Source of the DNA: Salminus brasiliensis
Taxonomy: Eukaryota; Chordata; Actinopteri; Characiformes; Bryconidae
Direction: 5' to 3'
Assembly (NCBI RefSeq): GCF_030463535.1
Contig: NC_132892.1
Coordinates: 30,524,936 to 30,588,935 of the forward strand
DNA: 64,000 nucleotides
Position numbers and translations under genes: made by a program. Below are positions 1-64,000 of the stretch, piece by piece (within the stretch, counting starts at the first letter, position 1; each line of letters begins with the position of its first letter). Below the pieces are notes generated by a model. The model did no database searches. It was not told the origin of the DNA and worked only from the letters and a program-made list of their open reading frames with translations.

Positions 1-119
1 ATTGACAGGTGTTTAAACCAATCGGCGTCCTGTATTGTCCCACCAACGGCCAATCGTTGGTCAAACTGAGCAGGTTCAGCTACGGGTCTGGGGAGGAGGG
101 GGCGGGACAGGCAGTTCTC
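1..119 (+). repeat. Unit 1, partial upstream copy of the promoter-like block
   Basis: The window opens inside a partial copy of the CCAAT/GC-box block found in full at 1028-1486. The two match from the TTGACAGGTGTTT stretch through the GC box to CAGTTCTCCAGTG, where this copy runs into a TAG array instead of the rest of the block. It is therefore an internal duplication within the unit. Units 2 and 5 have the same partial copy; units 3 and 4 do not. Confidence 0.8.
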
Positions 120-704
120 CAGTGATGTAGTATTAGTAGTAGATGTAGGAGTAGTTTTAGTAGTAATAGATGTAGGATTAGTAGTAGATGTAGTTTTAGT
201 AGTAGATTTAGGAGTAATAGATGTAGTATTAGTAGTAGTAGATGTAGGAGTAGTTTTAGTAGTAGTAGATGTAGTATTAGTAGTAGATGTAGTTTTAGTA
301 GTAGTAGATGTAGTAGTAGGAGTAGTTTTAGTAGTAATAGATGTAGTATTAGTAGTAGATGTAGGAGTAGTTTTAGTAGTAGTAGATGTAGTAGTAGGAG
401 TAGTTTTAGTAGTAGTAGATGTAGTATTAGTAGTAGATGTAGGAGTAGTATTAGTTGTAGTGGATGTAGAAGTAGTAGTAGATGTAGTATTAGTAGTAGA
501 TTTAGGAGTAGTTTTAGTAGTAGTAGTAGTAGATGTAGTAGTAGGAGTAGTTTTAGTAGTAATAGATGTAGTATTAGTAGTAGATGTAGGAGTAGTATTA
601 GTTGTAGTGGATGTAGAAGTAGTAGTAGATGTAGTATTAGTAGTAGATTTAGGAGTAGTTTTAGTAGTAGTAGTAGTAGTAGATGTAGTATTAGCAGATG
701 TAGC
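120..704. repeat. TAG-trinucleotide array, unit 1 array 1
   Basis: Imperfect tandem array built from GTAGTAGATGTAG and ATTAGTAGTAG variants, all with a three-base period. It sits between the partial and full promoter-like blocks. The array is open in several frames because its period is three, so the Val/Asp-rich frames here are not taken as genes. Confidence 0.95.
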
Positions 705-1027
705 CTTCTTACTTTGTAGTTTTTCTATTATTTTACTATCATTTAGTCTTAGTCTTAGTCTTAGTACTTAATGAAATATCCTTAACTGGACGACATCTGG
801 TGGACCCTTCTCTTTGGCTCTTTCATTAATTATGCATATTCCTACCTCAACTGTTTAAACGTGCTCTCTTTGTGCATTTAATCTAAAATATAACACATGA
901 CATCATCTTTTGATAAATACATTAATGAATATTAAAAAGATTTTTAAAAATAATACATGATAAAAAGACAGAAAAAAAGTATATTGCTGAACATAAATAT
1001 ACTCTTAATATTATAATTAAAACGACT
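705..1027. other. Spacer without a gene
   Basis: AT-rich stretch. It contains a short CTTAGT repeat near 750-770 and a copy of the segment ACGACATCTGGTGGACCC (about 792-809), which recurs near 4163-4180 before a splice donor. Here the CTCTTTCA is followed by TTAATT, so the donor is lost. Nothing else is recognised. Confidence 0.6.
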
Positions 1028-1486
1028 GGAATCCAATCAGGATTGTTCATACCCTTATTACTGTGATTGACAGGTGTTTGAACCAATCGGCGTCCTGTAT
1101 TGTCCCACCAACGGCCAATCGTTGGTCAAACTGAGCAGGTTCAGCTGCGGGTCTGGGGAGGAGGGGGCGGGACAGGCAGTTCTCCAGTGTTTTGTAATTA
1201 GTCTGCGGTAGACATTTAAAACTACTGCGGTCATTTAGCACTCGTTGTTCCCTGTTGGTCCTTTAAAAATCTCAAATCCCTCGTTTGAAGCCAACACGGC
1301 AGCTCTGATGATCTGTAAACCATACCCCTCACCAACTACCTGGTGAAATGAGCTGAAGATCAGCGAATGAACGCAGCGGGTCACGAGCCGGAGTCTCCGT
1401 TTTTAAATGAAAGCGCTCGCGAGTTCAGTTCTGAGGTAAACCGTTGAGAACCGTTGGAGCTCCGAGCTTCGCTTAGGCTCTTTCAG
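1028..1486 (+). promoter_or_regulatory. Promoter-like CCAAT/GC-box block ending in a splice donor, unit 1
   Basis: Three CCAAT boxes (1033-1037, 1083-1087, 1115-1119) and a GC box (GGGGCGGGA, about 1164-1172) precede a CpG-containing stretch that ends at CTTTCAG/GTGAG (donor GT at 1487). This is the layout of a TATA-less vertebrate promoter with a non-coding first exon on the plus strand. CCAAT boxes are known NF-Y sites and GC boxes Sp1/KLF sites. No plus-strand coding exon was found downstream within the unit, so the transcript, if any, is unknown. The block is nearly identical in all five units. Confidence 0.55.
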
Positions 1487-1838
1487 GTGAGACCAGTGTG
1501 TTTAATAACCCTCAATATTTACTCATATTTAATGTAGAGTTCAGCTGTTTGTGCTGCTTTTTACACAGTAACATTGGTTGAGACTGGATATGTAGAAATA
1601 CTCAAGTATTTGAACTGTTTAACGGGCTTATAAGTTACAGCTCTGTTCAGAAATCGTCAAGTAAACACAGATTTAGGAGCTGCTGATGTTAAATATTAAA
1701 CCCACACAGATTAAGACTAATGAAACTATATATTATCATGTTTATTGAGGGAAAATCCAATGTTCAAATGAGCTCACTACAATTTCCTAATTTAACCACA
1801 TTCCTCAACGACTTCTCATCAATCTGTTCCCACTGGGG
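1487..1838 (+). other. AT-rich intron-like spacer after the donor
   Basis: No gene is seen. This stretch is a diverged paralog of 4200-4567: both carry GTGCTGCTTTTTA, AAGTATTTGAACTGTT, GGGCTTATA and CTGTTCAGAAATC in the same order, and both end in a TTCCCACTGGGGTAGA junction with a TAG array. An ancestral tandem duplication of donor plus spacer plus array explains this. Confidence 0.65.
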
Positions 1839-3850
1839 TAGATGTAGTAGATGTAGTAGTAGGAGTAGTAGATGTAGATGTAGTATTAGTGGTTGACAGT
1901 AGATGTAGCTAAGAGTAGTAGTAGATGTAGTTTTAGTAGTAGATGTAGTATTAGTGGTTGACAGTAGATGTAGCTAAGAGTAGTAGTAGTAGATGTAGTT
2001 TTAGTAGTAGATGTAGGAGTAGTTTTAGTAGTAGTAGATGTAGCTAGTAGTAATAGTAGGAGTAGATGTAGCTAGGAGTAGTAGTAGTAGTAGTAGGAGT
2101 AGATGTAGTAGTGGTAGGAGTAGTAGTAGTAGGAGTATATGTAGTATTAGTAGGAGTAGTAGTAGTAGATGTAGTAGTAGGAGTATATGTAGTATTAGTA
2201 GGAGTAGTAGATGTAGTAGTAGATGTAGTATTAGAAGTAGATGTAGTTTTAGTAGTAGTAAAAATAGAAGTACTAGTAAAAGTAGTAGTAGTAGAAGTAT
2301 TAGTAGGAGTAGTATTAGTAATAGTAGATGTAGGAGTAGTTTTAGTAGTAGTAGATGTAGGAGTAGGAGTAGTATTAGTAGTAGATGTAGGAGTAGTATT
2401 AGTAGTAGTAGATGTAGTAGCAGGAGTAGTAGGAGTAGTATTAGTAGTAGTAGATGTAGTAGTAGTAGATGTAGTAGTAGATGTAGTATTAGTAGTAGAT
2501 GTAGGAGTAGTAATAGTAGTAGTGGATGTAGTAGTAGATGTAGTATTAGTGGTAGATGTAGTATTAGTGGTTGACAGTAGATGTAGCTAAGAGTAGTAGT
2601 AGATGTAGTTTTAGTAGTAGATGTAGTATTAGTGGTTGACAGTAGATGTAGCTAAGAGTAGTAGTAGTAGATGTAGTTTTAGTAGTAGATGTAGGAGTAG
2701 TTTTAGTAGTAGTAGATGTAGCTAGGAGTAGGAGTAGATGTAGTAGTGGTAGGAGTAGTATTAGTAGTAGTAGGAGTATATGTAGTATTAGTAGGAGTAG
2801 TAGTAGTAGATGTAGTAGTAGATGTAGTATTAGTAGTAGATGTAGTATTAGAAGTAGATGTAGTTTTAGTAGTAGTAAAAATAGAAGTACTAGTAAAAGT
2901 AGTAGTAGTAGAAGTATTAGTAGGAGTAGTATTAGTAATAGTAGATGTAGGAGTAGTTTTAGTAGTAGTAGATGTAGTAGCAGGAGTAGTAGGAGTAGTA
3001 TTAGTAGTAGATGTAGGAGTAGTATTAGTAGTAGTAGATGTAGTAGTAGTTTTAGTAGTAGTAGATGTAGGAGTAGTTTTAGTAGTAGTAGATGTAGTAT
3101 TAGTAGTAGATGTAGGAGTAGTAATAGTAGTAGTGGATGTAGTAGTAGATGTAGTATTAGTGGTAGATGTAGTAGTAGGAGTAGATGTAGTATTAGTAGG
3201 AGTAGTATTAGTAGTAGTAGATGTAGTAGTAGGAGTAGATGTAGTAGTGGTAGTAGTAGTAGTAGTAGATGTAGCTAGGAGTAGTAGTTTTAGTATTAGT
3301 AGATGTAGGATTAGTTGTAGTAGTAGTAGAAGTAGTATTAGTAGTAGATGTAGTAGGAGGAGTAGATGTAGCTAGGAGTAGTATTAGTAGTTTTAGATGT
3401 AGTAGTAGGAGTAGATGTAGTATTAGTAGGAGTAGTATTAGTAGTAGTAGATGTAGTAGTAGGAGTAGATGTAGTAGTGGTAGGAGTAGTATTAGTAGTA
3501 GTAGTAGTAGTAGTAGATGTAGCTAGGAGTAGTAGTTTTAGTATTAGTAAATGTAGGATTAGTAGTAGTAGTAGATGTAGCTAGGAGTAGTAGTAGGAGT
3601 AGATGTAGAGGTAGGAGATGTAGTATTAGTAGTAGATGTAGTAGTGGTAGTAGTTTTAGTAGTAGTAGATGTAGGAGTAGTTGTAGTAGTAGTAGGAGTA
3701 GTATTAGTAGTAGATGTAGTAGTAGGAGTAGATGTAGTAGTGGTAGGAGTAGTTGTAGTAGTGGTAGTAGATGTAGTAGTAGGAGTAGATGTAGTAGTGG
3801 TAGGAGTAGTTGTAGTAGTTGTAGTAGAGGTCATAGTACTAGTAGAGGTA
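1839..3850. repeat. Main TAG-trinucleotide array, unit 1
   Basis: About 2 kb of TAG-based repeat with higher-order structure. The phrase TTGACAGTAGATGTAGCTAA recurs early on, and a block of several hundred bases around 2130-2560 is repeated with changes around 2760-3160. There are no stops in many frames because of the three-base period, and no homology-bearing protein is seen. It ends in GTCATAGTACTAGTAGAGG, shared with units 2 and 4. Confidence 0.95.
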
Positions 3851-4567
3851 AACAACTTCCAAATTTAACCACATTCCTCCACGTCTTTTCAACTAATCTG
3901 TGCCCTCTGGGGTAGATGTAGTATTAGTAGTTGAGGTAGTAGAAGTATTAGTAGGAGTAGTTTTAGTAGTAGTAGATGTAGTATTAGTAGTATTAGTAGA
4001 TGTAGTAGTAGGAGTAGTTTTAGTAGTAGTAGATGTAGTAGTAGTAGTGGTAGTAGTAAATGTAGAAGTAGTAGAAGTAGATGTAGCCTGCTTACTTTGT
4101 AGTTTTTCTATTATTTTACTATCATTTAAAGTCTTAGTACTTAATGAAATATCCTGGACTGGACGACATCTGGTGGACCCTTCTCTTTGGCTCTTTCAGG
4201 TAAGAATGCTATGTATAATTAATGTATAATATATACTAATATCTTAAAGTTACTTTGAGTGTTTGTGCTGCTTTTTAGAGAAAAACAACCTTAAAATTAT
4301 TCAGATTAGTTGGTTGATCCTGGATTTGTAAAAATATTAAAGTATTTGAACTGTTAACTGTAATGGGCTTATATGTTATGTTTCTGTTCAGAAATCAAGT
4401 CACACAGTCAAGTAAACACAGATTAAGGGCTGGTTATTATATTAAATACACACACAATAAGACTAAAGAACCTACATATTAAGTGAAAACTCAGTGTTAA
4501 AATGACCACTTCCAAGTTCAACCACGTTTCCTCAATGTCCTTTAAACTAATCTGTTCCCACTGGGGT
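3851..4567 (+). other. Second donor block with small TAG array, unit 1
   Basis: This contains a short TAG array (3911-4087), a stretch ending in CTCTTTCAG/GTAAGA (donor GT at 4200), and an intron-like AT-rich tail. It is the second, diverged copy of the arrangement at 1487-1838. The donor fits a plus-strand exon end, but no coding exon is identified. Unit 3 lacks this block. Confidence 0.55.
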
Positions 4568-4735
4568 AGACAAAGTATAAGTAGTTAGAAGTAGTTTTAG
4601 TAGTAGCAGTATTAGTACTAGTAGAAGTAGTATTTTAAGTAGTAGTGGTAGTAAAATTAGAAGTAGTTTTAGTAGTAGCAGTAGATGTAGCAGTAAGAGT
4701 AGATGTAGTAGTAGAACAAAAAAGTAATAGTAGTA
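4568..4735. repeat. Short TAG array, unit 1 array 4
   Basis: TAG-based repeat with interspersed GTAGCAG and GTAAAATTAG variants. The corresponding array in units 3 and 4 is longer and includes two or three copies of a sub-block with GTAGTATTATAAG. Confidence 0.85.
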
Positions 4736-5869
4736 ATAGTATTCGTACTTTAGGAGTTTTCTAATATTATACTACCACTTAAAATCTTAGATGACGTCAG
4801 GTGGATCAGACGTCCAATGGACCACCACCATCACTGTTTTCAGTCTACCCGAGAGGCTGGCCTGCACCTACGTCCCAGACCTTTTACTGTCATGTCACTG
4901 ATGATATGTACAGCTGTGGCCCAAAAGAACCAGAGTTTGACCTCCCTGTGCCAGTACAGTTCAGAAGGAATTGTACAATTATATTACGCTTGAGTGAAAC
5001 ACAGACAACATTTGGAATAAATCAATTTTTTAGTAAATTAAAAAGTGTGGACATAAAATGATTAGGAACATTATTTAAAACATACATACAGCATCCATAA
5101 TGGTGATAATCTCAAATCACAGAAAAGGCTTTTTAGACTAATTAAATCATTAGTTTTAATTTTAGGGACATCTGATCACATTATTCAAACACTACTAAAA
5201 TGTTCAGATTAAATAATAAGCAAACAAAATAAAGGATAAACACAGTCTGCATATACAGCAAACTGTGCCGATGAGACACAGGGTTACATATGGACAAACG
5301 AAGAGGAGGCAGGACGGATAAACATTATAAAAGTGGAATGGATTAAAAGTATCCATTATTATTTATTGATTATGCTATAATCCATTACACATATTTATGC
5401 CATATTTGTAATATAATCACTGTCATTGTTTAGGCAAACATGATTATTAAAAAGTAAACATTACTGATTTTAATTACACTCACCAAAAACTACCACTGGT
5501 GTTTTCAAAGAAACATGAAATTACTGTCACACAAAAACCTTGTATCTCCATTTTTGCTGTTTTTGACTCTGTTATAATGTGAAGCAGTTGTTGTTGGTAG
5601 TAGTTCTTTACATTTGTAAGGGCTGGCTCCAGAGCTCAGCCACCTCGGGCCACCAGAAGGAGACAAAATGTATCTTCTGGAGCCAATCAAGCCCAACACC
5701 TGGGCTAAGGGCTTCATTGGGGAGACACACAGACACACATTGCTGTCACGAGGACAGCCGGGCAAAGGGTTGAGAACTCTTGCACTCCCCTCATCTTTGC
5801 TCTTCCCATGACTCTTGAGTCCTCTTTAAAAAAACTGCACTCCAGTTAATTTTCTTCTGTGGGTCCTAT
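4736..5869. other. Gene-free spacer with CRE-like site, unit 1
   Basis: A perfect TGACGTCA palindrome (CRE/ATF-type site) lies at 4792-4799, just after a TTAAAATCTTAG stretch. An 86-codon open frame (4801-5061) starts with GTG, not ATG, and resembles nothing I know. Its conservation in units 1-4 is no better than that of the surrounding DNA. Around 5490-5760 there is repeat-like sequence (CCACCTCGGGCCACCAG region) that I cannot assign. No gene is called. Confidence 0.5.
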
Positions 5870-5960
5870 TAACCACTAGCTCACCTAGTAAGTAGGTTGT
5901 GCTGTAACCAACACTAGGTTTGATTCCCTTCTCAGGGTGAGCCACTACAACTTTTTGTGA
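5870..5960 (+). repeat. Possible tRNA-derived SINE scar, unit 1
   Basis: TAGCTCACCTAGTAAG (A-box-like) is followed about 25 bases later by GGTTTGATTCC (5917-5927), close to the RNA polymerase III B-box GGTTCRANNCC. Spacing and order fit the head of a tRNA-derived SINE. Neither a body nor a tail is recognised. Confidence 0.35.
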
Positions 5961-6059
5961 TGAATGGACCAATAGAAATGCTCCACAATGACTTGGAAAA
6001 AAATCTTTTTTTTATTGACTTCCTTTGAAGAAGAAGGAGAGCTGGGCAGGGAGGGATCA

Positions 6060-6620
6060 GATGACGATGCCAAGACGAGGAAGATGACTCCACTTTTCCT
6101 GCCCAAAAGCCTAGACCTCCCAACGCCGCCGACATGGGCTCTCAGGCTGACAGCAACCTGTATGAGGTGTGTAAACGGGCCGCCGCCAAACTGGCCATAC
6201 CTTGGTTAGGTGCACTTAACGAAGAGGGGAACTTTATGATTAAAAACAGCTCCCCCACCTCAAACCCCTACAAACCCCCTGTCAGGGCCCTGTGTAGTAT
6301 ATAGATAGGACAGCTGGTTTTAGGAGGTACGATCAGCTTTTTGTGTCATAAACTCTTTTTAAAGTTACCCTTGTCTTGTCAGCGGTTGTCACACTGGATT
6401 GTGGGTGCTATTGCTGTGGCATACGAATGTAGGGCTTACAACTACAGAGGGACATGTTTGCGTGATCCTACAGGCTGCATGTTTCAGGTTCATTCCTTGC
6501 CCAAGGTAATTCCCATAGTGAAACACCTCACTCTGTTATCAAATAACCAGGAATTACGTTCAGTAACCCAACATTTTTCCACCTCCTGTAAAGTTTCCAT
6601 TTTTGGGAGATGAGGATTTT
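6060..6620 (+). mobile_element. Internally deleted DIRS-like retroelement remnant, unit 1
   Basis: A 56-codon frame at 6134-6304 contains LYEVCKRAAAKLAIPW, which resembles the Gag-side segment of fish DIRS-type elements. Shortly downstream a second frame has CQRLSHWIVGAIAVAYE (about 6377-6430), which resembles the start of the C-terminal part of their tyrosine recombinase. The following CCCATAGTGAAACACCTCAC and CAGTAACC segments resemble DIRS tails. Everything between the two parts, including reverse transcriptase, is missing. It ends about 90 bases past the stop of the minus-strand gene, so it may contribute to that gene's 3' UTR. Assignment rests on remembered family motifs. Confidence 0.5.
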
Positions 6621-6709
6621 CATACAGATGCAGCAGACTAACATTAGGTTAGAATGGTTTTCTTGTTGCAGAGTACTACTTTTATGACTGGAGCATCATT
6701 TTGGACTTC

Positions 6710-9700
6710 TCAAGCAATCACACATTTTGATTCAATTTTTAGTTCATCAATTTCTGCTCGTAATTTTTTAATTTTCGCACTTTTTTGACCCTCAGTGAGT
6801 TTATAGAGATTCTCCAGAAGCTCATACCGTTTCTGATGCTGTTCAGTGAACAACAGGAAGTGTTTTTGTCTTTCATTGAAGTCATTGACCTGCTCTGCCT
6901 GCTTTCTGACAATATCTTCATATTTACTCTTCATGTCCTTCATTTCCTGATCATGCTTCTTTTCCAATTCCTCACGTTCCTTCTTCTCTCTAGCCATGCT
7001 TTCTTCCTCTCTCCTCTCAATGTTCTCCTGACATTCTCTTCGTATCTCCTCTTCTCTTTCCTGCAGTCTTTTTCTTTCTTCTTCTCTTTTCTTGTCTTCT
7101 TGTCTTCTTCTCTCCTGCTCTTCCCTCCTCATTTTCTCCATCTCTGCTTCCATTGCACGTTTCTTTTTCTCGTACTCTTTGTCTTTTTGCTCACTTTCTT
7201 CCCTCCACTTTCGTTTCTCCTCTTCTCGCCGAAGTCTTTCTTCCTCCATATCCCTTTCAAAGTTCTCTCTCATTCTGTCTTGTTCTTCTAGTTTTGTTCG
7301 TAGCTCTTCAGCGTGTCCTTGCCTTCTCTGACGGTCCTTTTCCTGTAGTTCCTTCATCTGTTTTTTCTTCTCGTCTTCCCATTCCCTCAGTTTACGCTTC
7401 AGGCCGTCTTGTATCTCCTTCTTCTCGTGTTCAGCCTCTTTTATTTTCCTCTCCCAAGTATGCCTCTCATCCACTTCTTCTTTTCTCCTTCTATCCTCCT
7501 CCAGATCTCTCTTTCTAATTTCTTCATCTTGTCTCTTTCTCAGATCTTCCATGGCTTGTTTTTGTTGATTTCTGAAATGTTCTTTATCTTGTTTGTATCT
7601 CTCTTCTCTCTTTTTGTCCTCCTCATCTCTCTCATTCAGCTGCTTTTCAAATTCATCTCTCTGCTTTTTATTCTCCATTTCTAACTCATTAATCCTGCTT
7701 TGCCATTTCTCCATTTGCTTTCTTATTTCTTCTGACCTCACTCTGTCCTCCATCTCCTGTTTCTTCTTTTCTACTTCATCTTTTTCCTCAAACTCTTTTT
7801 TAAGAGTTTCCATCTTTTCTTTATATTTTCTCTCTATTTGCTGTTTTTCATAATCAGCCTTTTGTTTTTCGTCCTCCAGTCTTTTCTTCAGCTCTTTCAT
7901 TTCTTGGCTGTATTTGGTTTTTAGTTTCTCTTTTTCAGCTTCAATCTCTTGCTCTTTCTCTTTCAGAATTTCCTCAATTTTCTTTTTGATGGACATTTCT
8001 GCCTCTTGGAACATGCTGTTTGTAAAGAACTGACTTGATGTGTTTGAGTTTATCACAGTTTCAATCTGTATCAGTAGTTCAGAGACTTGGGTGCGGTCGT
8101 TTTTTTCTCGGTTATTGAATAACACAATCCTGTTTCCACAGTCTCTGAGCATCTTATTGACTGGCTCAATTGTACACTTCTCTATGTACTGGTTTATTGT
8201 CTGATCTTCCAGGTCATCTGCTCTAGTGAACAGCACTATGCTGAACATTGCAGCCTTTGGACCAAAGATCTTTTTTATCAGCTCTAAAGTCTCCACATCT
8301 TCTTGGCTGATTCTTCCGATGCTCAGTACAATGATGAACGCATGGGGTCCAGGTGCTGACATTGAGATGCACTTTACAATTTCTTGCTGTATTTCTTTTT
8401 TTGACAGTGTGGCATCAAACAGGCCTGGAGTGTCAACAACAGCAACTGTTCTCCCCAGCACCTCACCAGTTCCTTTTTGGCAAACCCTTGTCACAGAATT
8501 CATACTGGCTTCAGTAACAAATTCCTTTCTTCCCAGGATATTGTTTCCTGTTGCACTCTTTCCATTCCCAGTCTTTCCAATCAACACCACTCGTAAGCAA
8601 CTGGAAACCCGTTCTTCCTCTTCATCACCTGAAGAAAACATTAGTACTAGTTATTCATTGTGTTACTTTACAATGTGTTCCTCAGGTAAACCTCATGATT
8701 ACAGTTTAAAGTGCTGCTCTAAACCCTTTACAAATTCTGTTTAAGATTTAAGCTATAATTTGGTCAGATCTTCATCTTATTTCTCTCACTACATGAAGAG
8801 AATGACACAAGTTATGTAAATTAATTTCCTGAGCAAACTCAGTACTGAGCATGTGTGTAGTTTTGGTGAAGTTGTAATCAGGTACCAGCAACATCTACAG
8901 GAGAATATCAGATTATCCATCTGTTGCCTGAAGCGTAACTGTAAATGGGCCAAGAAAAAGATACTAGGCACACAAATATGTCTAAAAAGAAATGGATAAA
9001 GCAGGAGAAAATCCCCATTTTGAAGTCGTAGGACTCTAAAAAGAGTCCTCCACCCAGTATTGCAAAATTAAACCCGATTATCGAAAATGTTTGACTGATG
9101 TTCACATACTTTTTTTCAAATGTATTTAATGTTGGATCATTCTAAAATAAAATAAAATAAATAAACTTATATTATAAACTATAATATATTATTATGATTA
9201 TTATGATGATTATCATGTTTTTCTAGTTTAAGAACTTATGATAAAGATCTAATGACATTTATGATTACATTTATTTAAAAAAACTGAAATTGTAAATGAG
9301 TCACAAGCTTTCTAACAACATGTCATCATTTAATGAAGAATAAGTATGAACACAACACAAATACATACACAAATACAATATTTTCCAATAAGTACTGCCA
9401 TGCTGAAGATGCTTCTGTGATCTAAATATCATAGATTTGTGAGTAGATCTTAAACAAGCTGGGCAGCAAGACAACCCAATAACATTTTAGAACTAGAGGC
9501 CTTCTACAAAGAAGAGTGGGCAAACATCCAACTACAATAACTGAAAGACTTTTAGCTACAAAAACCGTGTGTGAGCTTTCTGCTAAAGCTGGTGTTAAAG
9601 TCCGGACTCTGTAAGGTGGCCAACCTTTTTTTTTTATGTTGTGATGGAAAATTTCAAAATATTATGTTTTATATTTGATTAGCTACAGAGGGTGTGTTTA

Positions 9701-12700
9701 CTACTTCTCAATTACAAAAAGATGTAATTTGACCAAGGGTGCCCAGTCATTTTTATTGGAATCTGCAGCCACTGTGGCTTCCACTGGACACTGCTGATGT
9801 AAATTGAAAACAGTGTTCATACTGTTCAGGTTGATTTAAATTCTAGACAGTAATAAACACTGATTAATCTTATTTTGTCTGTGTGTATAACTATATTGCA
9901 ATACACTGCTTTTAAATATAATATTTGACATTCTTTGTTAATACAGTGTCCAGAATCACTGCTGAAGAACTCTGAGGGATTGCTTGAATGAACATAGTCA
10001 AAGCACCTACCTTTTGACCGGAGCTTCTTCCTTAACTCCTCATTTTCCTTCTCCTTTTTGCTCAGCTCTTCTTTATGCTCTTCCTCCACTTCACGTCTGA
10101 CTCTTTCTTCCTGAGCCCTCACATACATGTCAAGAGAATACGGCTGTGCTTCTATCTTTTTTATAATATCCTCCAACAGCTTTTCACCTGCTTGTTTGAA
10201 GGATTTCCTCAACTCTGTTTTCACTATTATGTGTCTCTGATCACACACAGCAAGAAAGTCCCTTATTTCTGTGCTGTGTTCAGTAAACTCTGTGACAGGT
10301 TGACTGACAGCATGCTCTGTTGTAAACAGGACTATTAAATTGTCTTTCACTCTGGAGCTGAAACTGTCCTGAATCTTCTCCATTTCTCCTTTGTGCTCAT
10401 CAGTGAGGGGACCAACAGGAACGACGAAGAGGAAAGCATTGGACTCCAGGGTCACAGAGAGAGACACAGTGGAGAGCTGCATACTTCACTTCCTTCTCTT
10501 GAGTGTAGCAGAGAGCTGGTATCTCCACCAGGGTAACTGAGCGTCCAGACACTACTCCAGTTCTCCTCACACACGTTAAGCTGGGCTCTGGACTACGCTG
10601 GCTCTGGCCCAGTATGAGGTCTGATATGGAGGCTTTCTGTGCTCCATCATGCCCACAAAGCACCAAGTTCAACCTCTGAGACACTGAATGAGAAAAACAA
10701 CATATCGTATTAGTCAGGTTTAGAACAGAGACCTCTACAATTAAGAACGAGAAATTCACATGAGCAAAACTGCCCCCTTCACTGGACCCCAAGTCTAAAA
10801 GTCTGAACATTTTAATTAACATTTAAATTGTGGCCAACTAAGAGCTGAATTATTGATGTATTTCTGTGTAAACTGTTCACATAGTAATAATATAGGGGTG
10901 AGAAACATTTCATTTAAAACTAGAAACGTGCATTTCCATAGGAAACTGCAGAATAATCATGCAGCTGAATTGTGCAGGTCAATTCTAGGTGGTTGCTAGG
11001 CAGTTGCTGTACTGTTTTAACTAACAGTACCAACTGCATAGAAATTATGGTTGGTAAGTTGCTTACTATGGTCTTGCTAATCAGTTTCTCTGCTGTTCCA
11101 AGTGGCTGCTATGCTGTTGCTAAGCAGTTGCTATGTTTCCCAGGGTGTTGCTAAATGGGTGTTTTTTGTTAAATGGGGGTGGGGTGCTGCTAGACAGTCG
11201 CTATCCCATACATGATGGTTGACATGGTGTAGCTAGGTGATTGCTATGCTGTTCAAGGTAATTGCTATGTGGCAACTATGATCTCCCCACATGGTTGCAA
11301 TGGAGTTGCTATGTGGTTGCTATGCTATTTAAGGTGGTTGCGATGTGGCAGTTATAATTTTCCACATGGCTGCAATGGTGTTACTAAGAATACTGCTATT
11401 ATTAAATTTAGACCATCGGTTCCATTGAGATATGGCGGAAAAGAACTTGCCTGTCTTGAAAACTGGGGCATTGATTTGGCCGTCAGAAATCTGGGAGAAA
11501 AATAGCTTTGCACAATCATCCATGTATTACTCACCCAAGTCATCCTGTTTACCACCACGAGAGAATATCTGCATCAGGCCCCCAAATCTTCCTCCTGGTT
11601 GTGGAATATAAATCATGAGCATAGTAAGGTGATTATTACAGTTTTCTGTAATAGTGCAATTCTAATACCTGATTTATTGCAAACAGTGATCAATTTCAAC
11701 TAATGAAACTGTTTTTAACGGAATTTTTGTGACATACTTTTCTTTTTCGGTGCTGTCGGTTGAGCCGCTCTCTGTACTGTTGATTCAGTGTCTCTCTGTG
11801 CCGTTGATTCAGTCTCTGTCTGTGCCGTTGATTCAGTGTCTCTCTGTGCCGTTGATTCAGTGTCTCTCTGTGCTGTTGATTCAGTCTCTGTCTGTGCCGT
11901 TGATTCAGTCTCTGTCTGTGCCGTTGATTCAGTCTCTGTCTGTGCCGTTGATTCAGTCTCTGTGTGTGTTGTTGATTCAGTCTCTGTCTGTGCCGTTGAT
12001 TCAGTCTCTGTCTGTGCTGTCGGTTCAGTCTCTGTCTTTTCAGTTGATTCAGTCTCTTGTGTTGTTGATTCAGTGTCTGTCTGTGCTGTTGATTCAGTGT
12101 CTCTCTGTGCCGTTGATTCAGTCTTTGTCTGTGCTGTTGATTCAGTCTCTGTCTGTGCCGTTGATTCAGTGTCTGTCTGTGCCGTTGATTCAGTGTCTGT
12201 CTGTGCCGTTGATTCAGTGTCTGTCTGTGCTGTCGATTCAGTCTCTGTCTTTTCAGTTGATTCAGTCTCTTGTGTTGTTGATTCAGTGTCTGTCTGTGCT
12301 GTTGATTCAGTGTCTCTCTGTGCTGTTGATTCAGTCTTTGTCTGTGCTGTTGATTCAGTCTCTGTCTGTGCTGTTGATTCAGTCTCTGTCTGTGCTGTTG
12401 ATTCAGTCTCTGTCTGTGCCGTTGATTCAGTCTCTGTCTGTGCCGTTGATTCAGTCTCTGTCTGTGCCGTTGATTCAGTCTCTGTCTGTGCTGTCGATTC
12501 AGTCTCTTGTGTTGTTGATTCAGTGTCTGTCTGTGCTGTTGATTCAGTGTCTGTCTGTGCTGTTGATTCAGTGTCTCTCTGTGCTGTTGATTCAGTCTCT
12601 CTCTGTGCCGTTGATTCAGGGTTTGTCTGTGTTGTTGATTCAGGGTCTGTTGGTGGTCGAAGCTTTTGCTGTTCTGTTGCAGGTGGAGTCATCACAAATT

Positions 12701-14364
12701 CCTCCCATTTAAGGTGACCTCCTCCATTCTCTTCAACCATCTTCTCCATCAGCTCCACAAGAGCAGACGGACTGCTTCCACTTCTAAAGTCAAAATGCCA
12801 GTTACTGAACTCTGCTATGATCTCATCAGAGACATTCTCTTCACCTGGATCTACACTGCTGCCGGGTTGCGTCAGCACTATGGTGTATTTACAGGCCTCC
12901 TCAGATAAAGACCGGAGGATGAAATTCAGCTGTTTCCTGTCTGCCTCAGTGAAGTCGTCTCGCTGTAGGACCAGAACTAGAACATGAGGTCCAAAAGGAC
13001 ATAGAGACATGCACTCTCTCACTCGCTCATCCAGTTCCTCGTTAGAGAGTTCAGTATCAAACAGGTGAGGAGTGGTGACGAGGCTGAAGCTTTTTCCCTT
13101 CACGTTTCCTCTTGCTCCCTCACTGCGGTGAGGAGGAGTTTCAGCATCGAACGCATCTCTTCCCAGAATGAAGTTTCCCACTCTTCTGTTTTCCTGGTCG
13201 TTCTTCCCCAGCAGCAGAATCTGCACTGCGTAATGACAGCGATACTCTTAAATCCACAATATTTCCCACAATTTCATGCAAATTCAAAAACACTCTAATG
13301 GTTAATGGTCCAACTTATGATTTCTGAAGAACAGAACATTTACATGTAATTCAAAGAATTCAGTGTAGTAAATCCAGAGAGTAGGAATTCAGTGTAACTT
13401 ACTGAATGGAGGCGGGGTTAGACTTCGCCTCCTCCGAGGTTGTGATGGATCTGTGCCACAAACAGGAGTTACGAGTTACTTTCCCATGTACTAATGTTAT
13501 GCAGCTGTGACATCTAATGCTAGGTGGAAGGCCATGTTAGGTCTCTATCTGTAAATCTAGAAGCATTCCAACAAATCCTCCAATGTTGAGATATCACTGC
13601 ATTACTTAAAATGAACATGCTGTTTTTATTCATACAAATATTATTAGTTAAAAACGTTGACTTTTGCACTAAATTCCAAATGATTCCAGTGTTTGCCAGC
13701 TGTTTTAAACTAAACTACCAATTCAAAAAAGATTCACTACATTAGATCTGACCATCAGACTGCACACTTCACATCAGTGTACTCCTTATACTTTAAAATC
13801 AACACTGGTTCTGGTTTGAGCCAAGTATCATTTGGGCTCAACACTATCGTGTAGCCCACCGGTGTGAACATTGTGAAAAATTATTTTAGTCTTTATGTAG
13901 ATATTTCATATGGAATAATGGTGACATTCAGTACAGGAACTGTATTTTGCTGAACTAATAACAAACTTTCATGTAAAACCAATCAATAACTTACCAAAAA
14001 TGTTTGGCCCTTTTTAAATGTTCTGTTATCTGTGAAGAATCTATAAGCCCTTTCTGTGTTAATGTATGATTAACTGTGATTTATAGAAACAGGACAGTAT
14101 TAATACATTTCAGTACATTAAATAACTAACTAAGTAAGTAAGTAAGTATAGGTTTCACATATAAAAGGTGCTGAATATGTGGTTAAACCTCGTATAGACT
14201 CTGGTAGTAACTCACTACTATCACTGTCTCTGTCTATAAGACACACTGCTGAACTGCATTAAACACTGGACTGGAACAGGCTTCTCTTTTTCATTACTCA
14301 TTATTTTAAAATGATTTTAATTGGGTTTTACAGAAACTGGATACTTACAGATACTCGACGCCAT
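6710..14364 (-). CDS. Triple-AIG1-domain GIMAP-like GTPase, unit 1 (frameshifted in exon 5)
   Basis: Predicted exons on the minus strand: 14349-14364, 13403-13450, 11738-13225, 11535-11594, 10011-10683, 6710-8628, all with GT-AG ends and phase 1 junctions. Translation starts at ATG 14364 in a good context (AGAAATGG), giving MASSIYPSQPRRRRS. Exon 3 holds AIG1 domain 1, with a degenerate P-loop (GKNDQENRRVGN), then a Thr/Glu/Gln repeat. Exon 5 holds AIG1 domain 2, also without a P-loop. Exon 6 holds a canonical AIG1 domain (GKTGNGKS, DTPGLFD, TRADD), about 400 residues of charged coiled coil, and a terminal CVIA that fits a CaaX box. One extra T near 10439-10440 shifts exon 5, ending the protein near residue 631 and losing domain 3. 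Exon 5 is frame-neutral (phase 1-1), so its skipping would bypass the break. GIMAPs are immune-related GTPases of lymphocyte survival and membranes; the role here is inferred. Confidence 0.8.
10977..11375. repeat. Degenerate GTTGCTAKG repeat in intron 4, unit 1
   Basis: Many spaced copies of GTTGCTAGG/GTTGCTATG (for example GGTGGTTGCTAGGCAGTTGCT) across about 400 bases. This is a motif type common as minisatellite in fish introns. It lies between exons 4 and 5 of the GIMAP-like gene and has no coding role. Confidence 0.75.
11767..12652 (-). repeat. Coding 24-bp VNTR, exon 3 of unit 1
   Basis: About 37 copies of a 24-bp unit encode an 8-residue repeat with consensus TESTAQ(T/R)(E/D); a few units are 21 bp (TESTTQE). 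All length changes keep the frame, as expected for a translated array. It links the first AIG1 domain to exon 4. The other frames, including on the plus strand, are also open because the period is a multiple of three. Confidence 0.9.
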
Positions 14365-14460
14365 TTCTGGGGGCTTTTGGAGCTGAAATCTAAAGTGGAA
14401 TCAGGAAACTTTCAGCAGCTCCCTCTCCGAATCACAGGATCTGGTGTTTATAGTGTAGAC
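14365..14460 (-). promoter_or_regulatory. TATA-type promoter of the unit 1 GIMAP-like gene
   Basis: On the minus strand a TATAAA (14447-14452) lies about 83 bases upstream of the ATG, so transcription could start near 14420. Between them, GAAAGTTTCCTGATTCC (about 14398-14414) loosely resembles an interferon-stimulated response element, with mismatches and downstream of the TATA box. The same layout is kept in all four units. The ISRE reading is weak. Confidence 0.5.
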
Positions 14461-14599
14461 TATTATTTATCCTCACATTTAGTCTGAAAGCTCATCTTAC
14501 ATCTGACTTCTAAATATAGCGTAATCTGAAGCCCTGGGTCCGCCTCTCTGATCCAGGGTCTGTCTGTGGCTCTGTCTTCATAACTTTACATATTCATAT

Positions 14600-14804
14600 T
14601 CACAGTATTGTTGAGTGTTACCTGGGTTTAAACCTACACTGGGATCAGTTCACTCACTGTATGTGCTCCTGAGCACTTGGGGTCTACGCCTAATTCCTAA
14701 ACTCCATTTCTGCGTCTTTACAATTCACACATCTGCCACTAGATGGCGCTATAGTATCATCAGCGGCTGTTACAGCGCTGTCTCTTTACTGATGGTTTTG
14801 CCAG
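14600..14804 (+). promoter_or_regulatory. CTCF-like site and orphan plus-strand splice donor, unit 1
   Basis: CCACTAGATGGCGC (14736-14749) fits every position of the degenerate CTCF core CCASYAGRKGGCRS. About 55 bases downstream, TTTGCCAG/GTAAGT (GT at 14805) is a perfect U1-type donor on the plus strand. The stretch lies upstream of, and divergent from, the minus-strand gene, so it could be the end of a divergent non-coding first exon. Both elements recur in units 2-4. Binding and transcription are inferred. Confidence 0.5.
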
Positions 14805-15180
14805 GTAAGTAAGGTAAGGCAAGACGACTGTAAGCACACCTTCAATTCAGATATTTTAATATTCCAGTGAAGTACACTGAAGTTATGCAAAACTATAGTC
14901 GATATTTATCGAAATATGATATTATTTATGTAAACAAAATAGTACAGATGTAATGTACCCTTCTCACCAACGATTGCTGTTGTTTATTCTTGTAAGAATG
15001 ATTTCAGCCCTTAGATTACTGCTATAATACACAGTACACACAAATATATCATACCATTAATTATGCTTATTCATAACACATGACATCATCTTTTGATAAA
15101 TACATTAATTAATAATAAAAAGACAGAAAAAAGTATATTACTGTACATAAATATACTCTTAATATTATAAATAAAACGAC
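14805..15180. other. AT-rich spacer joining units 1 and 2
   Basis: No gene is seen. It starts with the GTAAGTAAGG donor and continues as AT-rich DNA with ACATCATCTTTTGATAAATA, a segment that is itself repeated near 15909 in unit 2. This marks the start of the duplicated promoter-like block. Confidence 0.6.
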
Positions 15181-15337
15181 TGGAATCCAATCAGGATTGT
15201 TCATACCCTTATTACTGTGATTGACAGGTGTTTGAACCAATCGGCGTCCTGTATTGTCCCACCAACGGCCAATCGTTGGTCAAACTGAGCAGGTTCAGCT
15301 ACGAGTCTGGGAGGGGGCGGGACAGGCAGTTCTCCAG
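15181..15337 (+). repeat. Unit 2, partial upstream copy of the promoter-like block
   Basis: Second copy, cut off at CAGTTCTCCAGTG, of the CCAAT/GC-box block that is complete at 16050-16510. It retains two CCAAT boxes and a GC box but runs into a TAG array. It differs from the full copy by small changes such as GCTACGAGTCTGGGAGGGGG. Confidence 0.8.
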
Positions 15338-15727
15338 TGATGTAGTATTAGTAGTAGATGTAGGAGTAGTTTTAGTAGTAGTAGTAGATGTAGTATTTGT
15401 AGTAGATGGAGGAGTAGTAATAGTAGTAGTGGATGTAGTAGTAGTAGATGTAGTATTAGTAGTAGATGTAGGAGTAGTTTTAGTAGTAGTAGATGTAGTA
15501 TTTGTAGTAGTAGGAGTAGTTTTAGTAGTAATAGATGTAGTATTAGTAGTAGATGTAGGAGTAGTTTTAGTAGTAGTAGATGTAGTATTTGTAGTAGTAG
15601 GAGTAGTTTTAGTAGTAGTAGTAGATGTAGTAGTAGATGTAGTATTTGTAGTAGTAGGAGTAGTTTTAGTAGTAATAGATGTAGTATTAGTAGTAGTAGA
15701 TGTAGTAGTAGTAGTAGTAGATGTAGC
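15338..15727. repeat. TAG-trinucleotide array, unit 2 array 1
   Basis: About 390 bases of TAG-type repeat between the partial and complete promoter-like blocks, with GTAGTATTTGTAG variants not seen in the matching array of unit 1 but present in unit 5. It is followed (15728-16049) by an AT-rich spacer with no recognised gene, matching 705-1027. Confidence 0.93.
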
Positions 15728-16049
15728 CTTCTTACTTTGTAGTTTTTCTATTATTTTACTATCATTTAGTCTTAGTCTTAGTCTTAGTACTTAATGAAAT
15801 ATCCTGAACTGGACGACATCTGGTGGACCCTTCTCTTTGGCTCTTTCATTAATTATGCATATTCCTACCTCAACTGTTTAAACGTGCTCTCTTTGTGCAT
15901 TTAATCTAAAATATAACACATGACATCATCTTTTGATAAATACATTAATGAATATTAAAAAGATTTTTAAAAATAATACATGATAAAAAGACAGAAAAAA
16001 AGGTATATTACTGAACATAAATATACTCTTAATATTATAATTAAAACGA

Positions 16050-16510
16050 CTGGAATCCAATCAGGATACTTCATACCCTTATTACTGTGATTGACAGGTG
16101 TTTAAACCAATCGGCGTCCTGTATTGTCCCACCAACGGCCAATCGTTGGTCAAACTGAGCAGGTTCAGCTGCGGGTCTGGGGAGGAGGGGGCGGGACAGG
16201 CAGTTCTCCAGTGTTTTGTAATTAGTCTGCGGTAGACATTTAAAACTACTGCGGTCATTTAGCACTCGCTGTTCCCTGTTGGTCCTTTAAAAATCTCAAA
16301 TCCCTCGTTTGAAGCCAACACGGCAGCTCTGATGATCTGTAAACCATACCCCTCACCAACTACCTGGTGAAATGAGCTGAAGATCAGCGAATGAACGCAG
16401 CGGGTCACGAGCCGGAGTCTCCGTTTTTAAATGAAAACGCTCGCGAGTTCAGTTCTGAGGTAAACCGTTGAGAACCGTTGGAGCTCCGAGCTTCGCTTAG
16501 GCTCTTTCAG
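16050..16510 (+). promoter_or_regulatory. Promoter-like CCAAT/GC-box block ending in a splice donor, unit 2
   Basis: Same elements and order as in unit 1: CCAATCAGG, ACCAATCGG, GCCAATCG, GC box, then CTTTCAG/GTGAG with GT at 16511. The segment after the first CCAAT box reads GGATACTTCAT rather than GGATTGTTCAT, a variant shared with units 4 and 5. The AT-rich intron-like stretch 16511-16861 follows and shows no gene. Confidence 0.55.
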
Positions 16511-16861
16511 GTGAGACCAGTGTGTTTAATAACCCTCAATATTTACTCATATTTAATGTAGAGTTCAGCTGTTTGTGCTGCTTTTTACACAGTAACATTG
16601 GTTGAGACTGGATATGTAGAAATACTCAAGTATTTGAACTGTTTAACGGGCTTATAAGTTACAGCTCTGTTCAGAAATCGTCAAGTAAACACAGATTTAG
16701 GAGCTGCTGGTGTTAAATATTAAACCCACACAGATTAAGACTAATGAAACTATATATTATCATGTTTATTGAGGGAAAATCCAATGTTCAAATGAGCTCA
16801 CTACAATTTCCTAATTTAACCACATTCCTCAACGACTTCTCATCAGTCTGTTCCCACTGGG

Positions 16862-18627
16862 GTAGATGTAGTAGTAGATGTAGCTAAGAGTAGATGTAGT
16901 AGTAGTGGTAGTAGATGTAGATGTAGTAGATGTAGGAGTAGTGGTTGACAGTAGATGTAGCTAAGAGTAGATGTAGTAGTAGTGGTAGTAGATGTAGATG
17001 TAGTAGATGTAGGAGTAGTGGTTGACAGTAGATGTAGCTAAGAGTAGATGTAGTATTAGTAGTAGATGTAGTAGTAGATGTAGTATTAGTAGTAGATGTA
17101 GTAGTAGATGTAGTATTAGTGGTAGATGTAGTAGTAGATGTAGGAGTAGATGTAGGAGTAGATGTAGGAGTAGATGTAGCTAAGAGTAGATGTAGATGTA
17201 GTATTAGTGGTAGTAGTAGGAGTAGATGTAGTAGTAGTAGATGTAGTATTAGTGGTAGATGTAGTAGTAGTGGTTGACAGTAGATGTAGCTAAGAGTAGA
17301 TGTAGTATTAGTAGTAGATGTAGTAGTAGATGTAGTATTAGTAGTAGATGTAGTAGTAGATGTAGTATTAGTGGTAGATGTAGTAGTAGATGTAGGAGTA
17401 GATGTAGTAGTAGATGTAGCTAAGAGTAGATGTAGATGTAGTATTAGTGGTTGACAGTAGATGTAGCTAAGAGTAGATGTAGTAGTAGTGGTAGTAGATG
17501 TAGCTAAGAGTAGATGTAGTATTAGTGATTGACAGTAGATGTAGCTAAGAGTAGATGTAGTAGTAGTGGTAGTAGATGTAGCTAAGAGTAGATGTAGATG
17601 TAGTAGTAGTGGTAGTAGATGTAGCTAAGAGTAGATGTAGTATTAGTGGTTGACAGTAGATGTAGCTAAGAGTAGATGTAGTAGTAGTGGTAGTAGATGT
17701 AGCTAAGAGTAGATGTAGATGTAGTATTAGTGGTTGACAGTAGATGTAGCTAAGAGTAGATGTAGTAGTAGTGGTAGTAGATGTAGTAGATGTAGCTAAG
17801 TGTAGATGTAGATGTAGTATTAGTGGTTGACAGTAGATGTAGCTAAGAGTAGATGTAGTAGTAGTGGTAGTAGATGTAGCTAAGAGTAGATGTAGATGTA
17901 GTATTAGTGGTTGACAGTAGATGTAGCTAAGAGTAGATGTAGATGTAGTAGTAGGAGTAGTATTAGTTGTAGGAGTAGTAGTAGTAGGAGTAGTATTAGT
18001 AGTAGATGTAGTAGTAGGAGTATATGTAGTATTAGTAGTAGATGTAGCTAGTAGTAGGAGTAGATGTAGTGGTAGGAGTAGATGTAGTAGTAGGAGTAGT
18101 ATTAGTAGTAATAGATGTAGTAGATGTAGGAGTAGTAGTAGTAGATGTAGTATTAGTAGTAGATGTAGCTAGGAGTAGTAGTAGGAGTAGATGTAGTGGT
18201 TGTAGATGTAGTATTAGTAGTAGATGTAGTAGTGGTAATAGTTTTAGTAGTAGTAGATGTAGAAGTAGTTTTAGTATTAGTAGGAGTAGTATTAGTAGTA
18301 GATGTAGTAGTAGGAGTAGATGTAGTAGTGGTAATAGTTTTAGTAGTAGTAGGAGTAGTATTAGTAGATGTAGTAGTAGTAGTAGTAGGAGATGTAGTAT
18401 TAGTAGTAGATGTAGCTAGGAGTAGTAGTAGGAGTAAATGTAGTGGTAGTAGATGTAGTATTAATAGTAGATGTAGTAGTGGTAATAGTTTTAGTAGTAG
18501 TAGATGTAGGAGTAGTTTTAGTAGTAGTAGGAGTAGTATTAGTAGTAGATGTAGTAGTAGGAGTAGATGAAGTAGTGGTAGGAGTAGTTGTAGTAGTTGT
18601 AGTAGAGGTCATAGTACTAGTAGAGGT
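16862..18627. repeat. Main TAG array with higher-order repeats, unit 2
   Basis: TAG-based array of about 1.8 kb. Between about 16945 and 17930 the phrase TTGACAGTAGATGTAGCTAA returns at least eight times, alternating with GTAGTAGTGGTAGTAGATG segments, so a secondary repeat of roughly 75-120 bp has formed inside the three-base array. The second half (about 17940-18627) lacks this phrase. No gene is seen. Confidence 0.93.
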
Positions 18628-18741
18628 AAACAACTTTCAAATTTAACCACATTCCTCCACGTCTTTTCAACTAATCTGTGCCCTCTGGGGTAGATGTAGT
18701 ATTAGTAGTTGAGGTAGTAGAAGTAGTAGCAGGAGTAGTTT

Positions 18742-18772
<31 letters not shown>

Positions 18773-19520
18773 TTTAATAGTAGTAGATGTAGTAGTAGGA
18801 GTAGTTTTAGTAGTAATAGATGTAGTAGTAGTGGTAGTAGTAAATGTAGAATTAGTAGTAGAAGTAGTATTAGTAGTAGGAGTAGTTTTAGTAGTAGTAG
18901 ATGTAGTAGTAGTGGTAGTAGTAAACGTAGAAGTACTAGTATTAGTAGTAGAAGTAGATGTAGTATTAGTAGTTGAGGTAGTAGAAGTATTAGTAGGAGT
19001 AGTTTTAGTAGTAGTAGATGTAGTATTAGTAGATGTAGCCTGCTTACTTTGTAGTTTTTCTATTATTTTACTATCATTTAAAGTCTTTGTACTTAATGAA
19101 ATATCCTGAACTGGACGACATCTGGTGGACCCTTCTCTTTGGCTCTTTCAGGTAAGAATGCTATGTATAATTAATGTATAATATATACTAATATCTTAAA
19201 GTTACTTTGAGTGTTTGTGCTGCTTTTTAGAGAAGAACAACCTTAAAATGATTCAGATTAGTTGGTTGATCCTGGATTTGTAAAAATATTAAAGTATTTG
19301 AACTGTTAACTGTAATGGGCTTATATGTTATGTTTCTGTTCAGAAATCAAGTCACACAGTCAAGTAAACACAGATTAAGGGCTGGTTATTATATTAAATA
19401 CACACACAATAAGACTAAAGAACCTACACATTAAGTGAAAACTGAAAAGTGTTAAAATGACCACTTCCAAGTTCAACCACGTTTCCTCAATGTCCTTTAA
19501 ACTAATCTGTTCCCACTGGG
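18628..19520 (+). other. Second donor block with TAG array, unit 2
   Basis: Contains a TAG array (about 18691-19039), the ACGACATCTGGTGGACCC segment, and CTTTCAG/GTAAGA (GT at 19152), followed by an AT-rich tail. This is the same block as 3851-4567. No coding exon is recognised. Confidence 0.55.
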
Positions 19521-20754
19521 GTAGACAAAGTATTAGTAGTTAGAAGTAGTTTTAGTAGTAGCAGTAGATGTAGCAGTAAGAGTAGATGTAGTAGTAGAAC
19601 AAAAAAGTAATAGTAGTAATAGTATTCGTACTTTAGGAGTTTTCTAATATTATACTACCACTTAAAATCTTAGATGACGTCAGGTGGATCAGACGTCCAA
19701 TGGACCACCACCATCACCGTTTTCAGTCTACCCGAGAGGCTGGCCTGCACCTACGTCCCAGACCTTTTACTGTCATGTCACTGATGATATGTACAGCTGT
19801 GGCCCAAAAGAACCAGAGTTTGACCTCCCTGTGCCAGTACAGTTCAGAAGGAATTGTACAATTATATTACGCTTGAGTGAAACACAGACAACATTTGGAA
19901 TAAATCAATTTTTTAGTAAATTAAAAAGTGTGGACATAAAATGATTAGGAACATTATTTAAAACATACATACAGCATCCATAATGGTGATCATCTCAAAT
20001 CACAGAAAAGGCTTTTTAGACTAATTAAATCATTAGTTTTAATTTTAGGGACATCTGATCACATTATTTAAACACTACTAAAATGTTCAGATTAAATAAT
20101 AAGCAAACAAAATAAAGGATAAACACAGTCTGCATATACAGCAAACTGTGCCGATGAGACACAGGGTTACATATGGACAAACGAAGAGGAGGCAGGACAG
20201 ATAAACACTATAAAAGTGGAATGGATTAAAAGTATCCATTATTATTTATTGATTATGCTATAATCCATTACACATATTTATGCCATATTTGTAATATAAT
20301 CACTCTCATTGTTTAGGCAAACATGATTATTAAAAAGTAAACATCTTACTGATTTTAATTACACTCACCAAAAACTACCACTGGTGTTTTCAAAGAAACA
20401 TGAAATTACTGTCACACAAAAACCTTGTATCTCCATTTTTGCTGTTTTTGACTCTGTCATAATGTGAAGCAGTTGTTGTTGGTAGTAGTTCTTTACATTT
20501 GTAAGGGCTGGCTCCAGGGCTCAGCCACCTCGGGCCACCAGAGGGAGACAAAATGTATCTTCTGGAGCCAATCAAGCCCAACACCTGGGCTAAGGGCTTC
20601 ATTGGGGAGAGACACAGACACACATTGCTGTCACGAGGACAGCCGGGCAAAGGGTTGAGAACTCCTGCACTCCCCTCATCTTTGCTCTTCCCATGACTCT
20701 TGAGTCCTCTTTAAAAAACCTGCACTCCAGTTAATTTTCTTCTGTGGGTCCTAT
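19521..20754. other. Gene-free spacer with short TAG array and CRE-like site, unit 2
   Basis: Starts with a short TAG array (19521-19625, the shortest version of this array). TGACGTCA is intact at 19675-19682. The 86-codon GTG-started frame (19684-19944) is present with one changed residue. No gene is recognised in the rest. Confidence 0.5.
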
Positions 20755-20845
20755 TAACCACTAGCTCACCTAGTAAGTAGGTTGTGCTGTAACCAACACT
20801 AGGTTTGATTCCCTTCTCAGGGTGAGCCACTACAACTTTTTGTGA
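20755..20845 (+). repeat. Possible tRNA-derived SINE scar, unit 2
   Basis: Same A-box-like and B-box-like pair as in unit 1, with GGTTTGATTCC at 20802-20812. Low confidence, since only the promoter-like head is visible. Confidence 0.35.
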
Positions 20846-20939
20846 TGAATGGACCAATAGAAATGCTCCACAATGACTTGGAATAAAATCTTTTTTTTAT
20901 TGACTTCCTTTGAAGAAGAAGGAGAGCTGGGCAGAGAGG

Positions 20940-21500
20940 GATCAGATGGCGATGCCAAGACGAGGAAGATGACTCCACCTTTCCTTCCCAAAAGCCTAGA
21001 CCTCCCAACGCCGCCGACATGGGCTCTCAGGCTGACAGCAACCTGTATGAGGTGTGTAAATGGGCCGCCGCCAAACTGGCCATACCGTGGTTAGGTGCAC
21101 TTAACGAAGAGGGGAACTTTATGATTAAAAACGGCTCCCCCACCTCAAACCCCTACAAACCCCCTGTCAGGGCCCTGTGTAGTATATAGATAGGACAGCT
21201 GGTTTTAGGAGGTACGATCAGCTTTTTGTGTCATAAACTCTTTATAACAGAAAACCCTTGTCTTGTCAGCGGTTGTCACACTGGATTGTGGGTGCTATTG
21301 CTGTGGCATACGAATGTAGGGCTTACAACTACAGAGGGACATGTTTGCGTGATCCTACAGGCTGCATGTTTCAGGTTCATTCCTTACCCAAGGTAATTCC
21401 CATAGTGAAACACCTCACTCTGTTATCAAATGACCAGGAATTACGTTCAGTAACCCAACATTTTTCCACCTCCTGTAAAGTTTCCATTTTTGGGAGATGA
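20940..21500 (+). mobile_element. Internally deleted DIRS-like remnant, unit 2
   Basis: Gag-side frame 21019-21189 and recombinase-side frame from about 21258. The join between the parts reads CTTTATAACAGAAAACCC, the version shared with unit 3, whereas units 1 and 4 read CTTTTTAAAGTTACCC. The same deletion in all units shows the element was already broken before the tandem amplification. Confidence 0.5.
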
Positions 21501-21585
21501 GGATTTTCATACAGATGCAGCAGACTGACATTAGGTTAGAATACTACTTTTATGATAATTTCACTGGAGCATCATTTTGGACTTC

Positions 21586-24500
21586 TCAAGCAATCACACA
21601 TTTTGATTCATTTTTTAGTTCGTCAATTTCTGCTCGTAATTTCTGAATTTCCTCACTTTTTTGACTTTCAGTGAGTTTATAGAGATTCTCCAGAAGCTCA
21701 TACCGTTTCTGATGCTGTTCAGTGAGCCCCAGTATATGTTTATTTTGTCTTTCATTGAAGTCATTGAATTGCTCTGCCTGCTTCCTGGCAATATCTTCAT
21801 ATTTACTCTTCATGTCCTTTATTTCCTGATCATGCTTCTTTTCCAATTCCTCACGTTCCTTCTTCTCTCTAGTCATGCTTTCTTCCTCTCTCCTCTTAAT
21901 GTTCTCCTGACATTCTCTTCGTATATCCTCTTCTCTTTCCTGCAGTCTTTTTCTTTCTTCTTCTCTTTTCTCGTCTTCTTGTCTTCTTCTCTCCTGCTCT
22001 TCCCTCCTCATTTTCTCCATCTCTGCTTCCATTGCACGTTTCTTTTTCTCGTACTCTTTGTCTTTTTGCTCACTTTCTTCCCTCCACTTTCGTTTCTCCT
22101 CTTCTCGCCGAAGTCTTTCTTCCTCCATATCCCTTTCAAAGTTCTTTCTCATTCTGTCTTGTTCTTCTTGTTTTGCTTGTAGCTCTTCAGCGTGTTTCTG
22201 CTTTCTCTGACGGTCTTCTTCCTTTAGTTCCTGCTTCTGTCTTTTCATCTCGTCTTCCCATTCCATCAGTTTATGCTTCAGGTCCTCTTGTATTTCCTTC
22301 TTCTCGTGTTCAGCCTCTTTTATTTTCCTCTCCCAAGTATGCCTCTCATCCACTTCTTCTTGTCTCCTTCTATCCTCCTCCAGATCTCTCTTTCTAATTT
22401 CTTCATCTTGTCTCTTTCTCAGATCTTCCATGGCTTGTTTTTGTTGATTTCTGAAATGTTCTTTATCTTGTTTGTATCTCTCTTCTCTCTTTTTGTCCTC
22501 CTCATCTCTGTCATTCAGCTGCTTTTCAAATTCATCTCTCTGCTTTTTATTCTCCATTTCTAACTCATTAATCCTGCTTTGCCATTTCTCCATTTGCTTT
22601 CTTATTTCTTCTGACCTCACTCTGTCCTCCATCTCCTGTTTCTTCTTTTCTATTTCATCTTTTTCCTCAAACTCCTTTTTAAGAGTTTCCATCTTTTCTC
22701 TATATTTTCTCTCTATTTGCTGTTTTTCATAATCAGCCTTTTGTTTTTCGTCCTCCAGTCTTTTCTTCAGCTCGTCCATTCCTTGGCTGTATTTGCTTTT
22801 TAGTTTCTCTTTTTCAGCTTCAATCTCTTGCTCTTTCTCTTTCAGAATTTCCTCAATTTTCTTTTTGACGGACATTTCTGCCTCTTGGAACATGCTGTTT
22901 GTAAAGAACTGACTTGATGTGTTTGAGTTTATCACAGTTTCAATCTGTATCAGTAGTTCAGAGACTTGGGTGCGGTCGTTTTTTTCTCGGTTATTGAATA
23001 ACACAATCCTGTTTCCACAGTCTCTGAGCATCTTATTGACTGGCTCAATTGTACATTTCTCTATGTACTGGTTTATTGTCTGATCTTCCAGGTCATCTGC
23101 TCTAGTGAACAGCACTATGCTGAACATTGCAGCCTTTGGACCAAAGATCTTTTTTATCAGCTCTAAAGTCTCCACATCTTCTTTGGTGTTTCTTCCGATG
23201 CTCAGTACAATGATGAACGCATGGGGTCCAGGTGCTGACATCGAGATGCACTTCACAATTTCCTGTTGTATTTCTTCCTCTGACAGTGTGGCATCAAATA
23301 GGCCTGGAGTGTCAACAACAGCAACTGTTCTCCCCAGCACCTCACCAGTTCCTTTTTGGCAAACCTTTGTCACAGAATTCATATTGGCTTCAGTAACAAA
23401 TTCCTTTCTTCCCAGGATAGTGTTTCCTGTTGCACTCTTTCCATTCCCAGTCTTTCCAATCAACACCACTCGTAAGCAACTGGAAACCCGTTCTTCCTCT
23501 TCATCACCTGAAGAAAACATTAGTACTAGTTATTCATTGTGTTACTTTACAATGTGTTCCTCAGGTAAACCTCATGATTACAGTTTAAAGTGCTGCTCTA
23601 AACCCTTTACAAATGTCTGTATTTCTGTTTAAGATTTAAGCTATAATTTGGTCAGATCTTCATCTTATTTCTCTCACTACATGAAGAGAATGACACAAGT
23701 TATGTAAATTAATTTCCTGAGCAAACTCAGTATTGAGCATGTCCAAATAATGTGCAGCTCTAGGAGTATTGGTGTAGTTTTGGTGTAGTTGTAATCAGGT
23801 ACCAGCAACATCTACAGGAGAATATCAGATTATCCATCTGTTGCCTGAAGCGTAACTGTAAATGGGCCAAGAAAAAGATACTAGGCACACAAATATGTCT
23901 AAAAAGAAATGACAGGAGCAGGAGAAAATCCCCATTTTGAAGTCGTAGGACTCTAAAAAGAGTCCTCCACCCAGTATTGCAAAATTAAACCCGATTATCG
24001 AAAATGTTTGACTGATGTTCACATACTTTTTTTCAAATATATTTAATGTTGGATAATTCTAAAATAAAATAAAATAAATAAACTTATATTATAAACTATA
24101 ATATATTATTATGATTATTATTATGATGATTATCATCATGTTTTTCTAGTTTAAGAACTTATGATAAAGATCTAATGACATTTATGATTACATTTATTTT
24201 AAAAAACTGAAATTGTAAATGAGTCACAAGCTTTCTAACAACATGTTATCATTTAATGAAGAATAAGTATGAACACAACACAAATACATACACAAATACA
24301 ATATTTTCCAATAAGTACTGCCATGCCGAAGATGCTTCTGTGATCTAAATATCATAGATTTGTGAGTAGATCTTAAACAAGCTGGGCAGCAAGACAACCC
24401 AATAACATTTTAGAACTAGAGGCCTTCTACAAAGAGGAGTGGGCAAACATCCAACTACAAGAACCGAAAGACATTTAGCTACAAAAACCGTGTGTGAGCT

Positions 24501-27500
24501 TTCTGCTAAAGCTGGTGTTAAAGTCTCTGTAAGGTGGCCAACCTTTGAACACTGATGATTTAGACTTTTATGTTGTGATGGAAAATTTCAAAATATTATG
24601 TTTTATATTTGATTAGCTACAGAAGGTGTGTTTACTACTTCTCAATTACAAAAAGATGTAATTTGACCAAGGGTGCCCAGTCATTTTTATTGGAATCTGC
24701 AGCCACTGTGGCTTCCACTGGACACTGCTGATGTAAATTGAAAGCAGTGTTAAATTATAGACAGTAATAAACACTGATTAATCTTATTTTGTCTGTGTGT
24801 ATAACTATATTGCAATACACTGCTTTTAAATATAATATTTGACATTCTTTGTTAATACAGTGTCCAGAATCACTGCTGAAGAACTCTGAGGGATTGCTTG
24901 AATGAACATAGTCAAAGCACCTACCTTTTGACCGGAGCTTCTTCCTTAACTCCTCATTTTCCTTCTCCTTTTTGCTCAGCTCTTCTTTATACTCTTCCTC
25001 CACTTCACGTCTGACTCTTTCTTCCAGAGCCCTCACATACATGTCAAGAGAATACGGCTGTGCTTCTATCTTTTTTATAATATCCTCCAACAGCTTTTCA
25101 CCTGCTTGTTTGAAGGATTTCCTCAACTCTGTTTTCACTATTATGTGTCTCTGATCACACACAGCAAGAAAGTCCCTTATTTCTGTGTTGTGTTCAGTAA
25201 ACTCTGTGACAGGTTGACTGACAGCATGCTCTGTTGTAAACAGGACTATTAAATTGTCTTTCACTCTGGAGCTGAAACTGTCCTGAATCTTCTTCATTTC
25301 TCCTTTGTGCTCATCAGTGAGGGGACCAACAGGAACGACGAAGAGGAAAGCATGGACTCCAGGGTCACAGAGAGAGACACAGTGGAGAGCTTCATACTTC
25401 ACTTCCTTCTCGTGAGTGTAGCAGAGAGCTGGTATCTCCACCAGGGTAACTGAGCGTCCAGACACGACTCCAGTTCTCCTCACACACATTAAGCTGGGCT
25501 CTGGACTGTGCTGGCTCTGGCCCAGTATGAGGTCTGATATGGAGGCTTTCTGTGCTTCATCATGCCCACAAAGCACCAAGTTCAACCTCTGAGACACTGA
25601 ATGAGAAAAACAACATATCGTATTAGTCAGGTTTAGAACAGAGACCTCTACAATTAAGAACGAGAAATTCACATGAGCAAAACTGCCCCCTTCACTGGAC
25701 CCCAAGTCTAAAAGTCTGAACATTTTAATTAACATTTAAATTGTGGCCAACTAAGAGCTGAATTATTGATGTATTTCTGTGTAAACTGTTCACATAGTAA
25801 TAATATAGGGGTGAGAAACATTTCATTTAAACGTGCATTTCCATAAGAAACTGCAGAATAATCATGCAGCTGAATTGTGCAGGTCAATTCTAGGTGGTTG
25901 CTAGGCAGTTGCTATACTGTTTCAACTAACAGTACCAACTGCATAGAAATTATGGTTGGTAAGTTGCTTACTATGGTCTTGCTAATCAGTTTCTCTGCTG
26001 CTATGCTGTTGCTAAGCAGTTGCTATGTTTCCCAGGGTGTTGCTAAATGGGTGTTTTTTGTTAAATGGGGGTGGGGTGCTGCTAGACAGTCGCTATCCCA
26101 TACATGATGGTTGACATGGTGTAGCTAGGTGATTGCTATTCTGTTCAAGGTAATTGCTATGTGGCAACTATGATCTCCCCACATGGTTGCAATGGAGTTG
26201 CTATGTGGTTGCTATGCTATTTAAGGTGGTTGCGATGTGGCAGTTATAATTTTCCACATGGCTGCAATGGTGTTACTAAGAATACTGCTATTATTAAATT
26301 TAGACCATCGGTTCCATTGAGATATGGCGGAAAAGAACTTGCCTGTCTTGAAAACTGGGGCATTGATTTGGCCGTCAGAAATCTGGGAGAAAAATAGCTT
26401 TGCACAATCATCCATGTATTACTCACCCAAGTCATCCTGTTTACCACCACGAGAGAATATCTGCATCAGGCCCCCAAATCTTCCTCCTGGTTGTGGAATA
26501 TAAATCATGAGCATAGTAAGGTGATTATTACAGTTTTCTGTAATAGTGCAATTCTAATACCTGATTTATTGCAAACAGTGATCAATTTCAACTAATGAAA
26601 CTGTTTTTAACGGAATTTTTGTGACATACTTTTCTTTTTCGGTGCTGTCGGTTGAGCTGCTCTCTGTGCCGTTGATTCAGTCTCTGTCTGTTCTGTTGAT
26701 TCAGTCTCTGTCTGTTCTGTTGATTCACTCTCTTGTGTTGTTGATTCAGTGTCTGTCTGTGCTGTTGATTCAGTCTCTGTCTGTTCTGTTGATTCAGTCT
26801 CTGTCTGTTCTGTTGATTCACTCTCTTGTGTTGTTGATTCAGTGTCTGTCTGTGCTGTTGATTCAGTGTCTGTCTGTGCTGTTGATTCAGTGTCTCTCTG
26901 TTCTGTTGATTCAGTGTCTCTCTGTGCTGTTGATTCAGTGTCTCTCTGTGCTGTTGATTCAGTGTCTCTCTGTGCTGTTGGTTCAGCCTCTGTCTGTTCT
27001 GTTGATTCACTCTCTTGTGTTGTTGATTCAGTGTCTGTCTGTGCTGTTGATTCAGTGTCTCTCTGTGCTGTTGGTTCAGCCTCTGTCTGTCTTGTTGATT
27101 CAGTCTTTGTCTGTTCTGTTGATTCAGTCTTTCTCTGTGTTGTTGATTCAGTGTCTGTCTGTTCTGTCGGTTTAGTCTCTCTCTGTTCTGTCGATTCAGT
27201 GTCTGCCTGTGTTGTTGATTCAGTCTCTGTCTGTGCTGTTGATTCACTCTCTTGTGTTGTTGATTCAGTGTCTCTCTGTGCTGTTGATTCAGTGTCTCTC
27301 TGTGCTGTTGGTTCAGCCTCTGTCTGTTCTGTTGATTCAGTCTCTGTCTGTTCTGTTGATTCAGTCTTTCTCTGTGTTGTTGATTCAGTGTCTGTCTGTG
27401 CCGTTGATTCAGTGTCTGTCTGTGTTGTTGATTCAGTCTCTCTCTGTGTTGTTGATTCAGTGTCTGTCTGTTCTGTCGGTTTAGTCTCTCTCTGTTCTGT

Positions 27501-30181
27501 CGATTCAGTGTCTGCCTGTGTTGTTGATTCAGTCTCTGTCTGTGCTGTTGGTTCAGCCTCTGTCTGTTCTGTTGATTCACTCTCTTGTGTTGTTGATTCA
27601 GTGTCTGTCTGTGCTCTTGATTCAGTGTCTCTCTGTCCTGTCGGTTTAGTCTCTCTCTGTTCTGTCGATTCAGGGTCTCTCTGTGTTGTCGATTCAGGGT
27701 CTCTCTGTGTTGTCGATTCAGCGTCTGTCTGTGCTGTCGATTCAGCGTCTGTCTGTGCTGTCGATTCAGTCTCTCTCTGTGTTGTTGAATCAGTGTCTGT
27801 CTGTGCTGTTGATTCAGTCTCTCTCTGTTCTGTTGATTCGGTGTCTCTCTGTGCCGTTGATTCGGTGTCTCTCTGTGCCGTTGATTCGGTGTCTCTCTGT
27901 GCCGTTGATTCGGTGTCTCTCTGTGCCGTTGATTCAGTGTCTCTCTGTGCCGTTGATTCAGAGTCTGTCTGTGCTGTCGGTTCAGTGTCTCTCTGTGCTG
28001 TCGGTTCAGTCTCTGTCTTTTCAGTTGATTCAGTCTCTTGTGTTGTTGATTCAGTGTCTGTCTGTGCTGTTGATTCAGTGTCTCTCTGTGCCGTCGATTT
28101 AGTCTCTGTCTGTGTTGTTGATTCAGTGTCTCTCTGTGTTGTTGATTCAGTCTCTCTCTGTGCTGTTGATTCAGTCTCTGTCTGTGCTGTCGGTTCAGTG
28201 TCTCTCTGTGCTGTCGGTTCAGTCTCTGTCTTTTCAGTTGATTCAGTCTCTTGTGTTGTTGATTCAGTGTCTGTCTGTGCTGTTGATTCAGTGTCTCTCT
28301 GTGCCGTCGATTTTGTCTGTGTTGTTGATTCAGTGTCTGTCTGTGTTGTTGATTCTGTGTCTGTCTGTTCTGTCGGTTTAGTCTCTCTCTGTTCTGTCGA
28401 TTTAGTCTCTGTCTGTGCTGTTGATTCAGTCTCTGTCTGTGCTGTTGATTCAGTGTCTCTCTGTGTTGTTGATTCAGTGTCTGTCTGTGCTGTTGATTCA
28501 GGGTCTGTCTGTGCTGTTGATTCAGGGTCTGTCTGTGCCGTTGATTCAGTGTCTGTCTGTGTTGTTGATTCAGTGTCTGTCTGTGTTGTTGATTCAGTGT
28601 CTGTCTGTGCTGTTGATTCAGTGTCTGTCTGTGCTGTTGATTCAGTCTCTCTCTGTGCCGTTGATTCAGTCTCTGTCTGTTGTGTTGATTCAGTCTCTCT
28701 CTGTGTTGTAGATTCAGGGTCTGTTGGTGGTTGAGGCTTTTGCTGTTCTGTTGCAGGTGGAGTCATCACAAATTCCTCCCATTTAAGGTGACCTCCTCCA
28801 TTCTCTTCAACCATCTTCTCCATCAGCTCCACAAGAGCAGACGGACTGCTTCCACTTCTAAAGTCAAAATGCCAGTTACTGAACTCTGCTATGATCTCAT
28901 CAGAGACATTCTCTTCATCTGGATCTACACTGCTGCCGGGTTGCGTCAGCACTATGGTGTATTTACAGGCCTCCTCAGATAAAGACCGGAGGATGAAATT
29001 CAGCTGTTTCCTGTCTGCCTCAGTGAAGTCGTCTCGCTGTAGGACCAGAGCTAGAACATGAGGTCCAGGAGGACACAGAGACATGCACTCTCTCACTCGC
29101 TCATCCAGTTCGTCGTTAGAGAGTTCAGTATCAAACAGGTGAGGAGTGGTGACGAGGCTGAAGCTTTTTCCCTTCACGTTTCCTCTTGCTCCCTCACTGC
29201 GGTGAGGAGGAGTTTCAGCATCGAACGCATCTCTTCCCAGAATAAAGTTTCCCACTCTTCTGTTTTCCTGGTCGTTCTTCCCCAGCAGCAGAATCCGCAC
29301 TGCGTAATGACAGCGATACTCTTAAATCCACAATATTTCCCACAATTTCATGCAAATTCAAAAACACTCTAATGGTTAATGGTCCAACTTATGATTTCTG
29401 AAGAACAGAACATGTAATTGAAAGAATTCAGTGTAGTAAATCCAGAGAGTAGGAATTCAGTGTAACTTACTGAATGGAGGCGGGGTTAGACTTCGCCTCC
29501 TCCGAGGTTGTAATGGATCTGTGCCACAAACAGGAGTTACGAGTTACTTTCCCATGTACTAATGTTATGCAGCTGTGACATCTAATGCTAGGTGGAAGGC
29601 CACGTTAGGTCTCTATCTGTAAATCTAGAAGCATTCCAACAAATCCTCCAATGTTGAGATATCACCGCATTACTTAAAATGAACATGCTGTTTTTATTCA
29701 TACAAATATTATTTGTTAAAAACGTCCCTTTTTGCACTAAATTCCAAATGATTCCAGTGTTTTCCAGCTGTTTTAAACTAAACTACCAATTCAAAAAAGA
29801 TTCACTACATTAGATCTGACCATCAGACTGCACACTTCACATCAGTGTACTCCTTATACTTTAAAGTCAACACTGGTTCTGGTTTGAACACTATCGTATA
29901 GCCCACCGGTGTGAACATTGTGAAAAATTATTTTAGTCTTTATGTAGATATTTCATATGGAATAATGGTGACATTCAGTACAGGAACTGTATTTTGCTGA
30001 ACTAATAACAAACTTTCATGTAAAACCAATCAATAACTTACCAAAAATGTTTGGCCCTTTTTAAATGTTCTGTTATCGGTGAAGAATTCAATATGACGGC
30101 GGTTACTGATCCTAGTCCTGAAGTAACCCTAACTCTGAATCCAAATAATCAGTTCATTAACAAGCCCTCTCTCTCTGTGTT

Positions 30182-30231
<50 letters not shown>

Positions 30232-30724
30232 AAACACTAAAATGTGCAGAGTGGGAAACTTTGCAGTGACCTATGCTGTTTTATTTTTGCCTCTACTCAG
30301 GAATTATCACTCTGTGTCACCAGTGTTTGATATTAAATGTATTTATTTATAATGTATCAGTGTTTTATTATAAAACTGTTGTTTTTACTAGTAATTACAC
30401 CTGATCAAATACCACTGGCTTTAAATGATCTAATGAACTGTGATTTATAGAAACAGGTCAGTATTAATACATTTCAGTACATTAAATAAGTAAGTAAGTA
30501 AGTAAGTAAAGTTTTCACATATAAAAGGTGCTGAATATGTGGTTAAACCTCGTATAGACTCTGGTAGTAACTCACTACTATCACTGTCTCTGTCTATAAG
30601 ACACACTGCTGAACTGCATTAAACACTGGACTGGAACAGGCTTCTCTTTTTCATTACTCATTATTTTAAAATGATTTTAATTGGGTTTTACAGAAACTGG
30701 ATACTTACAGATACTCGATGCCAT
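21586..30724 (-). CDS. Triple-AIG1-domain GIMAP-like GTPase, unit 2 (longest repeat)
   Basis: Exons on the minus strand: 30709-30724, 29471-29518, 26630-29299, 26427-26486, 24925-25596, 21586-23507. The joined frame is open, about 1795 residues. Residues 1-21 form an Arg/Pro-rich leader. Exon 3 (about 22-911) holds AIG1 domain 1 without a usable P-loop, then about 86 repeats of TESTAQ(T/R)(E/D). Exon 4 (about 912-931) is a linker, GRFGGLMQIFSRGGKQDDL. Exon 5 (about 932-1155) holds AIG1 domain 2, where LCGHDEAQKAS replaces the P-loop. Exon 6 has GKTGNGKS, DTPGLFD and TRADD, then a long Glu/Lys/Arg coiled coil and terminal CVIA. Only the third G domain looks able to bind GTP. A stop follows directly if exon 3 or exon 5 is not spliced, so truncated isoforms are possible. 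The three-domain layout recalls GIMAP8. Confidence 0.85.
25889..26245. repeat. Degenerate GTTGCTAKG repeat in intron 4, unit 2
   Basis: Same repeat family as at 10977-11375, slightly shorter: the segment GTTCCAAGTGGCTGC near 11095 is missing here. Confidence 0.75.
26659..28722 (-). repeat. Coding 24-bp VNTR, exon 3 of unit 2 (about 86 copies)
   Basis: About 2.06 kb of the 24-bp unit, more than twice the length in units 1 and 3 and about twenty times that in unit 4. Units vary at A/T/E in position 5 and T/R/K in position 7, and there are internal blocks such as TEQRETKPTEQTDTESTT that recur, pointing to duplication of multi-unit blocks. No stop or frameshift occurs along the array. Confidence 0.9.
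30183..30229. repeat. (TG)n microsatellite in intron 1, unit 2
   Basis: Pure TG dinucleotide run of about 23 copies. The same site has a shorter run in unit 4 (about 58939-58960) and only a trace in unit 3. Intron 1 of unit 1 lacks the surrounding segment. Confidence 0.9.
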
Positions 30725-30820
30725 TTCTGGGGGCTTTTGGAGCTGAAATCTAAAGTGGAATCAGGAAACTTTCAGCAGCTCCCTCTCCGAATCACAGGAT
30801 CTGGTGTTTATAGTGTAGAC
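30725..30820 (-). promoter_or_regulatory. TATA-type promoter of the unit 2 GIMAP-like gene
   Basis: TATAAA on the minus strand at 30807-30812, same spacing to the ATG as in unit 1. The exon 1 start reads ATGGCATCG instead of ATGGCGTCG, a silent change. Confidence 0.5.
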
Positions 30821-30959
30821 TATTATTTATCCTCACATTTAGTCTGAAAGCTCATCTTACATCTGACTTCTAAATATAGCGTAATCTGAAGCCCTGGGTC
30901 CGCCTCTCTGATCCAGGGTCTGTCTGTGGCTCTGTCTTCATAACTTTCATAACGACATA

Positions 30960-31183
30960 TTCATATTTATGATCATAAATAACAGTATTGTTGAGTGCTA
31001 CCTGGGTTTAAACCTACACTGGGATCAGTTCACTCACTGTATGTGCTCCTGAGCACTTGGGGTCTACGCCTAATTCCTAAACTCCATTTCTGCGTCATTA
31101 CAATTCACACATCTGCCACTAGATGGCGCTATAGTATCATCAGCGGCTGTTACAGCGCTGTCTCTTTACTGATGGTTTGCCAG
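30960..31183 (+). promoter_or_regulatory. CTCF-like site and orphan splice donor, unit 2
   Basis: CCACTAGATGGCGC at 31116-31129, then GTTTGCCAG/GTAAGT with GT at 31184. Same orientation as the other copies. The AT-rich spacer 31184-31589 that follows shows no gene. Confidence 0.5.
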
Positions 31184-31589
31184 GTAAGTAAGGTAAGGCA
31201 AGACGACTGTAAGCACACCTTCAATTCAGATATTTTAATATTCCAGTGAAGTACACTGAAGTTATGCAAAACTATAATCGATATTTATCGAAATATGATA
31301 TTATTTATGTAAACAAAATAGTACAGATGTAATGTACCCTTCTCACCAACGATTGCTGTTGTTTATTCTTGTAAGAATGATTTCAGCCCTTAGATTACTG
31401 CTATAATACACAGTACACACAAATATATCATACCATTAATTATGCTTATTCATAACACATGACATCATCTTTTGATAAATACATTAATGAATATTAAAAA
31501 GATTTTTAAAAATAATACATGATAAAAAGACAGAAAAAAAGTATATTGCTGAACATAAATATACTCTTAATATTATAATTAAAACGACT

Positions 31590-32048
31590 GGAATCCAATC
31601 AGGATTGTTCATACCCTTATTACTGTGATTGACAGGTGTTTGAACCAATCGGCGTCCTGTATTGTCCCACCAACGGCCAATCGTTGGTCAAACTGAGCAG
31701 GTTCAGCTGCGGGTCTGGGGAGGAGGGGGCGGGACAGGCAGTTCTCCAGTGTTTTGTAATTAGTCTGCGGTAGACATTTAAAACTACTGCGGTCATTTAG
31801 CACTCGCTGTTCCCTGTTGGTCCTTTAAAAATCTCAAATCCCTCGTTTGAAGCCAACACGGCAGCTCTGATGATCTGTAAACCATACCCCTCACCAACTA
31901 CCTGGTGAAATGAGCTGAAGATCAGCGAATGAACGCAGCGGGTCACGAGCCGGAGTCTCCGTTTTTAAATGAAAACGCTCGCGAGTTCAGTTCTGAGGTA
32001 AACCGTTGAGAACCGTTGGAGCTCCGAGCTTCGCTTAGGCTCTTTCAG
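31590..32048 (+). promoter_or_regulatory. Promoter-like block at the unit 2/3 border (single copy)
   Basis: Complete CCAAT/GC-box block ending at CTTTCAG/GTGAG (GT at 32049). The partial copy and TAG array that precede it in units 1, 2 and 5 are missing: the upstream spacer runs directly into this block, as expected after recombination between the two copies. The intron-like AT-rich stretch 32049-32400 follows. Confidence 0.55.
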
Positions 32049-32400
32049 GTGAGACCAGTGTGTTTAATAACCCTCAATATTTACTCATATTTAATGTAGA
32101 GTTCAGCTGTTTGTGCTGCTTTTTACACAGTAACATTGGTTGAGACTGGATATGTAGAAATACTCAAGTATTTGAACTGTTTAACGGGCTTATAAGTTAC
32201 AGCTCTGTTCAGAAATCGTCAAGTAAACACAGATTTAGGAGCTGCTGGTGTTAAATATTAAACCCACACAGATTAAGACTAATGAAACTATATATTATCA
32301 TGTTTATTGAGGGAAAATCCAATGTTCAAATGAGCTCACTACAATTTCCTAATTTAACCACATTCCTCAACGACTTCTCATCAGTCTGTTCCCACTGGGG

Positions 32401-33900
32401 TAGATGTAGTAGATGTAGTAGTAGGAGTAGTAGATGTAGATGTAGTAGATGTAGGAGTAGTGGTTGACAGTAGATGTAGCTAAGAGTAGATGTAGTAGTA
32501 GTGGTAGTAGATGTAGATGTAGTAGATGTAGGAGTAGTGGTTGACAGTAGATGTAGCTAAGAGTAGATGTAGTATTAGTAGTAGATGTAGTAGTAGATGT
32601 AGTATTAGTAGTAGATGTAGTAGTAGATGTAGTATTAGTGGTAGATGTAGTAGTAGATGTAGGAGTAGATGTAGGAGTAGATGTAGGAGTAGATGTAGAT
32701 GTAGTATTAGTGGTAGTAGTAGGAGTAGATGTAGTAGTAGTAGATGTAGTATTAGTGGTAGATGTAGTAGTAGTGGTTGACAGTAGATGTAGCTAAGAGT
32801 AGATGTAGTATTAGTAGTAGATGTAGTAGTAGATGTAGTATTAGTAGTAGATGTAGTAGTAGATGTAGTATTAGTGGTAGATGTAGTAGTAGATGTAGGA
32901 GTAGATGTAGTAGTAGATGTAGCTAAGAGTAGATGTAGATGTAGTATTAGTGGTAGTAGTAGGAGTAGATGTAGTAGTAGTAGATGTAGTATTAGTAGTA
33001 GATGTAGTAGTAGATGTAGTATTAGTAGTAGATGTAGTAGTAGATGTAGTATTAGTAGTAGATGTAGTAGTAGATGTAGTAGTAGATGTAGCTAAGAGTA
33101 GATGTAGATGTAGTATTAGTGGTAGTAGTAGGAGTAGATGTAGTAGTAGTAGATGTAGTATTAGTGGTAGATGTAGTAGTAGTGGTTGACAGTAGATGTA
33201 GGTAAGAGTAGATGTAGTATTAGTAGTAGATGTAGTAGTAGATGTAGTATTAGTAGTAGATGTAGTAGTAGATGTAGTATTAGTAGTAGATGTAGTAGTA
33301 GATGTAGTATTAGTGGTAGATGTAGTAGTAGATGTAGTATTAGTGGTTGACAGTAGATGTAGCTAAAAGTAGATGTAGATGTAGTAGTAGTAGTAGTTTT
33401 AGTAGTAATAGATGTAGTATTAGTAGTAGTAGATGTAGGAGTAGTTTTAGTAGTAGTAGATGTAGTATTAGTAGTAGATGTAGGAGTAGTAATAGTAGTA
33501 GTGGATGTAGTAGTAGTAGATGTAGTATTAGTGGTAGATGTAGTAGTAGGAGTAGATGTAGTATTAGTAGAAGTAGTATTAGTAGTAGTGGTAGGAGTAG
33601 TATTAGTAGTAGTAGATGTAGCTAGGAGTAGTAGTAGTAGTAGTAGATGTAGTATTAGTAGTAGTAGTAGTAGATGTAGCTAGGAGTAGTAGTTTTAGTT
33701 AGAAGTAGTTTTAGTAGTAGCAGTATTAGTACTAGTAGAAGTAGTATTATAAGTAGTAGTGGTAGTAAAATTAGAAGTAGTTTTAGTAGTAGCAGTATTA
33801 GTACTAGTAGAAGTAGTATTATAAGTAGTAGTGGTAGTAAAATTAGGAGTAGTTTTAGTAGTAGCAGTAGATGTAGCTGTAGGAGTAGATGTAGTAGTAG
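32401..33900. repeat. TAG array, unit 3 (fused, second donor block lost)
   Basis: A single array of about 1.5 kb that starts like the main array of the other units and ends like their last short array (GTAGTATTATAAG sub-blocks, then AGAACAAAAAAGTAATAG). The second donor block and its spacer, present in units 1, 2 and 4, are absent between these ends. The first about 640 bases match those of unit 4 (47311 onward) almost exactly. Confidence 0.92.
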
Positions 33901-35094
33901 AACAAAAAAGTAATAGTAGTAATAGTATAGTATAACTAAACTAGGAGTTTTCTAATATTATACTACCACTTAAAATCTTAGATGACATCAGGTGGATCAG
34001 ACGTCCAATGGACCACCACCATCACTGTTTTCAGTCTACCCGAGAGGCTGGCCTGCACCTACGTCCCAGACCTTTTACTGTCATGTCACTGATGATATGT
34101 ACAGCTGTGGCCCAAAAGAACCAGAGTTTGACCTCCCTGTGCCAGTACAGTTCAGAAGGAATTGTACAATTATATTACGCTTGAGTGAAACACAGACAAC
34201 ATTTGGAATAAATCAATTTTTTAGTAAATTAAAAAGTGTGGACATAAAATGATTAGGAACATTATTTAAAACATACATACAGCATCCATAATGGTGATCA
34301 TCTCAAATCACAGAAAAGGCTTTTTAGACTAATTAAATCATGAGTTTTAATTTTAGGGACATCTGATCACATTTTTCAAACACTACCAAAATGTTCAGAT
34401 TAAATAATAAGCAAACAAAATAAAGGATAAACACAGTCTGCATATACAGCAAACTGTGCCGATGAGACACAGGGTTACATATGGACAAACGAAGAGGAGG
34501 CAGGACAGATAAACACTATAAAAGTGGAATGGATTAAAAGTATCCATTATTATTTATTGATTATGTTATAATCCATTACACATATTTATGCCATATTTGT
34601 AATATAATCACTCTCATTGTTTAGGCAAACATGATTATTAAAAAGTAAACATCTTAATCATTTCAGTAAAATGTTTCTTACTGATTTTAATTACACTCAC
34701 CAAAAACTACCACTGGTGTTTTCAAAGAAACATGAAATTACTGTCACACAAAAACCTTGTATGTCCATTTTTGCTGTTTTTTGACTCTTTGTCATAATGT
34801 GAAGCAGTTGTTGTTGGTAGTAGTTCTTTACATTTGTAAGGGCTGGCTCCAGGGCTCAGCCACCTCGGGCCACCAGAGGGAGACAAAATGTATCTTCTGG
34901 AGCCAATCAAGCCCAACACCTGGGCTAAGGGCTTCATTGGGGAGAGACACAGACACACATTGCTGTCACGAGGACAGCCGGGCAAAGGGTTGAGAACTCC
35001 TGCACTCCTCTCATCTTTGCTCTTCCCATGACTCTTGAGTCCTCTTTAAAAAAACCTGCACTCCAGTTAATTTTCTTCTGTGGGTCCTATTAAC
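33901..35094. other. Gene-free spacer, unit 3 (CRE-like site altered)
   Basis: Matches 4736-5869. The CRE-like palindrome reads TGACATCA (33983-33990), so the symmetric site is lost here. The 86-codon GTG-started frame is at 33992-34252. A few extra bases occur near 34655-34680. No gene is seen. Confidence 0.5.
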
Positions 35095-35185
35095 CTCTAG
35101 CTCACCTAGTAAGTAGGTTGTGCTGTAACCAACACTAGGTTTGATTCCCTTCTCAGGGTGAGCCACTACAACTTTTTGTGATGAA
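35095..35185 (+). repeat. Possible tRNA-derived SINE scar, unit 3
   Basis: Same A-box-like and GGTTTGATTCC pair as in unit 1; only the head is visible. Confidence 0.35.
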
Positions 35186-35289
35186 TGGACCAATAGAAAT
35201 GCTCCACAATGACTTGGAATAAAATCTTTTTTTTTATTGACTTCCTTTGAAGAAGAAGGAGAGCTGGGCAGGGAGGGATTAGATGGCAA

Positions 35290-35840
35290 TGCCAAGACGA
35301 GAAAGATGACTCCACCTTTCCTGCCCAAAAGCCTAGACCTCCCAACGCCGCCGACATGGGCTCTCAGGCTGACAGCAACCTGTATGAGGTGTGTAAACGG
35401 GCCGCCGCCAAACTGGCCATACCTTGGTTAGGTGCACTTAACGAAGAGGGGACCTTTATGATTAAAAACAGCTCCCCCACCTCAAACCCCTACAAACCCC
35501 CTGTCAGGGCCCTGTGTAGTATATAGATAGGACAGCTGGTTTTAGGAGGTACGATCAGCTTTTTGTGTCATAAACTCTTTATAAAAGAAAACCCTTGTCT
35601 TGTCAGCGGTTGTCACACTGGATTGTGGGTGCTATTGCTGTGGCATACGAATGTAGGGCTTACAACTACAGAGAGACATGTTTGCACAATCCTACAGGCT
35701 GCATGTTTCAGGTTCATTCCTTGCCCAAGGTAATTCCCATAGTGAAACACCTCACTCTGTTATCAAATAACCAGGAATTACGTTCAGTAACCGAAACATT
35801 TTTCCACCTCCTGTAAAGTTTCCATTTTTGGGAGATGAGG
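35290..35840 (+). mobile_element. Internally deleted DIRS-like remnant, unit 3
   Basis: Gag-side and recombinase-side pieces as in the other units. The recombinase side reads YRETCLHNPTGC, with small changes from the other copies, and a T-to-A-type shift near 35790 changes the frame end. Confidence 0.5.
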
Positions 35841-35945
35841 ATTTTCATACAGATGCAGCAGACTGACATTAGGTTAGAATGGTTTTCTTATTGTTGCAGA
35901 GTACTATTTTTATGATAATTTCACTGGAGCATCATTTTGGACTTC

Positions 35946-38900
35946 TCAAGCAATCACACATTTTGATTCAATTTTTAGTTCATCAATTTCTGCTCGTAAT
36001 TTTTTAATTTTCACACTTTTTTGACCCTCAGTGAGTTTATGGAGATTCTCCAGAAGCTCATACCGTTTCTGATGCTGTTCAGTGAACAACAGGAAGTGTT
36101 TTTGTCTTTCTTTGAAGTCATTGACCTGCTCTGCCTGCTTCCTGACAATATCTTCATATTTACTCTTCATGTCCTTCATTTCCTGATCATGCTTCTTTTC
36201 CAATTCCTCACGTTCCTTCTTCTCTCTAGCCATGCTTTCTTCCTCTCTCCTCTTAATGTTCTCCTGACATTCTCTTCGTATCTCCTCTTCTCTTTCCTGC
36301 AGTCTTTTTCTTTCTTCTTCTCTTTTCTCGTCTTCTTGTCTTCTTCTCTCCTGCTCTTCCCTCCTCATTTTCTCCATCTCTGCTTCCATTGCACGTTTCT
36401 TTTTCTCGTACTCTTTGTCTTTTTGCTCACTTTCTTCCCTCCACTTTCGTTTCTCCTCCTCTCGACGAAGTCTTTCTTCCTCCATATCCCTTTCAAAGTT
36501 CTCTCTCATTCTGTCTTGTTCTTCTAGTTTTGTTCGTAGTTCTTCAGCGTGTCCTTGCCTTCTCTGACGGTCCTTTTCCTGTAGTTCCTTCATCTGTTTT
36601 TTAGTCTTTTCTTCCCATTCCCTCAGTTTACGCTTCAGGCCGTCTTGTATCTCCTTCTTCTCGTGTTCAGCCTCTTTTATTTTCCTCTCCCAAGTATGCC
36701 TCTCATCCACTTCTTCTTTTCTCCTTCTATCCTCCTCTAGATCTCTCTTTCTAATTTCTTCATCTTGTCTCTTTCTCAGATCTTCCATGGCTTGTTTTTG
36801 TTGATTTCTCAAATGTTCTTTATCTTGTTTGTAATTCTCTTCTCTCTTTTTGTCCTCCTCATCTCTGTCATTCAGCTGCTTTTCAAATTCATCTCTCTGC
36901 TTTTTATTCTCCATTTCTAACTCATTAATCCTGCTTTGCCATTTCTCCATTTGCTTTCTTATTTCTTCTGACCTCACTCTGTCCTCCATCTCCTGTTTCT
37001 TCTTTTCTATTTCATCTTTTTCCTCAAACTCCTTTTTAAGAGTTTCCATCTTTTCTCTATATTTTCTCTCTATTTGCTGTTTTTCATAATCAGCCTTTTG
37101 TTTTTCTTCCTCCAGTCTTTTCTTCAGCTCTTTCATTTCTTGGCTGTATTTGGTTTTTAGTTTCTCTTTTTCAGCTTCAATCTCTTGCTCTTTCTCTTTC
37201 AGAATTTCCTCAATTTTCTTTTTGACGGACATTTCTGCCTCTTGGAACATGCTGTTTGTAAAGAACTGACTTGATGTGTTTGAGTTTATCACAGTTTCAA
37301 TCTGTGTCAGTAGTTCAGACACTTGGGTGCGGTCATTTTTTTCTCGGTTATTGAATAACACAATCCTGTTTCCACAGTCTCTGAGCATCTTATTGACTGG
37401 CTCAATTGTACACTTCTCTATGTACTGGTTTATTGTCTGATCTTCCAGGTCATCTGCTCTAGTGAACAGCACTATGCTGAACATTGCAGCCTTTGGACCA
37501 AAGATCATTTTTATCAGCTCTAAAGTGTCCACATCTTCTTGGCTGATTCTTCCGATGCTCAGTACAATGATGAACGCATGGGGTCCAGGTGCTGACATCG
37601 AGATGCACTTTACAATTTCTTGCTGTATTTCTTTTTTTGACAGTGTGGCATCAAACAGGCCTGGAGTGTCAACAACAGCAACTGTTCTCCCCAGCACCTC
37701 ACCAGTTCCTTTTTGGCAAACCCTTGTCACAGAATTCATACTGGCTTCAGTAACAAATTCCTTTCTTCCCAGGATATTGTTTCCTGTTGCACTCTTTCCA
37801 TTCCCAGTCTTTCCAATCAACACCACTCGTAAGCAACTGGAAACCTGTGCTTCCTCTTCATCACCTGAAGAAAACATTAGTACTAGTTATTCATTGTGTT
37901 ACTTTACAATGTGTTCCTCAGGTAAACCTCATGATTACAGTTTAAAGTGCTGCTCTAAACCCTTTACAAATGTCTGTATTTCTGTTTCAGATTTAAGCTA
38001 TAATTTGGTCAGATCTTCATCTTATTTCTCTCACTACATGAAGAGAATGACACAAGTTATGTAAATTAATTTCCTGAGCAAACTCAGTACTGAGCATGTC
38101 CAAATAATGTGCAGCTCTAGGAGTATTGGTGTAGTTTTGGTGTAGTTGTAATCAGGTACCAGCAACATCTACAGGAGAATATCAGATTATCCATCTGTTG
38201 CCTGAAGCGTAACTGTAAATGGGCCAAGAAAAAGATACTAGGCACACAAATATGTCTAAAAAGAAATGGGTAAAGCAGGAGAAAATCCCCATTTTGAAGT
38301 CGTAGGACTCTAAAAAGAGTCCTCCACCCAGTATTGCAAAATTAAACCCGATTATCGAAAATGTTTGACTGATGTTCACATACTTATTTTCAAATATATT
38401 TAATTTTGGATAATTCTAAAATAAAATAAAATAAATAAACTTATATTATAAACTATAATATATTATTATGATTATTATGATGATTATCATCATGTTTTTC
38501 TAGTTTAAGAACTTATGATAAAGATCTAATGACATTTATGATTACATTTATTTAAAAAAACTGAGTCACAAGCTTTCTAACAACATGTTATCATTTAATG
38601 AAGAATAAGTATGAACACAACACAAATACATACACAAATACAATATTTTCCAATAAGAACTGCCATGCCGAAGATGCTTCTGTGATCTAAATATCATAGA
38701 TTTGTGAGTAGATCTTAAACAAGCTGGGCAGCAAGACACCCCAATAACATTTTAGAACTAGAGGCCTTCTACAAAGAGGAGTGGGCAAACATCCAACTAC
38801 AAGAACCGAAAGACATTTAGCTACAAAAACCGTGTGTGAGCTTTCTGCTAAAGCTGGTGTTAAAGTCTCTGTAAGGTTGCCAACATTTGAACACTGATGA

Positions 38901-41900
38901 TTTAGACTTTTATGTTGTGATGGAAAATTTCAAAATATTATGTTTTATATTTGATTAGCTACAGAGGGTGTGTTTACTACTTCTCAATTACAAAAAGATG
39001 TAATTTGACCAAGGGTGCCCAGTCATTTTTATTGGAATCTGCAGCCACTGTGGCTTCCACTGGACACTGCTGATGTAAATTGAAAGCAGTGTTCATACTG
39101 TTCAGGTTGATTTAAATTATAGACAGTAATAAACACTGATTAATCTTATTTTGTCTGTGTGTATAACTATATTCCAATACACTGCTTTTAAATATAATAT
39201 TTGACATTCTTTGTTAATACAGTGTCCAGAATCACTGCTGAAGAACTCTGAGGGATTGCTTGAATGAACATAGTCAAAGCACCTACCTTCTGACTGGAGC
39301 TTCCTCCTTAACTCCTGGATTTCCTTCTCCTTTTTGCTCAGCTCTTCTTTATGCTCTTCCTCCACTTCACGTCTGACTCTTTCTTCCAGAGCCCTCACAT
39401 ACATGTCAAGAGAATACGGCTGTGCTTCTATCTTTTTTATAATATCCTCCAGCAGCTTTTCACCTGCTTGTTTGAAGGATTTCCTCAACTCTGTTTTCAC
39501 TATTATGTGTCTCTGATCACACACAGAAAGAAAGTCCCTTATTTCAGTAAACTCTGTGACAGGTTGACTGACAGCATGCTCTGTTGTAAACAGGACTATT
39601 AAATTGTCTTTCACTCTGGAGCTGAAACTGTCCTGAATCTTCTTCATTTCTCCTTTGTGTTCATCAGTGAGGGGACCAACAGGAACGACGAAGAGGAAAG
39701 CATGGACTCCAGGGTCACAGAGAGAGACACAGTGGAGAGCTTCATACTTCACTTCCTTCTCTTGAGTGTAGCAGAGAGCTGGTATCTCCACCAGGGTAAC
39801 TGAGCGTCCAGACACTACTCCAGCTCTCCTCACACACATTAAGCTGGGCTCTGGACTGTGCTGGCTCTGGCCCAGTATGAGGTCTGATATGGAGGCTTTC
39901 TGTGCTCCATCATGCCCACACAGCACCAAGTTCAACCTCTGTGACTCTAAATGAGAAAAACAACATATCTTATTAGTCAGGTTTAGAACAGAGACGTCTA
40001 CAATTAAGAACGAGAAATTCACATGAGCAAAACTGCCCCCTTCACTGGACCCCAAGTCTAAAAGTCTGAACATTTTAATTAACATTTAAATTGTGGCCAA
40101 CTAAGAGCTGAATTATTGATGTATTTCTGTGTAAACTGTTCACATAGTAATAATATAGGGGTGAGAAACATTTCATTTAAAACTAGAAACGTGCATTTCC
40201 ATAGGAAACTGCAGAATAATCATGCAGCTGAATTGTGCAGGTCAATTCTAGGTGGTTGCTAGGCAGTTGCTGTACTGTTTCAACTAACAGTACCAACTGC
40301 ATAGAAATTATGGTTGGTAAGTTGCTTACTATGGTCTTGCTAATCAGTTTCTCTGCTGTTCCAAGTGGCTGCTATGCTGTTGCCAAGCAGTTGCTATGTT
40401 TCCCAGGGTGTTGCTAAATGGGTGTTTTTTGTTAAATGGGGGTGGGGTGCTGCTAGACAGTCGCTATCCCATACATGATGGTTGACATGGTGTAACTAGG
40501 TGATTGCTATGTTGTTCAAGGTAATTGCTATGTGGCAACTATGATCTCCCCACATGGTTGCAATGGAGTTGCTATGTGGTTGCTATGCTATTTACGGTGG
40601 TTGCGATGTGGCAGTTATAATTTTCCACATGGCTGCAATGGTGTTACTAAGAATACTGCTATTATTAAATTTAGACCATCGGTTCCATTGAGATATGGTG
40701 GAAAAAACTTGCCTGTCTTGAAAACTGGGGCATTGATTTGGCCGTCAGAAATCTGGGAGAAAAATAGCTTTGCACAATCATCCATGTATTACTCACCCAA
40801 GTCATCCTGTTTACCACCACGAGAGAATATCTGCATCAGGCCCCCAAATCTTCCTCCTGGTTGTGGAATATAAATCATGAGCATAGTAAGGTGATTATTA
40901 CAGTTTTCTGTAATAGTGCAATTCTAATACCTGATTTATTGCAAACAGTGATCAATTTCAACTAATGAAACTGTTTTTAACGGAATTTTTGTGACATACT
41001 TTTCTTTTTCGGTGCTGTCGGTTGAGCCGCTCTCTGTGCCGTTGATTCAGTCTCTGTCTGTGCCGTTGATTCAGTCTCTGTCTGTGCCGTTGATTCAGTC
41101 TCTGTCTGTGCCGTTGATTCAGTGTCTCTCTGTGCCGTTGATTCAGTGTCTCTCTGTGCCGTTGATTCAGTCTCTGTCTGTGCCGTTGATTCAGTCTCTG
41201 TCTGTGCCGTTGATTCAGTCTCTGTCTGTGTTGTTGATTCAATCTCTGTCTGTGTTGTTGATTCAGTCTCTGTGTGTGTTGTTGATTCAGTCTCTGTGTG
41301 TGTTGTTGATTCAGTCTCTGTCTGTGCGGTTGATTCAGTCTCTGTCTGTGCTGTCGGTTCAGTCTCTGTCTTTTCAGTTGATTCAGTCTCTTGTGTTGTT
41401 GATTCAGTGTCTGTCTGTGCTGTTGATTCAGTGTCTCTCTGTGCCGTTGATTCAGTCTTTGTCTGTGCCGTTGATTCAGTCTTTGTCTGTGCTGTTGATT
41501 CAGTCTCTGTGTGTGTTGTTGATTCAGTCTCTGTCTGTGCCGTTGATTCAGTGTCTGTCTGTGCCGTTGATTCAGTGTCTGTCTGTGCCGTTGATTCAGT
41601 GTCTGTCTGTGCCGTTGATTCAGTCTCTGTCTGTGCCGTCGATTCAGTCTCTGTCTTTTCAGTTGATTCAGTCTCTTGTGTTGTTGATTCAGTGTCTGTC
41701 TGTGCTGTTGATTCAGTGTCTCTCTGTGCCGTTGATTCAGTCTTTGTCTGTGCTGTTGATTCAGTCTTTGTCTGTGCTGTTGATTCAGTCTCTGTGTGTG
41801 TTGTTGATTCAGTCTCTGTCTGTGCCGTTGATTCAGGGTTTGTCTGTGTTGTTGATTCAGGGTCTGTTGGTGGTCGAAGCTTTTGCTGTTCTGTTGCAGG

Positions 41901-44900
41901 TGGAGTCATCACAAATACCTCCCATTTAAGGTGACCTCCTCCATTCTCTTCAACCATCTTCTCCATCAGCTCCACAAGAGCAGACGGACTGCTTCCACTT
42001 CTAAAGTCAAAATGCCAGTTACTGAACTCTGCTATGATCTCATCAGAGACATTCTCTTCACCTGGATCTACACTGCTGCCGGGTTGCGTCAGCACTATGG
42101 TGTGTTTACAGGCCTCCTCAGATAAAGACCGGAGGATGAAATTCAGCTGTTTCCTGTCTGCCTCAGTGAAGTCGTCTCGCTGTAGGACCAGAACTAGAAC
42201 ACGAGGTCCAGGAGGACACAGAGACATGCACTCTCTCACTCGCTCATCCAGTTCCTCGTTAGAGAGTTCAGTATCAAACAGGTGAGGAGTGGTGACGAGG
42301 CTGAAGCTTTTTCCCTTCACGTTTCCTCTTGCTCCCTCACTGCGGTGAGGAGGAGTTTCAGCATCGAACGCATCTCTTCCCAGAATGAAGTTTCCCACTC
42401 TTCTGTTTTCCTGGTCGTTCTTCCCCAGCAGCAGAATCCGCACTGCGTAATGACAGCGATACTCTTAAATCCACAATATTTCCCACAATTTCATGCAAAT
42501 TCAAAAACACTCTAATGGTTAATGGTCCAACTTATGATTTCTGAAGAACAGAACATTTAAATGTAATTCAAAGAATTCAGTGTAGTAAATCCAGAGAGTA
42601 GGAATTCAGTGTAATTTACTGAATGGAGGCGGGGTTAGACTTCGCCTCCTCCGAGGTTGTAATGGATCTGTGCCACAAACAGGAGTTACGAGTTACTTTC
42701 CCATGTACTAATGTTATGCAGCTGTGACATCTAATGCTAGGTGGAAGGCCACGTTAGGTCTCTATCTGTAAATCTAGAAGCATTCCAACAAACTCCAACA
42801 AACCAAACAGCAAATTCTTCAACATTAATATATTACTACATTACCTGAAAATGAGCATCTGGTTATAAAGACACACATTATTAGTTAAAAACGTTCCAGT
42901 TTGCACTGAATTTCACATTCCTCCAGTGATTTCACATCTGTTTGAACTGCACACTTCACATCAGTCTACTCCCTCTACTATAAAGTCAACACTGGTTTTG
43001 GTTTGAGCCTGTCATACCTGCCTCTGTTCTGTTCTGTCATACCTGCCACTGTTCTGTTCTGTCATACCTGCCACTGTTCTGTTCTGTCATGCCTGCCTCT
43101 GTTCTGTTCTGTCATACCTGCCTCTGTTCTGTTCTGTCATACCTGCCACTGTTCTGTTCTGTCATACCTGCCACTGTTCTGTTCTGTCATACCTGCCTCT
43201 GTTCTGTTCTGTCATACCTGCCTCTGTTCTGTTCTGTCATACCTGCCACTGTTCTGTTCTGTCATGCCTGCCACTGTTCTGTCATGCCTGCCACTGTTCT
43301 GTTCTGTCATACCTGCCACTGTTCTGTTCTGTTCTGTCATACCTGCCACTGTTCTGTTCTGTCCTGTCATACCTGCCTCTGTTCTGTTCTGTCATACCTG
43401 CCTCTGTTCTGTTCTGTCATACCTGCCACTATTCTGTTCTGTCATACCTGCCACTGTTCTGTTCTGTCATGCCTGCCTCTGTTCTGTCATGCCTGCCACT
43501 GTTCTGTTCTGTCATGCCTGCCACTGTTCTGTTCTGTCATACCTGCCTCTGTTCTGTTCTGTCATACCTGCCACTGTTCTGTTCTGTCATACCTGCCTCT
43601 GTTCTGTTCTGTCATACCTGCCTCTGTTCTGTTCTGTCATACCTGCCACTATTCTGTTCTGTCATACCTGCCACTGTTCTGTTCTGTCATGCCTGCCTCT
43701 GTTCTGTCATGCCTGCCACTGTTCTGTTCTGTCATACCTGCCACTGTTCTGTTCTGTTCTGTCATACCTGCCACTGTTCTGTTCTGTCCTGTCATACCTG
43801 CCACTGTTCTGTTCTGTCATACCTGCCGCTGTTCTGTTCTGTCATGTCTGCCTCTGTTCTGTTCTGTCATGTCTGCCTCTGTTCTGTTCTGTCATGCCTG
43901 CCTCTGTTCTGTTCTGTCATGCCTGCCACTGTTCTGTCATGCCTGCCACTGTTCTGTCATGCCTGCCACTGTTCTGTTCTGTCATACCTGCCTCTGTTCT
44001 GTTCTGTCATACCTGCCACTGTTCTGTTCTGTCATACCTGCCTCTGTTCTGTTCTGTCATACTTGCCACTGTTCTGTTCTGTCATACCTGCCTCTGTTCT
44101 GTTCTGTCATACCTGCCACTGTTCTGTTCTGTCATACCTGCCTCTGTTCTGTTCTGTCATACTTGCCTCTGTTCTGTCATGTCTGCCTCTGTTTTGTGTT
44201 GCTGTGTGCTCCAAAGCTCTGTTTGCGTCTTGTCTGTCCTAGCCCTACCTGTCCATTAGTGTTTCCACCAGTGTCTCCTTTGTAACCACGCCCCCTTGTT
44301 ACTCTCAGGTGTTCCTCATTATCCTCTGTATAAGTTACACTTTGTTTCAGTTGTGCCTTGTCTGGTCTTGTGCATGTTTGTGTTCATGATTGTGGGCGTT
44401 CATGTTTTTGTTTGTTTTGTTTTATATTTCTATATTAATAAATATCCTGTGTGTCCGCCTCCGTCTCCAAGTGTGAAAAACCGTGACAGAAGACCAGACC
44501 CACAAATGGATGTAGCAGGTAATCCCTGGGCCAGATGCGCTCTTAGGAAGGAGAAAGAGCCCTTCTCCACCCGAGGCTGCAGGAGACGGTTTTCCCTGCA
44601 GGAGAGGGTTCCCGGGTTCCCGGGTCTCTCCCTCATTTGAAAGTTTTCCCCTATGGAATGGGGAGGACTTTGAGGCAGAGATAGGGCTTGGTGCGGTTAG
44701 TCTGAGGGCAATGTAGACAAGGCTAACCGGGGAGCCTGGCATGAGCATCCTAGCTAGTGGGACATTTTTTACTTTCTCATGTACGTGCCCATTGCACCAG
44801 AGGAGGCTGTTTAAGCTCCAGCGTCTGTGCCCAAGGTCCCAGCTCCAGTGTCTTCGTCCAGGCCTCCTGCCTCTGTTCCTGTCCCAGCAGTGGTGTCTGC

Positions 44901-45677
44901 ATCTGCTACAGGGCAAGCAGTGCAGGCTGCCCCTGTTTCTGTTCCGGCAGTGGTATCTGCGCCTGCTACCAGAGCCGGCCCCCAGGTCGTCTGCTCCAGT
45001 GCCTATGGCTCCCAGGTCGTCTGCTCCAGTGCCTATGGCTCCCAGGTCGTCTGCTCCAGTGCCTATGGCTCCAAGGTCGTCTCCCCCAGTGGCAGCGAAG
45101 AATTTGGTATGACAGCGGTTCCCAATCTTAGTCTGGAAGTAACCCTAACTCTGAATCCAAATAATCAGTTCATTAACAAGCCGTGTGTGTGTGAGAAAAC
45201 CCTAAAATGTCCAGGGTGAGAAACTATGCTGTTTTATTTTTGCCTCTACTCAGGAATGATCACTCTGTGTCACCAGTGTTTGATATTAAATGTATTTATT
45301 TATAATGTATCAGTGTTTTATTATAAAACTGTTGTTTTTACTAGTAATTACACCTGATCAAATACCACTGGCTTTAAATGATCTAATGAACTGTGATTTA
45401 TAGAAACAGGTCAGTATTAATACATTTCAGTACATTAAATAAGTAAGTAAGTAAGTAAGTAAAGTTTTCACATATAAAAGGTGCTGAATATGTGGTTAAA
45501 CCTCGTATAGACTCTGGTAGTAACTCACTACTATCACTGTCTCTGTCTATAAGACACACTGCTGAACTGCATTAAACACTGGACTGGAACAGGCTTCTCT
45601 TTTTCATTACTCATTATTTTAAAATGATTTTAATTGGGTTTTACAGAAACTGGATACTTACAGATACTCGACGCCAT
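35946..45677 (-). CDS. Triple-AIG1-domain GIMAP-like GTPase, unit 3
   Basis: Exons on the minus strand: 45662-45677, 42620-42667, 41000-42442, 40797-40856, 39287-39946, 35946-37864; joined frame about 1381 residues. AIG1 domain 1 and about 35 repeats fall in residues 22-502, the linker in 503-522, AIG1 domain 2 in 523-742, and canonical domain 3 plus coiled coil and CVIA in 743-1381. Exon 5 lacks four codons (12 bases) present in units 1 and 2, and begins ESQRL because its acceptor reads TTTAG/AG. The exon 2 donor is GTAAAT, weaker than the GTAAGT of the other copies. Intron 1 is about 3 kb, enlarged by a Gypsy-like LTR and minisatellite. The frame is intact, so the gene may be active, but exon 2 use could be reduced; loss of exon 2 would keep the frame. 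Confidence 0.83.
40249..40613. repeat. Degenerate GTTGCTAKG repeat in intron 4, unit 3
   Basis: Same family and position as in the other units. Confidence 0.75.
41029..41866 (-). repeat. Coding 24-bp VNTR, exon 3 of unit 3 (about 35 copies)
   Basis: Consensus TESTAQTE, with a run of TESTTHTE units and two copies of a recurring block that contains TESTTQETESTEKTETE, also found twice in unit 1. This block-level sharing suggests the unit 1 and unit 3 arrays descend from one longer array or have exchanged sequence. Confidence 0.9.
43010..44185. repeat. 25-bp minisatellite inside the LTR
   Basis: About 45 copies of a 25-bp unit that begins TCATACCTGCC and ends TGTTCTGTTCTG. Position 12 alternates A/T, the fifth base alternates A/G, and some units lose or gain TTCTG. 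A distinctive pair (GTTCTGTTCTGTTCTG unit followed by a GTCCTG unit) occurs at 43321 and again at 43746, 425 bases apart, showing multi-unit duplication. It is open in several frames only because of its composition. Confidence 0.92.
43010..44488 (+). mobile_element. Ty3/Gypsy-like LTR in intron 1 of unit 3
   Basis: Begins TGTCA and ends TGACA, the short inverted ends of an LTR. Inside are a CACGCCCCC box (about 44286-44294), a TATAAG box (44329-44334) and an AATAAA signal (44437-44442) in the order of U3, R and U5. It is directly followed by GAAGACCAGACCCACAAATG, where fish Gypsy elements have a primer site and the start of gag. Most of the U3-side sequence is a 25-bp minisatellite. No second LTR is seen, so the element is partial. 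It lies opposite in strand to the host gene. Confidence 0.6.
44489..45097 (+). mobile_element. Gypsy-like internal fragment with 30-bp repeats
   Basis: Starts with an ATG frame (44506-44640, MDVAGNPWARCALRKEKEPF) at the usual gag position, soon ended by a stop. Downstream lies Ala/Pro/Val/Ser-rich sequence with four copies of a 30-bp unit (CCCAGGTCGT at 44981, 45011 and 45041, and a variant at 45071). The right edge joins unit DNA at GCGAAGAATTT, which aligns with GGTGAAGAATTC of unit 2 (about 30079). No reverse transcriptase or integrase is present. Confidence 0.5.
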
Positions 45678-45775
45678 TTCTGGGGGCTTTTGGAGCTGAA
45701 ATCTAAAGTGGAATCAGGAAACTTTCAGCAGCTCCCTCTCCGAATCACAGGATCTGGTGTTTATAGTGTAGACTA
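45678..45775 (-). promoter_or_regulatory. TATA-type promoter of the unit 3 GIMAP-like gene
   Basis: TATAAA on the minus strand at 45760-45765, same spacing to the exon 1 ATG as in the other units. Confidence 0.5.
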
Positions 45776-45924
45776 TTATTTATCCTCACATTTAGTCTGA
45801 AAGCTCATCTTACATCTCACTTCTAAATATAGCGTAATCTGAAGCCCTGGGTCCGCCTCTCTGATCCAGGGTCTGTCTGTGGCTCTGTCTTCATAACTTT
45901 CATAACGACATATTCATATTCACA

Positions 45925-46123
45925 GTATTGTTGAGTCCTACCTGGGTTTAAACCTACACTGGGATCAGTTCACTCACTGTATGTGCTCCTGAGCACTTGG
46001 GGTCTACGCCTAATTCCTAAACTCCATTTCTGCGTCATTACAATTCACACATCTGCCACTAGATGGCGCTATAGTATCATCAGCGGCTGTTACAGCGCTG
46101 TCTCTTTACTGATGGTTTGCCAG
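45925..46123 (+). promoter_or_regulatory. CTCF-like site and orphan splice donor, unit 3
   Basis: CCACTAGATGGCGC at 46056-46069, then GTTTGCCAG/GTAAGT with GT at 46124. The AT-rich spacer 46124-46500 that follows shows no gene. Confidence 0.5.
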
Positions 46124-46500
46124 GTAAGTAAGGTAAGGCAAGACGACTGTAAGCACACCTTCAATTCAGATATTTTAATATTCCAGTGAAGTACACTGAA
46201 GTTATGCAAAACTATAGTCCATATTTATCGAAATATGATATTATTTATGTAAACAAAATAGTACAGATGTAATGTACCCTTCTCACCAACGATTGCTGTT
46301 GTTTATTCTTGTAAGAATGATTTCAGCCCTTAGATTACTGCTATAATACACAGTACACACAAATATATCATACCATTAATTATGCTTATTCATAACACAT
46401 GACATCATCTTTTGATAAATACATTAATTAATAATAAAAAGACAGAAAAAGGTATATTACTGTACATAAATATACTCTTAATATTATAAATAAAACGACT

Positions 46501-46959
46501 GGAATCCAATCAGGATACTTCATACCCTTATTACTGTGATTGACAGGTGTTTGAACCAATCGGCGTCCTGTATTGTCCCACCAACGGCCAATCGTTGGTC
46601 AAACTGAGCAGGTTCAGCTGCGGGTCTGGGGAGGAGGGGGCGGGACAGGCAGTTCTCCAGTGTTTTGTAATTAGTCTGCGGTAGACATTTAAAACTACTG
46701 CGGTCATTTAGCACTCGCTGTTCCCTGTTGGTCCTTTAAAAATCTCAAATCCCTCGTTTGAAGCCAACACGGCAGCTCTGATGATCTGTAAACCATACCC
46801 CTCACCAACTACCTGGTGAAATGAGCTGAAGATCAGCGAATGAACGCAGCGGGTCACGAGCCGGAGTCTCCGTTTTTAAATGAAAACGCTCGCGAGTTCA
46901 GTTCTGAGGTAAACCGTTGAGAACCGTTGGAGCTCCGAGCTTCGCTTAGGCTCTTTCAG
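46501..46959 (+). promoter_or_regulatory. Promoter-like block at the unit 3/4 border (single copy)
   Basis: Complete CCAAT/GC-box block ending at CTTTCAG/GTGAG (GT at 46960). As in unit 3 the partial upstream copy and its TAG array are missing, but the fusion point differs: here the upstream part keeps ATTAATTAATAATAAAAAG, whereas the unit 3 fusion already reads ATTAATGAATATTAAAAAG. The intron-like spacer 46960-47310 follows. Confidence 0.55.
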
Positions 46960-47310
46960 GTGAGACCAGTGTGTTTAATAACCCTCAATATTTACTCATA
47001 TTTAATGTAGAGTTCAGCTGTTTGTGCTGCTTTTTACACAGTAACATTGGTTGAGACTGGATATGTAGAAATACTCAAGTATTTGAACTGTTTAACGGGC
47101 TTATAAGTTACAGCTCTGTTCAGAAATCGTCAAGTAAACACAGATTTAGGAGCTGCTGGTGTTAAATATTAAACCCACACAGATTAAGACTAATGAAACT
47201 ATATATTATCATGTTTATTGAGGGAAAATCCAATGTTCAAATTAGCTCACTACAATTTCCTAATTTAACCACATTCCTCAACGACTTCTCATCAGTCTGT
47301 TCCCACTGGG

Positions 47311-49124
47311 GTAGATGTAGTAGATGTAGTAGTAGGAGTAGTAGATGTAGATGTAGTAGATGTAGGAGTAGTGGTTGACAGTAGATGTAGCTAAGAGTAG
47401 ATGTAGTAGTAGTGGTAGTAGATGTAGATGTAGTAGATGTAGGAGTAGTGGTTGACAGTAGATGTAGCTAAGAGTAGATGTAGTATTAGTAGTAGATGTA
47501 GTAGTAGATGTAGTATTAGTAGTAGATGTAGTAGTAGATGTAGTATTAGTGGTAGATGTAGTAGTAGATGTAGGAGTAGATGTAGGAGTAGATGTAGGAG
47601 TAGATGTAGATGTAGTATTAGTGGTAGTAGTAGGAGTAGATGTAGTAGTAGTAGATGTAGTATTAGTGGTAGATGTAGTAGTAGTGGTTGACAGTAGATG
47701 TAGCTAAGAGTAGATGTAGTATTAGTAGTAGATGTAGTAGTAGATGTAGTATTAGTAGTAGATGTAGTAGTAGATGTAGTATTAGTGGTAGATGTAGTAG
47801 TAGATGTAGGAGTAGATGTAGTAGTAGATGTAGCTAAGAGTAGATGTAGATGTAGTATTAGTGGTAGTAGTAGGAGTAGATGTAGTAGTAGTAGATGTAG
47901 TATTAGTAGTAGATGTAGTAGTAGATGTAGTATTAGGAGTAGTAGATGTAGATGTAGTATTAGTGGTTGACAGTAGATGTAGCTAAGAGTAGTAGTAGAT
48001 GTAGTAGTAGATGTAGTTTTAGTAGTAGATGTAGGAGTAGTTTTAGTAGTATTAGTAGTAGTAGATGTAGGAGTAGTTTTAGTAGTAGTAGATGTAGCTA
48101 GGAGTAGTAGTAGTAGTAGGAGTATATGTAGTATTAGTAGGAGTAGTAGATGTAGTAGTAGATGTAGTATTAGTAGTAGATGTAGTTTTAGTAGTAGTAA
48201 AAATAGAAGTACTAGTAAAAGTAGTAGTAGTAGAAGTATTAGTAGGAGTAGTATTAGTAATAGTAGATGTAGGAGTAGTATTAGTAGTAGATGTAGGAGT
48301 AGTATTAGTAGTAGTAGATGTAGTAGTAGTTTTAGTAGTAGTAGATGTAGGAGTAGTTTTAGTAGTAGTAGATGTAGTATTAGTAGTAGATGTAGGAGTA
48401 GTAATAGTAGTAGTAGATGTAGTATTAGTGGTAGATGTAGTAGTAGGAGTAGATGTAGTATTAGTAGGAGTAGTATTAGTAGTAGTAGATGTAGTAGTAG
48501 GAGTAGATGTAGTAGTGGTAGGAGTAGTATTAGTAGTAGTAGATGTAGCTAGGAGTAGTAGTAGTAGTAGATGTAGTAGTAGTAGTAGTAGATGTAGCTA
48601 GGAGTAGTAGTTTTAGTATTAGTAGATGTAGGATTAGTTGTAGTAGTAGTAGAAGTAGTATTAGTAGTAGATGTAGTAGGAGGAGTAGATGTAGCTAGGA
48701 GTAGTATTAGTAGTAGTAGATGTAGTAGTAGGAGTAGATGTAGTAGTGGTAGGAGTAGTATTAGTAGTAGTAGATGTAGTAGTAGTAGTAGATGTAGCTA
48801 GGAGTAGTAGTTTTAGTATTAGTAAATGTAGGATTAGTAGTAGTAGTAGATGTAGCTAGGAGTAGTAGTAGGAGTAGATGTAGAGGTAGGAGATGTAGTA
48901 TTAGTAGTAGATGTAGTAGTGGTAGTAGTTTTAGTAGTAGTAGATGTAGGAGTAGTTGTAGTAGTAGTAGGAGTAGTATTAGTAGTAGATGTAGTAGTAG
49001 GAGTAGATGTAGTAGTGGTAGGAGTAGTTGTAGTAGTGGTAGTAGATGTAGTAGTAGGAGTAGATGTAGTAGTGGTAGGAGTAGTTGTAGTAGTTGTAGT
49101 AGAGGTCATAGTACTAGTAGAGGT
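47311..49124. repeat. Main TAG array, unit 4
   Basis: A composite array. The first about 640 bases match the start of the unit 3 array; the remainder (about 47990-49124) matches the unit 1 array (for example the segment with AAAAATAGAAGTACTAGTAAA and the last 300 bases). This is a visible recombination junction within simple repeat DNA. No gene is seen. Confidence 0.92.
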
Positions 49125-49856
49125 AAACAACTTCCAAATTTAACCACATTCCTCCACGTCTTTTCAACTAATCTGTGCCCTCTGGGGTAGATGTAGTATT
49201 AGTAGTTGAGGTAGTAGAAGTATTAGTAGGAGTAGTTTTAGTAGTAGTAGATGTAGTATTAGTAGTATTAGTAGATGTAGTAGTAGGAGTAGTTTTAGTA
49301 GTAGTAGATGTAGTAGTAGTGGTAGTAGTAAACGTAGAAGTAGTAGTAGTATTAGTAGATGTAGCCTGCTTACTTTGTAGTTTTTCTATTATTTTACTAT
49401 CATTTAAAGTCTTAGTACTTAATGAAATATCCTGAACTGGACGACATCTGGTGGACCCTTCTCTTTGGCTCTTTCAGGTAAGAATGCTATGTATAATTAA
49501 TGTATAATATATACTAATATCTTAAAGTTACTTTGAGTGTTTGTGCTGCTTTTTAGAGAAAAACAACCTTAAAATTATTCAGATTAGTTGGTTGATCCTG
49601 GATTTGTAAAAATATTAAAGTATTTGAACTGTTAACTGTAATGGGCTTATATGTTATGTTTCTGTTCAGAAATCAAGTCACACAGTCAAGTAAACACAGA
49701 TTTAGGGCTGGTTATTATATTAAATACACACACACATACACACACAATAAGACTAAATAACCTACATATTAAGTGAAAACTCAGTGTTAAAATGACCACT
49801 TCCAAGTTCAACCACGTTTCCTCAATGTCCTTTAAACTAATCTGTTCCCACTGGGG
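49125..49856 (+). other. Second donor block with small TAG array, unit 4
   Basis: Small TAG array (49188-49365), the ACGACATCTGGTGGACCC segment, then CTTTCAG/GTAAGA with GT at 49478 and an AT-rich tail with an ACACACAC expansion near 49725-49746. No coding exon is recognised. Confidence 0.55.
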
Positions 49857-50142
49857 TAGACAAAGTATTAGTAGTTGATATAAAGTAGTAGCAGTATTAG
49901 TACTAGTAGAAGTAGTATTATAAGTAGTAGTGGTAGTAAAATTAGAAGTAGTTTTAGTAGTAGCAGTATTAGTACTAGTAGAAGTAGTATTATAAGTAGT
50001 AGTGGTAGTAAAATTAGAAGTAGTTTTAGTAGTAGCAGTATTAGTACTAGTAGAAGTAGTATTATAAGTAGTAGTGGTAGTAAAATTAGGAGTAGTTTTA
50101 GATGTAGATGTAGATGTAGCTGTAGGAGTAGATGTAGTAGTA
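49857..50142. repeat. TAG array 4, unit 4 (three sub-blocks)
   Basis: Three tandem copies of a block of about 75 bp containing GTATTAGTACTAGTAGAAG and GTAGTATTATAAG. Unit 3 has two copies and unit 1 one, so this sub-block has expanded step by step. Confidence 0.88.
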
Positions 50143-51496
50143 GAACAAAAAAGTAATAGTAGTAATAGTATAGTATAACTAAACTAGGAGTTTTCTAATA
50201 TTATACTACCACTTAAAATCTTAGATGACGTCAGGTGGATCAGACGTCCAATGGACCACCACCATCACCGTTTTCAGTCTACCCGAGAGGCTGGCCTGCA
50301 CCTACGTCCCAGACCTTTTACTGTCATGTCACTGATGATATGTACAGCTGTGGCCCAAAAGAACCAGAGTTTGACCTCCCTGTGCCAGTACAGTTCAGAA
50401 GGAATTGTACAATTATATTACGCTTGAGTGAAACACAGACAACATTTGGAATAAATCAATTTTTTAGTAAATTAAAAAGTGTGGACATAAAATGATTAGG
50501 AACATTATTTAAAACATACATACAGCATCCATAATGGTGATCATCTCAAATCACAGAAAAGGCTTTTTAGACTAATTAAATCATTAGTTTTAATTTTAAG
50601 GACATCTGATCACATTATTCAAACACTACCAAAATGTTCAGATTAAATAATAAGCAAACAAAATAAAGGATAAACACAGTCTGCATATACAGCAAACTGT
50701 GCCGATGAGACACAGGGTTACATATGGACAAACGAAGAGGAGGCAGGACAGATAAACACTATAAAAGTGGAATGGATTAAAAGTATCCATTATTATTTAT
50801 TGATTATGCTATAATCCATTACACATATTTATGCCATATTTGTAATATAATCAGTCATTGTTTAGGCAAACATGATTATTAAAAAGTAAACATTACTGAT
50901 TTTAATTACACTCACCAAAAACTACCACTGGTGTGTTCAAAGAAACATGAAATTACTGTCACACAAAAACCTTGTATCTCCATTTTTGCTGTTTTTGACT
51001 CTTTGTCATAATGTGAAGCAGTTGTTGTTGGTAGTAGTTCTTTACTTATTCTTTATTATTCTCTGTCTGTACTGTGTTGTGTTGTCTGTCCGCACTTGTT
51101 TGTGTTGCACTTGTGTTCTATATGCACTGTCTATGTTGCACCATGGTCCTGGAGGAACGTTGTTTAGTTTCACTGTGTACTCTGTATGTAGCTGAAATGA
51201 CAATTAAACCCACTTGACTTGACTTGACTTGGCTTGACATTTGTAAGGGCTGGCTCCAGGGCTCAGCCACCTCGGGCCACCAGAGGGAGACAAAATGTAT
51301 CTTCTGGAGCCAATCAAGCCCAACACCTGGGCTAAGGGCTTCATTGGGGAGACACACAGACACACATTGCTGTCACGAGGACAGCCGGGCAAAGGGTTGA
51401 GAACTCTTGCACTCCCCTCATCTTTGCTCTTCCCATGACTCTTGAGTCCTCTTTAAAAAAACTGCACTCCAGTTAATTTTCTTCTGTGGGTCCTAC
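50143..51496. other. Gene-free spacer, unit 4
   Basis: Matches 4736-5869 of unit 1 apart from an insertion at 51046-51238. The CRE-like TGACGTCA is intact at 50226-50233. The 86-codon GTG-started frame is at 50235-50495. No gene is seen. Confidence 0.5.
51046..51238 (+). mobile_element. 193-bp insertion with CTTGA tail, unit 4 only
   Basis: Absent from units 1-3, which read GTTCTTTACATTTG without interruption. The insert contains CACCATGGTCCTGGAGGAACG and AAATGACAATTAAA and ends in a tandem CTTGA tail (CTTGACTTGACTTGACTTGG). Such 3' ends with short tandem tails are typical of 5'-truncated non-LTR retroposons in fish. The exact family is not identified. Confidence 0.6.
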
Positions 51497-51590
51497 TAAC
51501 CACTAGCTCACCTAGTAAGTAGGTTGTGCTGTAACCAACACTAGGTTTGATTCCCTTCTCAGGGTGAGCCACTACAACTTTTTGTGATGA
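51497..51590 (+). repeat. Possible tRNA-derived SINE scar, unit 4
   Basis: Same A-box-like and GGTTTGATTCC pair as in unit 1; only the head is visible. Confidence 0.35.
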
Positions 51591-51689
51591 ATGGACCAAT
51601 AGAAATGCTCCACAATGACTTGGAAAAAAATATTTTTTTTATTGACTTCCTTTGAAGAAGAAGGAGAGCTGGGCAGGGAGGGATCAGAT

Positions 51690-52230
51690 GACGATGCCAA
51701 GACGAGGAAGATGACTCCACCTTTCCTGCCCAAAAGCCTAGACCTCCCAACGCCGCCGACATGGGCTCTTAGGCTGACAGCAACCTGTATGAGGTGTGTA
51801 AACGGGCCGCCGCCAAACTGGCCATACCGTGGTTAGGTGCACTTAACGAAGATGGGACCTTTATGATTAAAAACAGCTCCCCCACCTCAAACCCCCTGTC
51901 AGGGCCCTGTGTAGTATATAGATAGGACAGCTGGTTTTAGGAGGTACGATCAGCTTTTTGTGTCATAAACTCTTTTTAAAGTTACCCTTGTCTTGTCAGC
52001 GGTTGTCACACTGGATTGTGGGTCCTATTGCTGTGGCATACGAATGTAGGGCTTAGAACTACAGAGGGACATGTTTGCGTGATCCTACAGGCTGCATGTT
52101 TCAGGTTCATTCCTTGCCCAAGGTAATTCCCATAGTGAAACACCTCACTCTGTTATCAAATAACCAGGAATTACGTTCAGTAACCCAACATTTTTCCACC
52201 TCCTGTAAAGTTTCCATTTTTGGGAGATGA
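51690..52230 (+). mobile_element. Internally deleted DIRS-like remnant, unit 4
   Basis: Same two-part remnant. It has lost a short CCTACAAACCCC segment near 51893, and the join reads CTTTTTAAAGTTACCC as in unit 1. It ends shortly past the stop of the minus-strand gene. Confidence 0.5.
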
Positions 52231-52315
52231 GGATTTTCATACAGATGCAGCAGACTGACATTAGGTTAGAATACTACTTTTATGATAATTTCACTGGAGC
52301 ATCATTTTGGACTTC

Positions 52316-55300
52316 TCAAGCAATCACACATTTTGATTCATTTTTTAGTTCGTCAATTTCTGCTCGTAATTTCTGAATTTCCTCACTTTTTTGACCCTCA
52401 GTGAGTTTATAGAGATTCTCCAGAAGCTCATACCGTTTCTGATGCTGTTCAGTGAGCCCCAGTATATGTTTATTTTGTCTTTCATTGAAGTCATTGAATT
52501 GCTCTGCCTGCTTCCTGGCAATATCTTCATATTTACTCTTCATGTCCTTCATTTCCTGATCATGCTTCTTTTCCAATTCCTCACGTTCCTTCTTCTCTCT
52601 AGCCATGCTTTCTTCCTCTCTCCTCTTAATGTTCTGCTGACATTCTCTTCGTATCTCCTCTTCTCTTTCCTGCAGTCTTTTTCTTTCTTCCTCTCTTTTC
52701 TCGTCTTCTTGTCTTCTTCTCTCCTGCTCTTCCCTCCTCATTTTCTCCATCTCTGCTACCATTGCACATTTCTTTTTCTCGTACTCTTTGTCTTTTCGCT
52801 CACTTGTTTCCCTCCACTTTCGTTTCTCCTCTTCTCGCCGAAGTCTTTCTTCTTTCATACCCCTTTCAAAGTTCTCTCTCATTCTGTCTTGTTCTTCTTG
52901 TTTTGCTTGTAGCTCTTCAGCGTGTTTCTGCTTTCTCTGATGGTCTTCTTCCTTTAGTTCCTGCTTCTGTCTTTTCATCTCGTCTTCCCATTCCATCAGT
53001 TTATGCTTCAGGTCCTCTTGTATTTCCTTCTTCTCGTGTTCAGCTTCTTTTATTTTCCTCTCCCAAGTATGCCTCTCATCCACTTCTTCTTTTCTCCTTC
53101 TATCCTCCTCTAGATCTCTCTTTCTAATTTCTTCATCTTGTCTCTTTCTCAGATCTTCCATGGCTTGTTTTTGTTGATTTCTGAAATGTTCTTTATCTTG
53201 TTTGTATCTCTCTTCTCTCTTTTTGTCCTCCTCATCTCTCTCATTCAGCTGCTTTTCAAATTCATCTCTCTGCTTTTTATTCTCCATTTCTAACTCATTA
53301 ATCCTGCTTTGCCATTTCTCCATTTGCTTTCTTGTTTCTTCTGACCTCACTCTGTCCTCCATCTCCTGTTTCTTCTTTTCTATTTCATCTTTTTCCTCAA
53401 ACTCCTTTTTAAGAGTTTCCATCTTTTCTCTATATTTTCTCTCTATTTGCTGTTTTTCATAATCAGCCTTTTGTTTTTCTTCCTCCAGTCTTTTCTTCAG
53501 CTCTTCCATTCCTTGGCTGTATTTGCTTTTTAGTTTCTCTTTTTCAGCTTCAATCTCTTGCTCTTTCTCTTTCAGAATTTCCTCAATTTTCTTTTTGATG
53601 GACATTTCTGCCTCTTGGAACATGCTGTTTGTAAAGAACTGACTTGATGTGTTTGAGTTTATCACAGTTTCAATCTGTGTCAGTAGTTCAGAGACTTGGG
53701 TGCGGTCGTTTTTTTCTCGGTTATTGAATAACACAATCCTGTTTCCACAGTCTCTGAGCATCTTCTTGACTGGCTCAATTGTACATTTCTCTAAGTACTG
53801 GTTTATTGTCTGATCTTCCAGGTCATCTGCTCTAGTGAACAGCACTATGCTGAACATTGCAGCCTTTGGACCAAAGATCTTTTTTATCAGCTCTAAAGTC
53901 TCCACATCTTCTTTGGTGTTTCTTCCGATGCTCAGTACAATGATGAACGCATGGGGTCCAGGTGCTGACATCGAGATGCACTTCACAATTTCCTGTTGTA
54001 TTTCTTCCTCTGACAGTGTGGCATCAAACAGGCCTGGAGTGTCAACAACAGCAACTGTTCTCCCCAGCACCTCACCAGTTTCTTTTTGGCAAACCTTTGT
54101 CACAGAATTCATACTGGCTTCAGTAACAAATTCCTTTCTTCCCAGGATAGTGTTTCCTGTTGCACTCTTTCCATTCCCAGTCTTTCCAATCAACACCACT
54201 CGTAAGCAACTGGAAACCCATTCTTCCTCTTCATCACCTGAAGAAAACATTAGTACTAGTTATTCATTGTGTTACTTTACAATGTGTTCCTCAGGTAAAC
54301 CTCATGATTACAGTTTAAAGTGCTGCTCTAAACCCTTTACAAATGTCTGTATTTCTGTTTAAGATTTAAGCTATAATTTGGTCAGATCTTCATCTTATTT
54401 CTCTCACTACATGAAGAGAATGACACAAGTTATGTAAATTAATTTCCTGAGCAAACTCAGTACTGAGCATATCCAAATAATGTGCAGCTCTAGGAATATT
54501 GGTGTAGTTTTGGTGTAGTTGTAATCAGGTACCAGCAACATCTACAGGAGAATATCAGATTATCCATCTGTTGCCTGAAGCGTAACTGTAAATGGGCCAA
54601 GAAAAAGATACTAGGCACACAAATATGTCTAAAAAGAAATGGGTAAAGCAGGAGAAAATCCCCATTTTGAAGTCGTAGGACTCTAAAAAGAGTCCTCCAC
54701 CCAGTATTGCAAAATTAAACCCGATTATCGAAAATGTTTGACTGATGTTCACATACTTTTTTTTCAAATATATTTAATGTTGGATCATTCTAAAATAAAA
54801 TAAAATAAATAAACTTCTATTATAAACTATAATATATTATTATGATTATTATGATGATTATCATCATGTTTTTCTAGTTTAAGAACTTATGATAAAGATC
54901 TAATGACATTTATGATTACATTTATTTAAAAAAACTGAAATTGTAAATGAGTCACAAGCTTTCTAACAACATGTTATCATTTAATGAAGAATAAGTATGA
55001 ACACAACACAAATACATACACAAATACAATATTTTCCAATAAGTACTGCCATGCCGAAGATGCTTCTGTGATCTAAATATCATAGATTTGTGAGTAGATC
55101 TTAAACAAGCTGGGCAGCAAGACAACCCAATAACATTTTAGAACTAGAGGCCTTCTACAAAGAGGAGTGGGCAAACATCCAACTACAATAACGGAAAGAC
55201 ATTTAGCTACAAAAACCGTGTGTGAGCTTTCTGCTAAAGCTGGTGTTAAAGTCTCTGTAAGGTTGCCAACCTTTGAACACTGATGATTTAGACTTTTATG

Positions 55301-58300
55301 TTGTGATGGAAAATTTCAAAATATTATGTTTTATATTTGATTAGCTACAGAGGGTGTGTTTACTACTTCTCAATTACAAAAAGATGTAATTTGACCAAGG
55401 GTGCCCAGTCATTTTTATTGGAATCTGCAGCCACTGTGGCTTCCACTGGACACTGCTGATGTAAATTGAAAGCAGTGTTAAATTATAGACAGTAATAAAC
55501 ACTGATTAATCTTATTTTGTCTGTGTGTATAACTATATTGCAATACACTGCTTTTAAATATAATATTTGACATTCTTTGTTAATACAGTGTCCAGAATCA
55601 CTGCTGAAGAACTCTGAGGGATTGCTTGAATGAACATAGTCAAAGCACCTACCTTCTGACTGGAGCTTCCTCCTTAACTCCTGGATTTCCTTCTCCTTTT
55701 TGCTCAGCTCTTCTTTATGCTCTTCCTCCACTTCACGTCTGACTCTTTCTTCCAGAGCCCTCATATACATGTCAAGAGAATACGGCTGTGCTTCTATCTT
55801 TTTTATAATATCCTCCAGCAGCTTGTCACCTGCTTGTTTGAAGGATTTCCTCAACTCTGTTTTCACTATTATGTGTCTCTGATCACACACAGCAAGAAAG
55901 TCCCTTATTTCAGTAAACTCTGTGACAGGTTGACTGATCGCATGCTCTGTTGTAAACAGGACTATTAAATTGTCTTTCACTCTGGAGCTGAAACTGTCCT
56001 GAATCTTCTTCATTTCTCCTTTGTGTTCATCAGTGAGGGGACCAACAGGAACGACGAAGAGGAAAGCATGGACTCCAGGGTCACAGAGAGAGACACAGTG
56101 GAGAGCTTCATACTTCACTTCCTTCTCTTGAGTGTAGCAGAGAGCTGGTATCTCCACCAGGGTAACTGAGCGTCCAGACACGACTCCAGTTCTCCTCACA
56201 CACGTTAAGCTGGGCTCTGGACTGCGCTGGCTCTGGCCCAGTATGAGGTCTGATATGGAGGCTTTCTGTGCTCCATCATGCCCACACAGCACCAGGTTCA
56301 ACCTCTGAGACTCTAAATGAGAAAAACAACATATCGTATTAGTCAGGTTTAGAACAGAGACCTCTACAATTAAGAACGAGAAATTCACATGAGCAAAACT
56401 GCCCCCTTCACTGGACCCCAAGTCTGAACATTTTAATTAACATTTAAATTGTGGCCAACTAAGAGCTGAATTATTGATGTATTTCTGTGTAAACTGTTCA
56501 CATAGTAATAATATAGGGGTGAGAAACATTTCATTTAAAACTAGAAATGTGCATTTCCATAGGAAACTGCAGAATAATCATGCAGCTGAATTGTGCAGGT
56601 CAATTCTAGGTGGTTGCTAGGCAGTTGCTATACTGTTTCAACTAACAGTACCAACTGCATAGAAATTATGGTTGGTAAGTTGCTTACTATGGTCTTGCTA
56701 ATCAGTTTCTCTGCTGTTCCAAGTGGCTGTTATGCTGTTGCCAAGCAGTTGCTATGTTTCCCAGGGTGTGGCTAAGTTTTTGTTAAATGGGGGTGGGGTG
56801 CTGCTAGACAGTCGCTATCCCATACATGATGGTTGACATGGTGTAGCTAGGTGATTGCTATTCTGTTTAAGGTAATTGCTATGTGGCAACTATGATCTCC
56901 CCACATGGTTGCAATGGAGTTGCTATGTGGTTGCTATGCTATTTAAGGTGGTTGCGATGTGGCAGTTATAATTTTCCACATGGCTGCAATGGTGTTACTA
57001 AGAATACTGCTATTATTAAATTTAGACCATCGGTTCCATTGAGATATGGCGGAAAAGAACTTGCCTGTCTTGAAAACTGGGGCATTGATTTGGCCGTCAG
57101 AAATCTGGGAGAAAAATAGCTTTGCACAATCATCCATGTATTACTCACCCAAGTCATCCTGTTTACCACCACGAGAGAATATCTGCATCAGGCCCCCAAA
57201 TCTTCCTCCTGGTTGTGGAATATAAATCATGAGCATAGTAAGGTGATTATTACAGTTTTCTGTAATAGTGCAATTCTAATACCTGATTTATTGCAAACAG
57301 TGATCAATTTCAACTAATGAAACTGTTTTTAACGGAATTTTTGTGACATACTTTTCTTTTTCGGTGCTGTCGGTTGAGCCGCTCTCTGTGCCGTTGATTC
57401 AGTGTCTCTCTGTACTGTTGATTCAGTCTCTGTCTGTCGTGTTGGTTCAGTGTCTGTCTGTGTTGTTGGTTCAGGGTCTGTTGGTGGTCGAGGCTTTTGC
57501 TGTTCTGTTGCAGGTGGAGCCATCACAAATTCCTCCCATTTAAGGTGACCTCCTCCATTCTCTTCAACCATCTTCTCCATCAGCTCCACAAGAGCAGACG
57601 GACTGCTTCCACTTCTAAAGTCAAAATGCCTGTTACTGAACTCTGTTATGATCTCATCAGAGACATTCTCTTCATCTGGATCTACACTGCTGCCGGGTTG
57701 CGTCAGCACTATGGTGTATTTACAGGCCTCCTCAGATAAAGACCGGAGGATGAAATTCAGCTGTTTCCTGTCTGCCTCAGTGAAGTCGTCTCGCTGTAGG
57801 ACCAGAACTAGAACATGAGGTCCAGGAAGACACAGAGACATGCACTCTCTCACTCGCTCATCCAGTTCGTCGTTAGAGAGTTCAGTATCAAACAGGTGAG
57901 GAGTGGTGACGAGGCTGAAGCTTTTTCCCTTCACGTTTCCTCTTGCTCTCTCACTGCGTTGAGGAGGAGTTTCAGCATCGAACGCATCTCTTCCCAGAAT
58001 GAAGTTTCCCACTCTTCTGTTTTCCTGGTCGTTCTTCCCCAGCAGCAGAATCCGCACTGCGTAATGACAGCGATACTCTTAAATCCACAATATTTCCCAC
58101 AATTTCATGCAAATTCAAAAACACTCTAATGGTTAATGGTCCAACTTATGATTTCTGAAGAACAGAACATGTAATTGAAAGAATTCAGTGTAGTAAATCC
58201 AGAGAGTAGGAATTCAGTGTAACTTACTGTATGGAGGCGGGGTTAGACTTTGCCTCCTCCGAGGTTGTGATGGATCTGTGCCACAAACAGGAGTTACGAG

Positions 58301-59448
58301 TTACTTTCCCATGTACTAATGTTATGCAGCTGTGACATCTAATGCTAGGTGGAAGGCCACGTTAGGTCTCTATCTGTAAATCTAGAAGCATTCCAACAAA
58401 TCCTCCAATGTTGAGATATCACCGCATTACTTAATATGAACATGCTGTTTTTATTCATACAAATATTATTAGTTAAAAACATTCACTTTTGCACTGAATT
58501 CCAAATGATTCGGGTGTTTCAGCTGTTTTAAACTAAACTACCAATTCAAAAAAGATTCACTACATTAGATCTGTCCATCAGACTGCACACTTCACATCAG
58601 TGTACTCCTTATACTTTAAAGTCAACACTGGTTCTGGTTTGAACACTATCGTATAGTCCACCGGTGTGAACATTGTGAAAAATTATTTTAGTCTTTATGT
58701 AGATATTTCATATGGAATAATGGTGACATTCAGTACAGGAACTGTACTTTTGCTGAACTAATAACAAACTTTCATGTAAAACCAATCAATAACTTACCAA
58801 AAATGTTTGGCCCTTTTTAAATGTTCTGTTATCGGTGAAGAATTCAATATGACGGCGGTTACTGATCCTAGTCCTGAAGTAACCCTAACTCTGAATCCAA
58901 ATAATCAGTTCATTAACAAGCCTTCTCTCTCTGTGTTGGTGTGTGTGTGTGTGTGTGTGAGTGTATAAAACCCTAAAATGTCCAGGGTGAGAAACTATGC
59001 TGTTTTATTTTTGCCTCTACTCAGGAATTATCACTCTGTGTCACCAGTGTTTGATATTAAATGTATTTATTTATAATGTATCAGTGTTTTATTATAAAAC
59101 TGTTGTTTTTACTAGTAATTACACCTGATCAAATACCACTGGCTTTAAATGATCTAATGAACTGTGATTTATAGAAACAGGTCAGTATTAATACATTTCA
59201 GTACATTAAATAAGTAAGTAAGTAAGTAAGTAAAGTTTTCACATATAAAAGGTGCTGAATATGTGGTTAAACCTCGTATAGACTCTGGTAGTAACTCACT
59301 ACTATCACTGTCTCTGTCTATAAGACACACTGCTGAACTGCATTAAACACTGGACTGGAACAGGCTTCTCTTTTTCATTACTCATTATTTTAAAATGATT
59401 TTAATTGGGTTTTACAGAAACTGGATACTTACAGATACTCGATGCCAT
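52316..59448 (-). CDS. Triple-AIG1-domain GIMAP-like GTPase, unit 4 (repeat almost absent)
   Basis: Exons on the minus strand: 59433-59448, 58228-58275, 57352-58056, 57149-57208, 55653-56312, 52316-54237; joined frame about 1136 residues. AIG1 domain 1 with only about four TESTAQ-type repeats covers residues 22-256, the linker 257-276, AIG1 domain 2 277-496, and canonical domain 3 with coiled coil 497-1136. The P-loop GKTGNGKS is at about 514-521 and CVIA ends the protein. Exon 2 has two changes from the other copies (an Arg to Gln in the Arg run, and the last Phe to Tyr). Domains 1 and 2 lack GxxxxGK[ST], as in the other units. With an intact frame and minimal repeat, this copy is the most compact version of the family here. 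Confidence 0.85.
56607..56960. repeat. Degenerate GTTGCTAKG repeat in intron 4, unit 4
   Basis: Same family and position, with a short deletion near 56775 compared with unit 1. Confidence 0.75.
57380..57478 (-). repeat. Coding VNTR remnant, exon 3 of unit 4 (about 4 copies)
   Basis: Only four 8-residue units (DPEPTTQT, DTEPTRQT, ETESTVQR, DTESTAQR) remain. The flanking protein sequence is the same as in the long-repeat copies, so the difference is purely in repeat number. Confidence 0.9.
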
Positions 59449-59540
59449 TTCTGGGGGCTTTTGGAGCTGAAATCTAAAGTGGAATCAGGAAACTTTCAGC
59501 AGCTCCCTCTCCGAATCACAGGATCTGGTGTTTATAGTGT
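59449..59540 (-). promoter_or_regulatory. TATA-type promoter of the unit 4 GIMAP-like gene
   Basis: TATAAA on the minus strand at 59531-59536, same spacing to the ATG as in the other copies. Confidence 0.5.
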
Positions 59541-59699
59541 AGACTATTATTTATCCTCACATTTAGTCTGAAAGCTCATCTTACATCTGACTTCTAAATA
59601 TAGCGTAATCTGAAGCCCTGGGTCCGCCTCTCTGATCCAGGGTCTGTCTGTGGCTCTGTCTTCATAACTTTCATAACGACATATTCATATTTATGATCA

Positions 59700-59912
59700 T
59701 AAATAACAGTATTGTTGAGTGTTACCTGGGTTTAAACCTACACTGGGATCAGTTCACTCACTGTATGTGCTCCTGAGCACTTGGGGTCTACGCCTAATTC
59801 CTAAACTCCATTTCTGCGTCATTACAATTCACACATCTGCCACTAGATGGCGCTATAGTATCATCAGCGGCTGTTACAGCGCTGTCTCTTTACTGATTAC
59901 TGGTTTTGCCAG
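59700..59912 (+). promoter_or_regulatory. CTCF-like site and orphan splice donor, unit 4
   Basis: CCACTAGATGGCGC at 59840-59853. The donor reads TTTGCCAG/GTAAGT with GT at 59913, preceded by a five-base insertion relative to other units (TACTGATTACTGG). The AT-rich spacer 59913-60290 that follows shows no gene. Confidence 0.5.
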
Positions 59913-60290
59913 GTAAGTAAGGTAAGGCAAGACGACTGTAAGCACCCCTTCAATTCAGATATTGTAATATTCCAGTGAAGTACACTGAAGTTATGCAAAA
60001 CTATAGTCCATATTTATCGAAATATGATATTATTTATGTAAACAAAATAGTACAGATGTAATGTACCCTTCTCACCAACGATTGCTGTTGTTTATTCTTG
60101 TAAGAATGATTTCAGCCCTTAGATTACTGCTATAATACACAGTACACACAAATATATCATACCATTAATTATGCTTATTCATAACACATGACATCATCTT
60201 TTGATAAATACATTAATTAATAATAAAAAGACAGAAAAAAGTATATTACTGAACATAAATATACTCTTAATATTATAATTAAAACGACTG

Positions 60291-60445
60291 GAATCCAATC
60301 AGGATTGTTCATACCCTTATTACTGTGATTGACAGGTGTTTGAACCAATCGGCGTCCTGTATTGTCCCACCAACGGCCAATCGTTGGTCAAACTGAGCAG
60401 GTTCAGCTACGAGTCTGGGAGGGGAGGGACAGGCAGTTCTCCAGT
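60291..60445 (+). repeat. Unit 5, partial upstream copy of the promoter-like block
   Basis: Cut off at CAGTTCTCCAGTG like those of units 1 and 2. The GC box is damaged here (GGGGAGGGAC instead of GGGGGCGGGAC). Confidence 0.78.
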
Positions 60446-60780
60446 GATGTAGTATTAGTAGTAGATGTAGGAGTAGTTTTAGTAGTAGTAGTAGATGTAG
60501 TAGTAGATGTAGTATTTGTAGTAGTAGGAGTAGTTTTAGTAGTAATAGATGTAGTAGTAGTAGTAGATGTAGGAGTAGTTTTAGTAGTAATAGATGTAGT
60601 ATTAGTAGTAGATGGAGGAGTAGTAATAGTAGTAGTGGATGTAGTAGTAGTAGATGTAGTATTAGTAGTAGATGTAGGAGTAGTTTTAGTAGTAGTAGAT
60701 GTAGTAGTAGATGTAGTATTTGTAGTAGTAGGAGTAGTTTTAGTAGTAATAGATGTAGTAGTAGTAGTAGTAGATGTAGC
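60446..60780. repeat. TAG-trinucleotide array, unit 5 array 1
   Basis: Same position and variants as in unit 2, including GTAGTATTTGTAG, but shorter. The spacer 60781-61102 that follows shows no gene. Confidence 0.93.
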
Positions 60781-61102
60781 CTTCTTACTTTGTAGTTTTT
60801 CTATTATTTTACTATCATTTAGTCTTAGTCTTAGTCTTAGTACTTAATGAAATATCCTGAACTGGACGACATCTGGTGGACCCTTCTCTTTGGCTCTTTC
60901 ATTAATTATGCATATTCCTACCTCAACTGTTTAAACGTGCTCTCTTTGTGCATTTAATCTAAAATATAACACATGACATCATCTTTTGATAAATACATTA
61001 ATGAATATTAAAAAGATTTTTAAAAATAATACATGATAAAAAGACAGAAAAAAAGTATATTACTGAACATAAATATATTCTTAATATTATAATTAAAACG
61101 AC

Positions 61103-61562
61103 TGGAATCCAATCAGGATACTTCATACCCTTATTACTGTGATTGACAGGTGTTTGAACCAATCGGCGTCCTGTATTGTCCCACCAACGGCCAATCGTTG
61201 GTCAAACTGAGCAGGTTCAGCTGCGGGTCTGGGGAGGAGGGGGCGGGACAGGCAGTTCTCCAGTGTTTTGTAATTAGTCTGCGGTAGACATTTAAAACTA
61301 CTGCGGTCATTTAGCACTCGTTGTTCCCTGTTGGTCCTTTAAAAATCTCAAATCCCTCGTTTGAAGCCAACACGGCAGCTCTGATGATCTGTAAACCATA
61401 CCCCTCACCAACTACCTGGTGAAATGAGCTGAAGATCAGCGAATGAACGCAGCGGGTCACGAGCCGGAGTCTCCGTTTTTAAATGAAAACGCTCGCGAGT
61501 TCAGTTCTGAGGTAAACCGTTGAGAACCGTTGGAGCTCCGAGCTTCGCTTAGGCTCTTTCAG
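61103..61562 (+). promoter_or_regulatory. Promoter-like CCAAT/GC-box block ending in a splice donor, unit 5
   Basis: Complete fifth copy with donor GT at 61563; its presence shows that the tandem array continues beyond the window. The intron-like spacer 61563-61913 follows. Confidence 0.55.
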
Positions 61563-61913
61563 GTGAGACCAGTGTGTTTAATAACCCTCAATATTTACTC
61601 ATATTTAATGTAGAGTTCAGCTGTTTGTGCTGCTTTTTACACAGTAACATTGGTTGAGACTGGATATGTAGAAATACTCAAGTATTTGAACTGTTTAACG
61701 GGCTTATAAGTTACAGCTCTGTTCAGAAATCGTCAAGTAAACACAGATTTAGGAGCTGCTGGTGTTAAATATTAAACCCACACAGATTAAGACTAATGAA
61801 ACTATATATTATCATGTTTATTGAGGGAAAATCCAATGTTCAAATTAGCTCACTACAATTTCCTAATTTAACCACATTCCTCAACGACTTCTCATCAGTC
61901 TGTTCCCACTGGG

Positions 61914-62457
61914 GTAGATGTAGTAGATGTAGTAGTAGGAGTAGTAGGAGTAGATGTAGTATTAGTGGTTGACAGTAGATGTAGCTAAGAGTAGTAGTAG
62001 ATGTAGTAGTAGATGTAGTTTTAGTAGTAGATGTAGGAGTAGTTTTAGTAGTATTAGTAGGAGTAGTTTTAGTAGGAGTAGATGTAGTAGTAGGAGTAGT
62101 TTTAGTAGGAGTAGATGTAGTATTAGTAGGAGTAGTTTTAGTAGGAGTAGATGTAGTAGTAGGAGTAGTTTTAGTAGGAGTAGATGTAGTATTAGTAGGA
62201 GTAGTTTTAGTAGGAGTAGATGTAGTAGTAGGAGTAGTTTTAGTAGGAGTAGATGTAGTAGTAGGAGTAGTTTTAGTAGGAGTAGATGTAGTATTAGTAG
62301 GAGTAGTTTTAGTAGGAGTAGATGTAGTAGTAGGAGTAGTTTTAGTAGGAGTAGATGTAGTATTAGTAGTAGTAGTTTTAGTAGGAGTAGATGTAGTAGT
62401 AGGAGTAGTTTTAGTAGGAGTAGATGTAGTATTAGTAGTAGTGGATGTAGTAGTAGT
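61914..62457. repeat. TAG array with regular 33-bp higher-order unit, unit 5
   Basis: From about 62050 to 62440 the array is a very even series of 33-bp monomers containing GTAGTTTTAGTAGGAGTAG; many alternate in pairs that differ by GTAGTAG versus GTATTAG. It is much more uniform than the arrays of other units, suggesting recent expansion. It is cut at 62457/62458 by a LINE. Confidence 0.92.
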
Positions 62458-64000
62458 CCCTTCATCTCCTCTATCATAAACAGCTCTTTGTCGTCAGGTC
62501 AGGTACCATCGGCCTTCAAGTCTGCCAGAGTCGTGCCCATCCTAAAGAAACCAACTCTAGACAGCTTGGACATCGGCAACTACAGACCTATCTCTCTTCT
62601 CTCTTTCCTCTCAAAGATTCTCGAACGTTCCCACTACAACCAACTGTCTCTCTTTCTCACTCTGAACAATCTTCAGGACCCCCACCAGTCTGGCTTCAAA
62701 GCTGCACACTCTACTGAAACTGCTCTCATTGCAGTTACAGAGAAGCTCCATGCAGCTAAAGCTGCCAGACTGTCCTCGGTTCTGATCCTTCTTGACCTCT
62801 CCGCAGCTTTTGACACAGTGGACCACAAGATCCTCCTGTCTATCCTTGCCGGTCTTGGATTTGCTGGCTCTGCATGGCAATGGTTTGCATCATACCTGCA
62901 GGGACGCTCATACCAGGTAACATGGCAGGGCGACACGTCCGCTCCTTGTAGTCTCTCCACTGGCGTTCCACAAGGCTCGGTTTTTGGTCCATTTCTTTTC
63001 TCACTCTACACTCGCTCTCTTGGTAAAGTGATATCCTCTCATGGATTCTCTTACCACTGTTACGCCGACGACACTCAACTCATGCTCTCTTTCCCACCGT
63101 CTGACACACAGGTTTCTGCCCGTATCTCAGCATGCCTCGCCGACGTCTCTTCTTGGATGGCGGCTCACCACCTCAAACTCAACCCCAGCAAGACGGAGCT
63201 GCTGTACATCCCGGGAACTGCTGGACCAAAAAACTATCTTGCCATCACCTTTGAGAACTCACTGGTCACTCCTTCTACTGAAGCCCGCAGCCTTGGTGTA
63301 GTCATGGATGATCAGTTATCGTTCTCAAGTCATGTTGCAAACGTAACTCGGTCCTGCAGATTTCTCCTGTACAACATCCGGAGAATTCGACCCTTCCTCT
63401 CTAGAGAGGCCACCCAGGTGCTTGTTCAGTCTCTCATCACTTCCAGACTTGACTACTGCAACTCTCTTCTGGCTGGTCTCCCTCTGCTCACCATCAGGTC
63501 CCTGCAACTCATCCAGAATGCAGCGGCACGGGTCGTCTTCAGTGTCCCAAAATTTAGCCATGTCACTCCACTGCTGCGTTCTCTCCACTGGCTTCCTGTA
63601 GCTGCCCGCATCAGATTTAAAACCCTGATGCTGGCCTACAAAGCCAAGAACGGACCAGCCCCTCCGTATCTGATGGCAATGGTCAAAAGCCGATCCGCAC
63701 CAAGAGCCCTTCGAGCTTCAAGTACGGCTCGGCTCGACCCGCCATCCCTCAAAATCCTCGGAAGACAAGCGTCCAGGCTTTTTTCTGTCCTGGCACCAAA
63801 GTGGTGGAACGAGCTGCCCCTGGGTGTCTGAACGGCCAAGTCGCTCGCTGTCTTCAAACCCAGACTGAAGACCCACCTCTTCAGAGAGTACTTGGACGAA
63901 TAGTTCTATGGTCGCCTTATTGTCTTGTGTTTAGTAATGTCTAAGCTTGGAGGTATCTTTTGAATTATTAGCCTATTCAAACTAGCTAAGGTTTTCTTGG
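62458..64000 (+). mobile_element. 5'-truncated L2-like LINE (reverse transcriptase)
   Basis: The frame 62458-63831 encodes the C-terminal part of a non-LTR reverse transcriptase. It has NYRPISLL, LDLSAAFDTVDH (motif A), GVPQGSVFGP (motif B), YADDTQLM (catalytic Asp pair), then the RLDYCNSLLAG and LHWLPVAARIRFK segments usual in L2/CR1-clade elements of fish. A TGA at 63829-63831 interrupts the frame, which would otherwise continue in frame for 23 codons (FKPRLKTHLFREYL) to a TAG at 63901-63903. TGA for CGA fits CpG decay. The endonuclease and the N-terminal part are missing, so this copy cannot move on its own. The 3' UTR runs to the window end. Confidence 0.88.

Follow-up and report, generated by a model that had tools for sequence, protein, structure and literature searches.

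The sequence supports reading each of four tandem units on the minus strand, at positions 6710-59448 of the window (the whole stretch of 64,000 nucleotides analyzed here), as one six-exon gene whose predicted product carries three AIG1-type G domains, two of them degenerate and one canonical. This reading rests on joinable splice sites, on a shortage of insertions and deletions in the exons, and on matches to the Pfam AIG1 family. Probably, the product is a GIMAP8-like membrane GTPase in which one catalytic domain is combined with two scaffold domains, a repeat linker, a charged helix, and a CaaX-like tail.

The tandem array and its gene models

Splicing the units in silico bears out a four-copy array with six predicted exons per unit, as the preliminary description of this DNA had proposed, and its coordinates prove exact: the ATG of unit 4 has its A at 59448, and 6710 is the last stop-codon base in exon 6 of unit 1. 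In each unit, the first exon, of 16 bases, carries the ATG and the second has 48 bases; the third encodes domain 1 and ends in a repeat, the fourth has 60 bases, the fifth encodes domain 2, and the sixth, which is long, encodes domain 3 and a C-terminal helix. The units are as follows.

Unit 1: 6710-14364, minus strand; exons 14349-14364, 13403-13450, 11738-13246, 11535-11594, 10011-10683, 6710-8628; frameshifted
Unit 2: 21586-30724, minus strand; exons 30709-30724, 29471-29518, 26630-29320, 26427-26486, 24925-25596, 21586-23507; intact, 1802 aa
Unit 3: 35946-45677, minus strand; exons 45662-45677, 42620-42667, 41000-42463, 40797-40856, 39287-39946, 35946-37864; intact, 1388 aa
Unit 4: 52316-59448, minus strand; exons 59433-59448, 58228-58275, 57352-58077, 57149-57208, 55653-56312, 52316-54237; intact, 1143 aa

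All 20 introns are of the GT-AG type, as had been claimed, and they join a single frame in three of the four copies; the four models are not independent, however, because exon boundaries were set by eye in unit 4 for frame-joining GT-AG introns and were then transferred to the other units by homology. Intron phase is 1 in 19 cases, and the exception is intron 5 of unit 1, which a frameshift in exon 5 of that unit (10011-10683) turns into an apparent phase 2. One extra A in this assembly leads there to a stop after 638 residues, so the earlier count of four gene copies stands for the array itself but is reduced to three for intact genes.

In most of the long blastn pieces, the units are ≈93 to 97% identical to one another over their gene parts and ≈80 to 97% over the spacers. 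Tandem clustering, a trait of the GIMAP/AIG1 family, is thus present here as four units in succession. A domain profile search of the window returned 13 reading-frame pieces of at least 25 residues, which correspond to 12 domains (unit 1 domain 2 is split over two frames), and no further AIG1 copies in the window. Positions 1-487 are 86.5% identical to the spacer upstream of unit 1 (15220-15726). Because the left window edge thereby repeats a spacer found upstream of another unit, the array probably extends further left, with an additional unit beyond that edge, and four units would be a lower bound.

Motifs, folds, and constraint in the three AIG1 domains

The twelve domains fall into three classes by their position in the chain.

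Domain 1, degenerate AIG1, minus strand: 57506-58075 in unit 4; 12675-13244, 28749-29318, and 41892-42461 in units 1-3
Domain 2, degenerate AIG1 with the P-loop Lys kept, minus strand: 55654-56310 in unit 4; 24926-25594 and 39288-39944 in units 2 and 3; frameshifted in unit 1
Domain 3, canonical AIG1, minus strand: 53591-54235 in unit 4; 7982-8626, 22861-23505, and 37218-37862 in units 1-3

The Pfam AIG1 profile (PF04548) matches the joined unit 4 protein over three stretches with 345 bits, against a curated cut-off of 27; the conserved box, an AIG1-specific motif, is included in this match. Scored per domain in units 2 and 4, respectively (unit 3 being left out), domain 1 reaches 71.4 and 78.3 bits, domain 2 reaches 75.2 and 69.5, and domain 3 reaches 219.1 and 224.6; the exon 5 fragment of unit 1 scores 42.8. 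The motifs quoted in the preliminary description (TTPHLFD, LCGHDGAQKAS, EIPALCY, GKTGNGKS, DTPGLFD, and TRADD) are all found in the sequence, and its view of domain 3 as canonical agrees with the presence of the G1 to G4 motifs and of an AIG-type arginine position in four of four copies. We define the latter as the column aligned to the arginine in ‘LGRYT’ of GIMAP7 (3zjc), which we take to be catalytic. R-fingers occur in AIG1/GIMAP GTPases, according to an excerpt from PMC11238149.

The alignments (A1 and A2) cover 11 of the 12 domains, with the frameshifted domain 2 of unit 1 omitted. Where domain 3 has GKTGNGKSA, SVTKVC, DTPGLFD, SIGRNTK, and LFTRADD, domain 1 has GKNDQENRR, a gap, TTPHLFD, QRDDFTE, and LTQP, and domain 2 has GHDGAQKAS, a gap, EIPAL, PVGPLTD, and LFTTEH. 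Both degenerate domains have lost the P-loop Ser, the switch I Thr, the G3 Asp and Gly, the arginine position, and G4; an Arg that lies two positions before the arginine column in domain 1 was not counted as equivalent. Domain 1 has also lost the P-loop Lys. The claim that domains 1 and 2 lack the P-loop and DxxG motifs therefore needs one correction, as domain 2 is not entirely devoid of a P-loop: the P-loop Lys is kept there in all four copies, including unit 2, where the loop reads GHDEAQKAS. Since this residue remains, loss of nucleotide binding by domain 2 is not certain, and the label ‘inactive’ can be applied to domain 1 more safely than to domain 2.

The retained lysine lends some weight to a reading in which domain 2 (or domain 1) would bind a nucleotide without hydrolyzing it, so that one G domain of the protein would cycle while another stayed permanently loaded, as happens in some septin or tubulin subunits. 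Some septin subunits are described as permanently occupied by GTP in the abstract of PMC10731463. In domain 2, however, the P-loop Ser is replaced by Ala and the switch I Thr falls in the gap, the G3 Asp and Gly are replaced by Glu and Ala, and the G4 position reads TTEH rather than TRADD, and we consider a permanently loaded domain unlikely.

We hold it similarly improbable that domains 1 and 2 are functionless, decaying remnants and that domain 3 and the helix alone matter. The loss of G1 to G4 from both domains and the frameshifted domain 2 of unit 1 would fit such decay, as would the pooled dN/dS of domain 1 between copies, which exceeds 1 (2.28, on few changes), purifying selection not being seen in that domain. 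Domain 1, however, is free of stops and indels in four of four copies, and the only indel in exon 5 besides the unit 1 frameshift is a single in-frame change of 12 bases. For exon 5 in units 2-4 (unit 1 domain 2 being omitted), the pooled dN/dS is 0.46; it is 0.55 for the G part of domain 3 and 0.65 for the helix. All of these dN/dS figures are rough because the pairs of copies are not independent. Both degenerate domains also score above the Pfam cut-off, and structure models predict each as a complete GIMAP-like fold.

Constraint is visible in the exons as a whole. With the coding repeat excluded, as it was from the dN/dS values and from the site-grouping analysis below, comparison of the four copies gives 156 substitutions and 3 indels in exons versus 53 substitutions and 15 indels in introns 2-5; intron 1, which ranges from 898 to 2994 bases among units, was left out of this test. 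Indels are depleted in exons (Fisher p=1.6e-6), as are frame-breaking indels (p=1.8e-5). The three exon indels measure 1, 12, and 3 bases, and the 1-base change is the unit 1 frameshift. This contrast is the pattern of protein-coding exons and supports constraint on the predicted protein.

The variation is not spread evenly. The exon 4 linker (57149-57208 in unit 4, minus strand) and intron 3 show no substitutions in 60 and 143 aligned bases across the four units, so that positions 57149-57351 and their equivalents (203 bases) are invariant; variable sites make up 3.0% of the adjoining domain 1 and 2.1% of intron 4.

Linker, helix, GIMAP8-like layout, and a proposed mode of action

Beyond the preliminary description, we observed a length-variable coding repeat, a charged helix, a CaaX-like end, the unit 1 frameshift, and mosaic exchange between copies. 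The repeat has a 24-bp period, lies at the end of exon 3, and encodes ESTAQTET-like units of eight residues between domains 1 and 2.

Unit 1: 11750-12650, minus strand, 24-bp coding tandem repeat, ≈37 units
Unit 2: 26663-28724, minus strand, 24-bp coding tandem repeat, ≈86 units
Unit 3: 41033-41867, minus strand, 24-bp coding tandem repeat, ≈35 units
Unit 4: 57386-57493, minus strand, 24-bp coding tandem repeat, ≈4.5 units

Copies 1-3 contain 159 recognized repeat units, 143 of them with 8 residues and 16 with 5 to 7, and a single reading frame is maintained from end to end. We rejected this open frame as evidence of coding, as other frames are open there too. Amino acid-changing substitutions in the repeat occur at about the level expected by chance (ratio of 1.16, from a count that excludes the 16 units of other length and all of unit 4), so it is length and charge, if anything, that matter.

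The C-terminal helix is described here for unit 4.

Unit 4: 52319-53590, minus strand, C-terminal helix, 424 aa, proline-free, 60% charged, ending in CVIA

Within it, residues at i and i+4 form 128 opposite-charge and 39 like-charge pairs, and an abundance of opposite-charge pairs at this spacing is a trait of single alpha helices. Heptad periodicity of the helix was tried and rejected as evidence, the power at period 3.5 being reached by 461 of 500 shuffles; at period 11/3, the observed power was reached by 10 of 500. Exon 6 ends in CVIA in four of four copies, which fits the CaaX rule, whereby a C-terminal Cys-aliphatic-aliphatic-X is the type of signal used for prenylation. Plant AIG1/IAN8 proteins presumably carry one AIG1 domain and no triple layout. 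They share the AIG1 domain with the units described here and are named among prenylated proteins, Arabidopsis AIG1 being the instance in the excerpt of PMC6866125, and prenylation of AIG1 proteins thus has a precedent.

The predicted chain is laid out as degenerate domain 1, an acidic linker of variable length rich in Thr, Glu, Ser, and Gln, the exon 4 linker, degenerate domain 2, catalytic domain 3, the helix, and the CaaX-like tail. We propose that domain 3 binds GTP and dimerizes with another domain 3 across the nucleotide face, and that the arginine of the partner domain 3 would complete hydrolysis in the manner of GIMAPs. According to a review (PMC8201404), GTP binding makes GIMAP2 dimerize, and hydrolysis may start by a dimerization that involves GIMAP7 and GIMAP4. 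Domains 1 and 2, with the GIMAP fold kept, may serve as nucleotide-insensitive scaffold or docking subunits, like septin pseudoGTPase subunits. In septins, the nucleotide serves mainly to form proper interfaces, and degenerate G domains provide interfaces for assembly alongside active domains (PMC10731463); septins differ from the present proteins in being separate polypeptides of another family. The charged helix would space the G domains from the membrane, where a prenylated end would hold the protein, and the length of the exon 3 repeat may set the reach of domain 1. The earlier suggestion of regulated self-assembly, drawn from the presence of one catalytic domain with two inactive relatives, is reasonable as a putative property of such a chain, for which an immune role may likewise be supposed.

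A bolder version is possible, although we advance it tentatively: one polypeptide would be a built-in G-domain oligomer, in which a single catalytic GIMAP domain has two pseudoGTPase GIMAP domains as fixed partners and a prenyl-anchored helix of tens of nanometers tethers the whole to the membrane, and the array would encode graded membrane GTPase scaffolds. If so, the paralogues would have tethers of different length, from 4.5 to 86 repeats, and helix and G-domain segments would have been swapped among them by gene conversion. Copies with one shared catalytic domain but a varied tether and helix would form a natural set for asking why two seemingly dead relatives are kept in the chain.

Among known proteins, GIMAP8 is the right neighbor, as had been proposed: mammalian GIMAP8 has three GTPase domains, and the units share with it three AIG1 domains in a single protein (here by predicted splicing). 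Mammalian GIMAP8 has three sets of GTP-binding motifs, however, whereas domains 1 and 2 here are without the G1 to G4 set, and we therefore file the proteins as GIMAP-family members of GIMAP8-like layout and not as GIMAP8. They further differ in their length of 1143 to 1802 aa, the coding repeat, the 424-aa charged helix, and the CaaX-like end. For rat GIMAP8, an excerpt of PMC2676327 gives a length of 688 aa and three GTP-binding domains, with neither a coil nor a transmembrane segment predicted; by contrast, part of a review (PMC3100574) assigns putative coiled coils to all human GIMAPs. According to PMC4201521, the three GIMAP8 domains show conserved sequence differences from one another, and membrane GIMAPs use hydrophobic C-terminal segments. 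GIMAP7, GIMAP4, GIMAP5, and GIMAP2, for which structures exist, have a single G domain, with which domain 3 aligns over its whole length, including the motifs and arginine position; the alignments of domains 1 and 2 to it are weaker.

Guanylate-binding proteins, with a G domain, a long helical part, and a CaaX end, provide a working analogy, although they belong to a different GTPase family and have no AIG1 domain. When the joined unit 4 protein was scanned against Pfam up to E 0.1, the matches were just AIG1, MMR_HSR1, FeoB_N, and RsgA_GTPase, with no guanylate-binding protein G domain. No relatives were found in viral contigs with the mixed alignment A2 or unit 4 domains 3, 1, and 2, nor in prokaryotic genome contigs with unit 4 domain 3; being viral and prokaryotic, these collections are silent on the spread among vertebrates. 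In teleost database entries named GIMAP8-like, the first and second domains may often be degenerate in a similar way. Degenerate GIMAP8 domains did not appear as a topic in titles or abstract openings among the matches listed, mostly from non-subscription literature. In teleosts, GIMAP families have expanded greatly, reaching up to nearly 190 genes (PMC9245644), GIMAP8 in particular is expanded in an anchovy genome (PMC13403563), and tandem AIG arrays have been described in a snail; among the matches and excerpts listed, none gave an account of a role for the extra domains. Because such expansion is ordinary in teleosts and snails have AIG arrays, novelty at the family level is modest; the combination of parts is unusual within the literature searched.

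Predicted joining of the exons and probable exchange between copies

Some features of the units could instead suggest that each AIG1 exon is mainly a gene or transcript of its own, exon 6 serving as an ordinary GIMAP with one domain while exons 3 and 5 are minor or unused, a reading that we think quite unlikely. An in-frame ATG does lie 13 bases upstream of the exon 6 start in four of four copies, but its context, GTACTAATGT, is poor and that of exon 1, CCAGAAATGG, is good by the Kozak rule, which we used to grade both. The exon 5 frame has an upstream in-frame ATG in units 2 and 3 but not in unit 4, and none of the four exon 3 frames has an ATG upstream of domain 1. The exons moreover share one frame when joined in three of four copies. 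AATAAA or ATTAAA hexamers in introns 1, 3, 4, and 5 would suit separate transcripts; they are present in those introns of all copies, and we rejected them as evidence.

Returning to the six-exon gene, we find that different parts of the units group the copies differently. Informative sites in exon 6 mostly place units 1 and 3 against 2 and 4 (47 of 52), those in exon 5 place units 1 and 2 against 3 and 4 (10 of 13), and those in the 3′ flank place units 1 and 4 against 2 and 3 (6 of 9). Along 92 sites, with intron 1 represented by just its first and last 250 bases, the grouping changes in 19 runs versus 43.8 expected, a number as low as which was reached in 0 of 10,000 shuffles. The 47 exon 6 sites comprise 38 amino acid-changing and 9 silent differences. 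The copies are mosaics, and gene conversion or unequal crossing-over is their likeliest origin. Selection was considered as a cause of the faster divergence of exons than introns, but synonymous change is elevated as well in exons 5 and 6, and the 3′ flank varies just as much, which makes exchange between copies the better explanation.

It is very improbable that misassembly produced the array or that it is a pseudogene block: high identity between units, the unit 1 frameshift, and large spacer repeats might suggest it, but the units differ in a structured, mosaic way, the repeat number varies by unit, a 1.8-kb gap in intron 1 sets units apart, and exon indels are depleted.

Other repeats and one mobile-element fragment lie in and around the units. 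In unit 3, a 25-bp minisatellite of ≈47 copies (43009-44177) makes up more than half of the 1.8-kb extra length of intron 1. Long GTAGTA-type arrays occupy spacers between or beside the units.

1844-3850: GTAGTA-type array
16868-19032: GTAGTA-type array
32406-33900: GTAGTA-type array
47317-49120: GTAGTA-type array
61990-62457: GTAGTA-type array
62590-63831, plus strand: reverse transcriptase fragment (RVT_1, E 5.4e-31)

The last of these lies by the right window edge and is presumably LINE-like.
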